From Aureimonas frigidaquae (GTDB lineage: Bacteria > Pseudomonadota > Alphaproteobacteria > Rhizobiales > Rhizobiaceae), in the NCBI RefSeq assembly GCF_001463905.1, contig NZ_BBWR01000002.1, positions 62,001-126,000 on the forward strand: DNA of 64,000 nucleotides, given 5' to 3'. The position numbers and the translations under genes were made by a program. Within the stretch, counting starts at the first letter, position 1. Every line of letters begins with the position of its first letter. This document shows positions 1 to 64,000 of the stretch, piece after piece. Below the pieces are notes generated by a model, which saw nothing but the letters and a program-made list of their open reading frames with translations, made no database searches and was not told where the DNA came from.

Positions 1-125
1 ATTCGGCGTCAGCACGGAGCTCAAAAATTGCCCGTGTTTCCATCTCATGACGCGGGCAGGGCGTTCGACCCAGGTCCCCTTACGCGAGCGAGCCTGCGCT
101 GTTCCGCGGGCCTATGGGGCTATCA

Positions 126-437
126 TCAATCGAGCCGGGTCAGAACGGCCGTATACGGCTCTTCCGGATTGTCGTCAGGAATGCAATCCATATGGATCGC
201 ATCCCCCTCGATGGCGCCTTCGAACAGGACGGTGTGGGGAACGCCGGTCGGTCCAAAACCGATCTCGTAGACGAGCGAAGCCTTGCCGAACAGCCGATCG
301 TCAATGACTTCGAAACTGCCGGAAAAGAGCTGCCCTTCACTGGTGGCGAAGATGCGTCCATTGATCAGAACCGCAGATCCCTGGGCGTCTCGACGCTCCC
401 TTGGGCCCGTCGTATACAGGAAGAGACCTTCACGCAT
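126..437 (-). CDS. GrlR-like small regulatory-domain protein
   Basis: 103-residue protein that starts MREGLF and reads as a compact beta-rich domain: an N-terminal segment followed by alternating short strands and glycine turns, with motifs such as SAVLINGRIFATSEG and GQLFSGSFEV. This layout resembles the GrlR family (small lipocalin-like proteins first described as negative regulators of type III secretion, common as orphans in Rhizobiales); that match is from memory and the role here is unknown. No partner gene is visible. It lies in host DNA left of the integrated element. Confidence 0.55.
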   Translation of the reverse strand: MREGLFLYTTGPRERRDAQGSAVLINGRIFATSEGQLFSGSFEVIDDRLFGKASLVYEIGFGPTGVPHTVLFEGAIEGDAIHMDCIPDDNPEEPYTAVLTRLD

Positions 438-471
438 TGCCGTTACCCTTCACATGGTCCGGCAAAAGCAA

Positions 472-684
472 TTAGAGGGCAGTGTCGGCAATTAAATAGA
501 ATTCGAAGCCTCCGACAATGTGCCGCATGCCAGCCAGCTGCTTGCGATGCAGGTTCTCGAAGACTTTGATGGATCGGACGTCGCAGGGCATCCCATGCCA
601 CTTATGGCCGGAACGGCGGAGCTGGACCGTACCCTTTTGAAGATGCCCGAGTGCCAATGACTCGCTTGCCGATAGTCTGTTCAT
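472..684 (-). CDS. small hypothetical protein, possibly winged-helix
   Basis: A 70-residue reading frame from the ATG at 684. Its sequence (ESLALGHLQKG near the N-terminus, then a predicted helix around IKVFENLHRKQLAG followed by a short beta-like tail) resembles a minimal winged helix. There is no convincing ribosome binding site and no recognisable relative, so it may be a chance frame in a gene-poor region. Confidence 0.35.
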   Translation of the reverse strand: MNRLSASESLALGHLQKGTVQLRRSGHKWHGMPCDVRSIKVFENLHRKQLAGMRHIVGGFEFYLIADTAL

Positions 685-803
685 AGAGCCGCCCAAACCT
701 TTTCGTGGTGGTGCGCAGCCCCTTGTATACGATTATGTGGTAAAACTACGTTCTCCCTGCCGAAGTCATCCTTAGCCTGCGCAGGACCCGCGTGACGGAG
801 CTG

Positions 804-1025
804 CTAAGCGACCTCCGGTGACAGGACGCGAACTGCCTTTTCCAGAAGCCGTGCCGCTTCTTCCCTAGCTGCAGCCTCGACGCGGGACCTACTCCCCTCG
901 CAGGAAGAGATGGGCAACTGGACACTCATCGAAGCATAGCGCTTCTGCACGTCGAAACCCCGCAGATTGATGCTTGCCTCGTTGTTCATGACATCGATAC
1001 GGACGTCTCTGACGACGAGTGTCAC
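804..1025 (-). CDS. small hypothetical protein
   Basis: 73-residue protein with a GTG start. The composition is protein-like: an N-terminal beta-like part (TLVVRDVRIDV) and a C-terminal amphipathic alanine- and glutamate-rich helix (VEAAAREEAARLLEKAVRVL). The family is not recognised and there are no operon partners. It lies in the host flank left of the integrated element. Confidence 0.4.
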   Translation of the reverse strand: MTLVVRDVRIDVMNNEASINLRGFDVQKRYASMSVQLPISSCEGSRSRVEAAAREEAARLLEKAVRVLSPEVA

Positions 1026-1506
1026 GCCATTCTTCTACTGCCGGAGCTATTCAACAAGGTACGTCTGACGGCCCAATTCCAGACCGCCAGTATCCAATGC
1101 TGACGTGATAGGTAGTGCGGCAAGTAACTAAAAGCTGTTTCGGTAGACGCCTTCGCAATTCCGGGTGCTTTTGCTACAGCGCAGGGCGTATCCCCGCGTG
1201 GCCGAGCGTGACCTATGCGTCGGCACCAGTGAGGATAGAGCGGAAGGGACCCCTAAAGCTCGCCGCCACTCTGGTCTGCCACCGCCTTCCACACAGTCGA
1301 GCGCAGCAGCGACACTGCGATGGCGTGTTCCATGGAAGCTGGAGGGGGAGGGTTTCCTGGTACGACGCCCGGAACAACTGTGTCCAATCGCATAAGGCCG
1401 CGAGCGTCTTCGAACAGATTGACGTAGCGAACCTCATGGCGCTAAACACCGCCTCACAAGGCTTTTGCTGCACGCGCAATTCGCTGCGGCAGGCGCATGG
1501 AAGCCT
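1026..1506. other. gene-poor flank, no convincing gene
   Basis: About 480 bases without a convincing coding region. The open frames crossing it on both strands run through the tRNA-derived repeat and have unlikely composition (many Cys, Arg and Ser). Before the element integrated, this DNA would have lain directly upstream of the tRNA-Ser gene and should hold its original promoter. Confidence 0.5.
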
Positions 1507-1546
1507 TGGAAGGGTGGCCGAGTGGTTTAAGGCAGCGGTCTTGAAA
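1507..1546 (+). repeat. attL: 40-bp direct repeat, 5' half of tRNA-Ser
   Basis: This 40-bp segment matches 18229-18268 exactly. It comprises the acceptor 5' strand, D-arm and anticodon 5' stem and loop of tRNA-Ser(UGA). Identity stops after the last base of the anticodon loop (GAAA then TT here, GAAA then AC at 18269). It is the left junction of the integrated element and not a working tRNA gene because the 3' half is missing. Confidence 0.93.
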
Positions 1547-1652
1547 TTCGGTTGCGGGCGTGTCGCTCTATACCTTCGGATGACCGCATAGCCCGATTTG
1601 CAGGGCCTTACACGCCAGTGCGTCCAGCTCTGTATGATGCTGTATCGTGCGC

Positions 1653-1683
1653 TGCTACCGAGTTGGGTAGCAAAATGGTAGCA
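1653..1683. promoter_or_regulatory. candidate integrase arm-type sites, left
   Basis: GGTAGCA occurs at 1666-1672 and 1677-1683, start to start 11 bp apart, with an inverted copy (TGCTACC) at 1653-1659. The same heptamer occurs twice, again 11 bp apart, beside the right att repeat. The matched spacing at both ends suggests binding sites for the N-terminal arm domain of the tyrosine integrase. Confidence 0.6.
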
Positions 1684-1813
1684 CGATGTTCTCTCCACGT
1701 TCTCCTTGGTCCGAGCGTCTGCGTTCGTCTCGACAGCTGGACGCATACGGACATGTTGATTGACGAACCAATCTCTACGCTGGCATTCTTGTCTCAAACG
1801 GGAGCGCCAAACT

Positions 1814-2341
1814 ATGCCCAATATCCTTCGCAAACCATTGATTAAGCCGCTTCGTGAGATCCAGATTGGCGAGCTGTTTAAAATGCCGTTGCGTAACAGC
1901 TGGGCCCTATGCCTTTTGCTGGACGAAGCGGGCCCACGCCGACTTTTAGGGATCATATCTAGCCCGGAGGCCGGTCATCCCTTTTTCTTACGAGCTGAAA
2001 ACGATATGATCGCCTGCGTCTCTTATGGCTCGGAGTGGGTGATCGATCCTGAAGCCGGGGAAGAGAGCTTCGTTCACCCGCACTTCTTCGAGGATGAGAT
2101 CGGTACTATCCGGATAAGTGCCGACGACGCTTGGATGCGATTTGATCCGCCCCTTGGGGTCAATGATTTTGATATGGGGAACTTCAGCCTTCTTGGGCAT
2201 GGAGAGTTTGATAGAAACACACAGGCAGTACCTTATCGCCAATGGTCGATCTGGCAGTCTGACGAAGAACGGAACTCTCGGCACGGTCAGCCGCTCGTAC
2301 GGATAGTAGGTCGTAGCGCCAGACCGGACGTCCAACCCTAG
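1814..2341 (+). CDS. hypothetical accessory protein at the element's left end
   Basis: 175-residue acidic soluble protein with no signal peptide or membrane segment. The start at 1814 is chosen because GGGAG lies at 1800-1804. An in-frame upstream ATG at 1760 would add 18 residues. No family was recognised. It is transcribed against the structural genes and lies between the attL end and the tape-measure gene. Genes in this position in phages and satellites are often cargo expressed from the integrated state, such as defence or exclusion functions; that role is inference only. Confidence 0.6.
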   Translation: MPNILRKPLIKPLREIQIGELFKMPLRNSWALCLLLDEAGPRRLLGIISSPEAGHPFFLRAENDMIACVSYGSEWVIDPEAGEESFVHPHFFEDEIGTIRISADDAWMRFDPPLGVNDFDMGNFSLLGHGEFDRNTQAVPYRQWSIWQSDEERNSRHGQPLVRIVGRSARPDVQP

Positions 2342-2348
2342 CAAGGGT

Positions 2349-2373
2349 CAATCGCGTCAAGTTGAGGCGATTG
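2349..2373. terminator. hairpin between convergent genes
   Basis: Perfect inverted repeat CAATCGC / GCGATTG with an 11-bp loop, between the stop of the accessory gene and the convergent stop of the tape-measure gene. There is no T-run, so it is at best a weak bidirectional terminator. Confidence 0.35.
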
Positions 2374-2416
2374 AATGCAGCTAGGAACGGTCGAAGGCCA
2401 ATTGTCTACAGGCATG

Positions 2417-5068
2417 TCAGCGGCTCGCTAGTCTGGGACGCGCCCCGAAGCCTTGTCGGAGGGCATTGTTCGTTTCAGTGCCGCGCGTGGAGAGCTTCTG
2501 AGCGACGGCCTTATCAAGAATGACCGACATGCTTCCGTCCGGCTGACGCTCCGTACGAGCATCCGCCTGCACACCAGTATTGTTCACGACGTTCAGGTTG
2601 ATCTCCGGCGCGCCACCTGTTCGGACGACTGTAAGGCTAGGAGCCGACAGCGATGGCATAGCAACCGCACCACCGCCAGCGTAGCCTCTCCTGCCAAGCC
2701 GCATGCCTTCAACAGCGGCTACCCCGCCCGCCCTGGCAACATCGTCCTGCGACCAGACCACCTCTCCTTTGTGCACGATGCCGGCAGGCTGCCGAACGCC
2801 ACCGGGACCTGTGTAGCCACCTGAAGAAAACAAGCCGCCGACACCTTTTGAGATGGCCGATGAAGCTAGGGGTGATCGACCGCCACCACCAAGGCCGCCG
2901 AACAGGCTTTGAAGCAGGCCATCGAAGGCCATATCCAGAAGCTTGTCGGCAATCCGGCCAAGAACATTCTCGAAGGCCTCGGCAGCCGACTTGCCTGCCA
3001 GAAGGTCCTGAGCAAAGCCCTTGAACGCGCCCTCCGCGAGGTCTGACAATATTGCCTGCGTTTCAGCTAGGCGCTGGCTGGCGACTTCCGCATCAGCCAT
3101 GCCCTGCGCGAGGAGGGAAAGTTGCTCTCGCTGCTCGTCAGACAGCTCTATCCCGGCTTGCTGAGCCTGATTGAGCAAATCCTGCTCGTAGCGCTGCGCA
3201 GCGGCCTGCTCTGCGGTCAAGGTGCGTTGCTGCGCCTCTGTCTGAAGCTGGACGATGTATTCCGCGCCTGTGGCGAGGATCTGCCGATACGACTGATCTT
3301 GCTCTAGCGCAGCCTGCGTCACTTCACGACGACGCTCCAACTCGGCAGTAAGGCCTTCGGTCAATCCTTCACGCTCTGCGCCGGGGATTGAGCGGAAGCC
3401 TAGCACCCGATCGCGGTCGTAAGTCTGCGTGTTGACCCCGTTGGACTGGTTCCCGCCGAGAACTCGAACGTTGCCCTTTTCATCATAGCCTTCGAAGAAG
3501 CCGACATGACCCTGCGCAGCGTTGTTGCCCCTGGACAGAACCACAATATCGCCCCGGCGGGGGTCATTCGTGGCCTCGCCGTAGTTCATGAACGATCGCG
3601 CCGCGAGCGATCCCGTGCCGGGCAGGCCATTGGCCGCGAGGGCGGCGTTTACAAATGCCGCGCACCAGGCGGTCATGCGTGGATCGATGTTGACGTTTGC
3701 CTGCTTGAAGAAGCTGGAAAGAATGTTGGCATCTCGCCCTTCCGTGGCGCCAGTAAACCCACGAGCGGTCAGATACGGGGCAGAGGCCAAGCGCTCGCGC
3801 TTCTTCTTACCGGCCTCGCCTTCGACCTCGTAATCGTCGACCGACACCGCGTCGGCCGGAACTACGATCTTGCCGAGACGGACCTCGGCCTGTGGGATAC
3901 CGCCGGGGCGAACCCTGCCGCCGCGATCCGATAAGCTGCCACCAAACCTGGCATTCATCGTGTCGGACGTGTCTTGTTCCTGCCGCTCGCGGCGCATCTG
4001 GGCGCTTTCGATATGAAGTATCGAATTCGGGGTCGTCAGCCAGTCCGGCAGCTTGCGGATGAGGCTGTCCACGACGCCGCCACTATCGTTGATCTCGGAG
4101 ATCCGCAGAGCCCAGTCCTTCGCCGAGATGGATGCGTTATTGAAGGCGGTGACGATCCCCTCCAGGGCGCCCGTGATGCCTTCGAGCGTCTTGACCGCCT
4201 GGGCGACATCGATGCCGTTCAGGGTGTCGACTACCATGTCGACGACGGCTGACATAGCCCGCCCGGCTTCGGTGCTTTCGTTGAACCGGGTGGCGAGGTC
4301 GGTGAAGGCGTTATTGAGACGCGTCATCGATTGGCCGATCGTCGACGAACTGCCCTCAAGCTGCTTCGCCATGACCGGGGCGCCGACGTTGACCGCGTCA
4401 AAGAACGCTCGCGAGGACAGACGGCCATCGAGCATCAGCTTGCGCAACTGGGCGACCGATCCACCCGCTTCCTTAATGCCGATTGCGGCAGCCTGTGCGA
4501 TGGTCGGCGCGCCTTCCAGTATTGAGTTGAACTCTTCCGCCCGCACCACACCGCCGCCAAGTGCCTGCGAAAGCTGGAGCAACGCGCCGCTGGCTTCCTC
4601 GGCGCTCGTGCCGCCGACGCGCAGGAGCGTTGCAACGCTGTCCGTGAAGGTCATGAGCTGGCCGGACGAAACGCCCAACTCCTTTTGCGAGCGGGCAACA
4701 CGGCTATAGAGGGTGACGAGGGTTTCGAGCGGTGCGGCGTTGCGCTGCGCGGCGGCGTACAACTGCCCGTACACTTGCGTGAGCGCCTTGCCCTCCAGGC
4801 CGACAACCTTCAGGGCATTCTCAACCCGCGTCGCGCTGTCGATGAACTGGCCCGCAGTCCGGATTGTGAACGCGCCGGCAAGGCCGGCGGCAGCACCGCG
4901 CGCCATGTTCACAAAACGCTGGTTGACGTTGCGGGCCATGGTCCCCGCACGCTTTTCAATTGCACCGAGTTCTCGATCGGCCGTGTTGCGGCCTTTGCGC
5001 ATCTCGCGTTCAAGCTGGTTAATGCGGGCTTCAACGTTGATGAGCAGACGTTCGGCTTCAACGGCCAT
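2417..5068 (-). CDS. phage tape-measure protein with cell-wall hydrolase domain
   Basis: 883 residues. Residues about 1-60 are a coiled-coil start (ARINQLEREMRKGRNTADREL). Residues about 75-280 match the tape-measure N-terminal domain (RVENALKVVGLEG, then RAEEFNSILEGAP and STIGQSMTRLNNAF). Residues about 440-560 form a CHAP/NlpC-like TIGR02594-type domain with catalytic Cys in MTAWCAAF (about 466) and His in AQGHVGFF (about 519). A long helical stretch and a Gly/Ser-rich C-terminus follow. Tape-measure proteins set tail length in long-tailed phages and can help DNA cross the cell wall. It is the last gene of the structural run and the only tail gene found, which is odd for a satellite. Confidence 0.9.
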   Translation of the reverse strand: MAVEAERLLINVEARINQLEREMRKGRNTADRELGAIEKRAGTMARNVNQRFVNMARGAAAGLAGAFTIRTAGQFIDSATRVENALKVVGLEGKALTQVYGQLYAAAQRNAAPLETLVTLYSRVARSQKELGVSSGQLMTFTDSVATLLRVGGTSAEEASGALLQLSQALGGGVVRAEEFNSILEGAPTIAQAAAIGIKEAGGSVAQLRKLMLDGRLSSRAFFDAVNVGAPVMAKQLEGSSSTIGQSMTRLNNAFTDLATRFNESTEAGRAMSAVVDMVVDTLNGIDVAQAVKTLEGITGALEGIVTAFNNASISAKDWALRISEINDSGGVVDSLIRKLPDWLTTPNSILHIESAQMRRERQEQDTSDTMNARFGGSLSDRGGRVRPGGIPQAEVRLGKIVVPADAVSVDDYEVEGEAGKKKRERLASAPYLTARGFTGATEGRDANILSSFFKQANVNIDPRMTAWCAAFVNAALAANGLPGTGSLAARSFMNYGEATNDPRRGDIVVLSRGNNAAQGHVGFFEGYDEKGNVRVLGGNQSNGVNTQTYDRDRVLGFRSIPGAEREGLTEGLTAELERRREVTQAALEQDQSYRQILATGAEYIVQLQTEAQQRTLTAEQAAAQRYEQDLLNQAQQAGIELSDEQREQLSLLAQGMADAEVASQRLAETQAILSDLAEGAFKGFAQDLLAGKSAAEAFENVLGRIADKLLDMAFDGLLQSLFGGLGGGGRSPLASSAISKGVGGLFSSGGYTGPGGVRQPAGIVHKGEVVWSQDDVARAGGVAAVEGMRLGRRGYAGGGAVAMPSLSAPSLTVVRTGGAPEINLNVVNNTGVQADARTERQPDGSMSVILDKAVAQKLSTRGTETNNALRQGFGARPRLASR

Positions 5069-5312
5069 TGTGTTCGTCCTCCTTCGAACTACAGACCGGT
5101 ACGGCCGCTTTCAGGCATGCAACTGTAAACTCGCGCAAATCCTCGACGCGGCCCATGGCCACCGCCGCGGCTACTAATTCCCTGATGCAGAGCCGTGGAT
5201 CGCAATCGTAAGTTCGCATAGCCGTTACTGTTCTTTCGACGATCCGGTAGGGAACGTCAGGCTTGTACAGGCGCTCAACCATGAGCGCAGAAATGTCTAT
5301 CGCGTTGCTCAT
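5058..5312 (-). CDS. small phage protein upstream of tape measure
   Basis: 84-residue protein starting MSNAIDIS. The start at 5312 is chosen because it overlaps the stop of the upstream zinc-cluster gene (ATGA). The longer frame to 5372 would intrude deep into that gene. Its 3' end overlaps the tape-measure start by 11 bp, so the three genes are translationally coupled. It is mostly helical with no known domain. Its position just before the tape measure is where tail chaperones usually lie, but no slippery sequence or similarity supports that. Confidence 0.65.
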   Translation of the reverse strand: MSNAIDISALMVERLYKPDVPYRIVERTVTAMRTYDCDPRLCIRELVAAAVAMGRVEDLREFTVACLKAAVPVCSSKEDEHNGR

Positions 5313-6145
5313 TCGGCTGCCTCGCATTGAAAAATGGACTTCCCGCCACTTCGTATGGCGCTGAAAAAGCACGACTTCGAGCAGAACGCGCTCTTGCTTT
5401 TGCGGTCTTTGCGAGGTCGGGGGACGAAGAGACCGCCGCAGTAGCCGCAGGCCTGCTCGTTCTTCCGCGCATGTTCAGCCCTCCGCCAGTCGTACCCGCA
5501 TCGCGGTGTGCAAAACTCGACACGGGGCAGTCCCTGGAATGGCGTCTGACAGTGCTTGCATGGACGCACCTCCATCCGTGCCTTGTAGCGTGCAGCCTGC
5601 GCTCGGATTTTCTCCGGGTTGGCTCGCGACCACGCCTTGACGAGCGCGTTCATTTTGTCGCGGTTGTCGCGCTGCCATTCACGTTTGCGCGTGATGCTCG
5701 CGCATTCCTCGCAGCAATGAGTACCGCGGTGGAACTCTTCGAGGATGCCGCCGCATCCGGCGCAATGGCGATGACGCCACGATGTCGGATCAGGCTCGCG
5801 GTATTCCGGCTGCCCTTGGAGCCACGAAGGCCTTTTGGCACCAATTTTCCCCAGTGCGATACGAACTACTTCAAGGGCGTTGGCATCAGCGTCAGCCCAT
5901 GTGAAGCCCCGGGAGATCAGCAATACCCGTACCGCATACCGGCATGTGCCCTCGAACTGGAACATGGTCGGCTGACCGATGCGAAGGATTGGAATGATCG
6001 TCTCGACCATTGCCGCGGTCTTCCTCTCGCCAAGTGCGCGCTTTTGCTCGGCAGCTCGGCGAATGGCCTTCGCTTGCTCTTTCTCCTCCAGCTTGATTTG
6101 GAAGTTACGGAGGTACCTCATGGTTTCGGGAGTCAACTGAAGCAT
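5309..6145 (-). CDS. triple zinc-cluster phage protein
   Basis: 278 residues. The N-terminal half is helical and highly charged. The C-terminal half holds three spaced Cys pairs that look like zinc-binding knuckles: CAGCGG with CCEEC, CKHC with CTPRC, and CGYCGG with CSKSC. The segment between the first two sets is Arg/Lys-rich (KAWSRANPEKIRAQAARYKARM), as in nucleic-acid-binding proteins. No HNH signature is visible. It is coupled to TerL upstream (TGATG) and to the 84-residue gene downstream (ATGA). Lying between terminase and tape measure, it may act in packaging or be a degenerate homing endonuclease. The family is not recognised. Confidence 0.6.
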   Translation of the reverse strand: MLQLTPETMRYLRNFQIKLEEKEQAKAIRRAAEQKRALGERKTAAMVETIIPILRIGQPTMFQFEGTCRYAVRVLLISRGFTWADADANALEVVRIALGKIGAKRPSWLQGQPEYREPDPTSWRHRHCAGCGGILEEFHRGTHCCEECASITRKREWQRDNRDKMNALVKAWSRANPEKIRAQAARYKARMEVRPCKHCQTPFQGLPRVEFCTPRCGYDWRRAEHARKNEQACGYCGGLFVPRPRKDRKSKSAFCSKSCFFSAIRSGGKSIFQCEAAE

Positions 6146-7743
6146 CAGAACACCAGCAGCCCTTCTGGGCGCGCATCAGCATCAGCGTAAACGCTTCTGC
6201 CACTGTCACCCTCTGTGGCGCGAGCTACTGCCATCGCGGCAGCAACTGCGCCGTCAATCCGATCCTTGCTCTTGCCCTTGTGGAAGCTCTTGTTGCCGGC
6301 CTTGTCGATCTCGACCGCGACGTTGTCGAAGCACCACCGCAGGACCGGGTTGCCGTCATGCCGGAAGCGCCGACCAATAATGACGCGCTCCAGCTCAGCA
6401 ATTGCCGGCGCCATAGTCCGCCACCCCTGGCGCATCTCGACGACCGGATAGCCATCCTCAGCGAGCGGTACGCTGATCTGTCGGGCATAGGCTGGATCGA
6501 AGGCTATTTCCCGAACCTCGAACCGGACGCACAATTCGCGGATGAATTGCTCGACAGCGCGATAGTCGATGACGTTGCCGGGCGTTGGAATGATGCGCCC
6601 CTCTTCTGCCCAGCGGGGATATGGAACACCATCACGATCGGCGCGGGCACGAAGGTTTTCCTCCGGCACAAAGAACCAGGCCATGACGCGGTGGCTGTCG
6701 TCGCCATCTGGAAAGCTCGCCACGATAGCAGTGAGATCCGTGGTCAATGAGGCGTCGACTGCGATCCAACACGGCTCATTCTCAAGATCGGCTTCGTCGA
6801 TCGCCTCCGCGCCCTCGTCGTAGATCGCCATCTCGACGAATGGATCGGCAGAGTGATCGAGCCAGACATTCAAGTGCAGCTGGCGGAAAGCTTCGCGATC
6901 TGCAGGCTTGTTCTCAGCCTCACGGGCAAGTTGGCGGAGGCCTTCGATATCCGGGAAGCCGTTCGCAAGTCCGGGATTAACGCGGTGCCACACTTCCTCG
7001 TCGCGCCAATTGGCGTCAGCAGGCGTCTCGAATAGGATCGGCAGTGTCGCGGGGTCGTCGATCTCCCCGCGCGCTACCTTGCGGGCATAGTCGATCGTGT
7101 CGAATGCGATGTTCTCCTGGCCGCGTCCTGCCGTGGTAATGACGACAAGGAGCGAGCCCGGCACTTTCACGAGGCCAGTTCGGATGACATCCCACAGCTC
7201 GCGTTTCTTCCAGGCGTGCAACTCGTCAACCAGTGCGAAGGTCGGGGTGCGCCCGTGCTGTGTTCCAGCATCCGCCGATAGGGCTTCAAGCACCGCTCCC
7301 GACTTCGGATGCGAGAGCCGGTTTTTGTAGCTCTGGAAGCCCATCTTCGAGGCAATGCGTTTATCGGCCCGGACGATGCCGACCGCTTCCTCGTAAGCAA
7401 TGCGAGCCTGCTTACGATCAGCGGCGGCAATGTTCGCCTGACCACCATTCAGACGCTCTGGACCGATAGTGTGGAGGAGACCAAGTGCCGCCCCCAGCGA
7501 GGTCTTCCGGTTTCCACGGGGCAAAAGGATGATGACGTTGCGTACGATCCGCCGACCGTTCGAATGGCATGGCCCGTAGATGCGCCTGACAATCCGCTCC
7601 TGCCATTCCGGCAGCTCGAATGCTCGCCCAGCCAGGCGGCTTTTTGGGTGACGCAAAATACGAAGAAAATCGACGGCACGCTGGCCATAACCGAAGGGGT
7701 CGTCGATCTCTGAGCCGTCAAAGATCCAGGTCGGCAAGCTCAT
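6145..7743 (-). CDS. terL: terminase large subunit
   Basis: 532-residue packaging motor of the Terminase_1 (HK97-like) family. The ATPase half has a Walker A-like loop at LPRGNRKTS (residues 74-82) and Walker B with adjacent glutamate at LVDEL (Asp173, Glu174). The nuclease half has the acidic motifs AVDASLTTDL, IAFDPAYA and DRIDGAVAAA near the C-terminus. Length is normal for the family and all motifs are intact, so the element probably keeps its own packaging. Its start overlaps TerS by 26 bp. Confidence 0.95.
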   Translation of the reverse strand: MSLPTWIFDGSEIDDPFGYGQRAVDFLRILRHPKSRLAGRAFELPEWQERIVRRIYGPCHSNGRRIVRNVIILLPRGNRKTSLGAALGLLHTIGPERLNGGQANIAAADRKQARIAYEEAVGIVRADKRIASKMGFQSYKNRLSHPKSGAVLEALSADAGTQHGRTPTFALVDELHAWKKRELWDVIRTGLVKVPGSLLVVITTAGRGQENIAFDTIDYARKVARGEIDDPATLPILFETPADANWRDEEVWHRVNPGLANGFPDIEGLRQLAREAENKPADREAFRQLHLNVWLDHSADPFVEMAIYDEGAEAIDEADLENEPCWIAVDASLTTDLTAIVASFPDGDDSHRVMAWFFVPEENLRARADRDGVPYPRWAEEGRIIPTPGNVIDYRAVEQFIRELCVRFEVREIAFDPAYARQISVPLAEDGYPVVEMRQGWRTMAPAIAELERVIIGRRFRHDGNPVLRWCFDNVAVEIDKAGNKSFHKGKSKDRIDGAVAAAMAVARATEGDSGRSVYADADARPEGLLVF

Positions 7744-8092
7744 CGTCTTCTCCCTCCTCTCGCATAGAGGGACGGGAGCGGCTGACTGGCGTCAGGCCCA
7801 GTTCAGATGCAAGCTGGCGGGCAGTCTGCATGGCCGCGTTCTGCATGCGGAACAGCGCTGGCGTGATTTCCTCGGCTTGGATAAGCCGCTCGATCTCACG
7901 AACACGACCGGTGCAGATGCAATAGTTCTCGACGCTTCCGAGATCAGCCGTCGTCAGGATGCGGCGCTTAACGAGAGCCGGCATGACCCGCTTCCATTCT
8001 TTTTTGGCGTCTGCAGTCAGGTGAGAAGGCGCTGCTGGCGTCCGATCAATGGCCGTATTGTCGATGACGAGACGGGGTTTGGTGCCTCTCAT
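7718..8092 (-). CDS. terS: terminase small subunit, P27 family
   Basis: 124-residue protein typical of P27-type small terminases, which recognise the packaging start site and recruit TerL. The conserved core APSHLTADAKKEWKRVMPAL is followed by helical segments and an acidic C-terminal tail (MREEGEDDELADL). The start overlaps the HNH stop as ATGA, and TerL follows with a 26-bp overlap. Satellites usually carry their own TerS to redirect packaging. Confidence 0.92.
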   Translation of the reverse strand: MRGTKPRLVIDNTAIDRTPAAPSHLTADAKKEWKRVMPALVKRRILTTADLGSVENYCICTGRVREIERLIQAEEITPALFRMQNAAMQTARQLASELGLTPVSRSRPSMREEGEDDELADLDL

Positions 8093-8550
8093 TTGCTGGC
8101 ACCTCCAGATGAAAAACTGAATTCTTCCCGATCTCGCGCAATTGGGGGAGGGCGGTCCTGCGGCGACTGACGAAAGTCCGCGACCACCCCCGGTCCTGTG
8201 GGGCGTCGTCCGAAGCCACCTTCTTCACGGACTGCTTTTCGACTGTTGCAGCCTCGCGCCATCGGCTGCCAGTTTGATCGCGACCAAAAGAGCGACTGAT
8301 CGCCTTTGTGAGCCTTCACGTGATCGACCACGTCAGCCGCTCGTCCACATCCGCAAGCGCATTGCCTGTTCTCTGGACGGGCGAGGAAAGCCTTGCTCTC
8401 TCGTTCCCACTTGCTGTTGTAACCACGGGCACGTGCGGAGGGCCTGCGAGCATCGGCTTCGGCAGCATTGCGGGATGCACAGGCTGGGCAGCCTCGACCG
8501 CGGTACGGTGGATGACCAGCGGGGCAGAGCTTGGGAGCGGACCAAGGCAT
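8089..8550 (-). CDS. HNH endonuclease
   Basis: 153 residues. The N-terminus has a CPAGH...CPAC zinc pair. The central HNH module has CACGCG, the DH pair in VVDHVKAHKG, the Asn in RSNWQP and the final His-equivalent region GCNSRKAV. Phage HNH proteins beside TerS/TerL cooperate with the terminase in cutting DNA for packaging, and HNH-TerS-TerL is a standard trio in HK97-type packaging and in capsid-forming PICIs. It is coupled to TerS by ATGA. Confidence 0.9.
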   Translation of the reverse strand: MPWSAPKLCPAGHPPYRGRGCPACASRNAAEADARRPSARARGYNSKWERESKAFLARPENRQCACGCGRAADVVDHVKAHKGDQSLFWSRSNWQPMARGCNSRKAVREEGGFGRRPTGPGVVADFRQSPQDRPPPIARDREEFSFSSGGASK

Positions 8551-8552
8551 AG

Positions 8553-8867
8553 TCAGACCCTCGCCGCTGTATGGAGTTCGATACCTTCGCGCCGGCCCAA
8601 CTCTCGCACATCGTGGATGTTGTGCTCCCGGCCTTCGTACATCACGCGGTCGTCGGTCTTCACCTCAAGCCAGCGAATGCGAAACACGACGCGGCGCTCG
8701 TTCTGGACTGCGGACTGCGCGAAGAACTCCCGGCCACTCTCCTGCTTGACGTTCGCCCATACGGTTGCGACGGGAGCCCATCCACGGATCTCGTTTCCAT
8801 ATCCGTCGTCTCCGGTGATCTGCTCCCGCTCTATGACGATCTGCCTGTCGAGGTCTCCGGCGCGCAT
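8553..8867 (-). CDS. phage head closure protein (head-tail adaptor)
   Basis: 104-residue protein of the SPP1 gp16 / HK97 gp7-like head-closure family: it begins MRAGDLDRQIVIER and continues with a beta-barrel pattern (VWANVKQESGREFF, VVFRIRWLEV, IHDVRELGRREGIEL). It plugs the connector after packaging and offers the tail docking surface. The ATG at 8867 is preferred to the GTG at 8882 because GGAG sits at the right distance and the gene then begins just after the upstream stop. Confidence 0.88.
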   Translation of the reverse strand: MRAGDLDRQIVIEREQITGDDGYGNEIRGWAPVATVWANVKQESGREFFAQSAVQNERRVVFRIRWLEVKTDDRVMYEGREHNIHDVRELGRREGIELHTAARV

Positions 8868-8869
8868 GG

Positions 8870-9427
8870 TCAGAAGCTCCACTTACGGTAGGGAGCGATC
8901 AGGTCCTCGTAGGCCTGCGGGGTTTCTGATAGCGAGATAGCCGAGGCGGTGACGCTCTCCCGGTGTTCATAGAGATGCGCGACGTGCATGGTGATGGCGG
9001 TGCGGATTGGCTCGGGCACATCGTCGGGGGCTTCGCCGAAGCCAGCCACAAATGTGACGACGCGTTCGCCAGCATGGTTTAGATACCAGGAGCCGGTCGA
9101 CGCGGGCCGGATGACGGTGCCATCCAAGTCGCGGAGGCGATGCACCGTGTAATCCGCTGGGATCAAGCCGGTTATGGATGATACGGCGGAAACCGGGGCC
9201 AAGGGGATTTCGATTTCCCTCGACACACGATCCGTTGTGTAGGCCCATGTCTGCGTCAGGAGGCATCGACCGATCTTACCGTAGGGGCCATCGAGGCGCT
9301 GGGTGGCCGTCTTCATGAGACGTTCGATCAGTTCGTCTTCGGCAAACCCTGTCACGCGCAGGTGGGCCTTCACCTCGTCGAGGTCGACAGGCAGGCCACG
9401 GGGTGCGGTGACAAGGGAAAGCGACAT
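8870..9427 (-). CDS. head-tail connector protein (gp6-like)
   Basis: 185 residues of the gp6-like connector family. The N-terminal helical part (PVDLDEVKAHLRVTGFAEDELIER) is typical, followed by a beta domain and a C-terminal helix ending YEDLIAPYRKWSF. In HK97-like particles it forms a ring below the portal. It lies between the capsid module and the head-closure gene, which is the usual order. Confidence 0.92.
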   Translation of the reverse strand: MSLSLVTAPRGLPVDLDEVKAHLRVTGFAEDELIERLMKTATQRLDGPYGKIGRCLLTQTWAYTTDRVSREIEIPLAPVSAVSSITGLIPADYTVHRLRDLDGTVIRPASTGSWYLNHAGERVVTFVAGFGEAPDDVPEPIRTAITMHVAHLYEHRESVTASAISLSETPQAYEDLIAPYRKWSF

Positions 9428-9482
9428 TATGCGTGTCCTTCGCTACGGCAGGTAGCCGGCGCCCGGAGGCGCCAGCGCTTTG

Positions 9483-9659
9483 TCAGGCTTCGTCGATGGG
9501 CTCGGCAGCGTGATCGAAGCGGTGGACATCGCCATCACGGGTGCGGACGAAAGTTGCGCCACCTTCTTCCGTCACGGTCACACCACCCTTGGTTCTCCGC
9601 AGCTCCGTCACGAATGCGTCGACGGACTGGTCCGTGGTCTTCGCAGGTTTGCGGGCCAT
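9483..9659 (-). CDS. 58-residue small structural-module protein
   Basis: Short frame with an ATG at 9659 that overlaps the capsid stop (TGATG) and a TGA at 9483-9485. The sequence begins MARKPAKTTDQS and ends EPIDEA, with a beta-rich centre (GGVTVTEEGGATFVRTRDG). Coupling to the capsid gene, protein-like composition and an otherwise unexplained 230-bp gap support it. Small genes in this spot in HK97-like modules are sometimes head decoration or assembly proteins, but there is no similarity to claim that. Confidence 0.65.
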   Translation of the reverse strand: MARKPAKTTDQSVDAFVTELRRTKGGVTVTEEGGATFVRTRDGDVHRFDHAAEPIDEA

Positions 9660-10804
9660 CAGGCGACACCGCGCAGGACTGCGATGGCTTCCGGCATGAC
9701 CGCTGCTCCACCGACCCGGCGGCGGGCGCGGATCTTGACGATGCCATTGTCTGCCCCCGTGTAGTCGTCACGCATGGTCTGGATGCCGATGCGATCGACG
9801 ATCTGGTAGCCAGTCTGGAAGTCACCGAAGGCAACCGGGAAGCTGCCGGTGGCGAGGTCCGGCATATCGACCATCTCGACGACGGGCCGACCAAGGAGGG
9901 AAGCCGGTGCTCCCTCGGTAAGACCGGGCTGCCAGATGAACGCGCCGTTCGTGTCCTTCAGCCCGCGGATGCTGGCGAGGGTCTTGCGGTTCAGCACCCA
10001 GGAGGCGCGCCGCGCATACTCGGTCGGCAGTGCGTAGAAGAGCGCCATTAGGGCATCTACGAAATTCGAGCCGTCAGCTTCGACATCCACCGCCTGATAT
10101 TCGGCAGCATCTGCAAGGAAGCCCAGCGGCTTGCCGTTCCCATCGCCATTGACGAAGGCTGCGGCCTCCATCTTGGCAAACTCGCGGGCGATGTGGTTTC
10201 GCAGGAAGGCCTCTAGGTCGACGAAGCTGTCTTCGAGGAGCTGCTGCGAGACCGGGACGATCACCGCCTGCTCGTGAACCTTGATCGTCTGCTGATCGAA
10301 GGTCGGCTCCGAGACCGGGCGCGGGCCGGTCTCCGTCACCCAGCCCGGCTGAACGTTAGACGCCAGCTTCGGGATCACCACCTCGGTCGTGCCGATCGAC
10401 ATGATGTTGGCGATCGTGCGCATCGGCGACTGTTCGCTGATGCCCTGAAGGATGCGGGTCGAAAATTCCGGGGCGACGACATAGCCGCCCGCCGGATTGG
10501 AGCCCATGTTCAGCGCCTTCTTCTCGACCTCGTCGAGGGCGTGGATGCCGGAGCGGAGGAAGCTTGCCAGGGCCTTCTTCTCGATCTCCTCGTCCTGCTT
10601 GACGGGACCGTCGCCAGCAGGGCGATTGGCCTTCGTCTCGAGCTTCCTCAGCCGCTCATCGAGCTTGGCGGTGTCGGACTTTGTCTCGACTTCCTTCAGC
10701 CGCTCATCGACGGTCTTCTGCAGATCTTCGAGGCTTTTCGTGACGATCTCGACGGGATCTCCATCGTCGCCCTTGAACTCAACAGGAGGCATGTGGCGGG
10801 TCAT
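9659..10804 (-). CDS. HK97-family major capsid protein
   Basis: 381 residues. The N-terminal delta scaffold (about 20-95) is a charged coiled coil (LEDLQKTVDERLKEVE). Just after it comes the usual maturation region before NMGSNPAGGYVVAPEF (about 99-114). The HK97-fold body follows, with the P-domain, a central strand run (VIPKLASNVQPGWVTE) and a C-terminal signature (YQIVDRIGIQTMRDDYTG). It is coupled to the protease by ATGA. The length is normal, so the particle gene looks intact. Confidence 0.96.
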   Translation of the reverse strand: MTRHMPPVEFKGDDGDPVEIVTKSLEDLQKTVDERLKEVETKSDTAKLDERLRKLETKANRPAGDGPVKQDEEIEKKALASFLRSGIHALDEVEKKALNMGSNPAGGYVVAPEFSTRILQGISEQSPMRTIANIMSIGTTEVVIPKLASNVQPGWVTETGPRPVSEPTFDQQTIKVHEQAVIVPVSQQLLEDSFVDLEAFLRNHIAREFAKMEAAAFVNGDGNGKPLGFLADAAEYQAVDVEADGSNFVDALMALFYALPTEYARRASWVLNRKTLASIRGLKDTNGAFIWQPGLTEGAPASLLGRPVVEMVDMPDLATGSFPVAFGDFQTGYQIVDRIGIQTMRDDYTGADNGIVKIRARRRVGGAAVMPEAIAVLRGVA

Positions 10805-11307
10805 GTGCGTAGTCCTTTCATCGCCTGGGAGGCGCGGTTGATGGCCTCGGCGATGCCTTGGGCCGCGTCGAAGGATTTGGAGTGGGTGATCCGTGCATCC
10901 GGGTGCGAAGGCTCACGGACGATCGAGACCTCGACGAGCTCGATTGCGGAAAGGATGCGGTTGCGTCCGCTACGGGTGGAGCCACGGTCGCGAAAGCCGA
11001 TGGACAGGCCATTGAGGCGGCCGGTCAGGATCTGCGAACGCACGCCGCGTGCCTGCATGGACTTGAGGTCCAATCGGCCCTTCACGTGCAGCCCATCGTC
11101 ACGCTCTTCGATCGAGGTCCATAGGCCGATCAAGGCGTCGGTGTCGTGGTTGCGAAGCATCGGAAGCTCTGTCACCGGCAGGCGAAGCGCACCTTTGCGG
11201 ATGATGTCACCGGCCCGGTCCGGGGTGGCATACGGCCAGGCGATGCCCTCGATCGTCCCATCCTCGTCGACGGCAAGCTGCTTGGTCTGGATATCAAGGC
11301 GATCCAT
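10801..11307 (-). CDS. HK97-family prohead protease
   Basis: 168-residue serine protease (U35-like) that removes the capsid delta domain. Motifs seen are the N-terminal GTIEGIAWPYATPDRAGDII, catalytic His in MLRNHDTDALIGLW and catalytic Ser in LNGLSIGF, followed by the LVEVSIVREPSHPDA strand typical of the family. It lies between portal and capsid with overlaps on both sides (TGATG and ATGA). Confidence 0.95.
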   Translation of the reverse strand: MDRLDIQTKQLAVDEDGTIEGIAWPYATPDRAGDIIRKGALRLPVTELPMLRNHDTDALIGLWTSIEERDDGLHVKGRLDLKSMQARGVRSQILTGRLNGLSIGFRDRGSTRSGRNRILSAIELVEVSIVREPSHPDARITHSKSFDAAQGIAEAINRASQAMKGLRT

Positions 11308-12503
11308 CAGGCGTTTCCCTCGACGGGTGGTGTGCCGGCGCCGTTCGGATTGATGTGCGGGTTATCGTATGTGTCGCCGCCGAACCGAGGCGGCAGGCCA
11401 AGCCAGTCGCGACCCTCGTTCGGGTTCAGGACACGCGAGGCGATCAGTCCGTTGATGGCAGTGGCGCGGGCGGTCAGGTCGACGGCGGTGAAGTCGTCGC
11501 GGTCGAAGCGGATGCGGTGGCTTCCACGTTCCTCCGCGGTGAAAAGCGCCCGGCGCATAGCCCCCTCCAAGGGGCGAAGCCAGAACTCCAGTCCCGCAAG
11601 CCATTCCTTCTGCGCCGACTCCATGTTCGCCCAAGTCTGGCGCTCGAAATCGTAGAGCGCGCTGGGCGGCACTCGGAAGTGGCGGCCGATCTCCAGAATG
11701 GCAAACTGCCACGTAGCAATGGTTTCACTGTCCACGCTATTGAAGGCCAGAGGGGTCCAGTCGCCATTCTCTTCGAGAACTGCCGTTCGACCGGAGTTAC
11801 CGGCACCACCATGAGCGGCTTCCCAGCTCGCCTTGATGCGTGGCGCTGTATCGGCTCCGAGCTTGCCAGGAAACTTCAGGATGCCGGAAGGACGGGCACC
11901 GCGGGCGAACAGACTGCCGACATGGCGTTCCAGCTTGGCGGCTACGCCGATAGCGCCTGATGCGAGGGACAGGGGGCAACGTGTGAAGGGGCCGCGAAGG
12001 TGGATCACCTCGCCAAGGGACACTTCCCGGTTGCCGATTTTGTAGGTTGGCTCCTGCCGGCCATCGCTCGAATAGTCGACCGTGAATGACCCTTGCGCGT
12101 AGTGGACGATCTCGACCGGAGAGCCGTCACGCTTGTTCACCCAGGCAAGCCCACCCTCGTTCTGTGTCAGCGCGGAAGTAACGAGGTCGCGGATCAGGGA
12201 GTAGGTGTCGCTCCAGTCGTTCGGAGCATCGGCCAGGAGCTGCGCAACAGGATGATCGTCTGCCGACACCCAGCCGTCGCTTCCACGTCGCTCGACCATC
12301 AGGCCCAGGGAGGCGATCGAGCCGGAGATGAGGGATATTGCGGAAGCGACGGCGGGAACTTCGAGGGCTTGTCGGCCGGTCACGGCATAATCCGTAACGG
12401 CACCGCCACCAAACAACTCGAAAAGCCAATCCGCCGGCACGGAAGTGCCAGAGGGGGCTTTCGTTTCTACTGGTTCAGGGTGATAGAAGAGTGGCCAGCG
12501 CAT
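11307..12503 (-). CDS. HK97-family portal protein
   Basis: 398-residue portal of the HK97 family: ALEVPAVASAISLISGSIASL near the start, the wing/stem region LNSVDSETIATWQFAILEIGRHFRVPP and the C-terminal FRVPPSALYDFERQTWANME and GRDWLGLPPR signatures. It forms the dodecameric DNA gate. The ATG at 12503 is used. A TTG at 12512 is possible and neither has a strong ribosome binding site. It heads the structural run, and the divergent accessory gene at 12586 separates it from the early genes. Confidence 0.93.
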   Translation of the reverse strand: MRWPLFYHPEPVETKAPSGTSVPADWLFELFGGGAVTDYAVTGRQALEVPAVASAISLISGSIASLGLMVERRGSDGWVSADDHPVAQLLADAPNDWSDTYSLIRDLVTSALTQNEGGLAWVNKRDGSPVEIVHYAQGSFTVDYSSDGRQEPTYKIGNREVSLGEVIHLRGPFTRCPLSLASGAIGVAAKLERHVGSLFARGARPSGILKFPGKLGADTAPRIKASWEAAHGGAGNSGRTAVLEENGDWTPLAFNSVDSETIATWQFAILEIGRHFRVPPSALYDFERQTWANMESAQKEWLAGLEFWLRPLEGAMRRALFTAEERGSHRIRFDRDDFTAVDLTARATAINGLIASRVLNPNEGRDWLGLPPRFGGDTYDNPHINPNGAGTPPVEGNA

Positions 12504-12585
12504 GACAACCAATATGGAGTCATCATTCCCGCGCGTATCGTGGTTTAACCAAGGATTTCATGGGTTTAAGGGGTGATTGGCGCAG

Positions 12586-13116
12586 ATGCAATATAGTGAC
12601 GTAGTCTTCGAGTTAGTGAAGCTGCTCTTGCAGGCCGGTTTTGCCTTATTCGTCGCGTGGCGCGCGGTGCAGTGGGCCCTTGAAAGATACAAAGCTGAGA
12701 AGCACTGGGAACGACAATTGAGCGCCTATTCGGACATCGTATCTGCGCTTGGCACCTTGATGAACGTTCTGGCTGAGTGGGAAGATCAGGAAATGACCGG
12801 GCGAGGGCCAAGAGGTACCACAGACAGTGACCTTAGGAATTCGTACTGGTCTGCGCGCCGAAAGCTGGAGGAGGTACAGTCAGTCGCCATGCTGGTGCTG
12901 CCTAACGAGATGGCCTCGAAGATGAAGGAACTTGTCCAAGCTCTTGCTCGTGTAGACGACGGCAATCATCCTACGGCCTTCGATATGAGGGATGCGGAGT
13001 ATCGGTTGATTGAAGCAGCCCGTTCCGACTTTGTGGCTCACGGTCGGGTAGATCTTGGCATGGATCGTCACCTTCGCCCCCGTAAGAATTCCAATAGGTC
13101 CGCCTCGAAGGCATAG
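12586..13116 (+). CDS. single-pass membrane protein inserted in the element
   Basis: 176 residues. An N-terminal hydrophobic segment (about 12-28, ELVKLLLQAGFALFVAW) is followed by a basic, helical cytoplasmic part (ERYKAEKHWERQLSAY) and a helical domain. AAGGGG lies 11 bases before the ATG at 12586. A TTG at 12577 is the alternative start. It runs against all neighbours and overlaps the 3' end of the HTH gene by 49 bp. The layout, a membrane protein with its own transcription unit between early and structural modules, is typical of exclusion or defence cargo, but no family is recognised. Confidence 0.6.
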   Translation: MQYSDVVFELVKLLLQAGFALFVAWRAVQWALERYKAEKHWERQLSAYSDIVSALGTLMNVLAEWEDQEMTGRGPRGTTDSDLRNSYWSARRKLEEVQSVAMLVLPNEMASKMKELVQALARVDDGNHPTAFDMRDAEYRLIEAARSDFVAHGRVDLGMDRHLRPRKNSNRSASKA

Positions 13117-13265
13117 TATCGACCGCCCATCTCCTTCACAGGCGTTCCTGGCTGCTTAGCCAAAGTGTCCCGGACGAAGTCAGGCCCGACGCCGATCCGT
13201 TTTGCTATACCGCCCAAGGTCCAGATAATCCGATCCTGTTTCCGGTTGGTTTCAACGGTGCTCAT
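13068..13265 (-). CDS. small helix-turn-helix DNA-binding protein
   Basis: 65 residues beginning MSTVETNRKQDR. An AlpA-type HTH is visible (TLGGIAKRIGVGPDFVRDTLAK), then a wing-like GRYYAFEADLLEFLRG. The start at 13265 is chosen for the AAAGGAC site in front of it. A longer frame to 13379 lacks a site. It is the last gene of the early run and may control the structural genes or assist packaging. Confidence 0.75.
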   Translation of the reverse strand: MSTVETNRKQDRIIWTLGGIAKRIGVGPDFVRDTLAKQPGTPVKEMGGRYYAFEADLLEFLRGRR

Positions 13266-13533
13266 GTGCCTGTCCTTTCTCGCAGAACATGTCTTCCCCG
13301 CCAGCATGGAGGCGGGAATGATGCCGCCGACATAGCCATCGGACGGTGAGCGGCTTGGAATAGTCGTCATGGTGCGCATCGACGATCCGGCTGCCGCATA
13401 CCTCGCATGGACCCTTGACCAGCTTGCCCTGCGTCAGAGCCTTCTGGACTGCGACGTGGGACAGATAGCGGTCGGGGTTCGCCCGCCGCCAGTTGGCCTG
13501 CCTCGTGTCGGTCTTGAGCTTCAGTTCCGTCAT
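13252..13533 (-). CDS. small zinc-finger/HNH-like phage protein
   Basis: 93 residues from the ATG at 13533, with a strong GGAGGGG site and an ATGA overlap with the gene before it. A zinc module is clear: CEVCGS, then DAHHDDYSKPLTVRWLCRRHHSRLH. This His-Cys arrangement is common in small phage proteins related to HNH/recombination endonuclease VII folds. The basic N-terminus (RQANWRRANPDRY) fits nucleic-acid binding. Substrate and role are unknown. Confidence 0.8.
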   Translation of the reverse strand: MTELKLKTDTRQANWRRANPDRYLSHVAVQKALTQGKLVKGPCEVCGSRIVDAHHDDYSKPLTVRWLCRRHHSRLHAGGEDMFCEKGQAHEHR

Positions 13534-13808
13534 GCTGCCCCTCCAGTCCCAGCCATGGAGATCCGGGTGACTTCCGCCTGCACGCAACAGGCAAAAGCGT
13601 TAACCTCAACTTCGATACGGTTTTCCGGCACGCCGGCCTTTTCCATCTGCCGCCATAGGCCTTCGACAGCCCGCTTCCAGTAATGGGCGGCTTCCCGATC
13701 CGTCCGACTGTTGACGATGCGATCCGCCGTGCGCCGTATATGGCCGACCCGCATTCGAGCCGGGAACGGGATGACGATGACGGTTGGCTGGAATAGATCA
13801 GGCTGCAT
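13530..13808 (-). CDS. DUF6074-like phage protein
   Basis: 92 residues. The core VIVIPFPARMRVGHIRRTADRI followed by a helical region (YWKRAVEGLWRQMEKAGVPE) and a C-terminal ACCVQAEVTRISM resembles the DUF6074 family found in rhizobial phages. The ATG at 13808 lies 9 bases from GGGAGG; the ATG at 13817 touches that site and is unlikely. It is coupled to the next gene by ATGA and overlaps the replication-type gene by 11 bp. Confidence 0.7.
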   Translation of the reverse strand: MQPDLFQPTVIVIPFPARMRVGHIRRTADRIVNSRTDREAAHYWKRAVEGLWRQMEKAGVPENRIEVEVNAFACCVQAEVTRISMAGTGGAA

Positions 13809-14394
13809 CAGAAACATCCTCCCGACCGCCCACCCCAGATGGTAAATTACTTATGCACCGATTATCGGGACAATTGAGGCTCGATTTCGGGTCAAAACCG
13901 TCCCGATTTTCATGACACCTGTCCCGATTTTCGGTGCACCCTGTCCCGATTTCCGTGACGGTCTGTCCCGATTTTCGGTGCGGGGTTTTTTTCTTGGTCG
14001 GGGGTGGCGTCCAGCCACGATAGTCTCGCGTCGGCTGCTCGCCCATGTATCCCAGCTCGGTCAAACGCCAGAACGTCGCCATGGCGTTTCCATCAATTCC
14101 GAGATGGGCGGCTTGGGTGATGCGCAGGAAGCCATGTTCCTGCAACTCCCGAAACCATACCTCGGTAGATGATCTGGACGCGCCCATATCAGCCGCGGCG
14201 CGGCGGACGCCGAGATAGATGCGACCGTTGTTCCTACCGTTGTAGTAGCTCTTGACCACGATGTAGAGGCACCTCGCCCCGTAGGACAGCGCCTTCCATG
14301 CCGGCTCCTGCATCGTCGGTTTCAGCACCGAAACGAAGGGCTGATTAGGGGCCGCGTCCCAGGCTTCCTTGACTGCCTTGCTTTTCCTGCTCAT
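13798..14394 (-). CDS. replication-type winged-helix protein carrying internal iteron-like repeats
   Basis: 198 residues. The N-terminal 130 residues form a winged helix (FVSVLKPTMQEPAWKALSYG, RRAAADMGASRSSTEVWFRELQEHGFL, then TFWRLTELGYMG), a fold shared by phage replication initiators and regulators. The C-terminal third is low-complexity and encoded by the repeated DNA at 13859-13975. An ATGA overlap joins it to the gene before. A role as origin-binding initiator comparable to lambda O is inferred from fold, position and internal repeats. A transcriptional regulator is the alternative. Confidence 0.7.
   Translation of the reverse strand: MSRKSKAVKEAWDAAPNQPFVSVLKPTMQEPAWKALSYGARCLYIVVKSYYNGRNNGRIYLGVRRAAADMGASRSSTEVWFRELQEHGFLRITQAAHLGIDGNAMATFWRLTELGYMGEQPTRDYRGWTPPPTKKKTPHRKSGQTVTEIGTGCTENRDRCHENRDGFDPKSSLNCPDNRCISNLPSGVGGREDVSDAA
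13859..13975. repeat. iteron-like repeats, candidate replication origin
   Basis: GTCCCGATT occurs at 13900, 13921, 13943 and 13965, so the copies are 21, 22 and 22 bp apart (two helical turns), and an inverted GTCCCGAT lies at 13864-13871. The wider unit is about 18 bp (CTGTCCCGATTTTCGGTG with variations). On the coding strand the same core is read in three different frames (KSGQ, EIGT, ENRD, ENRD). Conservation therefore follows the DNA and not the protein. Confidence 0.7.
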
Positions 14395-14807
14395 CGGGCC
14401 TTTGCCCCTCTATTCTGTTGCCCCTCCAGTAGGATGAGCTTGGGCGCAATGTTCCTGCGGCGATATTCTGCCAGCCGGCCCTCTAACTCGTCCGGATCGA
14501 TCCCTTGAAACTGTTCCTCACGGCGATGATTGACCTTCACATCAATACGCCACTCGTCGGGGCGTAGGTCGCCAGTGCGGACCCAGTAGTATTCGACGGT
14601 GGTGATGACCGGGGCGAGGCGGACGCGCCGCCCCTCCTTTGCGTTGGCGATCCTGGCGGCGTTGTCGGCACCGATCAGGCGCCTAGCAATGCGCTGGTCA
14701 TCCTCGCTCAAAACCGAGTGGCCAATTCGGCGACTTGATACGGCGAACAGCTTGGCCCGCATGCGGCGTTCCAGCTCGGACAGGTCTTCATCGTCGAGAT
14801 TGGTCAA
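14391..14807 (-). CDS. hypothetical early phage protein
   Basis: 138 residues from a TTG start at 14807, preceded by GGGAGG and overlapping the upstream stop as TTGA. An ATGA overlap joins it to the replication-type gene. The N-terminus is charged (DDEDLSELERRMRAKLFA). The middle has a beta-like stretch (RRVRLAPVITTVEYYWVR) and the C-terminus is helical. No family was recognised. Confidence 0.65.
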   Translation of the reverse strand: MTNLDDEDLSELERRMRAKLFAVSSRRIGHSVLSEDDQRIARRLIGADNAARIANAKEGRRVRLAPVITTVEYYWVRTGDLRPDEWRIDVKVNHRREEQFQGIDPDELEGRLAEYRRRNIAPKLILLEGQQNRGAKAR

Positions 14808-14977
14808 TGGGACCTCCCGCGGATGAGCTGCGCCTCGCGGATTGCCACAACGGCATCCACGGCGCTGAGTTTGAACTTCTGCCGGATGGCGGGCACCACG
14901 GGGTGCGGCGCCTCCTTCTGCGCGGCAAGCCAAAGGGCTGCCTTCTGAACCTGTGTGTTGCTGAGCTTGTCCGTCAT
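14804..14977 (-). CDS. 57-residue early phage protein
   Basis: Begins MTDKLSNTQVQKA; the ATG at 14977 overlaps the upstream stop (ATGA). It is helical with a possible HTH (PAIRQKFKLSAVDAVVAIREAQL), consistent with a small DNA-binding protein. No known family. It is part of the overlapping early chain. Confidence 0.6.
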   Translation of the reverse strand: MTDKLSNTQVQKAALWLAAQKEAPHPVVPAIRQKFKLSAVDAVVAIREAQLIRGRSH

Positions 14978-15093
14978 TCGGCGATCTCCGGGGTGATCCA
15001 CTCGATAGCGACCATGCAGAGCCCCACGATCAGCAGGAGCGGTGCGACCAGAACGGCACGGATGAACAAGGGGACGGGAGGGACGCGGGTCAT
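14974..15093 (-). CDS. 39-residue single-TM peptide
   Basis: Very short gene beginning MTRVPPVPLF and running to PEIAE, with one hydrophobic span (AVLVAPLLLIVGLCMVAIEW, about 14-33). The ATG at 15093 and the stop at 14974 are both in ATGA overlaps with neighbours, and this is the main evidence that it is real. Its role is unknown. A small membrane peptide in the early region could act on the envelope or on another phage. Confidence 0.55.
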   Translation of the reverse strand: MTRVPPVPLFIRAVLVAPLLLIVGLCMVAIEWITPEIAE

Positions 15094-15293
15094 GCGCGGC
15101 CTCCCTTGTCGTAGAAGGCTTCCTCGTAGGACTTCGCGATGCGGTCCATGATCGAATGGAGCTTGCCGGTCAGAAGGCAGACAGCGTTGTGCCGGTCTTT
15201 GTCCAGCGTATCCTGACAGAGGTAGTCGTTGATGATTAGGGCGAGGCACTGCCCGTCATAGATATCCTGCTCGCGCTCCTGGAAGCTTCTCAT
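15090..15293 (-). CDS. hypothetical early phage protein
   Basis: 67 residues, all-helical (MRSFQEREQDIYDGQCLALIINDYL...SIMDRIAKSYEEAFYDKGG), with ATGA overlaps on both sides. No family is recognised. The composition and coupling make it a likely real early gene. Confidence 0.6.
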   Translation of the reverse strand: MRSFQEREQDIYDGQCLALIINDYLCQDTLDKDRHNAVCLLTGKLHSIMDRIAKSYEEAFYDKGGRA

Positions 15294-15841
15294 GGCCGGC
15301 CTCCCATACGGGTCGCGACCGACAAGCCGAAGCTGAAGGGTTCGGAGAACGCGGGCGCAAAGTTTGCGCTTGCGTTACCTTTCTTCGATCGAGCTTTAGA
15401 CCGGGCTTCTGCCGCAACGTTTTCACAGACTGCCTGCTGATGCCCTCGGTCATCCTTGGACTGAAAGTGCTGGTAGACCGCCAGCTGCTCGTGCACCTCG
15501 TGCAAGGCTTCTTCATCGCCTATGCCATCTTCGGCAGGGTCCAGTTCCCGGTCGGTGTCGAAGGTCTGGCCCATGCGCTGGCCTTCATTCGTCCAGCCAA
15601 TTTCCGGCTCGTCGTCGGAGCTGTCGCCCTCGCGCTCATCGTAGCCATCGTTCTCGATGTCAGCGCCGTCTTCCAGGTCACAATCGCCGTCGAGGTCGTC
15701 CAGCAGCTGGATAAGCGCCTCGATATGGGCCTCGACCTCGGCACGGCGGCGCCGGCCAGCCGCGGTTTCCCGACGCTTGCGCCCAGGTTTCCGTTTCGTT
15801 CCTGTTGCAACTTTATCCACAGTAGTGCTATTTACGGGCAT
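15290..15841 (-). CDS. acidic early phage protein
   Basis: 183 residues (ATG at 15841; an ATG at 15847 is equally possible). It has a basic N-terminus (KRKPGRKRRETAAGRRRRAE), then a helix (HIEALIQLLDDLDGD), then a strongly acidic middle (about 60-115) and a basic Ala/Ser tail. A charge-segregated protein of this type could bind DNA or mimic it. Similar proteins of unknown role occur in rhizobial phages. It is coupled to the next gene by ATGA. Confidence 0.65.
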   Translation of the reverse strand: MPVNSTTVDKVATGTKRKPGRKRRETAAGRRRRAEVEAHIEALIQLLDDLDGDCDLEDGADIENDGYDEREGDSSDDEPEIGWTNEGQRMGQTFDTDRELDPAEDGIGDEEALHEVHEQLAVYQHFQSKDDRGHQQAVCENVAAEARSKARSKKGNASANFAPAFSEPFSFGLSVATRMGGRP

Positions 15842-15935
15842 GTTCATACCTCGACTTTGACTGGGTTGGGTTTGAAATCGGGTCCGGAGAGGTTGCCGCC
15901 TCTACCGGGCCTTTCTTTTTCCGGAAGACGTTCAC
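15828..15935 (-). CDS. 35-residue early peptide
   Basis: GTG start at 15935, seven bases after a perfect AGGAGG. The sequence begins NVFRKKKGPVEAA after the start and ends YEHARK. The stop lies inside the start of the acidic gene, as with the other coupled early genes. The longer frame back to 16019 uses a TTG without a site. The strong ribosome binding site is the main support. Confidence 0.45.
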   Translation of the reverse strand: MNVFRKKKGPVEAATSPDPISNPTQSKSRYEHARK

Positions 15936-16053
15936 AGGATCGTCCTCCTGTCTTGCTGACGGCGGATGATTGATCCTGCCTGCCGCTGATCTTTCCTGAG
16001 CCTTCGTCGAAACCGCCAAACCCAGATCCGATAGCGGATGTGGGTCAGCCAGA

Positions 16054-16260
16054 TCATGCGGCGATACCGAAGGCAGTTCTCAGGCCAAGCTGCTGTGCGA
16101 CTTGAGAGACTGGAACGACCATGCGCCGCCCGATTTTGATCGTCGGGATATCGCCGCGACGTGCTGCCTCGTAGGCACCGTTTCGTTCCAGACCGTAAAA
16201 AACTTTCCCTGCGTCCGGCACCGAAATGGTCGCCCGCTCCAACGCTTCCTGTATGGTCAT
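16054..16260 (-). CDS. AlpA/excisionase-like DNA-binding protein
   Basis: 68 residues. A MerR-type HTH with wing is clear: ISVPDAGKVF, RNGAYEAARRGDIPTIKIGRRMVVPV. This is the small excisionase/AlpA class that directs excision or activates early genes in satellites and prophages. AAAGGGAC lies before the ATG. It is the first leftward gene and divergent from the RHH regulator across a 100-bp region with two palindromes. Confidence 0.85.
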   Translation of the reverse strand: MTIQEALERATISVPDAGKVFYGLERNGAYEAARRGDIPTIKIGRRMVVPVSQVAQQLGLRTAFGIAA

Positions 16261-16360
16261 CTTCTGTCCCTTTGTGTTAGTAACGTGCTGACGTTACCAC
16301 CTTTTGGGACGATAGCAAACGTTTCGTGCTAACTTTATCACGAAACCTGGGGGCGATCTG
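16261..16360. promoter_or_regulatory. divergent control region with two operator candidates
   Basis: Two perfect inverted repeats lie between the divergent AlpA-like and RHH genes: GTAACGT/ACGTTAC at 16280-16286 and 16291-16297 (4-bp spacer), and GTTTCGTG/CACGAAAC at 16321-16328 and 16339-16346 (10-bp spacer). One faces each gene. They are likely sites for the RHH regulator or the HTH protein and form the element's decision switch. Confidence 0.65.
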
Positions 16361-17002
16361 ATGGCGCGACCGAAGCTGAGCGATGGGGATACCCAACGGC
16401 TACAACTGAAGATTGGTGACGACGAGCTGCGGGAGATTGAGGACTGGCGTTTTGCTAATCGCATTCAATCGCGCAGCGAGGCAGTTCGGCGCCTCTGCAA
16501 GATCGGCTTGCTCGTCGATGAGGTGATCGATGTGGCGGTGGATGCGTCGGAGAAATTGACGGACGCTACATACGACAACTACCGGTATGCTGCCGATTGG
16601 GAGGAGTGGCTGCAGGATAATGGTGACGACGACGGCGCGATTGATGCCTCGGTCACCAACCTCGCTTCATATGCGGAGACCATAAGCGATCTGTCCAAGA
16701 TCGTCCGCAACATGATTGTCGGCATCCACAACGGGATTGCGCCCCTAGCTGACGCTAAGGACCTGAACGAAGCAACAGCGCGGTCGAAAAAGAACCTCGA
16801 AGATGTCGCCGCTACTCTTGAGAATATTTACAAAAGAATGGATGAGCGTGAGGACAATTACCTGTTCTCACTAGTGTTCCAGCGGATGAGTGTGGGGCAG
16901 CGAGCCGCTTATCAAAAGCTCAGCGAACCTGAACAGGATGCTTTCTGGGCAACTGAGAAGCAGAAGTTGCGCGACGAAATGGGCGGAGAAAATCAGAAAT
17001 GA
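16361..17002 (+). CDS. ribbon-helix-helix regulator with helical C-domain
   Basis: 213 residues. The N-terminal 45 residues fit an Arc-like RHH domain (TQRLQLKIGDDELREIEDW, then SEAVRRLCKIGLL). The rest is acidic and helical and may mediate oligomerisation. GGGGGCG precedes the ATG. The stop overlaps the integrase start as ATGA, so regulator and integrase are cotranscribed. It is the best candidate for the master repressor of the element, since no CI-like repressor is present. Confidence 0.75.
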   Translation: MARPKLSDGDTQRLQLKIGDDELREIEDWRFANRIQSRSEAVRRLCKIGLLVDEVIDVAVDASEKLTDATYDNYRYAADWEEWLQDNGDDDGAIDASVTNLASYAETISDLSKIVRNMIVGIHNGIAPLADAKDLNEATARSKKNLEDVAATLENIYKRMDEREDNYLFSLVFQRMSVGQRAAYQKLSEPEQDAFWATEKQKLRDEMGGENQK

Positions 17003-18150
17003 AAGGCTCCATCCGCGAACGCTCTCCGGGTCATTGGGCAATCATCCTCGACGTGCCAGATCCAGAAAATGGTAGGCGCAGACGCAAATGGCATAGCTTC
17101 CGAGGAACAAAGCGCGAGGCGCAGTCGGAATGTGCGCGGCTTATCACGCAGCTGAAGCACGGCGGCTACACGGAGCCGACGAAGACCACGCTTGCCCAAT
17201 TTCTCGACCGGTGGATCGAGCATGAGGCGTCCAGCGTGTCGCCCAAAACGCTGGAGCGCTACGCCGAGATCGCCCGCAAGAACATCGTGCCGCTGATCGG
17301 ATCGACCACCCTGGCCAAGCTCAAGACAGGCGAAATCGACGCCGCGTGGACCAAAGCCCTCGCAACGGGTCGCAGGGACGGGAAGGGGGGATTGGCGCCG
17401 CGCACCGTTCACCATATGCGGCGAGTGCTGATCAAAGCTCTCAACCAGGCGGTCGTGTGGGAGATGATCGCAAAGAACCCGGCCGCCTTGTCCAAGCCGC
17501 CGAAGGTCGAGCGGAAGGCGATGAGCGCGTACGGCGCGGCAACGACAGCGCAGCTCTTGGACGCGGTCCGGGGGACGCGCATCTACGTGCCAGTGTTGCT
17601 GGCGGTCATGTGCGGGCTGCGGCGGGGCGAGATCGTGGCGATGCGCTGGGCGAACGTCGACCTGGAGGGCCGGCGGCTTGCCGTGGTCGAAACTGCGGAG
17701 CAGACAAAGGGAGAAGTCAGGCGGAAGGAAACCAAGTCGGGGCGTGGCCGCGTGATCGATCTGTCCGCTTCAACCGTCGAGGAACTGCGCAAGCACCGCG
17801 TCGCACAGGCGGAGGAACAGCTGCAGCTCGGCATTCGTCCGGACGACAATTCGTTCGTGGTGGCGCAGATCGACGGGAAGCCGCTCCAACCGAACTCGCT
17901 GACCCATGAATGGACGCGGATTTTGGCAAAGACCGCCTTGCCCCGTATCCGCTTCCATGACCTGCGCCATAGCCACGCCACGCAGATGCTGGCCGCCGGC
18001 ATCCATCCCAAGGTCGCGCAGGAGAGGTTGGGCCACAGCACGATTGCGATCACCCTGGACATCTACAGCCACGTCATGCCGGGCATGGGAGCAGACGCTG
18101 CAGAGCAGGTTGACGCTGCGATCCGCAAAGCGGTAAAGACCGCCTCGTAA
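16999..18150 (+). CDS. int: tyrosine recombinase/integrase
   Basis: 383 residues with three domains: an N-terminal arm-binding AP2-like part (about 1-50), a SAM-like core-binding domain (about 60-170) and a catalytic domain. Catalytic residues seen are Arg208 in GLRRGE, His320 and Arg323 in HDLRHSH, and Tyr356 in DIYSHV. The gene ends 79 bp before the right att repeat, the usual position for a tRNA-targeting integrase. Coupled translation with the RHH regulator suggests integrase is made whenever that regulator is. Confidence 0.96.
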   Translation: MKGSIRERSPGHWAIILDVPDPENGRRRRKWHSFRGTKREAQSECARLITQLKHGGYTEPTKTTLAQFLDRWIEHEASSVSPKTLERYAEIARKNIVPLIGSTTLAKLKTGEIDAAWTKALATGRRDGKGGLAPRTVHHMRRVLIKALNQAVVWEMIAKNPAALSKPPKVERKAMSAYGAATTAQLLDAVRGTRIYVPVLLAVMCGLRRGEIVAMRWANVDLEGRRLAVVETAEQTKGEVRRKETKSGRGRVIDLSASTVEELRKHRVAQAEEQLQLGIRPDDNSFVVAQIDGKPLQPNSLTHEWTRILAKTALPRIRFHDLRHSHATQMLAAGIHPKVAQERLGHSTIAITLDIYSHVMPGMGADAAEQVDAAIRKAVKTAS

Positions 18151-18157
18151 GGCGTTC

Positions 18158-18175
18158 GGTAGCAATTCGGTAGCA
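18158..18175. promoter_or_regulatory. candidate integrase arm-type sites, right
   Basis: GGTAGCA at 18158-18164 and 18169-18175, again 11 bp apart, 54 bp before the att core. The heptamer and spacing are the same as at 1666/1677 on the left. Confidence 0.6.
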
Positions 18176-18228
18176 ACAGCCCAAAATAGATTGGCTTGGA
18201 AGCCGAAAAAGCTAACGATTACAAGCGC

Positions 18229-18268
18229 TGGAAGGGTGGCCGAGTGGTTTAAGGCAGCGGTCTTGAAA
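18229..18268 (+). repeat. attR: 40-bp direct repeat
   Basis: Identical to 1507-1546. It covers one base before the tRNA-Ser gene and its 5' half to the end of the anticodon loop. Because the repeat is the 5' half, the element supplied the 5' half and the upstream DNA of the working tRNA gene. Confidence 0.93.
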
Positions 18269-18319
18269 ACCGCCGTGCGGGAGACCGTACCGTGGGTTCG
18301 AATCCCACCCCTTCCGCCA
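18230..18319 (+). tRNA. tRNA-Ser(UGA)
   Basis: 90 nt with encoded CCA. The acceptor stem GGAAGGG pairs with the 3' strand before GCCA. The anticodon stem is 18257-18261 with 18269-18273, the loop is CTTGAAA and the anticodon is TGA at 18264-18266. A long variable arm (18274-18292) is typical of class II serine tRNAs, and the T-loop is TTCGAAT. It is the integration target. It probably serves UCN codons and is likely to be needed by the host. Confidence 0.97.
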
Positions 18320-18563
18320 AACACAGCCGGTTGCCCTTCATACTGCGATCTCCCAGCCAAAACGGCAGTCCGCCGGCGGAGGTAAAAGCCGCCGATGTTA
18401 CGCTGCGACCCGATACACTGTGGACGCCACAACGAGCTTTCAACCCTGGAATTTTCGGTCGGCTAGCGATGGCGCCTGTTCATCGATGGCGCGGGCGTCT
18501 GACGCGCCCCTTCTGTGGACTGATCTTTGCAGGCGCCGGGTCACCCGCCTGCTCTACAGCCTC

Positions 18564-19979
18564 CTACCGACCGGCTTTCACCAGCGCACTGAACCAGTCC
18601 GACGCATTCTTGTTGCCGCCGAGTGTGTCCTTATCTCCATACAGGCCGGCGAGGAATGTTGCCCGGTGGCTGGCATTGGCGATCGGCACGGGAATGGCCA
18701 GTTCGCCGCCGGCCGAGAGGGCTCGGGCCACCATTTCGGGATGGATCGCCTCATCGGCGAGGCCGAAGTGGAAGTGGATGGGGCTATCGTAGTTCCAGTA
18801 GGATGCGACGCCGCCCGCAAGGTGCCGGATGAAGGCGCTGTTTCGTTCGTCGGTGAAGCGCTCCATGAACCCGTCGACGAGCAGATCCGAATTGGTCGGG
18901 ATCGGCGTGCCGGGCGCAAATTGCAGCGAGTAGTCGGTCCAGTATTTTCGTGCGAGCGATCTGTACTGCGGTCGCACCGCCGCTTCGATCAGCCCGTCGA
19001 GCCCGTATTGGAGTTCGAAGCTGCCGAGGAGGATGATGATGCAGAACGCAATCCACGACGGCGGGGGCGGATAGCTGGTCGTGCCTTCGGGAAGCGCGAA
19101 GGTGTCACGGCCGGTCCAGAAGCGAAACGACTGAATCGGATCGTTGAACGGGCTGGCGACGGCACTGGCCTCGATGGCCACGCCACGGCTGCGAAGGGAC
19201 TGGTGCAGCCACAGCGTGTTGATCGCCCCTTGGGACCATCCATGGAGAAAGAGTTTGCCGGGGGCGACGCCTACTTGCGAAAGGGCCGCCAGCCCGGCAT
19301 TGAGCACGTCCGTGCATGTCTGCGTGGTGACGCCCTTGACGATGTAGGCCTCGCCCCGCCCGTTGCGCAGTGGCCCCTTGCCGACATAGTCGGCTGCGAT
19401 CACGGCAAACCCACGCGCAGCAAAACGCTGAACGTTGAAGAGGGTTTCGAGCGAGTCCGCTGCGTCGGAAAGCTCATAGGTCTTGTCGGCCATCAGGGTC
19501 AGGTTGGAAGGAACCTGATCGAAGGACAGGATCGTGCCATGCTGCCATGAAACGACCGGCAGCGGGCCGACGCTGTCTACGGGAAGGGCAAGCAGCCCGG
19601 TTACCTCCAGCACTTCGCCGGTTTCTGGCACCGTCGTGGTCGTCACGATCCGATAGAGTTGCACGTCGCGCTGTGCACCCTGCGTAGCCGGATCGAAGTC
19701 GGGAAGAACCGGCCCTGCATTAAAAAGCGGGAAGGCTTTTGCGACCGCGTCATCGAGCCGCTTCGCAGACACTTGCGTACCCGCTTCGAGGCGAAACGGC
19801 GGAGTGTTCGGGGCGGAGATGGGCACCGTTGTGGTGTCAGCCTTGGCTGCGCCGGCGGTGATGAGCCCTGCCGACAGTGCCCCCACGCCAAGGAGCAGGC
19901 TGCGCCGCGACGGCCCGGCAGACGCCGGGCAAAGCTCATCCGACGGCACGACGCCGGGATGCATGTTCTCACCGTTCAT
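18564..19979 (-). CDS. exported esterase/lipase, alpha/beta hydrolase
   Basis: 471 residues from the ATG at 19979. A twin-arginine type signal (PSRRSLLLGVGALSAGLITAGAAKA) points to export. The hydrolase core has the nucleophile elbow GWSQG, an oxyanion-region SWQHGT and a C-terminal His in NASHRATF. The pattern is closest to secretory-lipase (LIP-type) hydrolases. The substrate is unknown. A longer frame to 20174 would add 65 residues before the signal and is unlikely. Confidence 0.8.
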   Translation of the reverse strand: MNGENMHPGVVPSDELCPASAGPSRRSLLLGVGALSAGLITAGAAKADTTTVPISAPNTPPFRLEAGTQVSAKRLDDAVAKAFPLFNAGPVLPDFDPATQGAQRDVQLYRIVTTTTVPETGEVLEVTGLLALPVDSVGPLPVVSWQHGTILSFDQVPSNLTLMADKTYELSDAADSLETLFNVQRFAARGFAVIAADYVGKGPLRNGRGEAYIVKGVTTQTCTDVLNAGLAALSQVGVAPGKLFLHGWSQGAINTLWLHQSLRSRGVAIEASAVASPFNDPIQSFRFWTGRDTFALPEGTTSYPPPPSWIAFCIIILLGSFELQYGLDGLIEAAVRPQYRSLARKYWTDYSLQFAPGTPIPTNSDLLVDGFMERFTDERNSAFIRHLAGGVASYWNYDSPIHFHFGLADEAIHPEMVARALSAGGELAIPVPIANASHRATFLAGLYGDKDTLGGNKNASDWFSALVKAGR

Positions 19980-20159
19980 CGCGTAGCACCCAGAATGAAG
20001 ACCATCGGACAAGTGTTTCCAAGAAGGCGTGACGAGCCCCAAGTCCCCGCCATCATCGAAGGGGGCTCGAGGAGGTAATGTTGACCTCGATCCGTCTGCT
20101 TTGCCAACGCCAAATCGCGGGATAATCAACGGAGCATCTGGTCGCCCCGGCTTAAACGC

Positions 20160-20190
20160 AAAAAGCCGGTTCACAGCCGATCAAGCCGGC
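20160..20190 (-). terminator. candidate terminator after mesD
   Basis: On the minus strand GCCGG and CCGGC can pair around a 16-base loop, followed by TTTTT, directly after the mesD stop at 20192. Confidence 0.5.
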
Positions 20191-20191
20191 A

Positions 20192-21220
20192 TCAGGCCGA
20201 CAATTCCCGCCGGACGATCTCGGCCCCGGTGCTGAGGGCCCGGAGCTTGGCGTTGGCGATTGGCCGGGGCAGGGGCGCCATGCCGCAGTTGGTGCAGGGG
20301 TGCAGCTTGTCGGCATCCACGAACTGCAGGGCCTTTCGCAGCGTTGCAGCAACGTCCTCCGGCGTTTCGACGACATGGGAGGCGACGTCGATGGCGCCGA
20401 CCATCACCTTCTTGCCGCGGATCAGCTCGATCAGATCCATCGGAACGTGAGAGTTGTGACATTCCAGCGAGATCAAGTCGATGCGCGATTTTTGCAGCCT
20501 GGGGAATGTCTTCTCATAGTGCCGCCATTCCGATCCGAGCGTGCTCTTCCAATCCGTATTGGCCTTGATGCCGTAGCCGTAGCAGATATGGACGGCCGTC
20601 TCGCAGGAGAGGCCTTGCGCGGCCCGCTCCAGGGCAGCGACGCCCCAATCGTTGACCTCGTCGAAGAAGACGTTGAAGGCCGGTTCGTCGAACTGGATGA
20701 TGTCGACGCCGGCCGCCTCGAGTTCCTTAGCCTCTTCGTTCAGGAGTTCGGCAAACCGCCAGGCCAGTGCCTCGCGGCTTTTGTAATGGGCATCGAAGAG
20801 GGTATCGATCATCGTCATCGGGCCGGGCAGGGCCCACTTGATCGGCTGTTCGGTATGCTGGCGCAGGAACCTGGCATCCTCTACGAAGACCGGCCCCGGC
20901 CGCGATACGTCGCCGACCACGGTTGGCACCCGCGCATCGTATCGATTGCGGATTCGCACGGTTTGCTTCCTTTGCAGATCGACGCCGTCGAGATGCTCGA
21001 TAAAGGTCGTCACGAAATGCTGGCGGGTCTGTTCGCCGTCGCTCACAATGTCGATCCCGGCACGCTCCTGATCGGCAAGGGACAAGCGGAGGGCATCCTG
21101 TTTGCCTTGGACCAGTTCCGCGCCGCCCAGTTTCCAAGGGGACCAGAGTGTTTCCGGCTCGGCCAGCCAGGATGGCTTCGGCAGGCTGCCCGCCGTCGAT
21201 GTGGGAAGACGTTTGATCAT
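20192..21220 (-). CDS. mesD: core methionine synthase MesD
   Basis: 342 residues corresponding to the catalytic domain of cobalamin-independent methionine synthase without the N-terminal MetE half. The zinc ligands are present: His211 and Cys213 in HICYG, Glu253 in LECHNSH, and Cys312 in NCGMAP. It is 27 bp downstream of the DUF1852 gene. Published work on folate-independent methionine synthases assigns this pair as MesD and MesX, with MesD making methionine from homocysteine using an unknown methyl donor in an oxygen-dependent way. The B12 riboswitch upstream fits a B12-independent substitute enzyme. Confidence 0.92.
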   Translation of the reverse strand: MIKRLPTSTAGSLPKPSWLAEPETLWSPWKLGGAELVQGKQDALRLSLADQERAGIDIVSDGEQTRQHFVTTFIEHLDGVDLQRKQTVRIRNRYDARVPTVVGDVSRPGPVFVEDARFLRQHTEQPIKWALPGPMTMIDTLFDAHYKSREALAWRFAELLNEEAKELEAAGVDIIQFDEPAFNVFFDEVNDWGVAALERAAQGLSCETAVHICYGYGIKANTDWKSTLGSEWRHYEKTFPRLQKSRIDLISLECHNSHVPMDLIELIRGKKVMVGAIDVASHVVETPEDVAATLRKALQFVDADKLHPCTNCGMAPLPRPIANAKLRALSTGAEIVRRELSA

Positions 21221-21247
21221 TGGGTGTATCCTTGGATTTTAAGGCAA

Positions 21248-22231
21248 TCAGGCGGCGCGGCTGTCGGACCATTCTTTGAGCGCGGCTCTGTAGGGTTCCA
21301 GGATATGGTCCTCAGCGAACCTGCCTTGTTCCACGGCCAACCGGCTGCGTTCCTCCCGGTCGTAGACGATGCGTGTCAGCGAGTAGTCCTCATGGCTGAG
21401 GCTCGGCCGATACACGGAGCCGGCGGCAGAATTGGCATTGTAGATTTCCGGCCGGTAGATGCGCTGAAACGTCTCCATCGTGCTGATCGTGCCCAGGAGT
21501 TCGAGATTGGAATAGTCGGCGAGGAGATCGTCGCGCACGTAAAAGGCAAGCGGCGCGGCGCTGCCAGCTGGCATGAAAAAGCGAGCCTGCAATCCCATCT
21601 TTGCGAAATATCGATCGGTCGGTGACGGGTCGTCCTGCAGGTACTCCACGCCCATGATCGGATGATGGTTTGCCGTCCGCCGGTATGTCCGGCTCGTGGA
21701 TGCGCTGATGCAGATGACGGGCGGCTTCCGGAATCGGGACCGGTATGCCGTTGAGGAAACGAAGGATTTGAACAACCTTCCGTGCAGGTCCCCGAAATCG
21801 CCCGGGAAACTGAAGGAGGGCTTGTCCCGGTTGTGCTCGGGCAGGACGATCGAGAAATCGTAGTCACGCAGGTAGGACGAGAAATTATTGCCGACAATGC
21901 CATCCAGGCTCCTGCCCGATACCTGGTCGATGATCCGCGTCTCAAGCATTTCCAGGAAGGGAAGCGCCTCCGCGCAATGCCGTCCGGGAACCTCGATTCC
22001 GACGGAGATGACATCCAGTTGGATCGAGTAGCGATCGCTGCCGGGATTGTCCCACGCGGCCATAGCGTTGAAGCGGCTGTTGATCATGCGCAGCGTGTTT
22101 CGCAGATTCGCCTGGCGCTCCGCGCCTCTGGCAAGGTTTGCGAAATTGGTGGTGATCCGTGTCCGCTCGGATGGGGTGTAGTCCTCGTCGAAGGGAAAGC
22201 TGGTGATGGTGAATGCAACTGTCTGAGACAT
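21248..22231 (-). CDS. mesX: MesX, DUF1852 partner of MesD
   Basis: 327-residue DUF1852 protein beginning MSQTVAFTITSF. The start at 22231 has AAAGGGG eight bases upstream. The longer frame to 22390 would run into the riboswitch. DUF1852 proteins are required for MesD activity and are proposed to be oxygenases that generate the methyl donor. The chemistry is not established. The gene directly precedes mesD in one transcription unit. Confidence 0.92.
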   Translation of the reverse strand: MSQTVAFTITSFPFDEDYTPSERTRITTNFANLARGAERQANLRNTLRMINSRFNAMAAWDNPGSDRYSIQLDVISVGIEVPGRHCAEALPFLEMLETRIIDQVSGRSLDGIVGNNFSSYLRDYDFSIVLPEHNRDKPSFSFPGDFGDLHGRLFKSFVSSTAYRSRFRKPPVICISASTSRTYRRTANHHPIMGVEYLQDDPSPTDRYFAKMGLQARFFMPAGSAAPLAFYVRDDLLADYSNLELLGTISTMETFQRIYRPEIYNANSAAGSVYRPSLSHEDYSLTRIVYDREERSRLAVEQGRFAEDHILEPYRAALKEWSDSRAA

Positions 22232-22291
22232 GCGTATAGCCCCTTTGCGTTGGGGGCATGGGTCTGCGGACGCATAGCAAGACGGGCCACG

Positions 22292-22338
22292 CCACGGGCG
22301 GCCTTCCGCTACGGCACACCGGGACACCCCGCCCGTGG
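22292..22338 (-). promoter_or_regulatory. hairpin between riboswitch and mesX start
   Basis: Perfect 10-bp inverted repeat (CCACGGGCGG at 22292-22301 with CCGCCCGTGG at 22329-22338), 27-bp loop, just downstream of the cobalamin riboswitch. It is a candidate expression platform. No U-run follows, so control by Rho or of translation is more likely than intrinsic termination. Confidence 0.5.
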
Positions 22339-22353
22339 TCGTTACTTCGCGAA

Positions 22354-22536
22354 AGGCAGGTCTCCTGGCTTGCGGGTCTAAGCCTCTCATCCGTCTTCCC
22401 AGGACAACCCCAGTGACATGTTGGATGGGGGCTCACCGCTGACAGTTGCGGGGGCAGCGCCGGACTCTCCGCAAGATGCGGACCACCGGCTTCCCTCTTA
22501 GCTCCGGCGCGTCGCAGGCAACGGCTGAAGAACCTT
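22354..22536 (-). ncRNA. cobalamin riboswitch
   Basis: On the minus strand the conserved elements occur in order: GCCGGTGG, GCGCTGCCCCCGCAACTGT, AGCGG, GTCACTGG, CTGGGAAGACGG and the 3' closing segment CAAGCCAGGAGACCTGCC. It lies about 120 bp before mesX. It should shut off the B12-independent methionine pathway when cobalamin is available. Confidence 0.95.
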
Positions 22537-22546
22537 AAGCCCTGCC

Positions 22547-22598
22547 AGCTTGCTGTACCGGCGCCAGAGTGTCAAGGATACATAAGGATATCTTTATG
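22547..22598 (-). promoter_or_regulatory. mesXD promoter with upstream palindrome
   Basis: On the minus strand TTGACA (22575-22570), a 17-bp spacer and CAAGCT (22552-22547) place transcription at the start of the riboswitch. Five bases upstream of the -35 box is an 18-bp near-perfect palindrome, CATAAGGATATCTTTATG (22581-22598, one mismatch), a likely binding site for a methionine-cycle regulator. Confidence 0.6.
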
Positions 22599-22608
22599 CG
22601 TTGATGCG

Positions 22609-23070
22609 TCAGGCTCGGGTCGGTGGGCCTAGGAACTCCACCGACCAGAGCGTGCCGAAGGCGTTGAGCGTTTCGACATCGGGACGGCCCTGCGCCATCA
22701 GCGCGCCAAGCCCGGTGAAGAAGGCGGCCGCGTCCAGGGCGGGCTGTATGATGATGAACTGCCGCGCAGGTGTATTACCGATGTTCAGGAAGCAGTGTGC
22801 CGCACCGCCCGGGATCAGCACCACGTCGCCGGCGGTCGCCTCGAAACGCCGGCCGTCGACTTCATAGAGATAGGTGCCCTCGATGACACGGAAGATCTCG
22901 GTCTCCGGGTGGCGATGCAGCGGTGGGCCGAAGCCCGGTGCGTTCACCGTTTCGATGACGGACAGGGCACCCTTCGTAGCGTCCGGGCTGATCCGCACAT
23001 AAAGCTCAAGCCCGATCGCCGGGATCGTGATCGCGCTTGGCGGCGTGGCATCGGAGATGATCTGTGCCAT
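22609..23070 (-). CDS. cupin-domain protein
   Basis: 153 residues, single double-stranded beta-helix. Cupin motif 1 is visible as PPLHRHPETEIFRVIEG (two His and two Glu as metal ligands) and motif 2 as PGGAAHCFLNIGNTPARQF. The ATG at 23070 is chosen; 23097 is possible. Such proteins range from small-molecule sensors to dioxygenases and isomerases. The substrate is unknown. It is divergent from the HWE kinase gene. Confidence 0.85.
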   Translation of the reverse strand: MAQIISDATPPSAITIPAIGLELYVRISPDATKGALSVIETVNAPGFGPPLHRHPETEIFRVIEGTYLYEVDGRRFEATAGDVVLIPGGAAHCFLNIGNTPARQFIIIQPALDAAAFFTGLGALMAQGRPDVETLNAFGTLWSVEFLGPPTRA

Positions 23071-23253
23071 CGCGGCCCGGTCCTGCCTTGTGCCCATTGG
23101 TTTTGGCGGCCCCATCCTACACCGCCCGGGGGTTGATCGGAAAGGTGATGATCGCCAGGACGGGCCGACCCTATCCTTTTCTTTGGAAGCATTGGGCTTA
23201 TCTGCCGTGACACCGCCGGTGGGATGAGTCGGGTTTGCAGTGAGGAGGGACCG

Positions 23254-25263
23254 ATGCGCTGGCCCAACGCAGACGACGTCATGGCGGCCCGCATACGCGC
23301 CCTCGACTGGTCGCGCACGCCGCTCGGGCCGATCGAATCCTGGCCGCCCAGCCTGCGCCATGCCGTCGACACGACCTTGATGGGGCAGGTCGCTTCGATC
23401 CTGCTCTGGGGGCCGGAACTCACGCAGATCTATAATGACGAATGGCGCCGCCTTATGGGCGGGAAGGATCGGCACGCATTGGGGCAGGCTTCGTTCGAGT
23501 GCTTCCCGGAGACGGAAACCGCAATGCGGCCGATCTATGCGCGTGTGCGCCGGGGCGAGGTCGTCGTCCTGCGCGATATCGCACTGCCGGTCACCCGCAG
23601 CGGCACGCAGGCGACCGAAGCCTGGTGGAACGTCCATCTTATTCCGGTGCGGGATGAGGAAGCCCGCGTCTCCGGTATCTTCTGTACGGTCATCGAAACG
23701 ACGCAGGCCGTTCTTGCGGAGCGCGAACGCGAAGCGGCGGCGGTCAGCCTGCGCGACAACCAGAAGCGCCAGGCCTTCCTGCTCAAGCTGAGCGACGCGC
23801 TGCGACCGTTGAGCGATGCGCAGCATATCCGGCTGGCGGCGGCGACGGTCCTGGGGGAAGAAGTCGGGGCCTGCCGCGTCGCCTTTGCCGAACACGAGCC
23901 GGACCAGCGCAGCTACACCGTAACCCGCAATTATGTAAGGGGCGCTCCGGAACTCACCGGGCGTTTCGAGTATGACGGCTTCGGTGCGAGCCTCCTTCAA
24001 AGACTGAAGCGCGGAGAGGTCATCGTTCAGCCCGACATCGCCCGTGATCCGGCCCTGAGCCCCGACGAGCGGCAGGCGCTGCTTGCCGCGGGGATCGGGG
24101 CGTCCATGAACGTGCCGCTGGTCAAGGACGGGCGCCTCGTTGCCTTTCTGGGCGTCAATCATGCGCAGGCGCACGCCTTCACGCCGCTTGAAATCCAGCT
24201 CTGTGAGGATGTTGCCGAGCGCAGTTGGGCGGCGATCGAGCGCGCGCGCAGCGAAGAGGCCTTGCGCGAAAGCGAGAAGTGGCTGCGCACGGCGCTCGAC
24301 GTCGGCAAGCTCGGCCTGTGGGACTGGAATATCGAAACCGGCAGGCTGCACTGGTCCGACGAGCATTTCCGATTGGAAGGCTACGACGTCGACGAGATTT
24401 CGCCCAGCTACGACGCCTGGGCCGCCCGGATCCACCCGCAGGACCGCGCCGCGACGGAAGCGGCGCTGCAGGAGGCCATGCGGGAGCGGCGCGAGTATGT
24501 CCGCGAGTTCCGCGTGGTGCACGGCGATGGATCGGTCCACTGGCTCTATGGGCGCGGCCGCTTCTTCTACGGGGCGGATGGCACGCCGCTGCGCATGATC
24601 GGCGCCATGATCGAAACGACGGAGCGGCGCAAATGGGAGGATCGCCAGAAGATGCTCGTCGCCGAACTGCAGCACCGTACGCATAATCTCCTGGGCGTCA
24701 TTCGGGCCATGTCCGACAAGACCCTGCGCTCCAGCACCGATCTGAACCATTTTCGCCTACGCTTCTTCGACCGCCTGAACGCCTTGGCCCGCGTTCAGGC
24801 GCTCCTGTCGCGGCTCGATGGAAACGACCGGGTCACCTTCGATGAGCTCCTGAGCGCAGAAATGGACGCCATGAACGGCAGCGCGGATCAGGTTCTTTTG
24901 GAGGGGCCGCCCGGCGTGCGCCTGCGCACGTCGAGCGTACAGGTTCTGGCCATGGCCCTGCACGAACTTGCGACCAATGCGTTGAAGTACGGGGCTCTGA
25001 GCCAGCCGGCCGGCCGGCTGAGCATCCGATGGTCGCTTGGCCGGGATGATGAGGACACCAAGCCGTGGCTGTTCATCGATTGGCGGGAAACCGGTGTCCG
25101 CATGCCGGCCGGTATGGCCGAGGGCAAGGGGCAAGGGCGGGAACTGATCGAACGTGCCTTGCCCTACCAGCTCGGCGCGCGCACGGACTTTGATCTGACC
25201 CCGGACGGGGTCCACTGCACGATTGCGATGCCCGTTTCGGCCCGACATGCGGAGCCGGGGTGA
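23254..25263 (+). CDS. HWE-family sensor histidine kinase (PAS-GAF-PAS)
   Basis: 669 residues, no membrane segment, so a cytoplasmic sensor. An N-terminal PAS-like domain (about 20-145), a GAF domain (about 175-335) and a second PAS with PAC (about 345-460) precede an HWE kinase domain. The phospho-acceptor is His474 in ELQHRTHN, followed by the N-box HELATNALKYGAL and the WRE motif that names the family. A strong GAGGAGGG precedes the ATG at 23254. Kinases of this type in Rhizobiales often sense light, redox or general stress. No response regulator is adjacent. Confidence 0.92.
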   Translation: MRWPNADDVMAARIRALDWSRTPLGPIESWPPSLRHAVDTTLMGQVASILLWGPELTQIYNDEWRRLMGGKDRHALGQASFECFPETETAMRPIYARVRRGEVVVLRDIALPVTRSGTQATEAWWNVHLIPVRDEEARVSGIFCTVIETTQAVLAEREREAAAVSLRDNQKRQAFLLKLSDALRPLSDAQHIRLAAATVLGEEVGACRVAFAEHEPDQRSYTVTRNYVRGAPELTGRFEYDGFGASLLQRLKRGEVIVQPDIARDPALSPDERQALLAAGIGASMNVPLVKDGRLVAFLGVNHAQAHAFTPLEIQLCEDVAERSWAAIERARSEEALRESEKWLRTALDVGKLGLWDWNIETGRLHWSDEHFRLEGYDVDEISPSYDAWAARIHPQDRAATEAALQEAMRERREYVREFRVVHGDGSVHWLYGRGRFFYGADGTPLRMIGAMIETTERRKWEDRQKMLVAELQHRTHNLLGVIRAMSDKTLRSSTDLNHFRLRFFDRLNALARVQALLSRLDGNDRVTFDELLSAEMDAMNGSADQVLLEGPPGVRLRTSSVQVLAMALHELATNALKYGALSQPAGRLSIRWSLGRDDEDTKPWLFIDWRETGVRMPAGMAEGKGQGRELIERALPYQLGARTDFDLTPDGVHCTIAMPVSARHAEPG

Positions 25264-25278
25264 CGGGTTGGTGGCGGT

Positions 25279-25506
25279 TCAGTTCTTTGGCTTGCCGGCC
25301 GGCTGCGGCGCACTGAGGATTTCCACGAAGGGCATTTCACCGGGCATGCCCACGAGCCGCACGCGCCCTTCCTCATGCAGGCGGGCGAGCAGCGGCATAT
25401 CCTCGTCGGAAACGGCGTCGAGCCGCATGGCAACCTCGTGTCGCGACCAGTTGCGGGAGGCGAGAATATCCATAAGGCGCACGGTGTCGGTTTCCAGACC
25501 TGTCAT
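25279..25506 (-). CDS. small hypothetical protein
   Basis: 75 residues from the ATG at 25506, beginning MTGLETDTVRL. The sequence has a winged-helix-like arrangement (RLMDILASRNWSRHEVAMRLD, then LARLHEEGRVRLVGMPG and FVEIL). No family was recognised. It is convergent with the HWE kinase gene. Confidence 0.6.
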   Translation of the reverse strand: MTGLETDTVRLMDILASRNWSRHEVAMRLDAVSDEDMPLLARLHEEGRVRLVGMPGEMPFVEILSAPQPAGKPKN

Positions 25507-25740
25507 CGTCTTCTTGGCGTATGGCGAACGCCGCGCATTAGACCATGCAGGATGCGGTGTACCTATCCTGCCCAAGCGATAGGTCGTCGCAGCTTCCTTG
25601 CGCACTAAGGCGTGCACCCGGATCGGAAGGGGTATGGCAAAACCACCGAATCTACCCCTTATGGCGGCCAGGCTTGCCGTGACTTAAGGTTCGGTTATGT
25701 CCAGTCGCGTTTCCCATCCTTGGAAAGCGGAGAGCTGACG

Positions 25741-27006
25741 ATGAGCAGATGGTCGTGGATACTGACGCGTCTGCGTCGCCAGATCTGGTTCCGGGCCGTC
25801 CTGATCAGCCTGTGCGGTGTGCTCCTAGCCACCTTGTCGGGCGTTGCCGGACGCTTCGTCCCCAACGTCGTCGATCATGACCTCGGTCAGGACGCCGTTG
25901 GAACCATCCTGCAGATCCTCGCCTCCAGCATGCTGGCCGTGACCACCTTCTCGCTGACGGCGATGGTGACGGCCTATGGATCGGCCACGCAGCTTGCCAC
26001 TCCGCGCGCCACTCAGTTGCTCCGCGAGGATCCGGCGTCGCAGAATGCGCTGTCCACCTTTCTCGGCGCCTTCGTCTTTTCCATCGTCGGCATCATCGGC
26101 TTGCAGACGGGGCTCTATGGCGCGGAAGGCCGTGTGGTGCTCTTTGCCGGAACCCTGCTTCTCGTCGCCATCGTCGTCGTGACGCTTCTGCGCTGGATCG
26201 TGCACATTACCGCCTTCGGTCGCATGTCGGATGTCATCGACCGCGTGGAAGACGCAGCCTGCCGCGCCATGGCCGATTTTGCCCGGGACCGGTGGCGCGG
26301 TGCGCTGCCGGCCGTTCCAGTTCCGGATGGGGCGCAGCCGGTGCTCGGGCACGACGTCGCCTATATCCACCATATCGACATGCCGGCCCTGGCCAAGCTT
26401 GCCGAACGCGACGGGCTGATCGTCCATCTGGCCGTGGCGCCGGGATCTCTCGTGCATCCGGCGCGCCCGCTCATGCATGTCGAAGGGGCGGTGTCGGATG
26501 AAACGCGCGACGCGCTGATCGGAACCATGACGCTCGGGCGGCATCGCACCTTCGATCACGATCCGCGACTCGGCCTGATCGCGCTTTCGGAAATCGCAAG
26601 CCGCGCGCTTGCCCCCGCCACCAACGATCCCGGTACCGCCATCGAGGTGCTGAATGCGCTGCTGCGCGTGTTCCTGCAGCTTGCGGAGCAGCGTGACGGC
26701 ACGCGGACCGTACCGTCTGTGGACCGTCTGCGGCGCATCCATATGCCGTGCCCGGACATGGAGGAGCTGGTCGGCGATGCATTCGATCCGATCCTGCGCG
26801 AAGGGACGAGCGAGGCGGAGGTGTCCATCCGTTTGACGAAGACACTGAAGGCTATTGCCGATGCCATTCCGCAGGCACGGCCAAGCGCCCGCCGACAGGC
26901 CGAGCGGCTCGCGGATGCGGTGGCACGCAATGGTCAGGATGCGCTGGTGCGGGATCGCTTCGCTGTCTTGCATGCCAGCCTTTGGCCGGCGGAAGCGGCG
27001 CGATAG
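25741..27006 (+). CDS. DUF2254 membrane protein
   Basis: 421 residues. Hydrophobic spans lie near residues 17-38, 60-80, 115-135 and 140-165, then a soluble domain with the DUF2254 signature ISEIASRALAPATNDPGTA. GGAGAGC precedes the ATG at 25741. These are inner-membrane proteins of unknown function, sometimes proposed as channels. Confidence 0.88.
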   Translation: MSRWSWILTRLRRQIWFRAVLISLCGVLLATLSGVAGRFVPNVVDHDLGQDAVGTILQILASSMLAVTTFSLTAMVTAYGSATQLATPRATQLLREDPASQNALSTFLGAFVFSIVGIIGLQTGLYGAEGRVVLFAGTLLLVAIVVVTLLRWIVHITAFGRMSDVIDRVEDAACRAMADFARDRWRGALPAVPVPDGAQPVLGHDVAYIHHIDMPALAKLAERDGLIVHLAVAPGSLVHPARPLMHVEGAVSDETRDALIGTMTLGRHRTFDHDPRLGLIALSEIASRALAPATNDPGTAIEVLNALLRVFLQLAEQRDGTRTVPSVDRLRRIHMPCPDMEELVGDAFDPILREGTSEAEVSIRLTKTLKAIADAIPQARPSARRQAERLADAVARNGQDALVRDRFAVLHASLWPAEAAR

Positions 27007-27012
27007 CCGCGC

Positions 27013-27747
27013 CTATCGCTCACCCTGGTGCAGGAACGTACGGTCGAACTGGCCGATACGGCACAGGGCCGTGACGTCTGGAACGTGGATGTGCCGATCC
27101 GTCGTCTCCAGTAGTCCTTGGGCGCGCAGCGCCTTCGCGGCCCGGTTCACGCTGACGACGGTCAGCCCCAGCACTTCGCCGGTTACCTCCTGCGACATCT
27201 GGAACGGAAAACCCTTGGGCCCGACCAGGCCGACGGCCTTGTGGCGGAAGTACAGTTCGCACAGGAAGTGGGCGAGCCGCGCGACCGGCTCCAACTGCCC
27301 ATTGCGGAAGATGGCGGCGCGGTACAGGGACGCATCGACGAGCGTTTCGCGCCAGAAGGCCGTGACGAGCGACGAGGTGTGTTCGCAGGCCCGTCGCAGG
27401 GCATTGTGGCTGACGAAGCCGACCCGGCAGCGTCCGATCGTCTCCAGGCTGTGGTCCATCCGGCGCAGGTTCAGGCTCTGCAGATCCGGCAGATCCCCGG
27501 GAATATGCACGGCCAAGATCTGCCGCTCGCCCGCTTCCGTATAGCGCCCGCGCACCACAAAACCGCTGACGACGATGCAGGATGCGGTCGGCGTGTCGCC
27601 GACGCCGACGAACTGATGGCGCGGGCCGAAATCCTCGTAGCGCCAGGGAAGGGCGGCCAGGGTATCCTCTTCCGCGGCGCTGATTGCAGCGAGGGATTGC
27701 AACTTACGAGACAGCAATTCGGGTATTTGGCTATCTAACAAGCTCAC
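27013..27747 (-). CDS. Crp/Fnr-family transcription regulator
   Basis: 244 residues. The N-terminal cyclic-nucleotide-binding-like beta barrel (about 30-130) lacks the cAMP-binding signature and has no Fnr cysteine cluster. A long dimer helix follows, then the HTH_Crp domain (MSQEVTGEVLGLTVVSVNRAAKAL). This is the small rhizobial Crp-like class of unknown ligand. It is convergent with the DUF2254 gene. Confidence 0.88.
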   Translation of the reverse strand: MSLLDSQIPELLSRKLQSLAAISAAEEDTLAALPWRYEDFGPRHQFVGVGDTPTASCIVVSGFVVRGRYTEAGERQILAVHIPGDLPDLQSLNLRRMDHSLETIGRCRVGFVSHNALRRACEHTSSLVTAFWRETLVDASLYRAAIFRNGQLEPVARLAHFLCELYFRHKAVGLVGPKGFPFQMSQEVTGEVLGLTVVSVNRAAKALRAQGLLETTDRHIHVPDVTALCRIGQFDRTFLHQGER

Positions 27748-27828
27748 GCGGGACGCCCCTCACAGGTTTGTGCCAATGTGGGGTACGAATTCAGGCACGT
27801 CCAGACACCCAATTGATGGTCAGGTCGC

Positions 27829-28113
27829 ATGCTGAGCTTCCAGCCCGTAAACGTCGATACCGGAATGGAAGACGAGAACGGCCTGCTCATCTTCCGCGAT
27901 GGCAAGTTGATCGCCGTCGCCGTTCGTCTGGAATCCAACAGCCATGCCGAGATGTGCGGCCGCTGGAACATCGAGGCCGTCTTCGATGGAACCCGCCCGC
28001 CGCGCCACACCTTCGACACGCTGGACGAACTCGCCGGCTGGCTGGGACATGGCGTGATCGCATGGCATTCCGGGCAAAGGCCGCAAGGGGCCCCCCAAGC
28101 GAATCCGGCATGA
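27829..28113 (+). CDS. small hypothetical protein
   Basis: 94 residues. A beta-rich start (LSFQPVNVDTGMEDENGLLIFRDGKLIAVAVRL) is followed by AEMCGRWNIEAVFD and a helix (TLDELAGWLGH). The family is not recognised. The composition is normal for a real protein and the spacing from neighbours is good. Confidence 0.6.
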   Translation: MLSFQPVNVDTGMEDENGLLIFRDGKLIAVAVRLESNSHAEMCGRWNIEAVFDGTRPPRHTFDTLDELAGWLGHGVIAWHSGQRPQGAPQANPA

Positions 28114-28199
28114 ACCGGACTCTGGAAGAATTACAAGCAAACCATATTCTCGAATGTTGCTCGCGGCCTAATTGCTAGTCCGTCTGAGCGAGGGCGTCC

Positions 28200-30611
28200 A
28201 TGATCGTAGCGCTGATGCATCTGGGCAGGGATCATGCGGCGCCGCTCGTCATCGCCGCGCTCATCGTTTGCGTGGTCACGGCCTGGCTTCTTCTGGCGCT
28301 GATGGATCACGGCTCGACGGCTGCCGGTGGATGGCGGCACCGTTGGCTTGTTCTGGCAGCGTTGGTTGGCGGGATCGGTGTCTGGGCCACGCATTTCGTG
28401 GCCACGCTCGGCTTCCGCCCGGATTTCGCCTTCGGCTTCGATCCGCAGCTTACGGCCCTTTCGGCCGGCGTGGGCATCGTGGCCATCGGGGCGCCGGCCG
28501 CGGCCTCGGTGCTCACCCGCCGGCGCGGCCTCAAACTCCTTGCAGGTTTTGCCGCCGGCTGCGGCATCATGCTGATGCATGTCATGGGCGTATCCGCCCT
28601 GACGAACTGCCTCGTCACGCAGGATGCATCCGCGTTGCTGGCCATGACCATTCTTGGCGCCGTGCCGTTTGCGGCAGCGCTTGGCCTGGTCGGCGAGCGC
28701 CAGCGCGCAGCCGCCGTGGCGCTCATCGTTCTGGCGGTTTGCGTCGTTCATTTCGGCGCTGTCGCAAGCAGCCACTTCGAGTTCCGCCATACCCTCCTCG
28801 TCGGCGTCGGGCAGGAAACGCTCGGGCTTATGACCGGGCTGGCCGTGTCAGGCCTGCTCCTGGCTGGGGCGGCAACCTTACGCAACTCGGCCAAGCTGGA
28901 AGAGCAGCGCCATCAGAAGGGCCTCATCACGACTGCGCTGACCAATATGTCAAACGGCTTGATCCTGATCGGCCCCGATGGGCGCATCGCTCTGTTCAAT
29001 GACCGCCTGTTGCAGATTTTCGGGATCACGGCGGATGCCATCGTCATCGGCATGCGCTGGCAGCGCTTCCTGGCCAATCTCGGACCGCATCTGGGCTGGA
29101 GCGAACAACGCCTGAAACGGGTGATCGCCAACCATGCCGAATGGTTCTCGCGCACGCAGACGACCTATCTGGAACACAATCTGAATGATGGTCGCGTGAT
29201 GAGCGTCGCCTGCCGTCCGATCGCCACGGGTGGCGCTGTCCTGACCTATGACGACGTGACCGCCGAGCGGCAGGCGCAGAAGGAAGTGGAACGCCTGGCC
29301 TTCCAGGATCCGCTGACCGGACTGCCCAACCGGCGATCTTTCCACCACGCACTCGACACGATCTATTCCGACGGCGCGCAGGCAACCCTCCTTCTGATCG
29401 ATCTGGACAGGTTCAAGTCCGTCAATGACACGCTTGGGCATGGTGCCGGCGATCGTATCCTGCAACAGGTGGCGGGCCGCCTGCGCGCGGTGTGCCAACG
29501 GGGCGAACTCGTGGCGCGCCTTGCGGGCGACGAGTTTGCCGTCATCATCGGCGGGCAGCCGCCTGCCTGGGCCGACGATCTGGCCGAGACGATCATCTCG
29601 ACGCTGGGGCGGACTTTCTCCATCTCCAACCATTCGATTTCGATCGGATGTACGATCGGCGTCGCGTCCACGCAGGATGCCGGGGACGGAGCCTCTCTCG
29701 TCCAGAATTGCGACATCTCCCTGTACCGGGCGAAGGCGCAGGGTCGTGGCCGCGCCCAACGCTACGAGCATGGTATGCGCGAGGCGGCGGTCTTGCGCGG
29801 GCAGCTCGAATCCGAGCTGCGATCCGCCATCGGCAGCGATGCCTTGAGCTTGGTCTATCAGCCGCTCTATCGGCTGTCGGACGGCGCCCTCTTCGGCTTC
29901 GAAGCGCTGATCCGCTGGCACCATCCTGTACGCGGACCGATATCGCCTTCAGAATTTATTCCTATTGCCGAAAAGTCCGGCCTGATCCGCGATGTGGGCT
30001 TGTGGGTCCTTCGCACGGCCTGTTCCGAGGCATCCCGCTGGCCACCGGGAATTCACGTCTCGGTCAATGTCTCGCCGGTCCAGTTCCGGCAGCAGGGGTT
30101 TCCACAAGCCGTCAAGGCGGTCTTGCGCATGGCCGGCCTGGACCCGGCGCGGCTGGAGGTGGAACTGACCGAGACCGCGCTCGTCGAGGATATCGAAGCG
30201 ATACGCTGCGGGCTCGAGGATCTGCGCCAGGACGGCATTCGCGTGGCCATGGACGATTTCGGCACGGGCTACTCGTCGCTCGCCCATCTGCGCAGCTTCA
30301 GCCTCGACAGGATTAAGATCGACCGTACCTTCGTGCAGGCCGCGCCGCAGGACAAAGGGGCTGCAGTCGTTTTGTCCGCGGTGGTGCAAATGGCCGTGGG
30401 ACTGAACGTGCCGACGATCGGCGAGGGGGTCGAGACGTTGGAGCAGCTCGCCCTTCTGGCCACCTCCGGTTGCCATGGCGTCCAGGGCAATCTGTTGGGA
30501 AGGCCCGTTACCGCAGCACAGGCGGAAACGCTCACCCTTGCTCCGTACGGAGCGCTTGCTTTGATCGAGGCGGCGCTGCGTCCCGATGGCCGAGTGGGTG
30601 CGGAACCCTGA
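28200..30611 (+). CDS. MHYT-PAS-GGDEF-EAL membrane signalling protein
   Basis: 803 residues. The first 220 are a seven-span MHYT-type membrane sensor with degenerate motifs (ATHF, LMHVMG, VVHFGA). A PAS-like region follows (about 235-360). The GGDEF domain (about 370-525) has AGDEF in the active loop, and the EAL domain (about 545-790) keeps EALIRWHHP, ELTETALVED, DDFGTGYSS and KIDRTFV. The phosphodiesterase half looks active and the cyclase half may be active or only GTP-sensing. It sets cyclic di-GMP levels in response to an unknown gas or redox cue. Confidence 0.93.
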   Translation: MIVALMHLGRDHAAPLVIAALIVCVVTAWLLLALMDHGSTAAGGWRHRWLVLAALVGGIGVWATHFVATLGFRPDFAFGFDPQLTALSAGVGIVAIGAPAAASVLTRRRGLKLLAGFAAGCGIMLMHVMGVSALTNCLVTQDASALLAMTILGAVPFAAALGLVGERQRAAAVALIVLAVCVVHFGAVASSHFEFRHTLLVGVGQETLGLMTGLAVSGLLLAGAATLRNSAKLEEQRHQKGLITTALTNMSNGLILIGPDGRIALFNDRLLQIFGITADAIVIGMRWQRFLANLGPHLGWSEQRLKRVIANHAEWFSRTQTTYLEHNLNDGRVMSVACRPIATGGAVLTYDDVTAERQAQKEVERLAFQDPLTGLPNRRSFHHALDTIYSDGAQATLLLIDLDRFKSVNDTLGHGAGDRILQQVAGRLRAVCQRGELVARLAGDEFAVIIGGQPPAWADDLAETIISTLGRTFSISNHSISIGCTIGVASTQDAGDGASLVQNCDISLYRAKAQGRGRAQRYEHGMREAAVLRGQLESELRSAIGSDALSLVYQPLYRLSDGALFGFEALIRWHHPVRGPISPSEFIPIAEKSGLIRDVGLWVLRTACSEASRWPPGIHVSVNVSPVQFRQQGFPQAVKAVLRMAGLDPARLEVELTETALVEDIEAIRCGLEDLRQDGIRVAMDDFGTGYSSLAHLRSFSLDRIKIDRTFVQAAPQDKGAAVVLSAVVQMAVGLNVPTIGEGVETLEQLALLATSGCHGVQGNLLGRPVTAAQAETLTLAPYGALALIEAALRPDGRVGAEP

Positions 30612-30865
30612 CACGATGTGCCCGATGTTTCGCTGCGCGATGACGACAAAATATACATCAAGCAACATTCAAACATCTATAGTTTATTGTGCCTCTCCGA
30701 TGCCATCGTTTTGACGCCAAATTATTGCGCGGATCACGGTTCTGACACGGGTTTGTCATTAGCGGCTTGCGGTCGCCATTAATTTGTTGGTAATAATTTC
30801 CGAAGAGGGATGGCCGCGTACTTTCTGGCCAGTGTCTGCAGGCGTCATATCTGAGGGGAAAACCG

Positions 30866-32047
30866 ATGAAAACGACTGCCCATACGTTGCGCCCCCGCGC
30901 AGCGTCGGTCGCGTCGATCGCGTGCATACTGGCATTGCTGACAGGGTGCCAATCCGGGTCATCCACCCATGCGGAACTTGCGCCCGAGCCTGATGCTCCC
31001 GCCTTCACCTCCGCCGAATTCGGCGTCGCCGCCAGCCCGCGGGTGACCAAGCTGAAAGAGGTGCGCAAAGGCGGCGGTCGCGAGCATGTCGGCAAGCCCT
31101 ACAAAGTGCGCGGCACGTGGTACTACCCCAAGGAAGATGCGGATTACGTCAAATCCGGAACCGCATCCTGGTACGGCGCCAACTTTCACGGCCGCCTGAC
31201 CGCCAATGGCGAAGTCTACGACATGTACCATCTGTCGGCCGCGCATCCGACCTTCCCGCTGCCATCCTATGCGCGGGTCACCAATCAGAAGAATGGCCAT
31301 TCGGTGCTGGTCCGCGTGAACGATCGCGGCCCCTTCTCGCACAATCGCATCGTCGATGTATCGTCGCGGGCCGCAGATCTCCTCGATTTCAAGAATGACG
31401 GCACGGCGTCGGTCAAGGTCGAATATGTCGGCCGCGCCCCGGTGGACGGCGACGACACTGCCATGCTGATGGCTTCCTACCGCCCTGGCGCCTCCGCGCC
31501 CGGCCAGGACGGGCTCGCCTCCGGCGTGATGGTCGCCTCGGCCGAGCGCCCCTCCGACGACATGCTCGTGGCGGCAGCCTTCGCATCTTCCGGCACGGTC
31601 GCGCCGGGCAGCGCCTCCGTTCCGGGCGTCCGCTCGATGGACGCCATCGCGGCCGCAACCTCGGCACGCGCGAACCGGCCCGCCCAAGGCCTCGCCATGC
31701 CGGTTGCGCCCGGCAGCGTTCTTCCGGCATTCGCTCCCGCGCCAACGCCGCGCTCCGGCGTCCTGTCCTATGCAAAGGCCGATGTGCGCAGCAACGCGTT
31801 CGGCGCGCTCGCGGCACTGGCCGCGGGTGGTGACGTCATCGAACTCGGCGTGCTGGACGATGCCGTCCTGTCCCGCGTCCAATCCGTGGCAGCTGCTCAC
31901 GGGCAGGTTACGCGGGAAGACGTTCCGGCCGAGTTCGGCGGCGGCGTCTCGCTCACCCTCAAGCTCACGCCCGGCCAGGATGCCGATGCAACGCTTCAGG
32001 CGCTCTGGGCCAGCGGGGCCGAGGACGCCTTCGTCGTCAAGGAATAG
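30866..32047 (+). CDS. rlpA: RlpA-family septal-ring lipoprotein
   Basis: 393 residues. A lipoprotein signal ends in LLTGC (lipidated Cys about 29). The double-psi beta-barrel domain is at about 85-190 (KSGTASWYGANFHGRLTANGE, then VRVNDRGPFSHNRIVDVS), with the catalytic Asp in VNDRGP. The C-terminal 80 residues may be a divergent SPOR domain. RlpA is a lytic transglycosylase acting on stripped glycan at the septum. It precedes the dacC-like gene, as is common in Rhizobiales. Confidence 0.92.
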   Translation: MKTTAHTLRPRAASVASIACILALLTGCQSGSSTHAELAPEPDAPAFTSAEFGVAASPRVTKLKEVRKGGGREHVGKPYKVRGTWYYPKEDADYVKSGTASWYGANFHGRLTANGEVYDMYHLSAAHPTFPLPSYARVTNQKNGHSVLVRVNDRGPFSHNRIVDVSSRAADLLDFKNDGTASVKVEYVGRAPVDGDDTAMLMASYRPGASAPGQDGLASGVMVASAERPSDDMLVAAAFASSGTVAPGSASVPGVRSMDAIAAATSARANRPAQGLAMPVAPGSVLPAFAPAPTPRSGVLSYAKADVRSNAFGALAALAAGGDVIELGVLDDAVLSRVQSVAAAHGQVTREDVPAEFGGGVSLTLKLTPGQDADATLQALWASGAEDAFVVKE

Positions 32048-32172
32048 TTCTGCGGCGGCCACACCCCGTTAAGGATAGCGAAAAGCTGTCCGAGAAGTGA
32101 CGACTGTGCAATGGCGCAACCGGGGCACTTTGCTAGACTGGTGTTGAGGACCAGCAGTAGAGGCTTTCGATC

Positions 32173-33372
32173 ATGTCCCACCTGCGTCGGAACGCAACTG
32201 CCGGCATCAGCGCGGCACTGTTTGGCGCTGGAATCCTCATGGCCTGGCAGCCCGCCGCGGCGCAGGACGAGGCACCGGCTTTCTTCGATCAGACACAGGC
32301 GCGCAATGCACTGATCGTCGATGGGGAAACCGGGGCGATCCTTTTGGAAAAGGCGGCGAATGTGCCGTTCGGTCCGGCATCCCTTGCCAAGATGATGACA
32401 ATGGAGATCGTCTTCGACGCGTTGACGCGCGGCGAGATCGAGATGTCCGACACCTTCCCGGTCAGTGAGCATGCCTGGCGCACCGGCGGCGCACCGTCGC
32501 GGACGTCCACCATGTTCGCCGCCGTCAAGTCGTCGGTTCCGGTGGACGCGCTGCTGCAGGGTGCGATCGTCCAGGCCGCCAACGACGCCTGCATCATCCT
32601 GGCCGAAGGCCTTGCGGGATCGGAAGCGGCCTTCGCCGACCGGATGAACCGTCGCGCCGCGGAGATTGGCCTGACCGACAGCCATTTCGTCAATCCGACC
32701 GGCCTTCCGGCCGACGGCCAGCATGTGACCGCGCGGGACCTTGTCAAACTGGCCCGCCATATCGAGACGACCTATCCCGAGCTGTACCGGATCTATGCGC
32801 AGCCGGAATTTGAGTGGAACAAGATTCTGCAGCGCAACCGCAATCCTCTCCTGCGCCTCGATGTCGGGGCAACGGGCATGGCCACCGGCTTTACAGAGGC
32901 TTCCGGTTACGCGCTGGTCGGCGTAACGGACCGGGCAGGGCGCAAGACCTTCCTGGCGCTGGGCGGCCTTGCCAGCGACGCGGAACGCGCCCGCGAAGCC
33001 GAGAAGCTCCTGCGCTGGTCCAACGATACGTTCGAGCGCCAGGAACTCTTCGCCGGTGGCGAGACGGTCGGCGACGCCTGGGTCTATGGTGGCATCAAGC
33101 CGCGCGTCGGCCTGGTCACCGGGGAGCCCGTCGTGGCCTATGTCCCGAACGCTTCGCCCGATCTGGTGCAGGCGGTGATCGTCTACGACGCCCCCTTGCG
33201 CGCGCCGATCGAGAAGGGGCAAAAGGTGGGCCGTATCGAAATGCGCATCCAGAATCAGGCGAGCATCACGCGCGAACTGTTCGCCGCCGAGGACGTTCCA
33301 CAGGGCACCTTCTCCAGCCGTGCGCTGGATGCGGCGCAGGAACTGGCCTTCGGCTGGATCCGTGCCCTGTAG
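32173..33372 (+). CDS. D-alanyl-D-alanine carboxypeptidase homologue, probably inactive
   Basis: 399 residues with a Sec signal (cleavage after PAAA, about 30), a PBP5-type transpeptidase domain (about 35-275) and the C-terminal beta domain. The SxxK motif is intact (Ser70-Leu-Ala-Lys73). The SxN motif reads Ala135-Ala-Asn137 and the KTG motif reads Ala237-Thr-Gly239 (codon GCC at 32881). Both lost residues are catalytic in this family, so it is probably a pseudoenzyme or has very altered activity. It stands in the usual position between rlpA and tmk. Confidence 0.9.
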   Translation: MSHLRRNATAGISAALFGAGILMAWQPAAAQDEAPAFFDQTQARNALIVDGETGAILLEKAANVPFGPASLAKMMTMEIVFDALTRGEIEMSDTFPVSEHAWRTGGAPSRTSTMFAAVKSSVPVDALLQGAIVQAANDACIILAEGLAGSEAAFADRMNRRAAEIGLTDSHFVNPTGLPADGQHVTARDLVKLARHIETTYPELYRIYAQPEFEWNKILQRNRNPLLRLDVGATGMATGFTEASGYALVGVTDRAGRKTFLALGGLASDAERAREAEKLLRWSNDTFERQELFAGGETVGDAWVYGGIKPRVGLVTGEPVVAYVPNASPDLVQAVIVYDAPLRAPIEKGQKVGRIEMRIQNQASITRELFAAEDVPQGTFSSRALDAAQELAFGWIRAL

Positions 33373-33384
33373 GAAAGACGTGGC

Positions 33385-34017
33385 TTGACCGGACTTTTCG
33401 TGACATTCGAGGGCGGCGAAGGGAGCGGCAAGTCCACGCAGATCGCCCGCCTGGCCGACAGTCTGAAGGCCGACGGCCGCCAGGTCGTCGTCACGCGGGA
33501 GCCGGGCGGGACGACCGGGGCCGACATCCTGCGTGAGGTGGTCCTGGCCGGCGGCGCCAAGCGCTTCGGCAACGATGCTGAAGCTGCGCTCTTCGCGGCG
33601 GCGCGCGCCGATCATATGGAATGCGTCATCCTTCCGGCGCTTGCCGCCGGCCATGATGTCCTGTGCGACCGGTTTGTCGACTCCACCCGCGTATACCAGG
33701 GCAGGCCGGACAATGCGGCCTATCTGGCGGCGCTGGAGCGGGCCGCCCTGGCGGGGCGGATGCCGGACCTGACCTTTATTCTGGACGTGCCGGCCGAAGT
33801 CGGCCTGAAGCGCGCGGCCGGGCGCCGTGGCACAGGCGGTGCCGACCGGTTCGAGGCGGAAGAGGCGAGCCTCCACGAGGCCCGTCGCCTGGCCTTCCTG
33901 ACCATCGCCGCGCAGGAACCGGAGCGGTGCATCATCGTGGATGCGACCGGCCCGGTGGACGAGATCGCGCAGGCGATCCTCGACCATGTGCGGGTGCGGG
34001 CCGCGGCAGAGGCATGA
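33385..34017 (+). CDS. tmk: thymidylate kinase
   Basis: 210 residues; phosphorylates dTMP to dTDP. P-loop FEGGEGSGKST (8-18), DR motif CDRFVDST, and the LID region KRAAGRRGTGGADRFE. It uses a TTG start at 33385, seven bases after AGGAAAG. The stop overlaps the holB start (ATGA), giving a tmk-holB pair as in most proteobacteria. Confidence 0.95.
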   Translation: MTGLFVTFEGGEGSGKSTQIARLADSLKADGRQVVVTREPGGTTGADILREVVLAGGAKRFGNDAEAALFAAARADHMECVILPALAAGHDVLCDRFVDSTRVYQGRPDNAAYLAALERAALAGRMPDLTFILDVPAEVGLKRAAGRRGTGGADRFEAEEASLHEARRLAFLTIAAQEPERCIIVDATGPVDEIAQAILDHVRVRAAAEA

Positions 34018-35042
34018 CGCCGTCCGACACGCCGACGATCCCGCAGCACGACGATCTGGACGGCGTCGCCCCGCCGGCGGCGCGCCAGGGCTTCGTCGGC
34101 CATGGCGCGGCGTGGCAGGAACTCACAGAAGCCTATGCCGGCGGGCGCATGCACCATGCCTGGCTTCTGCAGGGAGAGGCCGGGATCGGCAAGGCGACGG
34201 TCGCCTTCGCCATGGCGCGGCATATACTGGGCGCCGGGCAGGATGGGCAGGCCGTGGCGCGGCAGATCGCTGGTGGCGGCCATCCCGGGCTCCTGCATCT
34301 GGCGCGGCCCCCCGTCGAGCGCGGGACCGGGTTCCGGACCCAGATCACCGTGGACGAGATCCGGCGGCTCACGCATTTCTTCCAGACGACGGCGGGCCTC
34401 GGCTGGCGGATCGCCATCATCGATCCGGCGGACGATATGAACCGGAGTGCCGCCAACGCACTCCTGAAGATGCTGGAGGAGCCACCTGCGCGCTCGCTCT
34501 TCCTGATCACCAATCACCGGCCGGGCCGGATCCTGCCGACCATCCGCTCGCGGTGCCGGGTGCTGCGCTTTGCTGAGCTGACGCCGGACGAGATCGCCCG
34601 GCAGCTGGCTGAGGACGTGCCCGACAGCACGCAGGACGCACGGCAGGCGGCAGCGGCCAGTGCCGGCGGCAGCCTGCGCACCGCCCTGCAGCACCTCATG
34701 TCCGGCGGGCTCGAGGTGAGCGAGACGACGCGCAGGCTGGTCGCCATGCCGGCGCCCGACTGGACGGCCATCATGGCGCTGGGCGATGCCGTGACGCTCA
34801 AGGGGCGCGAAGCGGCCTACACGCTGATGGCGCAGGCCGCATTCCGCGCAGTGGCGGACGAGGCGCAGGCACTCGCGATGGCGGGGGATCTGGTGCGTGC
34901 CGAGCGGCTCGCCGCCTTCTGGCAGGCGGAGGACGCCCGGTGGCGGGAGGCGGAGGCCTTCAATCTCGACCGCAAGCAGGTTCTCCTGACTTTTTTCAAC
35001 GGCCTGGCCGAGGCTAGAGCGGACAGTGCCGCTTTTCATTGA
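34014..35042 (+). CDS. holB: DNA polymerase III subunit delta'
   Basis: 342-residue clamp-loader subunit. AAA+ fold with a P-loop GEAGIGKAT, the segment IAIIDPADDMNRSAANALLKMLEEPP and the SRC motif IRSRCRVLRF at the subunit interface. It loads the beta clamp with delta and tau. Its start is translationally coupled to tmk. Confidence 0.95.
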   Translation: MTPSDTPTIPQHDDLDGVAPPAARQGFVGHGAAWQELTEAYAGGRMHHAWLLQGEAGIGKATVAFAMARHILGAGQDGQAVARQIAGGGHPGLLHLARPPVERGTGFRTQITVDEIRRLTHFFQTTAGLGWRIAIIDPADDMNRSAANALLKMLEEPPARSLFLITNHRPGRILPTIRSRCRVLRFAELTPDEIARQLAEDVPDSTQDARQAAAASAGGSLRTALQHLMSGGLEVSETTRRLVAMPAPDWTAIMALGDAVTLKGREAAYTLMAQAAFRAVADEAQALAMAGDLVRAERLAAFWQAEDARWREAEAFNLDRKQVLLTFFNGLAEARADSAAFH

Positions 35043-35107
35043 GCCACGGGGCAGGATGCATTATCTCGCAGGTCTGACGAGACGACGCTGCATGGAAAAC
35101 AACCGAC

Positions 35108-36658
35108 ATGACCGAACGCTATTATCTGACGACCGCAATTTCCTATCCGAACGGGCGTCCGCATATCGGTCACGCATATGAGCTGATCGCCACGGATGCG
35201 ATCGCACGATTCCAGCGGCTCGACGGGCGCGAGGTCCTGTTCCTGACGGGAACCGACGAGCACGGCATCAAGATGCTGCAGACGGCCCGCAAGCTCGGCA
35301 TCGAGCCGATCGAACTGGCCAACCGCAATGCCGAGGAGTTCCGCGCCATGGGGCGCGCGGTGAACGCGTCCAACGACGATTTCATCCGCACCACAGAGCC
35401 GCGCCACAAGGCGGCCTCGCAGGCCATCTGGCAGCGCATGGTCGATGCGGGCGATATCTACAAGGATTCCTACTCAGGCTGGTACTCCGTCCGCGACGAG
35501 GCCTATTACGCCGAAGACGAGACGCGCCTGGCCGAGGACGGGACCCGTCTCGGCCCCCAGGGGTCCCCGGTCGAATGGGTGGAGGAGGAAAGCTATTTCT
35601 TCCGCCTGTCGGCTTTCCAGGATCGGCTCCTGGCGCTTTATGAAGAGAACCCCGACTTCATCGGCCCGGCCGAGCGGCGCAACGAAGTGGTGTCTTTCGT
35701 GCGGTCCGGCCTGCGGGATCTGTCCATCTCCCGCACCACCTTCGACTGGGGCATACCCGTGCCGGGTGACGACAGGCACGTCATGTATGTCTGGGTGGAT
35801 GCACTCACCAACTACCTGACGGCGACCGGCTTTCCGGAAGCGGGGGAGCGCAGCGCCTTCTGGCCGGCCGATCTGCACGTGGTCGGCAAGGATATCGTGC
35901 GCTTCCATACCGTCTACTGGCCTGCCTTCCTGATGTCGGCCGGCCTGCCGCTGCCGCGCCGCGTCTTCGTGCACGGCTTTCTCTTCAACCGCGGAGAGAA
36001 GATGTCCAAATCCGTCGGCAACGTGATCGATCCGAACGCGCTTGTCGACACTTATGGGCTGGACCAGTTCCGGTACTTCCTTCTGCGGGAAGTCCCGTTC
36101 GGACAGGATGGCAACTATTCGCACGAAGCCATTGTAAATCGTACAAATTCCGAGCTGGCAAATGACCTCGGAAACCTGGCGCAGCGCTCCCTGTCCATGA
36201 TCGCCAAGCACCTGGACGGCCTGGTGCCGACGCCCGGCGCCTTCAGCGCGGAAGACACGGCAATCCTGGATGCCGCCGCGCGTTTAAGGTCTCGCGCCCG
36301 AACCCTGATGGCCAAGCAGGAACTCCATACGGTGCTGGGCGAGATCGTCGCCGTCGTGTCGGAGGCCAACCGCTACTTCGCGGCGCAGGAGCCATGGGCA
36401 CTGCGCAAGTCCGATCCCGCCCGGATGGCGACGGTCCTCTATGTCACGGCCGAGGTTCTGCGCCGCGTGACGATCCTTCTGCAGCCCTTCATGCCAGGAT
36501 CGACCGGGCGTCTTCTGGACCTGCTCGGCGTGGCGGATGACGAGCGCAGCTTCGACCAGCTCGATGGCAACCGCATGCTCACCCCCGGGCGGCTCATGCC
36601 GGCGCCGCAGGGGGTCTTCCCGCGCTATGTGGAGGCCGAGGGGCCTGCCCAGGCATGA
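35108..36658 (+). CDS. metG: methionyl-tRNA synthetase
   Basis: 516 residues, class I synthetase. HIGH is present in [10 protein letters not shown] (about 18-27) and KMSKS in [13 protein letters not shown] (about 298-310). The long form's C-terminal tRNA-binding domain is absent, as is common in alphaproteobacteria. The stop overlaps the tatD start (ATGA). Confidence 0.96.
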
Positions 36659-37464
36659 GCGACGTCTTCATCGTCGACAGTCACTGCCACCTGGACTTCC
36701 CGGATTTTGCCGGGGAGCATGCGGCCTTGCTGGACCGTGCCGACGCGGCCGGTGTGAAGCTGATGGTGACGATCTCCACCCGCGTCTCGCGCCTGGAGGG
36801 CCTTCTGGCACTGACGCGTGCGCATGAGCGCATCTATGCGACGGTCGGCACGCATCCGAACAGCGCCGCCGAGGAGCCGGATGTTCCGGTGGAGACGCTG
36901 GTGCGCCTGAGCGCCGATCCCAAGATCGTCGGCATCGGGGAGGCGGGGCTCGACTTCCATTACGATTCCGCCCCGCCGGACGTTCAGGAAGCGGTCTTCC
37001 GCCGCCATATCGCGGCGGCGCGCCAGACCGGCCTGCCGCTCGTCGTCCATGCACGGGATGCGGATGCGGAGATGGAGCGCATCCTGACCGAGGAATCGGC
37101 AACAGGCGCCTTTCCCTTCCTGCTGCATTGCTTTTCGTCGGGCCGCCGCCTGGCGGATGTGGGCGTGGAGCTTGGCGGCTACGTGTCCTTTTCCGGCATC
37201 CTGACCTTCAACCGCTCGGAGGAAATCCGCGCAATCGCCGCCGCGCTTCCCGCCGAGCGCATCCTGGTCGAGACCGACGCTCCCTATCTTGCGCCGCCGC
37301 CCTGGCGCGGCAAGCGCAACGAACCCGCCTATACGCGCAAGACGGTCGAGGTCCTGGCGCAGACGCGGGGCGTGTCCCTGGATGAGATCGCCACACTGAC
37401 ATCCGACAATTTCTTCCGGCTCTTTTCCAAGACGCCGGATCCGCGCGGCGCGGCGCGAACGTGA
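36655..37464 (+). CDS. TatD-family metal-dependent hydrolase
   Basis: 269-residue TIM-barrel hydrolase. Metal ligands lie in VDSHCHLDF near the N-terminus, [27 protein letters not shown] and ETDAPYLAP. TatD proteins are 3'-exonucleases or D-aminoacyl-tRNA deacylase-type enzymes depending on the member. It is translationally coupled to metG and to the MBL gene. Confidence 0.94.
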
Positions 37465-38270
37465 CCGACCGTCTGGTCTTTACCATTCTGGGTTGCGGCT
37501 CTTCGCCCGGCGTCCCGCGGGTCAACGGGGATTGGGGCGCTTGCGATCCAACCGAGCCCCGCAACCTGCGCCGGCGCTCAGCCGCGCTAGTGGAGCGGCA
37601 CGGCCCCAACGGCGTCACGCAGGTCGCCATCGACTGCGGACCGGATTTCCGTAGCCAGATGCTCAGCGCAGGTGTCGCGGATTTGGCGGCCGTCGTCGTG
37701 ACACACCCGCATGCGGACCATATTCACGGCCTGGACGATGTGCGCGGCTACGCACAGACCAAGCGCCGGCTGATCCCAGTTCTGGCCGATGCGGCTACCT
37801 ATGAGCGCCTGTTCGAAGCTTTCGGCTATTGTTTCCGCACACCGGCCGGCAGCAGCTACCCGCCCATCGTGCGCCATGTGCCGATCGAGGCCGGCGTTCC
37901 CTTCAGCGTCGACGGTCCGGGTGGGCCGATCCACTTCCGCCCGTACCGGCAAATCCATGGCAACATTCATTCGCTCGGCTTTCGCATCGGCGATCTTGCC
38001 TATTGCAGCGATGTCTCGGATTTCCCCGATGAGGCAATCGCCGAAATCATGGGCGCGCGCTGGCTGGTGATCGACGCGCTGCAACGCCATTTCCACCCGA
38101 GCCATTTCTCCCTCGATCAGGCGTTGGCCTGGATCGAGCGCCTGGGTGTACCCAATGCCATCCTGACGCATATGCACACGCCGCTCGACTATGCGACCCT
38201 GCGGGCGGAACTCCCGGCCCATATCCAGCCGGCATTTGACGGGCTGACAATCGAGTTGAACCAGGACTGA
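37461..38270 (+). CDS. MBL-fold hydrolase, PhnP-like
   Basis: 269 residues, GTG start overlapping the tatD stop (GTGA). The metal motif is THPHADHIHGLDDVRG, with further ligands in CSDVSDFP and MHTPLDY. The N-terminal GCGSSPGVPRVNGDWGAC is shared with phosphoribosyl 1,2-cyclic phosphate phosphodiesterase-like proteins. The substrate is unknown. metG-tatD-MBL is a conserved run in Rhizobiales. Confidence 0.92.
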   Translation: MTDRLVFTILGCGSSPGVPRVNGDWGACDPTEPRNLRRRSAALVERHGPNGVTQVAIDCGPDFRSQMLSAGVADLAAVVVTHPHADHIHGLDDVRGYAQTKRRLIPVLADAATYERLFEAFGYCFRTPAGSSYPPIVRHVPIEAGVPFSVDGPGGPIHFRPYRQIHGNIHSLGFRIGDLAYCSDVSDFPDEAIAEIMGARWLVIDALQRHFHPSHFSLDQALAWIERLGVPNAILTHMHTPLDYATLRAELPAHIQPAFDGLTIELNQD

Positions 38271-38312
38271 CAAGCCACTGTTCAGAAAGCTCTTTTTGCG
38301 AGGTTAAGGGGA

Positions 38313-38714
38313 ATGAAGGGCAAGATCGGGTTGGTCACGCTCGGCGTCGCGGATGTTGCTGCTTCGGGGCGTTTCTACGACGCGCTCGGCTTTCGCCGCC
38401 ATGAACAGGACAGTGACGCCATCATCTTCTATGCGCTCGAGGGGACGTGGCTCGCGATCTTCTCACGCGCAGCGCTGGCGCAGGATGCCGGCATCGAGGA
38501 CGGTGGGGCGGCAAGTTTTTCCGGCATCACCCTGGCGCATAATGTGCCGGAACCGGGCGGGGTCGATGCGGCGCTGGACGAAGCCGTTCGCGCCGGCGCA
38601 CGCATCGTCAAGCCGGCGGCCGATACGTTCTGGGGCGGCCGCTCCGGTTACTTCGCCGATCCCGACGGCCATCTGTGGGAAATTGCCTGGAACCCCTTTC
38701 AGGACCTGACCTGA
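38313..38714 (+). CDS. VOC-family protein
   Basis: 133 residues with the paired beta-alpha-beta-beta-beta modules of the vicinal oxygen chelate fold: GLVTLGVADVAASGRFYDALGF at the start and GYFADPDGHLWEIAWNP at the end, where the last Glu is the usual metal ligand. It is a glyoxalase/dioxygenase-like enzyme or binding protein of unknown substrate. Confidence 0.88.
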   Translation: MKGKIGLVTLGVADVAASGRFYDALGFRRHEQDSDAIIFYALEGTWLAIFSRAALAQDAGIEDGGAASFSGITLAHNVPEPGGVDAALDEAVRAGARIVKPAADTFWGGRSGYFADPDGHLWEIAWNPFQDLT

Positions 38715-38897
38715 CGCCTGACCAAAACGCGCGATCACGGTTTTTCTACAGCCGCAAAGCTCCGATTGTGTACGGCAGCCGCAGATCGGCTGGCCGGAGG
38801 ACTTTACACCAGGGGTGGTCCGGGCTTTCCTTCCGCATCCGGGCGCGAGGCAATGGCAGCCATTGCGGATCGCGCCCGACATCATGGGAGGACATGC

Positions 38898-39935
38898 ATG
38901 ACACGATTTCCGCGGACCCGCGCCCCGCACGCGGCCTTGGAAGGCTCCGTCGGCAGCCGTCGAACCGTCCTGAAGGCCGCTGCTGCGGCCCTCGGCGTGC
39001 TGGCCCTGGCGGTGCCCGGCGCTGCCTTCGCACAGGATTATCCGAACAAGCCGATCACCATGGTCGTGCCATTTGCCGCAGGCGGATCGACCGACCTCGT
39101 CGCCCGGACGGTCGCGCAGGCCATGAGCCAGGAGCTGGGCCAGCAGGTGCTGGTGGAGAACAAGGGTGGCGCCGGCGGGAACCTTGGGGCGAGCTACGTG
39201 GCCCAGGCCGCGCCGGACGGCTACACCATCCTGATGGGAACGATCGCCACGCACGCGCTCTCCGCATCGCTCTATGCGGACCCGCCTTTCGACCCGGTGG
39301 AAGACTTCACGCCGATTGCCTGGCTGGTCACGGTCCCGAACGTGCTGACGGTGAACAAGGATTACCCCGCGGCCAACGTTCAGGAGCTGATTGCGCGGCT
39401 GAAGGAAAAGCCGGGTGAGGAGGTCTATTCCTCGTCCGGCAACGGAACGCCGCTGCATCTTTCCGGCGAGCTGTTCAAGACCATGACGGGCACCGACATG
39501 GTGCATGTGCCCTATCAGGGCTCGGGCCCGGCGCTGGTGGACGTGATTTCCGGCGCGGTGCCGATCAACTTCGACAATCTGCCGTCTTCGACCGAGCATA
39601 TAAGGCAGGGCACGCTGCGCGCCCTGGCCGTGACGACGAAGACCCGTGCGCCGAACTTCCCGGATATTCCGACCATGGAGGAAGCGGGCGTGCCGGGCTA
39701 CGAAACCAACACGTGGAACGCGCTGTTCGCGCCGGCCGACACGCCGCCCGAGATCATCGCCAGACTGAACGCGGCGGCGAATGCGGCCATCACCGATGAG
39801 ACCGTCGCCAAGCGCCTGGCCGAGGTCGGTGCGGCGACGGTCGGCGGTACGCCGGAGGAACTGGCCGAGCACGTCAAGAGCGAGGTGGCCCGCTGGAAGC
39901 CGGTCATCGAACAATCCGGCGCGCGGATCGAGTAG
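38898..39935 (+). CDS. Bug/TctC-family periplasmic solute-binding protein (orphan)
   Basis: 345 residues from the ATG at 38898 with GGGAGGA upstream. A Tat-like signal (SRRTVLKAAAAALGVLALAVPGAAFA) is followed by a mature protein starting QDYPNKPITMVVPFAAGGSTD, the family signature. Bug proteins bind carboxylates for tripartite tricarboxylate transporters or act as sensors. No permease genes are adjacent, and the nearest TctA/TctB are 16 kb away with their own TctC. Confidence 0.92.
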   Translation: MTRFPRTRAPHAALEGSVGSRRTVLKAAAAALGVLALAVPGAAFAQDYPNKPITMVVPFAAGGSTDLVARTVAQAMSQELGQQVLVENKGGAGGNLGASYVAQAAPDGYTILMGTIATHALSASLYADPPFDPVEDFTPIAWLVTVPNVLTVNKDYPAANVQELIARLKEKPGEEVYSSSGNGTPLHLSGELFKTMTGTDMVHVPYQGSGPALVDVISGAVPINFDNLPSSTEHIRQGTLRALAVTTKTRAPNFPDIPTMEEAGVPGYETNTWNALFAPADTPPEIIARLNAAANAAITDETVAKRLAEVGAATVGGTPEELAEHVKSEVARWKPVIEQSGARIE

Positions 39936-39983
39936 CCACGGGCGAGGCGCGAGAGCGGGCGGCGCAGGCCGCCCGCAGGTCGC

Positions 39984-40430
39984 TCATTCGAAGATGACGC
40001 CCTTCTTCAGGATGAAGTTGGCATAGGGCCGGTCTTCCGTCGTGCGGACGATGGCATAGGCATTGGCGGCAGCCTCGTAGAAGCCGAAGCGCTCGATGGC
40101 CTCCATGCCGACATCGCGGCCTTCTTCTTCGCGCGCCATGGCCAGGAAGGCCGTGTGGACCTCCAGGTCGTGCTGCGGTTCGCCAACCGGGGCCATGCGG
40201 CGGATCGGCATGTCGACGAAGCTGTCGAGCGGCATGAGCTTGAGGATCTGGCGCCCGGCTTCCACCGTATCCGTATTGGTCAGGTGGATGCAGCGGCCGG
40301 TGACCGTGCGTGCCGCCACCGACTCCGCCGGGAAATTGCGATCCGCGATGACGAGTTCGTCTCCATGCCCCATTTCGGCGAGCGTCAGCAGAAGCTCGGG
40401 GGACAGGAGCGGCGGAATGTTCTTAAGCAT
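39984..40430 (-). CDS. fucU: RbsD/FucU-family mutarotase
   Basis: 148 residues from the ATG at 40430 (GGAGG upstream). The family pattern is MLKNIPPLLSPELLLTLAEMGHGDELVIADRNFP with the catalytic His and Asp, and a C-terminal RTTEDRPYANFILKKGVI. It equilibrates sugar anomers, most likely fucose. No fucose genes are nearby. It is 79 bp downstream of pxpC on the same strand. Confidence 0.92.
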   Translation of the reverse strand: MLKNIPPLLSPELLLTLAEMGHGDELVIADRNFPAESVAARTVTGRCIHLTNTDTVEAGRQILKLMPLDSFVDMPIRRMAPVGEPQHDLEVHTAFLAMAREEEGRDVGMEAIERFGFYEAAANAYAIVRTTEDRPYANFILKKGVIFE

Positions 40431-40508
40431 CGGGACCTCCACAAATCTCTCACCGCCTGTGCGGCAATGCTCCTTAGCGGGTTTGCGCAAGCTTTTGAAC
40501 AGGGCCGA

Positions 40509-41465
40509 TTATCGCCCGTCCGCCCGAAGGCGGGACAGGTAATCGGCCTGGCGGCGGGCCGCCATCCGCGCCGCCGCTACGGCCTCATCCGGCGCTACCT
40601 CCACGAAGCGGACCGGCCGGTTGGGCGATAGCTGCGCCAGACGCATGAGATCCGGCCCGATCACCGTGGCGATGCGCGGATAGCCGCCCGTCGTCTGGTG
40701 ATCGGCCGACAGGACGGTCGGCACGCCATCCCCCGCAACCTGCACCGATCCGGCCAGGATGGGGGCCGAGGGCAAGGCAAGGTCGGTCGCCAGCGCCAGG
40801 GACGGGCCGGCCAGGCGCATGCCCATGCGATCGAATGTGGCCGTCGTGCGGAAGGCCGAGCCGAAGAAGGTGGCGAGCGCATCGGCCGTAAAACACCCAT
40901 CCTGCGGCCCGCGAACGGCGCGCACGCGCGCCAGCGGCCGCGCATCGACGGGGCAGGGCACGGTCGAGACAGGCAGCGGATCATCCCGCCCCGCTTGTTC
41001 CACGCGCAGCTCCATGCCCGGCAGCAGCCGGCCGCCGCCCAGGCCCGACGGTGCGTGCGTGGCGGTGCTGCCGAGCCACGAGGTGCACGCTGTATCGCCT
41101 CCGAGCGCAAGATAGGTCCAGTTGCCCCACCACGGGTTGCCAAGAACGGTCAACCGTTCGCCCGCCTTCAACGTGCCTCGGCACCAGGAGGGCATGTGCC
41201 CGCCCAAAAGCTCGACCGTGAACCCGCCGCCGGCCACCGCAAAGGCGAGGGTTCCGTCGAGGCAGAGGATGCGCAGACCGCCGCGGCTGATTTCGAGCGT
41301 CGTAGCCATATCGCCATTGCCAGCGGCCGCGTTGGCGATGGCCGCCGCCTGCCGGTCCACGGGCCCCGAGCGTGGAACGCCGAAGCGGGCGAGGCCGGGC
41401 CGGCCACCATCCTGGAGGCTGGTGAACGGGCCGGCCGCCTCGATGAGAAGCGTCGCGGTGCTCAT
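40509..41465 (-). CDS. pxpC: 5-oxoprolinase subunit C
   Basis: 318 residues, KipA-like cyclophilin-fold subunit of the ATP-dependent 5-oxoprolinase PxpABC, which opens 5-oxoproline to glutamate. The signature near the N-terminus is FTSLQDGGRPGLARFGVPRSGPVDRQA, with SADHQTTGGYPRIATVI near the end. The start overlaps the pxpB stop (ATGA). Confidence 0.93.
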   Translation of the reverse strand: MSTATLLIEAAGPFTSLQDGGRPGLARFGVPRSGPVDRQAAAIANAAAGNGDMATTLEISRGGLRILCLDGTLAFAVAGGGFTVELLGGHMPSWCRGTLKAGERLTVLGNPWWGNWTYLALGGDTACTSWLGSTATHAPSGLGGGRLLPGMELRVEQAGRDDPLPVSTVPCPVDARPLARVRAVRGPQDGCFTADALATFFGSAFRTTATFDRMGMRLAGPSLALATDLALPSAPILAGSVQVAGDGVPTVLSADHQTTGGYPRIATVIGPDLMRLAQLSPNRPVRFVEVAPDEAVAAARMAARRQADYLSRLRADGR

Positions 41466-42160
41466 GCGCCACCCTCGTTCGCCTGGAGCAGGCGATCATA
41501 CTGCGCCCTGTCGATCCGCTCGAACAGGACGTCGTCCCCGACATCGAACAGGAAGGGCCGTTCGGCCTGCGGGCGCAGTATGGGTGTGGGCGAGCGGCCG
41601 AGAATCCACCAGCCCGTCGGCATGGTGAGGGTCGTCACCAGGCATTGCGTGCCGGCGATGATGACGCTCCCGGCCGGCACGTCGCGCACGGGGCGCTCCT
41701 TGCGGGGCAGGGAGATGGCCTCATCCACGCCGGCCAGATACGCATAGCCCGGGGCAAAGCCGTACATGGACACGGTGTAGCGCTGACCAAGATGCGCGGC
41801 GACGACGGCCTCCGGCGTCAGGCCGGTTCGCTCCGCCACGGCCGCAAGGTCCGCGTCGAAGGGCGGATCGTAGCAGATGTGAACCTTTCGCTGCGTGCCG
41901 GGCCGGGGCCTGAAGGTCAGATCGGCCATCAGGCCGCGCAGCGCAGCCATTGCTCCGGCATGGTCGGTGATCAGAGGATCGAAGGCCACGAGAATGCTCG
42001 TATAGGCCGGCACGGCCTCGGCAAAACCGGGAAAGGGATGGGCGGCCAGCGCGGCATCCAGCCCGCGGACCTGCCGCCAGGCGCTGTCGTCGATACGTTC
42101 GCCAAAGGTCACCAGCACGGCCCGCTCGGCCACCGGGGTCATGCGCGGAAACGCGGTCAT
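41462..42160 (-). CDS. pxpB: 5-oxoprolinase subunit B
   Basis: 232 residues, KipI-like. The typical segments are VPAYTSILVAFDP, the HICYDPPFDADLAAVAERTGL region and GFAPGYAYLAGVDEAISLPRKERP. It forms the PxpBC heterodimer. It is coupled to pxpA and pxpC by ATGA overlaps. Confidence 0.94.
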   Translation of the reverse strand: MTAFPRMTPVAERAVLVTFGERIDDSAWRQVRGLDAALAAHPFPGFAEAVPAYTSILVAFDPLITDHAGAMAALRGLMADLTFRPRPGTQRKVHICYDPPFDADLAAVAERTGLTPEAVVAAHLGQRYTVSMYGFAPGYAYLAGVDEAISLPRKERPVRDVPAGSVIIAGTQCLVTTLTMPTGWWILGRSPTPILRPQAERPFLFDVGDDVLFERIDRAQYDRLLQANEGGA

Positions 42161-42936
42161 GCGCCGTCGCCGACCGGCAGGAAGGCACGCAGGACGATGC
42201 CGGCCGCTTCGAGCCGGCCCCGGATGCTGCGCGCCATGGCGACCGCGGACGGATTGTCGCCATGGACGCAGACAGACGAAGCAGCCAGTCGCACGGGCGG
42301 TCCGTCCAGGGTTGGCATGAGGCCATCGTCCAGAAACTGCAAAAGCCGCGCAGCCGCGCCGTCCGGATCGTGCAGAAGCGCGCCGGGGCGGCTGCGCGGG
42401 ACGAGGCGGCCGGAAGAAAGGTAGGCTCGGTCCGCGAACACCTCGCCATGCGTCTCCAGCCCGGCATCACGCCCGGCAACTTCTAGCTCGGTGCCGGCAA
42501 TGGCAAGCAGAGCGAGATCGGGCGATATGGCGCGCGTCGCCCGGGCAATGGCGCGGGCGACCTGTGCCTCGTCCGCTGCAAGGTTTGCCAAAGCGCCATG
42601 CGCCTTGACGTACCGCACCCGTATGCCGACCAGAGCCGCCACGCCGCACAGCGCCCCGATCTGCGCGGCGACCATGCGCTCGATGGCGCTTGGCTCCATG
42701 GGGATGACCCGGCGCCCGAAACCGGAGAGGTCCGCGTAACCGGGATGCGCGCCGACGACGACGCCATTGTCGCGGGCGAGCGCCAGCGTGCGGGCCATGA
42801 CATCGGGATCCCCCGCATGGCCCCCGCAGGCGATGTTGGCGCTCGTGACGAGCTGCAGCATGGCGCCGTCGTCGCCCGCCCGCCAGTCGCCAAAGGCCTC
42901 GCCCAGATCGGAGTTCAGATCGATCGTCCGTGCCAT
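42157..42936 (-). CDS. pxpA: 5-oxoprolinase subunit A
   Basis: 259 residues, LamB/YcsF family. Characteristic blocks are IDLNSDLGEAFGDW, TSANIACGGHAGDPDVM, GAHPGYADLSGFGRR and YVKAHGALANLAA. The ATG at 42936 with GGAGTGG upstream is preferred to the GTG at 42948. It is the first gene of the pxpABC operon. Confidence 0.94.
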   Translation of the reverse strand: MARTIDLNSDLGEAFGDWRAGDDGAMLQLVTSANIACGGHAGDPDVMARTLALARDNGVVVGAHPGYADLSGFGRRVIPMEPSAIERMVAAQIGALCGVAALVGIRVRYVKAHGALANLAADEAQVARAIARATRAISPDLALLAIAGTELEVAGRDAGLETHGEVFADRAYLSSGRLVPRSRPGALLHDPDGAAARLLQFLDDGLMPTLDGPPVRLAASSVCVHGDNPSAVAMARSIRGRLEAAGIVLRAFLPVGDGA

Positions 42937-43094
42937 CGCCCACTCCACGCAAACCGATAGGTGGTTTGATGAACGTCTTTGTTGGTAGAGGTCAACACCG
43001 GGGGCCTGTCGGATTGCCCTGTATGAGGCACCTGTGGTTTTATATGCTGCGGTGCGTTGTGGGGCCGCGGAGCTTCAAGGTTACACCAGTCCGC

Positions 43095-44252
43095 ATGTCC
43101 TTCGACCAGACGACACTCCTGACCGCCGCAAGCCTGTCCAGCGCTGCCCTGGCCATCGGGCTCCTGGCGTTCTGGCTGCAGTTCCGGCGCGATCGCTACC
43201 TTCTCGTGTGGTCCTGCGCCCTCCTGACGATCATCGCAGGCATCGTCATCTTCAACGCGCCCGAATATCGGCTGACGCCGCAATACGTCGCGCAGGTTCT
43301 GTTCATCCTCGGCTTCGCCCTCATCGACGCAGGCGGCGCCATGTTCTGCACGGGGCGCTACCGGCTGGGCCAGACCGGCACCGTCGCCCTGTCCGGCTTC
43401 CTTGCCGCTACGCTGCTGTTCGGCGCCGGGCTTTCGGGCTACGGAACGCTGACGTCCAATCTGGTGATCGGCACGCTCCTCTTCATGACGGCCAGCCGCT
43501 ATTGGCGGCGACGGTCGGAGTCCCCGCTTGCCATGCTGGCCGTCTGCACGCTTTTGGCCATGGTTGCCGTTTCCTTCTGGGCCTGCGCCTTTGTGCTGGC
43601 CGTGGAGGGCCATGCGGTCCTGACGGCCCGCCCGGCGAACTGGGCGGAGGAGTTCAACGCCATCGCCGCCGTCGTGGGCTTGACGGGAGTTGGCGCCATC
43701 GTGTTTTCTCAGGTTCAAAACCGGACCGTGCAGCGCCACCGCCAGGAGGCGATGACCGATGCGCTGACGAAGCTTCCCAACCGCCGCGCCCTGATGCAGC
43801 GTTTCCCGCAGGAGCGCATCCGCGCGGGAACGGCGCTGGTCCTGTTCGATATCGACCATTTCAAGCGCATCAACGACCGCTATGGCCATGCGGCCGGGGA
43901 TGCCGTCCTGACCCGCTTTGCGGAAATCCTGATCGACGCGGCCGGGCAGGAGGCCTTTCCCGTTCGGCTGGGGGGCGAGGAGTTCGGCGCCGTCATGGAT
44001 AGTGTCCGGGCGCCCGATGCCTATGCCTTTGCCGAGGGCGTGCGCCGGCGCTTCGCCGAAGCGGTCATGCGCGCCGACGGAGCACCCTTCCACGTGACGG
44101 TCAGCGCCGGCTTTGCCATCGCCTCCGATGTGGACCTGAACTTCGGCAGTCTCTTCAAGCGGGCGGATCGTGCGCTGTACGATGCCAAGGATGGCGGACG
44201 GAACCAGGTGCTCGGTGCTTCGCCGGAGCTGATCCGCCCACTGACTGCATAG
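43095..44252 (+). CDS. diguanylate cyclase
   Basis: 385 residues. About six hydrophobic spans occupy residues 7-200, followed by a GGDEF domain (about 215-375). It carries TDALTKLPNRRALMQRF, LFDIDHFKRINDRYGHAAGD and the active loop GGEEF. The ATG at 43095 begins just before the first membrane span. A longer frame to 42930 would overlap the pxpA promoter. No RxxD inhibitory site is obvious five residues upstream of GGEEF. Confidence 0.92.
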   Translation: MSFDQTTLLTAASLSSAALAIGLLAFWLQFRRDRYLLVWSCALLTIIAGIVIFNAPEYRLTPQYVAQVLFILGFALIDAGGAMFCTGRYRLGQTGTVALSGFLAATLLFGAGLSGYGTLTSNLVIGTLLFMTASRYWRRRSESPLAMLAVCTLLAMVAVSFWACAFVLAVEGHAVLTARPANWAEEFNAIAAVVGLTGVGAIVFSQVQNRTVQRHRQEAMTDALTKLPNRRALMQRFPQERIRAGTALVLFDIDHFKRINDRYGHAAGDAVLTRFAEILIDAAGQEAFPVRLGGEEFGAVMDSVRAPDAYAFAEGVRRRFAEAVMRADGAPFHVTVSAGFAIASDVDLNFGSLFKRADRALYDAKDGGRNQVLGASPELIRPLTA

Positions 44253-44340
44253 CTGCCATGCAGTTTTTGGGGTAGCTCGATTCGCGGGCATACCCTATCT
44301 TCACTGTCAGCGGGCATCCTCCTCCCAGCCCGCAAACCTC

Positions 44341-44375
44341 AAAGCCCGCCGGTCCTCCCCCGTGCGGGCTTTTTT
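44341..44375 (+). terminator. Rho-independent terminator
   Basis: AAAGCCCGC and GCGGGCTTT pair around a 14-base loop, followed by TTTTTT. It lies about 90 bp after the diguanylate cyclase gene. Confidence 0.88.
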
Positions 44376-44459
44376 CTGTGCGCCGTTTGCCGAAACCGTG
44401 ATTGTGTCGCGGGAACCGAAAGTGCGCTGCGCGCTTATTCTGGCAGGGAGGAATACACC

Positions 44460-44657
44460 ATGCCGGACATGACCCAACCCCGCTTTTCCCCAACGCCGGA
44501 CAATTCGGCGCAGCCGAACGACATGCCCCACGAATACTGGGCGAGCCTCATGTACGATCAGTCCATGACAGGCGATCGCGCCACGCTGCCTTTGGGCAAT
44601 ACGTGGCGGTTCCGCAGCCGCCCGGGACTGACGGTCCGCCGGATCGTCACGCCCTGA
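44460..44657 (+). CDS. small hypothetical protein
   Basis: 65 residues with a good GGGAGG site before the ATG at 44460. Hydrophilic, Pro- and Asp-rich start (PDMTQPRFSPTPDNSAQP), then EYWASLMYDQ and a basic C-terminus (RFRSRPGLTVRRIV). No family was recognised. Confidence 0.6.
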   Translation: MPDMTQPRFSPTPDNSAQPNDMPHEYWASLMYDQSMTGDRATLPLGNTWRFRSRPGLTVRRIVTP

Positions 44658-44720
44658 TGGCCGCTTGATGCGTTGCCGGTTCGGCTGTCCGAACCGGCGC
44701 ATCATGCTATCCTGCGGACT

Positions 44721-45524
44721 ATGAGCCGCACGACACGCTGGATTCAACGCTTCCTGTTCCTGACCTTCGCTGCCGCAGCCCTGTGGTTCGTGGTGACGCA
44801 GGTCTTCGACCGTATGGACCAGCGTCTGCCGGTCTTTCTGGCGCTGATCGGCACTTATGCCGTCGCTGCTTATCTGGTGCTTCCGATCACCATTCATGCG
44901 GCCTTGGCGATCACCCGGCGCAACCGCATTCCCCGCGTCACCCGAGCGGGTGACGGCTTGCCGGCCGATCCGGTGAATATCGTGCTGGCCGGAAGCCAGG
45001 AGGCACTGACCGCGGCGTTTCTGCGCGCCGGCTGGACGAAGGCCGACAGGCTGTCCTGGCGGTCCGGCTGGCACATGGTCACGGCCTTCATCGGCAACAA
45101 GCCTTATGAGGCGGCACCCTTCAGCGCGCTCTACCTGTTCGGCCGCCATCAGGATATCGGCTTTCAGCAGGATATCGGGGCGAGCCCGCGCAAGCGCCAT
45201 CATGTACGGTTCTGGGCGGCGGATGCCGACCCGGACGCTGCGGATCGATCCGTTCTCTACTGGTTCACGCGGCAGGCGATCGATCCCGTGCGCGCGCATG
45301 TCTGGGTGGGCGCGGGGACGAAGGATCTCGGCTTCGGCCTGCAATCCCTGACATTCCAGATCTCGCACCGTGTCGACCGCGATGCCGACGCTGAGCGCGA
45401 TCATATCCTCGCCAGCCTCGAAGCCGTGGGCGCCGTGACCGCGCCGGTTCTGGTGGATGCCGGTGCCGTACCGCACTCGCATTTCGTCACCGACGGGCGG
45501 ATCGTCCACGCGCGCCTGACCTGA
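44721..45524 (+). CDS. LssY C-terminal-like membrane protein
   Basis: 267 residues from the ATG at 44721. Two N-terminal membrane spans (about 9-30 and 37-62) precede an LssY_C-type domain: PVNIVLAGSQEALTAAFLRAGWTKAD, RSGWHMVTAFIGNKPYE, ALYLFGRHQDIGFQQ and ISHRVDRDADAERDHI. The function is unknown. Its stop touches that of the convergent chaA gene. Confidence 0.85.
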   Translation: MSRTTRWIQRFLFLTFAAAALWFVVTQVFDRMDQRLPVFLALIGTYAVAAYLVLPITIHAALAITRRNRIPRVTRAGDGLPADPVNIVLAGSQEALTAAFLRAGWTKADRLSWRSGWHMVTAFIGNKPYEAAPFSALYLFGRHQDIGFQQDIGASPRKRHHVRFWAADADPDAADRSVLYWFTRQAIDPVRAHVWVGAGTKDLGFGLQSLTFQISHRVDRDADAERDHILASLEAVGAVTAPVLVDAGAVPHSHFVTDGRIVHARLT

Positions 45525-46619
45525 TCAGGGCGCGGCTGCCATCAAGACGAAAACCAGGAAGATGACGAGGTGCACCCCGCCCTGCAGGATCGTGGTGCGC
45601 CCCGTCGCCAGGGTGATCGTCCCGATGAAGAGCGTCAGGACGATCTGCACGATGTGGTCGCTCTCCAAACCCAGCGTGATCGGCCGCTCCAGAAGGATCG
45701 ACAGGATCGCGACGGTCGGAATGCTGAGCCCGATGCTCGCAAGCGCCGAGCCCAGGCCAAGGTTCAGGCTGGTCTGGATGCGGTTCGCACGCGCGGCGCG
45801 GACCGCTGTCGTGCCCTCCGGCATCAGCACCACCGCGGCGATCAGGACGCCGATCAGCTCCGAGTTCAGCCCCGCCGACGTCACGGCATCGCTGACGACG
45901 GGCGTCAGGTCCTCGGCCAGAAGAATGACCATGGTCAGCGCCGCGAACAGGATGGCGCCGCTCAACAGGCTCGCCCGCCCGCTCGGCCGCACGACATCCG
46001 GACAGGCGGTGACATCAGTGAAGTAGTTCCGGTGCCGCACCGTCTGCACGAAGAGGAAGAGCACGTAGAGGATGAGCGAAACGGCCGAGACGAAGCCGAG
46101 CTGGAAGTTGGAATAATATGGGCCGGGGACTGCCAGCGTGTAGTTGGGCAGGATGAGCGTCAGCGTGGCGAGCGTGCCGAGCACGCAGAGGGCGGCCGCT
46201 GCACCCGTGGCATGGAACTCCTGTTCGCGATGCAGGATACCGCCTGTCAGGAGGCACAGGCCGACCACACCGTTCAGAACGATCATCAGGGTGGCGAAGA
46301 CCGTGTCGCGGGCGATTTCGCCGCTGTCATCCGTGCCCGACATCATAATGGAGACGATCAGCGCCACTTCGATGATCGTAACCGCTCCTGCCAGGACGAT
46401 CGATCCGAATGGCTCGCCGATCCGATGGGAGATGACCTCGGCATGTTCGACGGCCGCAAAGACGGTGCCGATCAGGAAGATCGCCGCCGGCAGGACGAAG
46501 GCGACGCTGGATGCCGGTACGAGGTGAAATGCATGCGCGGTGGCCATGCACATGGCCCCCACGATGGACATGGTGGACCAGTGCCGCTTGAGCTGCGACG
46601 CGGCGGAAGATTTCGACAT
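45525..46619 (-). CDS. chaA: calcium/proton antiporter, ChaA type
   Basis: 364 residues with about eleven membrane spans. The two alpha repeats of the cation/Ca2+ exchanger family are visible: AAVEHAEVISHRIGEPFGSIVLAGAVTIIEVALI, and IGVLIAAVVLMPEGTTAVRAARANRIQTSLNLGLGSALASIGLSIPTVA. Acidic residues in both are the ion ligands. It exports Ca2+ (and perhaps Na+ or K+) in exchange for protons. Confidence 0.93.
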   Translation of the reverse strand: MSKSSAASQLKRHWSTMSIVGAMCMATAHAFHLVPASSVAFVLPAAIFLIGTVFAAVEHAEVISHRIGEPFGSIVLAGAVTIIEVALIVSIMMSGTDDSGEIARDTVFATLMIVLNGVVGLCLLTGGILHREQEFHATGAAAALCVLGTLATLTLILPNYTLAVPGPYYSNFQLGFVSAVSLILYVLFLFVQTVRHRNYFTDVTACPDVVRPSGRASLLSGAILFAALTMVILLAEDLTPVVSDAVTSAGLNSELIGVLIAAVVLMPEGTTAVRAARANRIQTSLNLGLGSALASIGLSIPTVAILSILLERPITLGLESDHIVQIVLTLFIGTITLATGRTTILQGGVHLVIFLVFVLMAAAP

Positions 46620-46657
46620 GAGCCGGCCCGAATGGATGAAGCGTTGCGCGAAACCCG

Positions 46658-47152
46658 TCAGTCGAGCGCAATCTCGACGATATCGCGCACCCAGTCCTGC
46701 GGCGTCACGCCTGCCTCTGCGGCTTTGGCGGTGATCGTGTCCATGGTCTGCGGCGCGAAGGGGACGTCGAGTATGATGGTTTCCGCACTGTCCACGCCAT
46801 AGACGACGCGGGTGATCCGGGCCGCGAAGCTGCGGACGGCCTGCGTCTTCTGCGCATCGTCAAGGCTCGCCTCTGCGGCGACGACCGGGCAATAGGCCGA
46901 AACGAGATTGTCCACCACGACGGCGGAGGGAACGCCCTGCAGGCTCAGGCTCTCCACCGCCGTGACGAGCGCGCCCGCATCGCCGAAGGATTGCGGCGAC
47001 GGCAGCGTCTTTTCGATGGCAGCCGAACGGGCATCGTCGAGCGGAGCGGCGGGGCAGGAGAATGCCGCCTGCGCTGCGGCCGGCCCGGCCAGCAGCGTCA
47101 GCGCCAGGATGGTGCCGGTCATGACGGGAAAGGCGTGAGGAAGGCGTGCCAT
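46658..47152 (-). CDS. exported hypothetical protein
   Basis: 164 residues from the ATG at 47152. A Sec signal ends at GPAAAQA (about 29). The mature protein has two cysteines (FSCPAAP and AYCPVVA) that may form a disulfide, and is otherwise helical. The last 40 residues (DTITAKAAEAGVTPQDWVRDIVEIAL) resemble a small helical domain. No family was recognised. It is cotranscribed after the HdeD gene. Confidence 0.65.
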   Translation of the reverse strand: MARLPHAFPVMTGTILALTLLAGPAAAQAAFSCPAAPLDDARSAAIEKTLPSPQSFGDAGALVTAVESLSLQGVPSAVVVDNLVSAYCPVVAAEASLDDAQKTQAVRSFAARITRVVYGVDSAETIILDVPFAPQTMDTITAKAAEAGVTPQDWVRDIVEIALD

Positions 47153-47180
47153 GCTTGAGATTTCCCCTATGGAGCGAAGG

Positions 47181-47774
47181 TCAGCGGATGCGCTGTGCGT
47201 TGCGTGCGCCAATGGCGGCGAAGAACAGGCTGACGCCGCTGAACAGGAGCGACACGCCCAGATACATCCCGATCGCCCATACGGCCGTTCCGGGCAGCCC
47301 GATGACCAGAATGGCCGCCAGGAGAAGGTTGATGACCGCCGACAGGATCAGGCCGCCCTTGCCACCTTCCCGCAGGTGGCCGGCAAGCTGGAACTGGAAC
47401 ACGGCCGTCAGAACGAAGTAGACCCCCATCATCCAGGTCAGCGTCACCGCGCCGGCGAAGGGATCGTAGACGATCACCGCGCCCAGGAGCACGGCGAGCA
47501 CGGACAAGGCGAAGCTGGACCAGAAGCCGGAATGGCCGAAGGCCTGGAAGGACGCCGCCCCACCGATGACCCCGCCGATGATGAGGAGCCAGCCGAAGAA
47601 GAGGGTGGAAGCCAGCGTCGCGGCGAGCGGAGCGGCAATGGCGCAGATACCGAGGATCGTTAGAACGGCCCCCTGGAAGGCATAGGCCTTCCAATGATTC
47701 GCGAGGCGGGATCGCAACTGTTCGTTGATTGCGCCCGGGGCGATTCCGCGGCCCTTGCCGGACTCTGTGCTCAT
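47181..47774 (-). CDS. HdeD-family membrane protein
   Basis: 197 residues from the ATG at 47774 (AGGAGGGG upstream). Six membrane spans with the DUF308/HdeD pattern (GAVLTILGICAIAAPLAATLAS, GWLLIIGGVIGG, GVYFVLTAVFQF, LLLAAILVIGLPGTA). HdeD in enterobacteria contributes to acid resistance at high cell density; the role here is unknown. Confidence 0.9.
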   Translation of the reverse strand: MSTESGKGRGIAPGAINEQLRSRLANHWKAYAFQGAVLTILGICAIAAPLAATLASTLFFGWLLIIGGVIGGAASFQAFGHSGFWSSFALSVLAVLLGAVIVYDPFAGAVTLTWMMGVYFVLTAVFQFQLAGHLREGGKGGLILSAVINLLLAAILVIGLPGTAVWAIGMYLGVSLLFSGVSLFFAAIGARNAQRIR

Positions 47775-47940
47775 GGCGCCCCTCCTGGCGTGTCCATCAT
47801 CGTTCGCGGCCAGAGTGTCACCAAACGGCCTTGGGCCATAGCTGTAAAACAACGGTTTGAAAGAATTATTTCCTGCCTTGTTGGAAGGTCAGAAAGGCTC
47901 GGCTACTACTGGATCGCGCCATTGCCGAGGATGAGGGCCG

Positions 47941-49404
47941 ATGATGAAGCCGCGCCTGTCGGGCCGTTACCAGGAGCACATCCAAAACCATGGGTTGGGC
48001 TCTTGTCCGTGCCACGGTCCGATGGCGCTCCGGGTCTTCCGCGTCATGGAGGAAGGGCTTTCGCGGCGCGGGCTCCTGAAAGCATCGCTCGGTGCGGCCG
48101 CGCTGGTGATGGGCGGCGCACCCGGCCGGGCGGCCGCGCAGGACCGGCCACGCCTGCGGCTTTCGGGGGCGCGCATCTTCGACGGGCGAGCCGCCGGGCT
48201 GATCGAAGGGCGCGACATCCTGATCGAAGGCGGGCGCATCGCCGGGCTGATTGCGCAGGACGAGATCGTATCCGATGCACAGCGGATCGACTGCTCGGGC
48301 AAGGTCATCATGCCCGGCATGATCGATGCGCATTGGCACTGTTTCCTGGCCGCCTTGCCCAATGCCGTCGCCATGACAGCCGATGCCGGCTATCTGCACC
48401 TCCTGGCCGCGCAGGAGGCCGGCGCCACGCTGGCGCGCGGTTTTACCACGGTGCGCGATGTCGGCGGGCCGTCCTTCGCGCTGAAGCGCGCCGTGGACGA
48501 GGGCATGCTGCCGGGGCCGCGCATCTATCCGTCCGGGGCGATGATTTCGCAGACCTCGGGCCATGGCGATTTTCGCCTGCGCTTCGACGGGCCGCAGACG
48601 GCCATGTCGCCACTCAGCCCGGCCGAGGATGTCGGCATCTCCATCATTTCCGATGGTGTGCCGGACATTCTGCGCCGCACGCGCGAGCAGCTCCTGCAGG
48701 GCGCAAGCCAGATCAAGATCATGGTCGGCGGGGGCGTCTCGTCACGCTTCGACCCGCTGGATTCCATCCAGTTCACGCCGGACGAGATCGCGGCTGCCGT
48801 CCAGGCCGCGGCCGATTGGGGCACCTATGTCTGCGCCCATGTCTATACGGCGCCGGGCATTCTGCGCGCCCTGTCGGCGGGTGTGCGCAGCATCGAGCAC
48901 GGGCAGCTCGCCGATGCGGAGGCCGCACGGCGCATGGCCGATGCCGGCGCCTGGTGGAGTTTGCAGCCCTTCCTGGCCGATGAGGATGCCAACCCGCAGG
49001 CCGGAGCGCTGGCGCAGGCGCAGCAGCGCGAGATCGCGGAGGGAACGGTGCGCGCCTTCGAACTGGCGCAGCGCTTCGCCGTCAAGACGGCCGTCGGGAC
49101 GGATATCCTGTTCAGCCCCGCCAAGGTCGCCACGCAGGGCCGCCAGATCGCCAAGATCGCGCGCTTCATGTCCCCCGTGGATGTGCTGCGCCTGGTGACA
49201 TCCGCCAACGGCGAACTCGTGGCCATGTCCGGCGCCCGCAATCCCTATCCGGCTCCGCTCGGCGTGATCGAGGCCGGAGCCCTGGCCGACATGATCGCGC
49301 TCGAGGGCAACCCGATCGACGATATCGCCCTGATCGGACAGCCCGACAGGATGGCGCTGATCGTCAAGGACGGTGTCGTCTGCAAGAACACCATCGACGC
49401 CTGA
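47941..49404 (+). CDS. exported amidohydrolase-family protein
   Basis: 487 residues. A Tat signal is present but unusually far in (LSRRGLLKASLGAAALVMGGAPGRAAA, about 39-65), so a later start (48022 or 48046) is possible. GAGGG lies in front of 47941. The metal-dependent hydrolase core has DAHWHCF, GGASQIKIM with the Lys-like bridge (QIKIMVGGGV), HVYTAPG, SIEHGQ and GTDILFSP. Related enzymes act on imidazolonepropionate-like rings or cyclic dipeptides. The substrate is unknown. Confidence 0.85.
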   Translation: MMKPRLSGRYQEHIQNHGLGSCPCHGPMALRVFRVMEEGLSRRGLLKASLGAAALVMGGAPGRAAAQDRPRLRLSGARIFDGRAAGLIEGRDILIEGGRIAGLIAQDEIVSDAQRIDCSGKVIMPGMIDAHWHCFLAALPNAVAMTADAGYLHLLAAQEAGATLARGFTTVRDVGGPSFALKRAVDEGMLPGPRIYPSGAMISQTSGHGDFRLRFDGPQTAMSPLSPAEDVGISIISDGVPDILRRTREQLLQGASQIKIMVGGGVSSRFDPLDSIQFTPDEIAAAVQAAADWGTYVCAHVYTAPGILRALSAGVRSIEHGQLADAEAARRMADAGAWWSLQPFLADEDANPQAGALAQAQQREIAEGTVRAFELAQRFAVKTAVGTDILFSPAKVATQGRQIAKIARFMSPVDVLRLVTSANGELVAMSGARNPYPAPLGVIEAGALADMIALEGNPIDDIALIGQPDRMALIVKDGVVCKNTIDA

Positions 49405-49406
49405 GC

Positions 49407-50813
49407 ATGACCCTGCCGGATGCGCCGACCGATCCCTCTGCGACCCAAGGCGTGACACCTGTCACGCGGCGCAGGGCCGATATCGGGCAGCCGGGCAGCC
49501 GGCGCGCGGAAGCTGCCTATGTGGCACTGGCGGCGCTTGTCGGGCTTCTGGCCGGGGCGGTCGGGTCGGCCTTCCACCGCGTTATCGACATGCTCGCTGC
49601 ATGGCCTGATATGCTGCGCAGGGTGATGGACGGGCCGGCCTTTCCGGTCGCCTACAGCCTCATGACCATGCTGGTGACGGTCGGCGTCGTCGCGCTGGTG
49701 CGCCGCATCGCGCCGGAAGCCGCCGGCAGCGGTGTGCAGGAGATCGAGGGCGCCATGGAGGGCTTGCGGACGGTCCGCGGCGCGCGTGTCCTGCCGGTCA
49801 AGTTTCTGGGCGGCGCGGCCGCCATCGGTTCCGGCCTGGTGCTGGGCCGGGAAGGGCCCACCATCCATATCGGCGCCGCGCTGGCGGCACTCCTGTCCCG
49901 TTCCCCCCGCCTGCATGAAACGGAACGGCGGGGTCTCCTGGCAGCCGGGGCGGCCGCCGGGCTGGCCTGTGCCTTCAATGCCCCCATCGCGGCGATCCTC
50001 TTCGTCATCGAAGAAACGCACCGCCAGTTCCCTTATACCTACCGGACCTACATGGGCGTGATTGCGGCGGCCTTCTGCGCCACCGTCGTGACCGAGGTCA
50101 TCGGCGGCACTGCGCCGGACCTGACCGTGATCGTGCCCACGGCGCCGCTCGCCACGCTGCCCCTGTTCCTGCTGATGGGATGTATTCTCGGCGCAGTCGG
50201 CGTTCTCCTGAATGCTGCCATCCTGTCGGCCGTCCGTTTTGCGGCGGCCGCGCAGGCGAGGGTGCCTTACGCCTATCCGGCCTGTGTTGGGCTGGCGGTG
50301 GGGGTGCTTCTGGCCAGCGTTCCGCAGGCCGTCACGGGGGGCGAGGGCCTGATCGTCGACATTCTGCATCGCCAGCCCGCCATCGGCGTGCTCCTGGCAT
50401 TGGCGCTGGCCCGCTTCTGCACGACGGTGGCGAGCTATTCGACCGGTGTCCCGGGCGGCATCTTCGCACCCATCCTCGCGCTCGCCGTCTGCATCGGCCT
50501 TGCCTTCGGCGCGGCGGTGTCCTTTTTCTGGCCCCAGCCGGACGCGCTGCCTGCTGCCTTCGCCATCGCGGCCATGGGGGGCCTCTTCACGGCATCCGTG
50601 CGTGCGCCGGTCGTCGGCGTCGTCCTGACGCTCGAGCTGACAGGGTCCTACGCGCTCGCTCTGCCGCTGATCGCCACCTGCCTTGCCGCCAATCTTGCAG
50701 CACGTGCGCTTGGCGGGCGCCCGATCTACGAGGAGCTTCTGGACCGGACGCTCGCCATGGCCGGCATCGTCCCGCGCAAACCAGCAGCGGACCGGGATAC
50801 CGGCCTCGCCTGA
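49407..50813 (+). CDS. ClC-family chloride channel/transporter
   Basis: 468 residues with the ClC helical architecture. The anion-binding loops are GSGVQEIE (in place of GSGIP), GREGPTIH with the gating Glu, and GVPGGIFAP. A second glutamate in FVIEETH matches the internal proton-pathway Glu, so it is probably a Cl-/H+ antiporter. No CBS domains. It starts two bases after the amidohydrolase stop. Confidence 0.93.
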   Translation: MTLPDAPTDPSATQGVTPVTRRRADIGQPGSRRAEAAYVALAALVGLLAGAVGSAFHRVIDMLAAWPDMLRRVMDGPAFPVAYSLMTMLVTVGVVALVRRIAPEAAGSGVQEIEGAMEGLRTVRGARVLPVKFLGGAAAIGSGLVLGREGPTIHIGAALAALLSRSPRLHETERRGLLAAGAAAGLACAFNAPIAAILFVIEETHRQFPYTYRTYMGVIAAAFCATVVTEVIGGTAPDLTVIVPTAPLATLPLFLLMGCILGAVGVLLNAAILSAVRFAAAAQARVPYAYPACVGLAVGVLLASVPQAVTGGEGLIVDILHRQPAIGVLLALALARFCTTVASYSTGVPGGIFAPILALAVCIGLAFGAAVSFFWPQPDALPAAFAIAAMGGLFTASVRAPVVGVVLTLELTGSYALALPLIATCLAANLAARALGGRPIYEELLDRTLAMAGIVPRKPAADRDTGLA

Positions 50814-50944
50814 CCGCGAAGCCCTCTTTCCACACCCTGCGATTGTTGCGTACCGCGCAACCATTCGCCAGAAAATTGCATTTATCGCAAGGCTGATAGT
50901 ATGGCAACGTTACCATCCTGACTGCAGACCGGGAGGATGAATGC

Positions 50945-52048
50945 ATGTTGGATTGTAACCTGTCGAAACGCGCGCTTCTGACGGGCGCCTGCCTTGGCGC
51001 CGCATCGGTGGGGCTGGCCTCGATCATGGGTGGTCGGGCCTTCGCGCAAGCGGCGCCCGGCAAGGGCGCATCGCGCATGGCAGTTGCCGATAGCGGACGT
51101 TTCGACGCCGATGGGCTCATCACCATGGAGCGGGGCCTCTATGCGCTGCCCACGACCTCACTTCTGATCTATGACGGGGATCGGCTGGCCTACCAATACG
51201 GCAATGGCAGCGATGTGAGTTACCTCGCATCGGCGCGCAAGAGCATCCTGTCGATGCTCTACGGCAAATATGTCGAGGACGGCACAATCGACCTCGATGC
51301 GACGCTGGCGCAGCTGGACATCCAGGACAATGAGACCTTGAGCGATGCGGAGCGCGAGGCGACCGTTCGCGACCTCCTGTCGTCGAGCTCCGGCGTATAC
51401 CACCCTGCGGGAAGTCCGGGCGGGAACGACAATAATCCGCCGCGCGGCAGCCAGCGGCATGGCGCCTATTTTCAGTACAATAACTGGGACTTCAACGTGC
51501 TCGGCGCCATCTTCGAGCAGCGCACGGGCAAGACGATCTTCCAGGCCCTGCAGGAGGATCTGGCCGAACCGCTCGGCTTCGAGGATTTCGATCCGCAACG
51601 GCAGAAGATGCTCGGCTATGGCGACCGTTCCCGCTTCCTCGCCTATCACATGTTCCTGTCCGGCCGCGACATGGGCAAGCTCGGCCAGCTTATGCTGCAG
51701 AATGGGCGCTGGCAGGGCCGGCAGATCGTGCCGTCACAATGGGTCGAAGAAAGCACGCGCCCACGCTTCACCGCGCAGGAAACGCGCGACAATAGCGGCT
51801 ATGCCTATCTGTGGTGGGTTCCGGAACGCGAGGGTGCGGCCTGGGAAGGCGCTTACTACGCCAATGGCAATCTGGGCCAGTACATCCTCTGCCTGCCGGC
51901 CATCGATACGGTGATCGTCCATCGCCGCGCCGTCACCGACCAATATGCCATGGCCCGCAATTTCGGAGAGACGGATTACCTTCCGGAGGGTGTGAAGGTC
52001 CCGGCCTTCCTCGACATCGCCGATGCCGTCATTGCTAGCGCGCGTTGA
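50945..52048 (+). CDS. exported serine hydrolase, beta-lactamase fold
   Basis: 367 residues. A signal peptide (about 1-35, ending GGRAFAQA) precedes a class C-type hydrolase domain with SxxK in SARKSIL, YxN in FQYNNWDFN and GYAYLWWV late in the domain. It resembles 6-aminohexanoate-dimer hydrolase and esterase members more than true beta-lactamases. It is 11 bp before the tannase-family gene, so the two are likely cotranscribed. Confidence 0.9.
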   Translation: MLDCNLSKRALLTGACLGAASVGLASIMGGRAFAQAAPGKGASRMAVADSGRFDADGLITMERGLYALPTTSLLIYDGDRLAYQYGNGSDVSYLASARKSILSMLYGKYVEDGTIDLDATLAQLDIQDNETLSDAEREATVRDLLSSSSGVYHPAGSPGGNDNNPPRGSQRHGAYFQYNNWDFNVLGAIFEQRTGKTIFQALQEDLAEPLGFEDFDPQRQKMLGYGDRSRFLAYHMFLSGRDMGKLGQLMLQNGRWQGRQIVPSQWVEESTRPRFTAQETRDNSGYAYLWWVPEREGAAWEGAYYANGNLGQYILCLPAIDTVIVHRRAVTDQYAMARNFGETDYLPEGVKVPAFLDIADAVIASAR

Positions 52049-52059
52049 GGATCGATCCC

Positions 52060-53679
52060 ATGACCAACCGTATCTTCGCAATGGTCGCGGGAGGCCTCCT
52101 GGCCTCCGTATGCACGCCGGCCCTGTCCGCTTCGCTCGATGAGGCAGCTTGCACGGCGCTCTCCGGCACCATCATCCCCGCAGGCGCCATCTCGCTTGCA
52201 AGCGGGGATGGACGGGTGGACGGCGCGCAATGGTCGCAAGGGCCGTCTAGCGGCAGTTTTTGCCGGGTCTCCGGCACCATCGCGCCGGTCGATCCGGACG
52301 CGCCGCCCATCGGCTGGCAGGTCAACCTCCCATCCACCTGGAATGGTCGGCTCCTGCAATATGGCGGGGGCGGCTACAATGGCATCCTGCCGGACACGAC
52401 GGGGCCATCCATCCATGGGCCGCTGGATGGACCGGTGCCGCTGGAGCAGGGCTATGTAACCTTCGGCTCCGACAGTGGCCACACCGCCCGCAACACCAAC
52501 GATGCCTCTTTCGCGGCCAATGACGAGGCCCTGGCCAACTACGCCTATATGCACATCAAGAAGACGCTCGATGTCGCGACCGCGCTGGTGCACCGCGCCT
52601 ATGATGCGCGGCCGAAAGCCGTCTATTTCACCGGCGGATCGACCGGCGGGCGGGAGGGGCTGACGGCGGCGCTGCGCTGGCCCGATGCCTATGACGGCAT
52701 CGTCTCCTACTATCCGACGGCCAGCTTCGTCGGGCTGCGACTCTGGGGCGCGGCCTTGAACCGGGCCATCTACGACGAAGGGTCGGCGGGCTGGATCGCG
52801 CCGGATCTCGTCAAGGCGATCGCCGCCCATGCACGGGAAGCCTGCGACGGGCTGGACGGAGCGAAGGATGGGCTTGTCGCCAATGTGGAGGCATGCCGGG
52901 ACCGCGCCCCGCAGGTGATCGAGCACTTCGCCTGCAAGGATGGCGCGGCGGCCGGCACCTGCCTGACGCCGGTGCAGATCGAGCGGACGATCAAGGTCTA
53001 TCACGACGGGTACAGCCTGCCGTACGATTTGGCCAACGGCTTCGACCGCTACCACGGCTACAACATACTGGAAGGCGTGGAGATGAACCTGGGGACGCAG
53101 GCCGCTTATGCGGAACCGGTCGTATCCGGGCCGAACGCCCATCATGCAGCCCGGGCCTATGAATTCTTCCAGCATTTCATCGGCCGCGACGGCAAGCTCG
53201 ACTATCGCAGCTTCGACATTGCCGATCCCGGACCTTACCGCGAACGGCTCCTGGAAATATCGGCCATGGCCGATGCCAACGATCCTGACCTGTCGGCCTT
53301 TGCCGCCAAGGGCGGCAAGATCATCCTGGTCCAGGGGTCGGAGGATCCGAGCGTTTCACCGCTCGGCACGGCAGCCTATTACGAGGCCGTGCGGGAGATG
53401 ATGGGAGCCGACGCGACGGCGAGTTTCATGCGCTTCTACATGCTGCCGGGGCTTGCCCACGCCAAGGGCAACTTCGCTCCGGCCTGGGACAGCCTGTCGG
53501 CGCTGGACAACTGGGTCGTCAACGGCGTGGCGCCCACCGGCTATGTGGCCACCGACACGACGCCAAGCCAGACCCGCGGGCGCACGCTGCCCGTCTGCGA
53601 CTACCCGCAATGGCCGCGCTATGACGGCAGCGGCGACATGCGCGATGCATCAAGCTTCTCCTGCACCACGGGCGAGTGA
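52060..53679 (+). CDS. tannase/feruloyl-esterase family protein lacking the Cys pair
   Basis: 539 residues with a Sec signal (about 1-23). The catalytic elbow is GGSTGGREG with Ser194, the acid is probably Asp in VQGSEDPSV, and His467 lies in PGLAHAKGN. Members of this family normally have the CS-D-HC motif, in which a Cys next to the Ser bonds to a Cys after the His. Here these are Gly193 and Ala468, so both are replaced. It probably hydrolyses an aromatic or hydroxy-acid ester. Confidence 0.9.
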   Translation: MTNRIFAMVAGGLLASVCTPALSASLDEAACTALSGTIIPAGAISLASGDGRVDGAQWSQGPSSGSFCRVSGTIAPVDPDAPPIGWQVNLPSTWNGRLLQYGGGGYNGILPDTTGPSIHGPLDGPVPLEQGYVTFGSDSGHTARNTNDASFAANDEALANYAYMHIKKTLDVATALVHRAYDARPKAVYFTGGSTGGREGLTAALRWPDAYDGIVSYYPTASFVGLRLWGAALNRAIYDEGSAGWIAPDLVKAIAAHAREACDGLDGAKDGLVANVEACRDRAPQVIEHFACKDGAAAGTCLTPVQIERTIKVYHDGYSLPYDLANGFDRYHGYNILEGVEMNLGTQAAYAEPVVSGPNAHHAARAYEFFQHFIGRDGKLDYRSFDIADPGPYRERLLEISAMADANDPDLSAFAAKGGKIILVQGSEDPSVSPLGTAAYYEAVREMMGADATASFMRFYMLPGLAHAKGNFAPAWDSLSALDNWVVNGVAPTGYVATDTTPSQTRGRTLPVCDYPQWPRYDGSGDMRDASSFSCTTGE

Positions 53680-53719
53680 TTGCGACGGCCAGGCAGGGGG
53701 CACTACCCTGCCTGGCCGT

Positions 53720-54553
53720 TCACCCAAAGCGTTCGCGCCAGCCAAGACCTGCGGCGGTATCTCCTGCCGGAACATATTCCAGGCCGATCGATCCCGCATA
53801 GCCGCCTGCGTCCAAAGCGCGGAACAAGGATTGAAAATCGAAACGGCCGGACCCCGGTTCGTGGCGCCCCGGATGGTCCGCAATATGCACATGCGAGATC
53901 AGGCCATGGTGTTTCCGGACGAAGGCGATCGGGTCGACGCCTGCATTGGTGGCGTGGAAAGCATCGAAGAGAAGCGAAAGGTTCGGCGCGCCGACAGCGT
54001 CGAGCGCTCGAAGAGCAATGTCCGGGTGATCGACAAGATAGCCGGAAATGGTCGCCGCCCCGATCGGCTCGATCAGGACGGGAATGCCCGCATCCGCCCC
54101 CGCGGCGGAGGCGAAACGTAGGTTCGAGACGTAGGTCGACCAGACTGTGTCGAACGCGACGCCCGCAGGCGTCAGCCCGGACATGACATGGACGTAGCGG
54201 CTGCCGACAGCCTTGGCATAGGCGAGCCCCGTCGCGACACCCTCGCGGAACTCCGCCTCGCGGCCCGGAAGGCAGGCGATGCCTTTCTCTCCACGGGCGG
54301 GATCGCCCGCCGGAAGGGCCATCTGCACGAAGTTCAAGCCGTGCTCGCGGCACAGCCCAGCGATCCGTTCGGCCGCGATACTATAGGGGCCGGGATGCTC
54401 GACATCCCGGAAACCGCATGCGGCCGCAGCGGCAAAGCGGTCCTCCAACGCGTGTTCGGTAAACATGTATCCAAGATGGGCACTGTAGCGTCGCACCGGG
54501 CGCGTTCCCTGCTGTTGGGCCGTTGTGGAAAGGGGGGTGGTCAGAGCGTCCAT
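53720..54553 (-). CDS. hydroxypyruvate isomerase-like TIM-barrel protein
   Basis: 277 residues, AP endonuclease 2-like barrel. Motifs are GFRDVEHPGPYSI, NFVQMALPAGDPARGEKGIACL, IEPIGAATISGYLV with the metal Glu, LLFDAFHATNAG, HVHIADHPGRHEPGSG and GLEYVPAG. These match Hyi, which interconverts hydroxypyruvate and tartronate semialdehyde. The ATG at 54553 is used; 54571 is possible. It is the last gene of the catabolic operon and overlaps the Ldh gene by 13 bp. Confidence 0.88.
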   Translation of the reverse strand: MDALTTPLSTTAQQQGTRPVRRYSAHLGYMFTEHALEDRFAAAAACGFRDVEHPGPYSIAAERIAGLCREHGLNFVQMALPAGDPARGEKGIACLPGREAEFREGVATGLAYAKAVGSRYVHVMSGLTPAGVAFDTVWSTYVSNLRFASAAGADAGIPVLIEPIGAATISGYLVDHPDIALRALDAVGAPNLSLLFDAFHATNAGVDPIAFVRKHHGLISHVHIADHPGRHEPGSGRFDFQSLFRALDAGGYAGSIGLEYVPAGDTAAGLGWRERFG

Positions 54554-55683
54554 TGCGGCGGCGCCTTGCATCCCGTTTCGGCGGCAAGTTTCAGAAGGTC
54601 GAGGATGGTGTCGGCGGGAAGCGTCAGGCCATCGCGTCGGTTGGCGGCTTCGTTGCGGGCCTCCAACTCACCGGGATAGACGATTTCCTCCACCCCGCGG
54701 GCCAGGGCTACGCCCTTCAGCTCGGCGATGTAATCGTCCATCCGCTGCTCGAATTCGGCCAAAGGCTGGAAGGCTTCGATGTTCAGCGCAAGCATGAGGT
54801 GGCCTGTCCCGCCGCGACGCTCTGCCTGGTACGGGCCGGTCACGGCCTTGCCGAAGCTCGATCCGGTCAGAACGCCCGACAGCATGTCCATGGCCGCCGC
54901 AATGGCGTATCCCTTGTGACCGGCCATCGGCATGGTGATGCCGCCAAGGGCGGCGACGGCATCCGTCGTCGGCGCGCCGTCTGCATCGATGGCCCAACCC
55001 TCCGGGATGGGCAGGCCCTTCTGGCGCGCCAGGTAGATCTTGCCGCGGGCCACTGCCGTATTGGCGATATCGAGCACGAAGGGCGGGTTCGTTCCGGCAG
55101 GTGCTGCCCAGGACCACGGATTGGTGCCAACGGCCTTTTCCCGGCCGCCCCATGGGGCCATGGCCGGGCTGGCATTCGTCGACAGGAAGCCGATGCATCC
55201 CCGGGCGGCGGCCATCAGGGTAAAATACATGGCCGTGCCGAAGTGGTTGGAGTTGCGCACGGCCACCGCCCCGATCCCATGTGCCTTGGCACGCGCGATC
55301 GCCTCTTCTGCCGCGCGGGCGGCCAGGACCTGGCCCATGCCGTCGTGCCCATCGATCACCGCCACAGCGCCGCCATCGACGACGAGTTCGGGCTGCGCCT
55401 GCGCTGCGACCACGCCCGAGCGAATTCGGGCGACATACCAGGGCAGGCGCATCACCCCATGGGACTGGTGCCCCCAAAGGTCCGCCTGGACTAGCGTGTC
55501 GGCCGCCAGTTCCGCGTCCCTGCGCGGCAGGCCGACCGCTTCATAGACGGCGCCCGAAAAGGCCAGAAGGTCCTCTGCGGCAACCCGCGCCGGGGCGATC
55601 GGTTCTCTCAAAGCCAACTCGGCCTCCCTTTCTGGTGCCGCTTTCGTACGGACGAACGACATCGGGTTCATGGTCTCATGCAT
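54541..55683 (-). CDS. Ldh-family NAD(P)-dependent oxidoreductase
   Basis: 380 residues of the malate/L-lactate dehydrogenase superfamily (the ureidoglycolate, diketogulonate and sulfolactate reductases belong here). Characteristic blocks are [32 protein letters not shown] with catalytic His, [20 protein letters not shown] and [18 protein letters not shown]. The ATG at 55683 has GGAGG in front and overlaps the tctA stop by 8 bp. It acts on an unknown 2-hydroxy acid. Confidence 0.92.
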
Positions 55684-57184
55684 GCGGCCGGGCCTCCTGC
55701 GCTGTGTGCGAGCGCCGCCGCAACAGGACGGGCACCGCCACCAGAAGGACCGCCAGCACCAGGAGCGACAGAGCAATCGGCTGCGTGACGAAGACGCTCA
55801 TGTCGCCCTGGCTGATGGTCAGCGCCCGACGGAACTGCTGCTCGGCGAGCGGGCCGAGGATGAGGCCGACGATGCAGGGGGCGATCGGCACGTCCACCAC
55901 CCGCATGCCGAACCCGACCAGGCCGACGACCAGGAGGATCACCACATCGACGATGTTGTTGTTGAGCGTGTAGGCGCCCATGCAGGCGACGAGGAGGATG
56001 CCGCCATAGAGCCAGGGGCGCGGGACCTTCAACAGCTTCACCCAGACCGGCGCCATCGGCAGGTTGAGCACGAGCAACATGAGGTTGCCGATATAGAGGC
56101 TGGCGATCAGGCCCCAGACAAGCTGCGGATTGTTGTCGAACAGGAGCGGCCCCGGCTGCAGGCCGTATTGCTGGAAGGCGGCCAGCAGAATGGCTGCGGT
56201 TGCCGAAGTCGGCAGGCCGAGGGCGAGGAGTGGCGCCAGAACCCCGGCTGCCGACGCATTGTTGGCGGCTTCCGGCCCGGCAACGGCTTCGATGGCGCCA
56301 TGCCCGAACTCTTCCGGGTGCTTGGAAAGCCGCTTTTCGGTCAGGTAGGACAGGAAGGTCGGGATTTCCGAGCCGCCGGCAGGCAGGGCGCCGATCGGGA
56401 AGCCGATCGCCGTGCCGCGAAGCCACGGCTTCCAGGAGCGGCGCCAGTCCTCCCGGCTCATCCAGCGCGAGCCCTCCATCTTGAAAAGCTCTTCGGACTC
56501 GAAGCGATGCCGGGCGGCGGTGTACATGGTTTCGCCCACGGCAAAGAGCCCGACTGCCACGACGACGACGTCGATACCGTCGAGAAGCTCGGGGATGCCG
56601 AGCGTCATGCGGGTCTGCCCGGTCTGGAGGTCGATGCCCACCAGGCCGACCGCAAGGCCGAGAAGCAGGCTGGCCAGTCCGCGTGGAAGCGACGAGCCGA
56701 GCAGCGCGGTGACTGTCGTCAGCGCCAGGATCATCAACGCGAAATACTCCGCCGGGCCGAACAGAAGCGCCAGCCGGACCATGAGCGGAGCGACGAAGGT
56801 GAGCGCCAGCGTAGCGATCGTCCCGGCGATGAAGGAGCCGATGGCGGCCGTCGCCAGCGCCTGGGCGCCGCGGCCCTTGCGGGCCATGGCGTGTCCGTCC
56901 AGCGCCGTTACGATGGAGGCGGATTCGCCGGGCGTGTTCAGAAGGATCGACGTCGTCGAGCCGCCATACATGGCGCCGTAGTAGATCCCGGCAAACATGA
57001 TGAAGGCGCTGGTCGGATCGAGATTATAGGTCACCGGCAGGAGGAGGGCGACGGTCAGGGCAGGGCCGATGCCCGGCAGGACGCCGATCGCCGTACCGAG
57101 CGTCACGCCGACGGCGGACCAGAACAGGTTGATCGGGGTCAGGGCGACAAGGAAGCCGTCCCCAAGGGCTGCAAGCGTGTTCAT
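55676..57184 (-). CDS. tctA: tripartite tricarboxylate transporter, large permease
   Basis: 502 residues with about twelve membrane spans. The TctA signature regions are [40 protein letters not shown] and [25 protein letters not shown]. It is the large membrane subunit of a TctABC importer for di- or tricarboxylates. Confidence 0.96.
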
Positions 57185-57232
57185 GATGTCACCTGGCTTT
57201 GAAGGGGGCGGCCGTGGACGAGGGAAGCGGCA

Positions 57233-57730
57233 TCACAGCTCGTCTTCCACCGGATCGACGATGTTTTCGATGAGGGAGCCGAGCGGCAGGTCGAGGCTCA
57301 GGCCGTAGTCGAAGACAAGGTAGGTCAGGCCCGTCAGCCCAAGTCCGATCAGGATGTTGAGGGCGGTGCGCCGGCTGCCGAAGGCGCGCGCGCCGGCGAC
57401 GAACAGCATCGTCCCCGTGACGATCCAGCCGAGCGTTTCCAGAAGGAAGATCATGGCAAGGAAGCCGAGCGCGATAATGGCGACGGGCGCAAAGTCGAGT
57501 TCGACACGCTGCTCTTCCGACGGGTGCCTGGCATAGGCCTCGTAGAGGAGCCAGGCGCCGACGGCGACGAGGCCGGCGGCGATGATGAAGGGGAAGAGCT
57601 TCGGCCCGCCCCCTCCGCCCGCAAAGCTCACGGGCATCCGGATGGTCTCGACCGTCACGAAGACGCCGAGGACGAGGACGGCCATGCCGAGAAGGAACTC
57701 GCCGATCCTGAACGCGCGGTCTGATGTCAT
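57233..57730 (-). CDS. tctB: tripartite tricarboxylate transporter, small permease
   Basis: 165 residues with four membrane spans (GEFLLGMAVLVLGVFVTVET; KLFPFIIAAGLVAVGAWLLYEA; VAIIALGFLAMIFLLETLGWIV; and LIGLGLTGLTYLVFDYGL). This is the standard TctB layout. GGAGGAGC precedes the ATG. Confidence 0.94.
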   Translation of the reverse strand: MTSDRAFRIGEFLLGMAVLVLGVFVTVETIRMPVSFAGGGGGPKLFPFIIAAGLVAVGAWLLYEAYARHPSEEQRVELDFAPVAIIALGFLAMIFLLETLGWIVTGTMLFVAGARAFGSRRTALNILIGLGLTGLTYLVFDYGLSLDLPLGSLIENIVDPVEDEL

Positions 57731-57755
57731 CGCCGAGCTCCTCCCGTCTGTCGGC

Positions 57756-58742
57756 TTACTGGACGATGCCGGCTTCGCGCAGAGCGCCGCCGATCCGCTC
57801 CTGTTCCTCAGCCAGGAAGGCCTGGAACGCGTCGGCCGGGAGGTAGGTGTCCAGCCATCCGCGCCGCTTGAGCGCTTCCTGCCAGGCCGGCGTTTTGACC
57901 ATCGCGTCGATTGCGGCCTTCAGGGCCTCCTTGTCCTTTGCGGGGGTTCGTGGATGCACCATCACGCCGCGCCAGTTGACGATGGCCAGATCAACACCGG
58001 CCTCCTTCAGCGTCGGAACGTCGACGCCCTCCATCCGCGTGTCGCCGGAAACGGCAAGGGCTCGCAGCTGGCCTGCCTCGACCTGCGAGCGGAACTCCTC
58101 GTAGCCGCTGACGCCCACCGTGGCGTGGCCGCCGAGCGTGGAGGCCAGGACCTCGCCACCGCCTGCATGCACCACGTAATTCACCTTGGTCGGGTCGACG
58201 CCGACGGTCTTGGCGATGAGCCCGACCATGACGTGATCGACGCCGCCGATGGAGCCGCCGGCCCAGGACACCGCGCCGGGGTTCTCCTTCAGCTTTGCCA
58301 CGAGGTCGGCCATCGTCTTGATGTCCGAGTTTGCGGGAACGACGATGGCCTCGGCCTCACCCATGAGGCGGGCGACGGGCTCAACCTGGTCGAGCGTAAC
58401 CTGCGACTTGGTCGTCAGGACGCCGCCGACCAGGGCAAAACCGATGATGAGGGCGTTCGGATGGCGCGGCCGCGCCGTCACGTATTGCGCAAGGCCCACC
58501 GTTCCGCCGCCACCGGGCGCGTTCTCGACCTCCACGCTGGTGGCGAGCTTGTCCTCCTGAAGGGCGGCCTGCATCGTGCGGGCAAGCTGGTCGTAGCCGC
58601 TGCCGGGGCTGCTGGGCGCCATGATGCGCAGGCCATCGATGGGCTTCAGGTCCTGCGCGAAAGCCGGTGCACCCGGCACAAGAGCCAGTGCGGCTGCGGC
58701 GGCCGCCAGCACGGCAAAGCGGCGTCGGTTGATCGTGGTCAT
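57756..58742 (-). CDS. tctC: tripartite tricarboxylate transporter, solute-binding protein
   Basis: 328 residues, signal peptide with twin arginine-like start (NRRRFAVLAAAAAALALVPGAPAFA). The Bug-fold protein has LKPIDGLRIMAPSSPGSGYDQLART, ENAPGGGGTVGLAQYV and the domain 2 loop GAVSWAGGSIGGVDH. GGGAGGAAG precedes the ATG. It binds the imported carboxylate in the periplasm. Confidence 0.95.
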   Translation of the reverse strand: MTTINRRRFAVLAAAAAALALVPGAPAFAQDLKPIDGLRIMAPSSPGSGYDQLARTMQAALQEDKLATSVEVENAPGGGGTVGLAQYVTARPRHPNALIIGFALVGGVLTTKSQVTLDQVEPVARLMGEAEAIVVPANSDIKTMADLVAKLKENPGAVSWAGGSIGGVDHVMVGLIAKTVGVDPTKVNYVVHAGGGEVLASTLGGHATVGVSGYEEFRSQVEAGQLRALAVSGDTRMEGVDVPTLKEAGVDLAIVNWRGVMVHPRTPAKDKEALKAAIDAMVKTPAWQEALKRRGWLDTYLPADAFQAFLAEEQERIGGALREAGIVQ

Positions 58743-58913
58743 GGTTCTTCCTCCCGTTTCGTCTGTCGGAACCCGCCGCGCGCGGTCGGGGTATGCGTGG
58801 CTGCGTCGGGCGAGGGGCGCGTGCGGGGCCGTCTGGGCGCGTATTCGCCGCCTCGCTCGGGGTTGGATGCCCGTGTCTTGCTGCCGGCGCCTCCCGCGCC
58901 GGCAGCCCTGCGC

Positions 58914-59318
58914 TCAGCGGCCGTGTTCTGCGTCGATGGTGCGTGTGTCGCCCGTCGCCACGATGGTGCGCGTCGCGTCGACATTGGCGTAGATCCAGAG
59001 GATCTTCATCGGCTCGGTATCGGACGCGTTGATGAAGCGGTGGGGCAGGTTGGCCGGAATGAAGGTCGTATCCTGCGCCTTCAGCCTGTGTTGCGCGCCG
59101 TCGATCTCGGCAATCGCATCGCCTTCGAGAAGCATCACGCTTTCCTCGCAATTGTGGCTGTGCACGGGGATCGCGGCGCCCGGCTCGAAGACGGTGATGC
59201 CGTTGATGAAGCTGGTCGTGCCCGAGGCGCGGTTGACGAGCGGAATGGTCCGCGCGCCACCGCCGCGCTCATGCGCCTTGATCTCGTCTGGTCGGAAGAT
59301 GTGGGGCTGCTGGCTCAT
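58914..59318 (-). CDS. cupin-domain protein of the catabolic operon
   Basis: 134 residues from the ATG at 59318, overlapping the aldehyde dehydrogenase stop (ATGA). Cupin motif 1 is PVHSHNCEESVMLLEGDA and motif 2 is PANLPHRFINASDTEPMKILWIY. It resembles small metal-binding cupins in sugar and hydroxyacid pathways. An isomerase or sensor role is possible. Confidence 0.88.
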   Translation of the reverse strand: MSQQPHIFRPDEIKAHERGGGARTIPLVNRASGTTSFINGITVFEPGAAIPVHSHNCEESVMLLEGDAIAEIDGAQHRLKAQDTTFIPANLPHRFINASDTEPMKILWIYANVDATRTIVATGDTRTIDAEHGR

Positions 59319-60730
59319 GAGGTCGTGTCCTTGCGGGGCTTGGTATCCGATGCCGGAGCGGCCTTCACGGGGCCGATCCAAAGCGTCTTGATGTTGGTGA
59401 ATTCGCGGATGCCATGGGCACCGAGTTCCCGGCCGTAGCCCGAGCGCTTGATGCCGCCGAAGGGCAGGCGCGCATCCGACGCGACCATGCCGTTGATGAA
59501 GACGGCGCCCGCGTCGATCCGCCTGGCGTAGTGGCTGGCCTTCTCCACATCGCGCGTCCAGAGCGCGGCCCCGAGGCCGAACTCCGTGCGGTTCGCAAGG
59601 GCGATGGCATCTTCGGCGTCCTTCGCCCGCACGATCGCCGCGACGGGTCCGAAGGTCTCCTCGCAGAAGGCGACGAGGTCGGGCGTCACATTATCGATGA
59701 CGGTCGGCTCATACCAGAAACCCGGCCCCTCGACCGGCTTGCCGCCCGTCTTGCAGGTGCCACCGGCTGCCAGCGTCCGCTCGACCTGGTCGTGCAGACC
59801 ATCGCGCAGATTGGCGCGGGCCATGGGGCCGATATGGGTGTCGCGTTCGGTCGGATCGCCCACTTTCAGGGCCCGGACCCCGTCGACGAAGAGCGCGACG
59901 AAGCGGTCGGCAACGCTGTCCTCGACGATGAAGCGCTTGGCGTTCACGCAGGACTGGCCGACATTGATGTAGCGCGCCTTGACGGCAACCTTGGCGGCCT
60001 CCTCGATATCGGCGTCGGCAAGAACGATGAAGGGATCCGAGCCTCCCAGTTCGAGGACCTGCTTCTTCAACGCCTTACCGGCTTGCGCCGCGACGATGGC
60101 GCCGACCTCCGTGGAGCCGGTCAGGGTCACGGCGGCGATGCGCTCATCGGCGATGATCCCGGCGATCTTGTCGGTGCCGATCAGAAGGGTCGAGAACAGC
60201 CCGGCCGGGCAGCCGGCTTCCTCCATCGCGTCCTGGATCGCCAGGGCGCATTGCGGCACGTTGTTGGCGTGCTTCAGGACCGCACCGTTGCCGGCCGCGA
60301 AGGCCGGCGCGGCAAAGCGGAAGAACTGCCAGAACGGGTAGTTCCAGGGCATGATCGCCAGGACGACGCCGATCGGGTCGTAGACGATCGCACTGTGCGT
60401 GGCGTTGGAGGCGACGATTTCGTCCGCCAGGAAGCGCGGCGCCGCCTCCACGTAGAACTCGCAGGTCACGGCGCATTTCTCGATCTCGGCCTCTGCCTCG
60501 ACGATGGGCTTGCCCATTTCCGCCGTGATCAGCGCGGCATATTTCGCCTTGTTGGTGCGCAGAACCCTGGCAAGCTCCGTCAGAAGGCCGACCCGCTCGC
60601 CGATGGGCCTGAAGCGCCAGATGGCCTGCGCTTCGCTGGCTGCGGCAAGCGCCGTGTCGATCTCTGCGTCACTCTGAAACCCGTAGCGTGCCAGCTCCTG
60701 GCCGGTCGCCGGATTGATGGATGTGATCAT
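59315..60730 (-). CDS. NAD(P)-dependent succinate-semialdehyde-type dehydrogenase
   Basis: 471 residues, aldehyde dehydrogenase superfamily. Cofactor region MPWNYPFWQFFRFAAPAFAAGN, catalytic Glu in LELGGSDPF and catalytic Cys in GQSCVNAKRF, with PFGGIKRSGYGRELG near the end. Closest in pattern to the GabD class. In this operon it may oxidise a semialdehyde or glycolaldehyde made from the imported acid. Confidence 0.94.
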   Translation of the reverse strand: MITSINPATGQELARYGFQSDAEIDTALAAASEAQAIWRFRPIGERVGLLTELARVLRTNKAKYAALITAEMGKPIVEAEAEIEKCAVTCEFYVEAAPRFLADEIVASNATHSAIVYDPIGVVLAIMPWNYPFWQFFRFAAPAFAAGNGAVLKHANNVPQCALAIQDAMEEAGCPAGLFSTLLIGTDKIAGIIADERIAAVTLTGSTEVGAIVAAQAGKALKKQVLELGGSDPFIVLADADIEEAAKVAVKARYINVGQSCVNAKRFIVEDSVADRFVALFVDGVRALKVGDPTERDTHIGPMARANLRDGLHDQVERTLAAGGTCKTGGKPVEGPGFWYEPTVIDNVTPDLVAFCEETFGPVAAIVRAKDAEDAIALANRTEFGLGAALWTRDVEKASHYARRIDAGAVFINGMVASDARLPFGGIKRSGYGRELGAHGIREFTNIKTLWIGPVKAAPASDTKPRKDTTS

Positions 60731-60753
60731 CTGTCGTGTCCTCGAAACATGCG

Positions 60754-61839
60754 TCAGGCGGTGCGGCGCTGAGGCGCGCGCGCGGCCAGGATGGCGCAGA
60801 GCCGGTCGGTGAAAGCGCGGGTGCCGAGCGTCCCGCCGACATCCGCCGTGCGCTGCGTGCGGTCGGCGAGGGCGTCCTCGACGCTGTCCTCGATCAGCGT
60901 AGCTGTCTGCAGGACACGCTCGTCGCCCACCCGCCGGCCATGCCAGGCAAGGAGCATGGCGGCCGAAAGGATCAGCGAAACGGGGTTCGCCTTGTCCTCA
61001 TTCTGGATATCGGGGGCGGAGCCGTGCTGCGCCTGTGCGACGGCGATGGTGTCGCCTTCGTTCAGCGATCCGCCGAGGCCCAGGCTCCCCGACAGTTCGG
61101 ATGCCTCGTCCGACAGGATGTCGCCGAACATATTGGTCGTCACGATCACGTCGAAGCTTTCCGGACGGCGGATCAGCAACGCCGCCGCCGCATCGACGAT
61201 CAGCTCTTCCAGTTCGACGCCGGGATATTCGGCAGCGACCTTGCGGACTTCGCGCAGGAACAACCCGTCCGAGAGTTTGACGACGTTCGCCTTATGGACC
61301 GCAGTCACCTTGCGCCTGCGCTTTGCCGCGATCTCGAAAGCGGCGCGGGCGACACGCTGCGACGCCTTCGCCGTGATCTTGCGAATGGAGAAGGCAGAGT
61401 CCGCGTCCGGCATGAATTCGCCCGAACCGGCAAACATGTTGCGGTCGGAGTAGAAACCCTCGGTATTCTCGCGCACGATCACCAGATCCATCGGCGTGCG
61501 CAGAATGGACAGATCGGGGCGCGAGCGGCACGGGCGGATATTGGCGTAGAGCTCGAACTTGGTGCGCAGCTCGCCGGACGGGTTGATGCCGCCCTTGTCA
61601 CGCGCCGGATAGTCGTAATGGGAGACGGGGCCGAGGATCACGCCATCGACCTGCGGTATCCGCTCCATCACGGATTGCGGCAGCGTCGTGCCTTGTTCGG
61701 CAAGGCTCTTCAACCCGATATCATGGCTCTCATACGTGATCTTCGCGCCTGTGACAGCGCAGGCCGCCTCAAGGACACGCAAACTCGCCTGGGTAATTTC
61801 CGGACCGATCCCGTCACCGGGAAGAACGATGATATGCAT
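60754..61839 (-). CDS. isocitrate/isopropylmalate/tartrate-type dehydrogenase
   Basis: 361 residues from the ATG at 61839 (GGGAG upstream). Beta-decarboxylating dehydrogenase family: LPGDGIGPEIT, LYANIRPCRS, VIVRENTEGFYSD, VHKANVVKLSDGLF with the catalytic Lys, VTTNMFGDILSDEASEL and HGSAPDIQNEDKANP. In a carboxylate operon it is more likely a tartrate/3-substituted malate dehydrogenase than LeuB or Icd. It is the first gene of the operon. Confidence 0.93.
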   Translation of the reverse strand: MHIIVLPGDGIGPEITQASLRVLEAACAVTGAKITYESHDIGLKSLAEQGTTLPQSVMERIPQVDGVILGPVSHYDYPARDKGGINPSGELRTKFELYANIRPCRSRPDLSILRTPMDLVIVRENTEGFYSDRNMFAGSGEFMPDADSAFSIRKITAKASQRVARAAFEIAAKRRRKVTAVHKANVVKLSDGLFLREVRKVAAEYPGVELEELIVDAAAALLIRRPESFDVIVTTNMFGDILSDEASELSGSLGLGGSLNEGDTIAVAQAQHGSAPDIQNEDKANPVSLILSAAMLLAWHGRRVGDERVLQTATLIEDSVEDALADRTQRTADVGGTLGTRAFTDRLCAILAARAPQRRTA

Positions 61840-61948
61840 GCGGCGATGCTCCCGAAAAAGCGCGGTGGACGCAGCGATGCTGGGCATGACCGCCTCCCGA
61901 TGGTCGTGGACGTCGCTGCTCCTCCCAGAGCATCGACGCCAAATTGAT

Positions 61949-61977
61949 TGTCACATGATAATTTTTGTGACATGTCA
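61949..61977. promoter_or_regulatory. operator candidates between the catabolic operon and gntR
   Basis: TGTCACA (61949-61955) and TGTGACA (61966-61972) are perfect inverted repeats with a 10-bp AT-rich spacer. TGACATGTCA at 61968-61977 is a second perfect palindrome that overlaps the right arm. They lie in the 260-bp region between divergent genes, where a GntR protein would act. Confidence 0.65.
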
Positions 61978-62099
61978 TTGAAAGCTACTTATGACAATAT
62001 CGGACGGTGCGCAAGCCCTGTGGCGGAGCAACCTTCAAATCGGAAAGCGTGGTATAGAAGCGGCCACCTCAGGACGCAGGCGCAAACGGGACGACCAGA

Positions 62100-62993
62100 A
62101 TGACGAACGAGCTTCGCTCGGAGCTTCGCAAGCACATCCTGACAAGCCTCCGTGTCGAGCGGATGGATGTCGGACAGCACGTACCGGAAAAGACCTTCGC
62201 AGCCTTCGGTACGAGCCGCGGCCCGATCCGCGCCGCCCTGGCCGAACTCGCGCGCGATGGCATTCTGGAATACCGATCCAACCGCGGCTACTTCATCGCC
62301 GATCTCGACGGCGTCACGACGCAGGATGCGCCGGGCGAGGAAGAGCGCGTCTACCGTGCGATTGCCGCAGACAGGCTCGCAGGCGATATCGGGGAGACTG
62401 TCACCGCCAACGAGGTGATGCGCCGCTACGAGGTGACCAGATCGGTCGTTCTGCGGGTCTTCGGCCGCATCGAGCGCGAAGGCTGGGCCGAGCGCCGCGC
62501 CGGGCGTGGCTGGACCTTCACCGCCATGGTCGACACGGTGGATGCATACCGCGAAATCTATGAAGTGCGCCGGGCGATCGAGCCCGCCGGCATCCTGGCC
62601 GATGCCTACCGGGCGGACAAGCCGACGCTCGTGACATGCCGGGAGCGGCAGGATTTCATTCTCGATCGTGGCCTGACGACGCTCGACCAGGGAGAGCTGT
62701 TCGCGATCCAGACAGATTTCCACGTGAAGGTCATGGAGATGTCCGGCAACCGCTTCTTCGTGCAGACGCTTCTGCGCCTGAACAGCCTGCGCCGCCTGGC
62801 AACATACCGCCAGGAGCGAGACAGGGACCGCGTCGAGATGCAGTGCCGCCAGCACGTCGCCATTCTCGATGCGCTGCTGGACGACGATCGCAGGACCGCC
62901 GCCGAACTCATGCGCGCGCATCTCGGCGGCAGCGATCGGGAAAGCCTCGCGCTCGACATTTTCGACGGACGCCGTCCGGGGAACAGCCGGTAG
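62100..62993 (+). CDS. GntR-family regulator with two winged helices
   Basis: 297 residues. The first winged helix (about 1-70) has GTSRGPIRAALAELARDGILEYRSNRGYFI. A second (about 78-140) has YEVTRSVVLRVFGRIEREGWAERRAGRGWTF. An FCD-type ligand domain follows (AYREIYEVRRAIEPAGILADAYR, QTDFHVKVMEMSGN, QHVAILDALLDDD). Most FadR-type GntR proteins have only one winged helix. It is divergent from the catabolic operon, so it is very likely its repressor or activator, sensing the imported acid or a product. Confidence 0.92.
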   Translation: MTNELRSELRKHILTSLRVERMDVGQHVPEKTFAAFGTSRGPIRAALAELARDGILEYRSNRGYFIADLDGVTTQDAPGEEERVYRAIAADRLAGDIGETVTANEVMRRYEVTRSVVLRVFGRIEREGWAERRAGRGWTFTAMVDTVDAYREIYEVRRAIEPAGILADAYRADKPTLVTCRERQDFILDRGLTTLDQGELFAIQTDFHVKVMEMSGNRFFVQTLLRLNSLRRLATYRQERDRDRVEMQCRQHVAILDALLDDDRRTAAELMRAHLGGSDRESLALDIFDGRRPGNSR

Positions 62994-63180
62994 GCCGAAA
63001 TATCCAGGCTCGGGCCACCACATTAGTTTTGGTTCCATAATCCATCTTATGCCATTTATGGGCGGCGCTGTACGGATGGCGGCAGACGCCGTTCCCCTCG
63101 GCGGAAAACCGGCATCCTTGACAAGACCGGTGCCCTGTCCTTCGATCCCCTTCCAACGCGGATGCAACCGGGAGTGAAGA

Positions 63181-64000
63181 ATGAGGATCGAGCGCAGAAC
63201 CATTCTTCTGATTGCCGGCCTGTCCGTCGCCATGAGCGGCCCGCCTTTCGCCTTTGCGGCTTCGCCGGCGCCGGTGGAAGGCAATGACGGGATGGTCGTT
63301 ACGGCCCAGCATCTGGCATCCCGGATCGGGGTCGATGTGCTGCGTGATGGTGGCAACGCGGTGGATGCGGCTGTCGCGGTCGGTTATGCCCTGGCTGTCG
63401 TCTATCCGACGGCAGGCAATCTCGGCGGCGGTGGTTTCATGACCATCCGGCTGGCGGATGGAACCAGCACCTTTCTGGATTTTCGCGAACGCGCGCCCAA
63501 GGCCGCCACGCGGGACATGTATCTCGACGCGGCCGGTGAGCCCGTGCCGGGCGCCAGCACGGACACTTATCTTGCAATTGGCGTTCCGGGCTCGGTCGCC
63601 GGCTTCGAGATGGCGCGCGAGAAGTATGGCACGCTTGGCCGGGATCGGCTGATTGCACCCGCCATCGCCCTGGCCCGCGACGGTTTCGTGCTGGAGCCCG
63701 GCGATATCGCCTCGTTCACCGACGGCAACGACATGCTGGCAAAGGACCCGGCTGCGTCGCGCATCTTCCTGAAGGACGGCGAACCCTTGAGCCTTGGCGC
63801 GCGCCTCGTGCAGTCCGATCTTGCAGGATCGCTGCAGGCCATATCCGATCGGGGCGCCGACGCCTTCTACCAGGGTGAGATTGCCGATCTGATCGTCAAG
63901 GCGAGCGAGGCGAATGGCGGCATTCTCGCCAAGTCGGATTTTGAAGATTACGCGGTGCGGGAACTGGAGCCGGTCGCCTGCAACTATCGTGGCTACGACA
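63181..64000 (+). CDS. ggt: gamma-glutamyltransferase, cut by the window end
   Basis: 273 codons visible, no stop before the window edge. A signal peptide (about 1-26, ending AFAAS) is followed by the GGT large-subunit start: MVVTAQHLASRIGVDVLRDGGNAVDAAVAVGYALAVVYP, GNLGGGGFMTIRL, LDFRERAPKAAT and IGVPGSVAGFEMAREKYGTL. The autoprocessing Thr lies further on. GGGAG lies before the ATG. It cleaves glutathione and other gamma-glutamyl compounds in the periplasm; 5-oxoproline from such reactions is the substrate of the pxpABC product. Confidence 0.93.
   Translation, partial: MRIERRTILLIAGLSVAMSGPPFAFAASPAPVEGNDGMVVTAQHLASRIGVDVLRDGGNAVDAAVAVGYALAVVYPTAGNLGGGGFMTIRLADGTSTFLDFRERAPKAATRDMYLDAAGEPVPGASTDTYLAIGVPGSVAGFEMAREKYGTLGRDRLIAPAIALARDGFVLEPGDIASFTDGNDMLAKDPAASRIFLKDGEPLSLGARLVQSDLAGSLQAISDRGADAFYQGEIADLIVKASEANGGILAKSDFEDYAVRELEPVACNYRGYD

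Follow-up and report, generated by a model that had tools for sequence, protein, structure and literature searches.

Capsid-forming PICIs (cf-PICIs) are, in the passages of PMC10690885, PMC10803314 and PMC11389934 on which we draw, satellites averaging 14 kb that carry no tail genes and take their tails from a helper, and the hosts listed in the corresponding part of PMC10803314 do not include alphaproteobacteria. The Streptomyces satellites MulchRoom and MiniFlayer offer a second point of reference: the sections of PMC10690885 used here report no tail component gene beyond MiniFlayer's fibre, and the term 'tape measure' is absent from that text. In literature searches, judged from titles, opening parts of abstracts and passages, we found no satellite reported to encode a tape measure or tube itself, nor a description of the lineage treated below. 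Here we analyze a stretch of 64,000 nucleotides from Aureimonas frigidaquae (the window) that holds what appears to be a new satellite variant, one with its own heads and its own tape-measure protein (TMP).

The element is integrated, about 16.7-16.8 kb long, and flanked by att repeats at 1507-1546 (attL) and 18229-18268 (attR), both on the plus strand. These are the identical 40-bp core of a 46-bp direct repeat (1501-1546 and 18223-18268, 96% identity) and copy the tRNA-Ser sequence over its 5' half, as far as the anticodon loop; attR overlaps an intact tRNA-Ser(TGA) at 18230-18319. The tyrosine integrase (16999-18150, plus strand; PF00589, 5e-26) is 64-78% identical to the integrases of related elements, among which those in G148, G276, G153 and L152 also sit at tRNA-Ser(TGA). 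The parts of G220, G297 and G298 that were read contain one tRNA-Ser copy, and the left-flank DNA (positions 1-1500) beyond the 46-bp att region had no match in the 20 sister genomes searched. In the slot adjoining attL, a 176-aa ORF (1811-2341, plus strand) is possibly cargo; it has no Pfam, NCBIfam or PADLOC match and no homologue among the loci compared.

A full set of head and packaging genes runs along the minus strand: portal protein (11307-12512; PF04860, 3e-68), prohead protease (10801-11307; PF04586, 2e-18; TIGR01543, 4e-18), HK97-fold major capsid protein (9659-10804; PF05065, 4e-80; TIGR01554, 1e-106), head-tail connector Ad1 (8870-9427; TIGR02215, 5e-30; PF05135, 3e-10; phrog_442, 5e-23), head closure (head completion) protein Hc1 (8553-8882; PF05521, 2e-23), HNH endonuclease (8089-8550; phrog_2323, 3e-20), and the terminase small subunit TerS (7718-8092; PF05119, 9e-20) and large subunit TerL (6145-7743; PF20441, 1e-33; PF03354, 1e-18). 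Between capsid and connector lies a gene for a 58-aa protein (9483-9659, minus strand) from a cluster of eight loci, window included, with no PHROG match. A 278-aa multi-CxxC protein after TerL (5309-6145, minus strand) recurs in the satellite group by alignment with relatives, and its relative in L140 has no match among 50,697 phage records; its structure model reached a pLDDT of 83 but a pTM of 0.37, and no PDB match was found at E <= 0.001. The phage records that match the window capsid (564) or TerL (2265) all do so at less than 60% identity, with at most 36% among the 30 capsid matches listed and at most 38% among the 15 TerL matches listed. In IMG/VR the window connector has a single relative, the sequence-identical L033.

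The regulatory and early genes comprise a ribbon-helix-helix type repressor (16361-17002, plus strand; phrog_4738, 8e-9) and, on the minus strand, an AlpA-like HTH regulator or excisionase (16054-16260; homologues in L154 and L152; the PF12728, HTH_17, match of 7e-5 does not reach the curated cut-off), an acidic 185-aa protein (15290-15847; partial homologues in L154, L136, L124 and L147), a conserved protein of 138 aa from its likely start (14391-14807; homologues in L035 and G148), a replication initiator-like protein (rep; 13798-14394; phrog_270, 4e-5; PF13730 below cut-off; homologues in related elements), a second, small HNH-type endonuclease (13252-13587; phrog_2340, 4e-20) and a small HTH/excisionase-like protein (13068-13265, its start moved inward to fit homologues in related elements; phrog_66, 6e-4). 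Within the rep ORF, TGTCCCGATTTTC is repeated directly four times (0-1 mismatch), at 13899, 13920, 13942 and 13964, in steps of 21-22 bp, and these iterons form a putative origin (13899-13976, plus strand); an opposite-orientation copy with 2 mismatches lies at 13860. The motif is absent, at up to 2 mismatches, from the remaining 45 kb of the window, and 500 shuffles of the surrounding 900 bases gave a mean of 0.012 matches.

The largest gene of the element encodes an 883-aa TMP (2417-5068, minus strand; PF20155, 2e-51; phrog_17300, 1e-93; TIGR02675) with a CHAP (7e-8) / TIGR02594 peptidase region near residues 458-559. Its ORF is intact, its coding score per codon is 0.134 (TerL 0.114, portal 0.112), and towards both termini it is similar to the TMPs of siphophages from Rhizobiales. 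Among the loci compared by BLASTP, the CHAP segment matches only the window, its copy L033 and the GTA-like locus L186, and is not detected in other satellite TMPs. Profiles and a panel for tip and lysis genes detected no tail tube, terminator, chaperone, sheath, baseplate, hub, fibre or lysis gene in the element; for the tube, whose proteins diverge fast, this rests on the profiles and on the fact that the ORFs left over are small. The initial annotation had already named the 40-bp att repeats at tRNA-Ser, the integrase and both regulators, a replication-type gene with iterons, a complete HK97-type head and packaging set, and the lack of tube, sheath, baseplate, fibre and lysis genes, and these readings hold. 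Its placement of the element as a member or analogue of the cf-PICIs in Hyphomicrobiales stands as far as a capsid-forming satellite is concerned and fails on freedom from tail genes, the TMP having been overlooked.

The delimited relatives are tRNA-integrated elements of 15-19 kb in Hyphomicrobiales and Azospirillum, with the gene order seen in the window. Nine of the ten genomes that were extended have att repeats, of 26-52 bp, enclosing elements of 15.7-19.2 kb at tRNA-Arg, -Ser, -Lys, -Thr or -Gln; in G191 the stretch held no tRNA, so no repeat was sought there. Repeats were also found at 10 of 96 loci (elements of 15.0-18.1 kb), in a scan confined to tRNA-linked repeats, mostly within 10 kb on either side, over a set that includes copies of nine extended elements (L081 being G042). 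The att-delimited L091 has no terminase, and the repeats of L139 and L126 are just 18 and 20 bp. One IMG/VR contig (L053) has a 95-bp terminal repeat that makes it a circle of 17,197 bp, the sole circle among 48. Satellite hosts include Hyphomicrobiales, Rhodobacterales-type genera (e.g. Paracoccus and Tropicimonas) and Azospirillum.

TerS-TerL follows the capsid gene in the satellites, whereas in the full phages examined, as in L229 and L233, the terminase lies before the portal. We typed the tail content of 69 non-redundant loci, all picked for TerS-TerL after the capsid; 17 loci, including L053 and L126, both used here as examples, were too short to type. Tail tube, terminator and TMP occur together in 46 of the 69; four have TMP and terminator, four (the window included) TMP alone, and 15 none by profile, one of these head-only loci (L089) having a TMP from a different family. 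L124, L053/L093 and G153 likewise have a TMP but no detected tube, and L142 is doubtfully so typed, as its unlabelled 129-aa ORFs may hide a divergent tube protein. None of the delimited relatives is part of a larger prophage.

The frequency of the tube-terminator-TMP set raises the question of whether the tube-bearing relatives, and by descent this element, are self-sufficient minimal siphophages whose tip and lysis proteins go unrecognised. Some relatives do add candidate tip parts: G222 has a minor tail protein (PF05939), G276 a DUF6950 protein and L124 a protein of 101 aa matching a PHROG called tail fibre; distal-tail proteins also occur, and a 302-aa protein of no assigned family follows the TMP in G153. 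Against this, the hub, fibre and lysis panel had no match in L053 or in any of 18 delimited elements (19 satellite sequences in all); it detected hub, peptidase, megatron and lysozyme in the siphoprophage L229 and is weak at distance, since among five GTA-like control loci four yielded terminator or tube and none hub or megatron. The unlabelled ORFs of delimited elements are mostly small (79 of at least 90 aa), and among ten of the 79 chosen for a PHROGs scan, one was a TMP, one a connector and eight had no match, and a Pfam scan of six of those revealed no family of hub, fibre or lysis proteins. We regard self-sufficiency as improbable for the group, and for this element it is impossible if no tube gene is present.

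In the capsid tree, a single branch (SH-aLRT 100) splits 71 satellite rows from 20 others (14 GTA-like, 4 named phages and 2 other), in a sample biased by gathering rows through similarity to satellite capsids, containing no reference cf-PICI capsid, and pruned beforehand of six long-branch rows (phages L202, L203 and L208; L174, L188 and L189). With those six kept, the phage/GTA side has 25 rows and the support is 87. Phage L202 stands at the drawn root of this fuller tree on a branch of 5.75. The window capsid groups with five tube-bearing rows (support 100), and the window lacks the tube, terminator, neck and chaperone genes that these nearest capsid relatives carry. Its identity to tube-bearing members is 94% for the protease, 79-85% for the capsid and 70-71% for the portal; to the head-only L126 it is 46% for the connector, 57% for Hc1 and 64% for HNH. 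Judged by these sequences, the element is apparently a recombinant that lost its tube genes and kept the TMP; its parents would be a tube-bearing satellite (portal-protease-capsid, terminase and TMP) and a head-only satellite (connector-closure-HNH).

The same missing genes are what one would expect of a decayed prophage that had lost its tail. However, the neck genes are replaced rather than deleted, and the proximal tail genes were apparently lost by neck-module exchange, not by decay. The ORFs are open and overlapping, as the initial annotation had said of the retained genes, and purifying selection acts on the head genes, with dN/dS at about 0.06-0.2. The delimited relatives are themselves only 15-19 kb with no hub or lysis match, and the phage-record capsid and TerL matches are, as given above, uniformly distant. 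A decayed prophage is therefore an unlikely account; the earlier rejection of a tail-deleted prophage is upheld by the relatives and by the separation of satellite capsids from the phages and GTA-like loci compared, with the amendment that proximal tail genes were in fact lost.

We consider it probable that the element is an integrated phage satellite that makes its own heads and uses the tails and lysis of a helper. A siphovirus helper would induce it, after which it would excise, replicate from the iterons and fill small heads of its own making with its DNA of roughly 16.7 kb, with tube, tip and lysis supplied by the helper. In a profile search of the host genome no resident HK97-type helper was found: PF05065, PF20155 and PF03354 each gave a single match, the element itself, and PF13550 none. 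The least certain step concerns the TMP, which may be built into tails of helper tube protein and set their length, its CHAP domain and C-terminal end serving DNA delivery; we give this step somewhat less than an even chance.

A satellite using complete helper tails in cf-PICI style, with a TMP left over from a tube-bearing ancestor and now without a role, is a less probable reading that we nevertheless take seriously, given a capsid nested among tube-bearing elements and the loss of the other tube-assembly genes sought. Yet this supposed leftover is the longest gene, intact and with a coding signal like that of the head genes; its CHAP segment is the one that BLASTP did not find in other satellite TMPs; and other capsid lineages, too, include members with a TMP but no detected tube (six rows and six changes on the tree, five forced by starred branches, with row L142 doubtful). 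It is also conceivable, if rather unlikely, that the TMP is a weapon that poisons helper tail assembly, much as Tai systems of PICIs block tails in the passages of PMC11364771 used here. Its likeness to Rhizobiales siphophage TMPs would make mis-incorporation possible, and two satellites of the group carry likely defence genes; but tube-bearing relatives keep the TMP alongside chaperones, terminator and tube, an arrangement that looks structural, and blocked helper tails would hurt the satellite too.

Tentatively, and with somewhat less than an even chance, Alphaproteobacteria may host a large satellite lineage that makes heads and most of the tail up to the tube and TMP and steals only tip and lysis. 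Some members, this element among them, would have returned to stealing the tube but kept the TMP, so that tail length and DNA entry would be under satellite control even though the tails are borrowed. Whereas capsid-forming satellites have been described as stealing whole tails, the group here is a graded series within one capsid lineage, from head only, through head and tape measure, to head, tube and tape measure. With this series one can test which parts of the tail a parasite has to own, which it can borrow, and whether a TMP of its own releases a satellite from the tail length or the DNA-entry requirements of the helper.

How, then, does the locus compare with known systems? GTAs package host DNA and are fixed chromosomal clusters without integrase or att, and the window element has both. 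The GTA-like loci compared have no TerL after the capsid, and several carry a downstream ORF of more than 1,200 aa. The GTA of Rhodobacter capsulatus (RcGTA) has the solved capsid nearest in sequence to that of the window (6tb9/6tba, E 3e-56) and gives a weak adaptor match (E 0.005); an E. coli cf-PICI capsid is also reported to group structurally with the RcGTA capsid in the part of PMC12846349 consulted. Mesorhizobium phage vB_MseS-P1 (PP232116) and Labrenzia phage vB_LagS-V1 (PP058680) share HK97-type head and neck genes and a TMP 37% identical over 65%, and 39% identical over 58%, of the window TMP, respectively. They differ in that, at 40.8 and 39.3 kb, they are full phages, and their terminase comes before the portal; after its TMP, vB_MseS-P1 has an annotated distal tail protein, hub, peptidase, megatron, fibres and lysozymes, and vB_LagS-V1 has unnamed tail-region genes and a putative endolysin. 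Hub, fibre and lysis genes of the kind that close relatives of a tailed prophage should carry were not seen in the 19 satellite sequences, with a panel that is positive in L229 but blind to GTA hubs.

MulchRoom and MiniFlayer, as presented in the sections of PMC10690885 used here, have their own capsid, portal, terminase, HNH and head-to-tail adapter, as this element does, and depend on helpers, as it would; they differ in possessing direct terminal repeats and a scaffolding protein. With cf-PICIs, as portrayed in the passages cited at the outset, the element shares an island with integrase and att, its own portal, protease, capsid, connectors and HNH-TerS-TerL, and a small genome. It departs from them in encoding a TMP with a peptidase, in its size (about 16.8 kb, where cf-PICIs average 14 kb) and in its alphaproteobacterial host, and its typed relatives depart further, 46 of 69 also encoding tube and terminator. 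Hyphomicrobiales, Rhodobacterales-type genera and Azospirillum are thereby added to the hosts in that literature as far as the cited parts go. Read from its genes, the element appears to work like a capsid-forming PICI while falling outside the strict definition.

The element spans 16,762 bp (1507-18268, counting both att copies) between exact 40-bp repeats, the right copy of which overlaps a tRNA-Ser(TGA) gene that stays intact. Its integrase targets the 5' half of that gene (1507-1546 and 18229-18319), and integration therefore exchanges the upstream side of the tRNA gene for element sequence. Elements in three genomes of the family (G148, G276 and G153), with integrases 64-68% identical to this one, likewise use the tRNA-Ser(TGA) 5' half; the G042 element, by contrast, uses the 3' half of its tRNA. 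The early side encodes the integrase, an RHH-type repressor, an AlpA-like HTH protein, a small HTH protein, a small HNH protein and a replication protein; four 13-bp iterons at a spacing of 21-22 bp lie within the replication gene. Thus the integrase, RHH regulator, AlpA-like HTH and iteron-bearing replication gene of the initial annotation are all present, and profile matches confirm its head and packaging genes, with all ORFs open.

The same annotation listed no tail tube, sheath, baseplate, fibre or lysis gene. We indeed find no tube (major tail protein), sheath, tip or lysis gene, but the largest ORF, whose nature it left unmentioned, is a tail gene: it encodes an 883-aa tape-measure protein (TMP; 2417-5068, minus strand) in which a CHAP/TIGR02594 peptidase region lies around residues 458-559, and it remains open. 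Relatives' profiles searched in any frame (E <= 1e-3) detect no major tail protein, neck, tail terminator, distal tail protein or either of two chaperone types in the element, and when tube, neck, tip, fibre and lysis proteins of two siphophages serve as queries, the TMP is the sole match. The CHAP region has no BLASTP match in any other satellite TMP among the loci compared. A multi-CxxC protein (5309-6145 in the window; about 270-380 aa across the group) recurs beside the TMP or terminase in many elements; its relative in locus L140 has no match among 50,697 phage records, and the predicted model of the window protein matches nothing in the PDB at E <= 0.001.

How general is this architecture? 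Capsid matches at E <= 1e-40 occur in 220 of 297 genomes of the family, mostly near 36-42% identity among the matches listed, and many of these are probably GTAs (gene transfer agents) or other phages; the closest foreign capsid (79%) is that of G042, Mangrovicella endophytica. When the loci of ten genomes of the family were extended by 20 kb on each side, nine proved to have a direct repeat (26-52 bp) linked to a tRNA and bounding 15.7-19.2 kb around the capsid gene, the tenth (G191) being a tRNA-free stretch. Such repeats also delimit 15.0-18.1 kb in 10 of 96 loci scanned (a count that includes G042 again, as L081, and L091, which lacks a terminase), among them loci of Rhodopseudomonas (L152), Azospirillum (L177) and Chelativorans (L139, repeat 18 bp only). 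IMG/VR adds 48 loci, and in 26 cases the contig measures 16.3-20.9 kb; the sole terminal repeat among these contigs closes L053 to a 17,197-bp circle.

The same block is found at other tRNA sites, but the tail module is not always absent. Clustering capsids at 95% identity gives 125 clusters, of which 69 could be typed, having TerL downstream of the capsid with 2.2 kb or more beyond it; a further 17 were too short, and 39 were fragments or of other order. TMP, terminator and tube occur together in 46 of the 69, counting as tube the profile c15, which belongs to a second lineage and has only a conjectured role. Four carry TMP and terminator, four TMP alone (the window element, L093, L124 and L142, the last of which may have a divergent tube protein), and 15 none of the three by profile; as a correction to this typing, L089 does carry a TMP (family phrog_19914). 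In L053, a locus close to L093, neck-like and terminator-like proteins occur but a tube goes undetected; the TMP gene of L053 sits 5' of the portal on the other strand. The satellite order, with variations, is portal, (chaperone), protease, capsid, HNH, (tube), connector, (neck, terminator), head closure, TerS, TerL, TMP; in the full phages read, including L229 and L233, the terminase precedes the portal. L095 and L128 represent a second tube-bearing lineage, in which an integrase (profile c20) lies immediately 5' of the portal; this lineage also has a chaperone that is GTA-gp10-like.

Hub, peptidase, megatron, fibre and lysis queries match nothing in 19 satellite sequences, with a panel that also missed any hub in the five GTA-like loci used as controls; in siphoprophage L229, whose TMP is related, it matched hub, peptidase, megatron and lysozyme. 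Against a clean absence of tip genes count a minor tail protein (PF05939) in G222, a DUF6950 protein in G276, a distal tail protein in some members, a 302-aa protein of no assigned function after the TMP in G153, and a 101-aa protein near the capsid in L124 (11757-12062) that matches phrog_12296 'tail fiber protein'. L085 has a similarly small protein near its capsid (9381-9644; about 90-100 aa, no Pfam match), and both are reminiscent of the GTA head-spike base protein.

The window protease (94%) and capsid (79-85%) are closest to tube-bearing elements, with five of which the capsid groups at support 100, but the connector (46%), head closure (57%) and HNH (64%) find their closest match in L126, a 15.0-kb element at tRNA-Arg with a 20-bp repeat and neither TMP nor tube. 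From these sequence identities, a neck module seems to have been swapped and the tube genes to have departed with it; a chaperone between portal and protease and small genes after the TMP seem to have been lost as well. After removal of six long-branch rows, one branch of the capsid tree (SH-aLRT 100) splits 71 satellite rows from 20 others (14 GTA-like, 4 phages, 2 other), and presence of a tube requires at least 10 changes. On the tree before removal, TMP without tube takes 6 changes for 6 rows, 5 of them forced by starred branches, with L142 doubtful. Values of dN/dS against near relatives are 0.06-0.15 for protease, 0.11-0.18 for capsid and 0.17-0.20 for portal; TMP pairs, only 39-41% identical, are too divergent for safe estimates.

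The tRNA-Ser 5' half is single-copy in the parts of three sister genomes that were covered (G220, G297 and G298); the window left flank has no match in the sisters. In G307 another integrase of the same family adjoins this half, beside one of two att copies 58 kb apart (C45:12407-70825), and the site could thus be a hotspot at which other elements insert. Genes related to those at 30.9-38.7 kb of the window lie close to tRNA-Ser in four sister stretches (L218, L219, L220, L223), and the flank at 18320-30800 thus seems rearranged or to contain another insertion. As to cargo, the G195 element (L117:17590-19288) carries a HEPN protein adjoining a DUF262/NsnA-like protein, likely a defence pair, and a satellite without TMP encodes a type IIG restriction-modification enzyme (L155:4717-7584).

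Segments of the window TMP match siphophages of Mesorhizobium, Rhizobium and Labrenzia; in Mesorhizobium phage vB_MseS-P1 the TMP is followed by distal tail protein, hub, peptidase, megatron, fibres and lysozymes. A search with four Pfam families finds no resident HK97-type siphoprophage in the host genome, and any helper would accordingly enter as an incoming phage or belong to a type beyond those families. Gene content, att sites, iterons, relatives and mosaic identities are directly established; from there we infer that a helper would induce the element, which would excise, replicate from its iterons and package about 16.7 kb into small heads, the helper providing tube, tip and lysis. The HK97 capsid is T=7 for about 40 kb, and by analogy a T=4 shell would suit 17 kb. 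The satellite TMP may act as ruler and DNA-delivery protein in helper-built tails, the least certain part of the scheme; we prefer this role to a TMP that is a relic or one that serves interference.

The literature searched, with most subscription papers outside its coverage, yielded no description of a satellite that encodes a tape measure or tube of its own. Capsid-forming PICIs (cf-PICIs) are described as averaging 14 kb, with Enterobacteriaceae and several groups of Firmicutes and Pasteurella as their main hosts (PMC10803314), as having capsids in three clades (PMC11389934) and as depending on their helper for tails only (PMC10690885). The window element would work alike; cf-PICIs are, however, marked by the absence of tail genes and this element carries one, so we do not class it among them.
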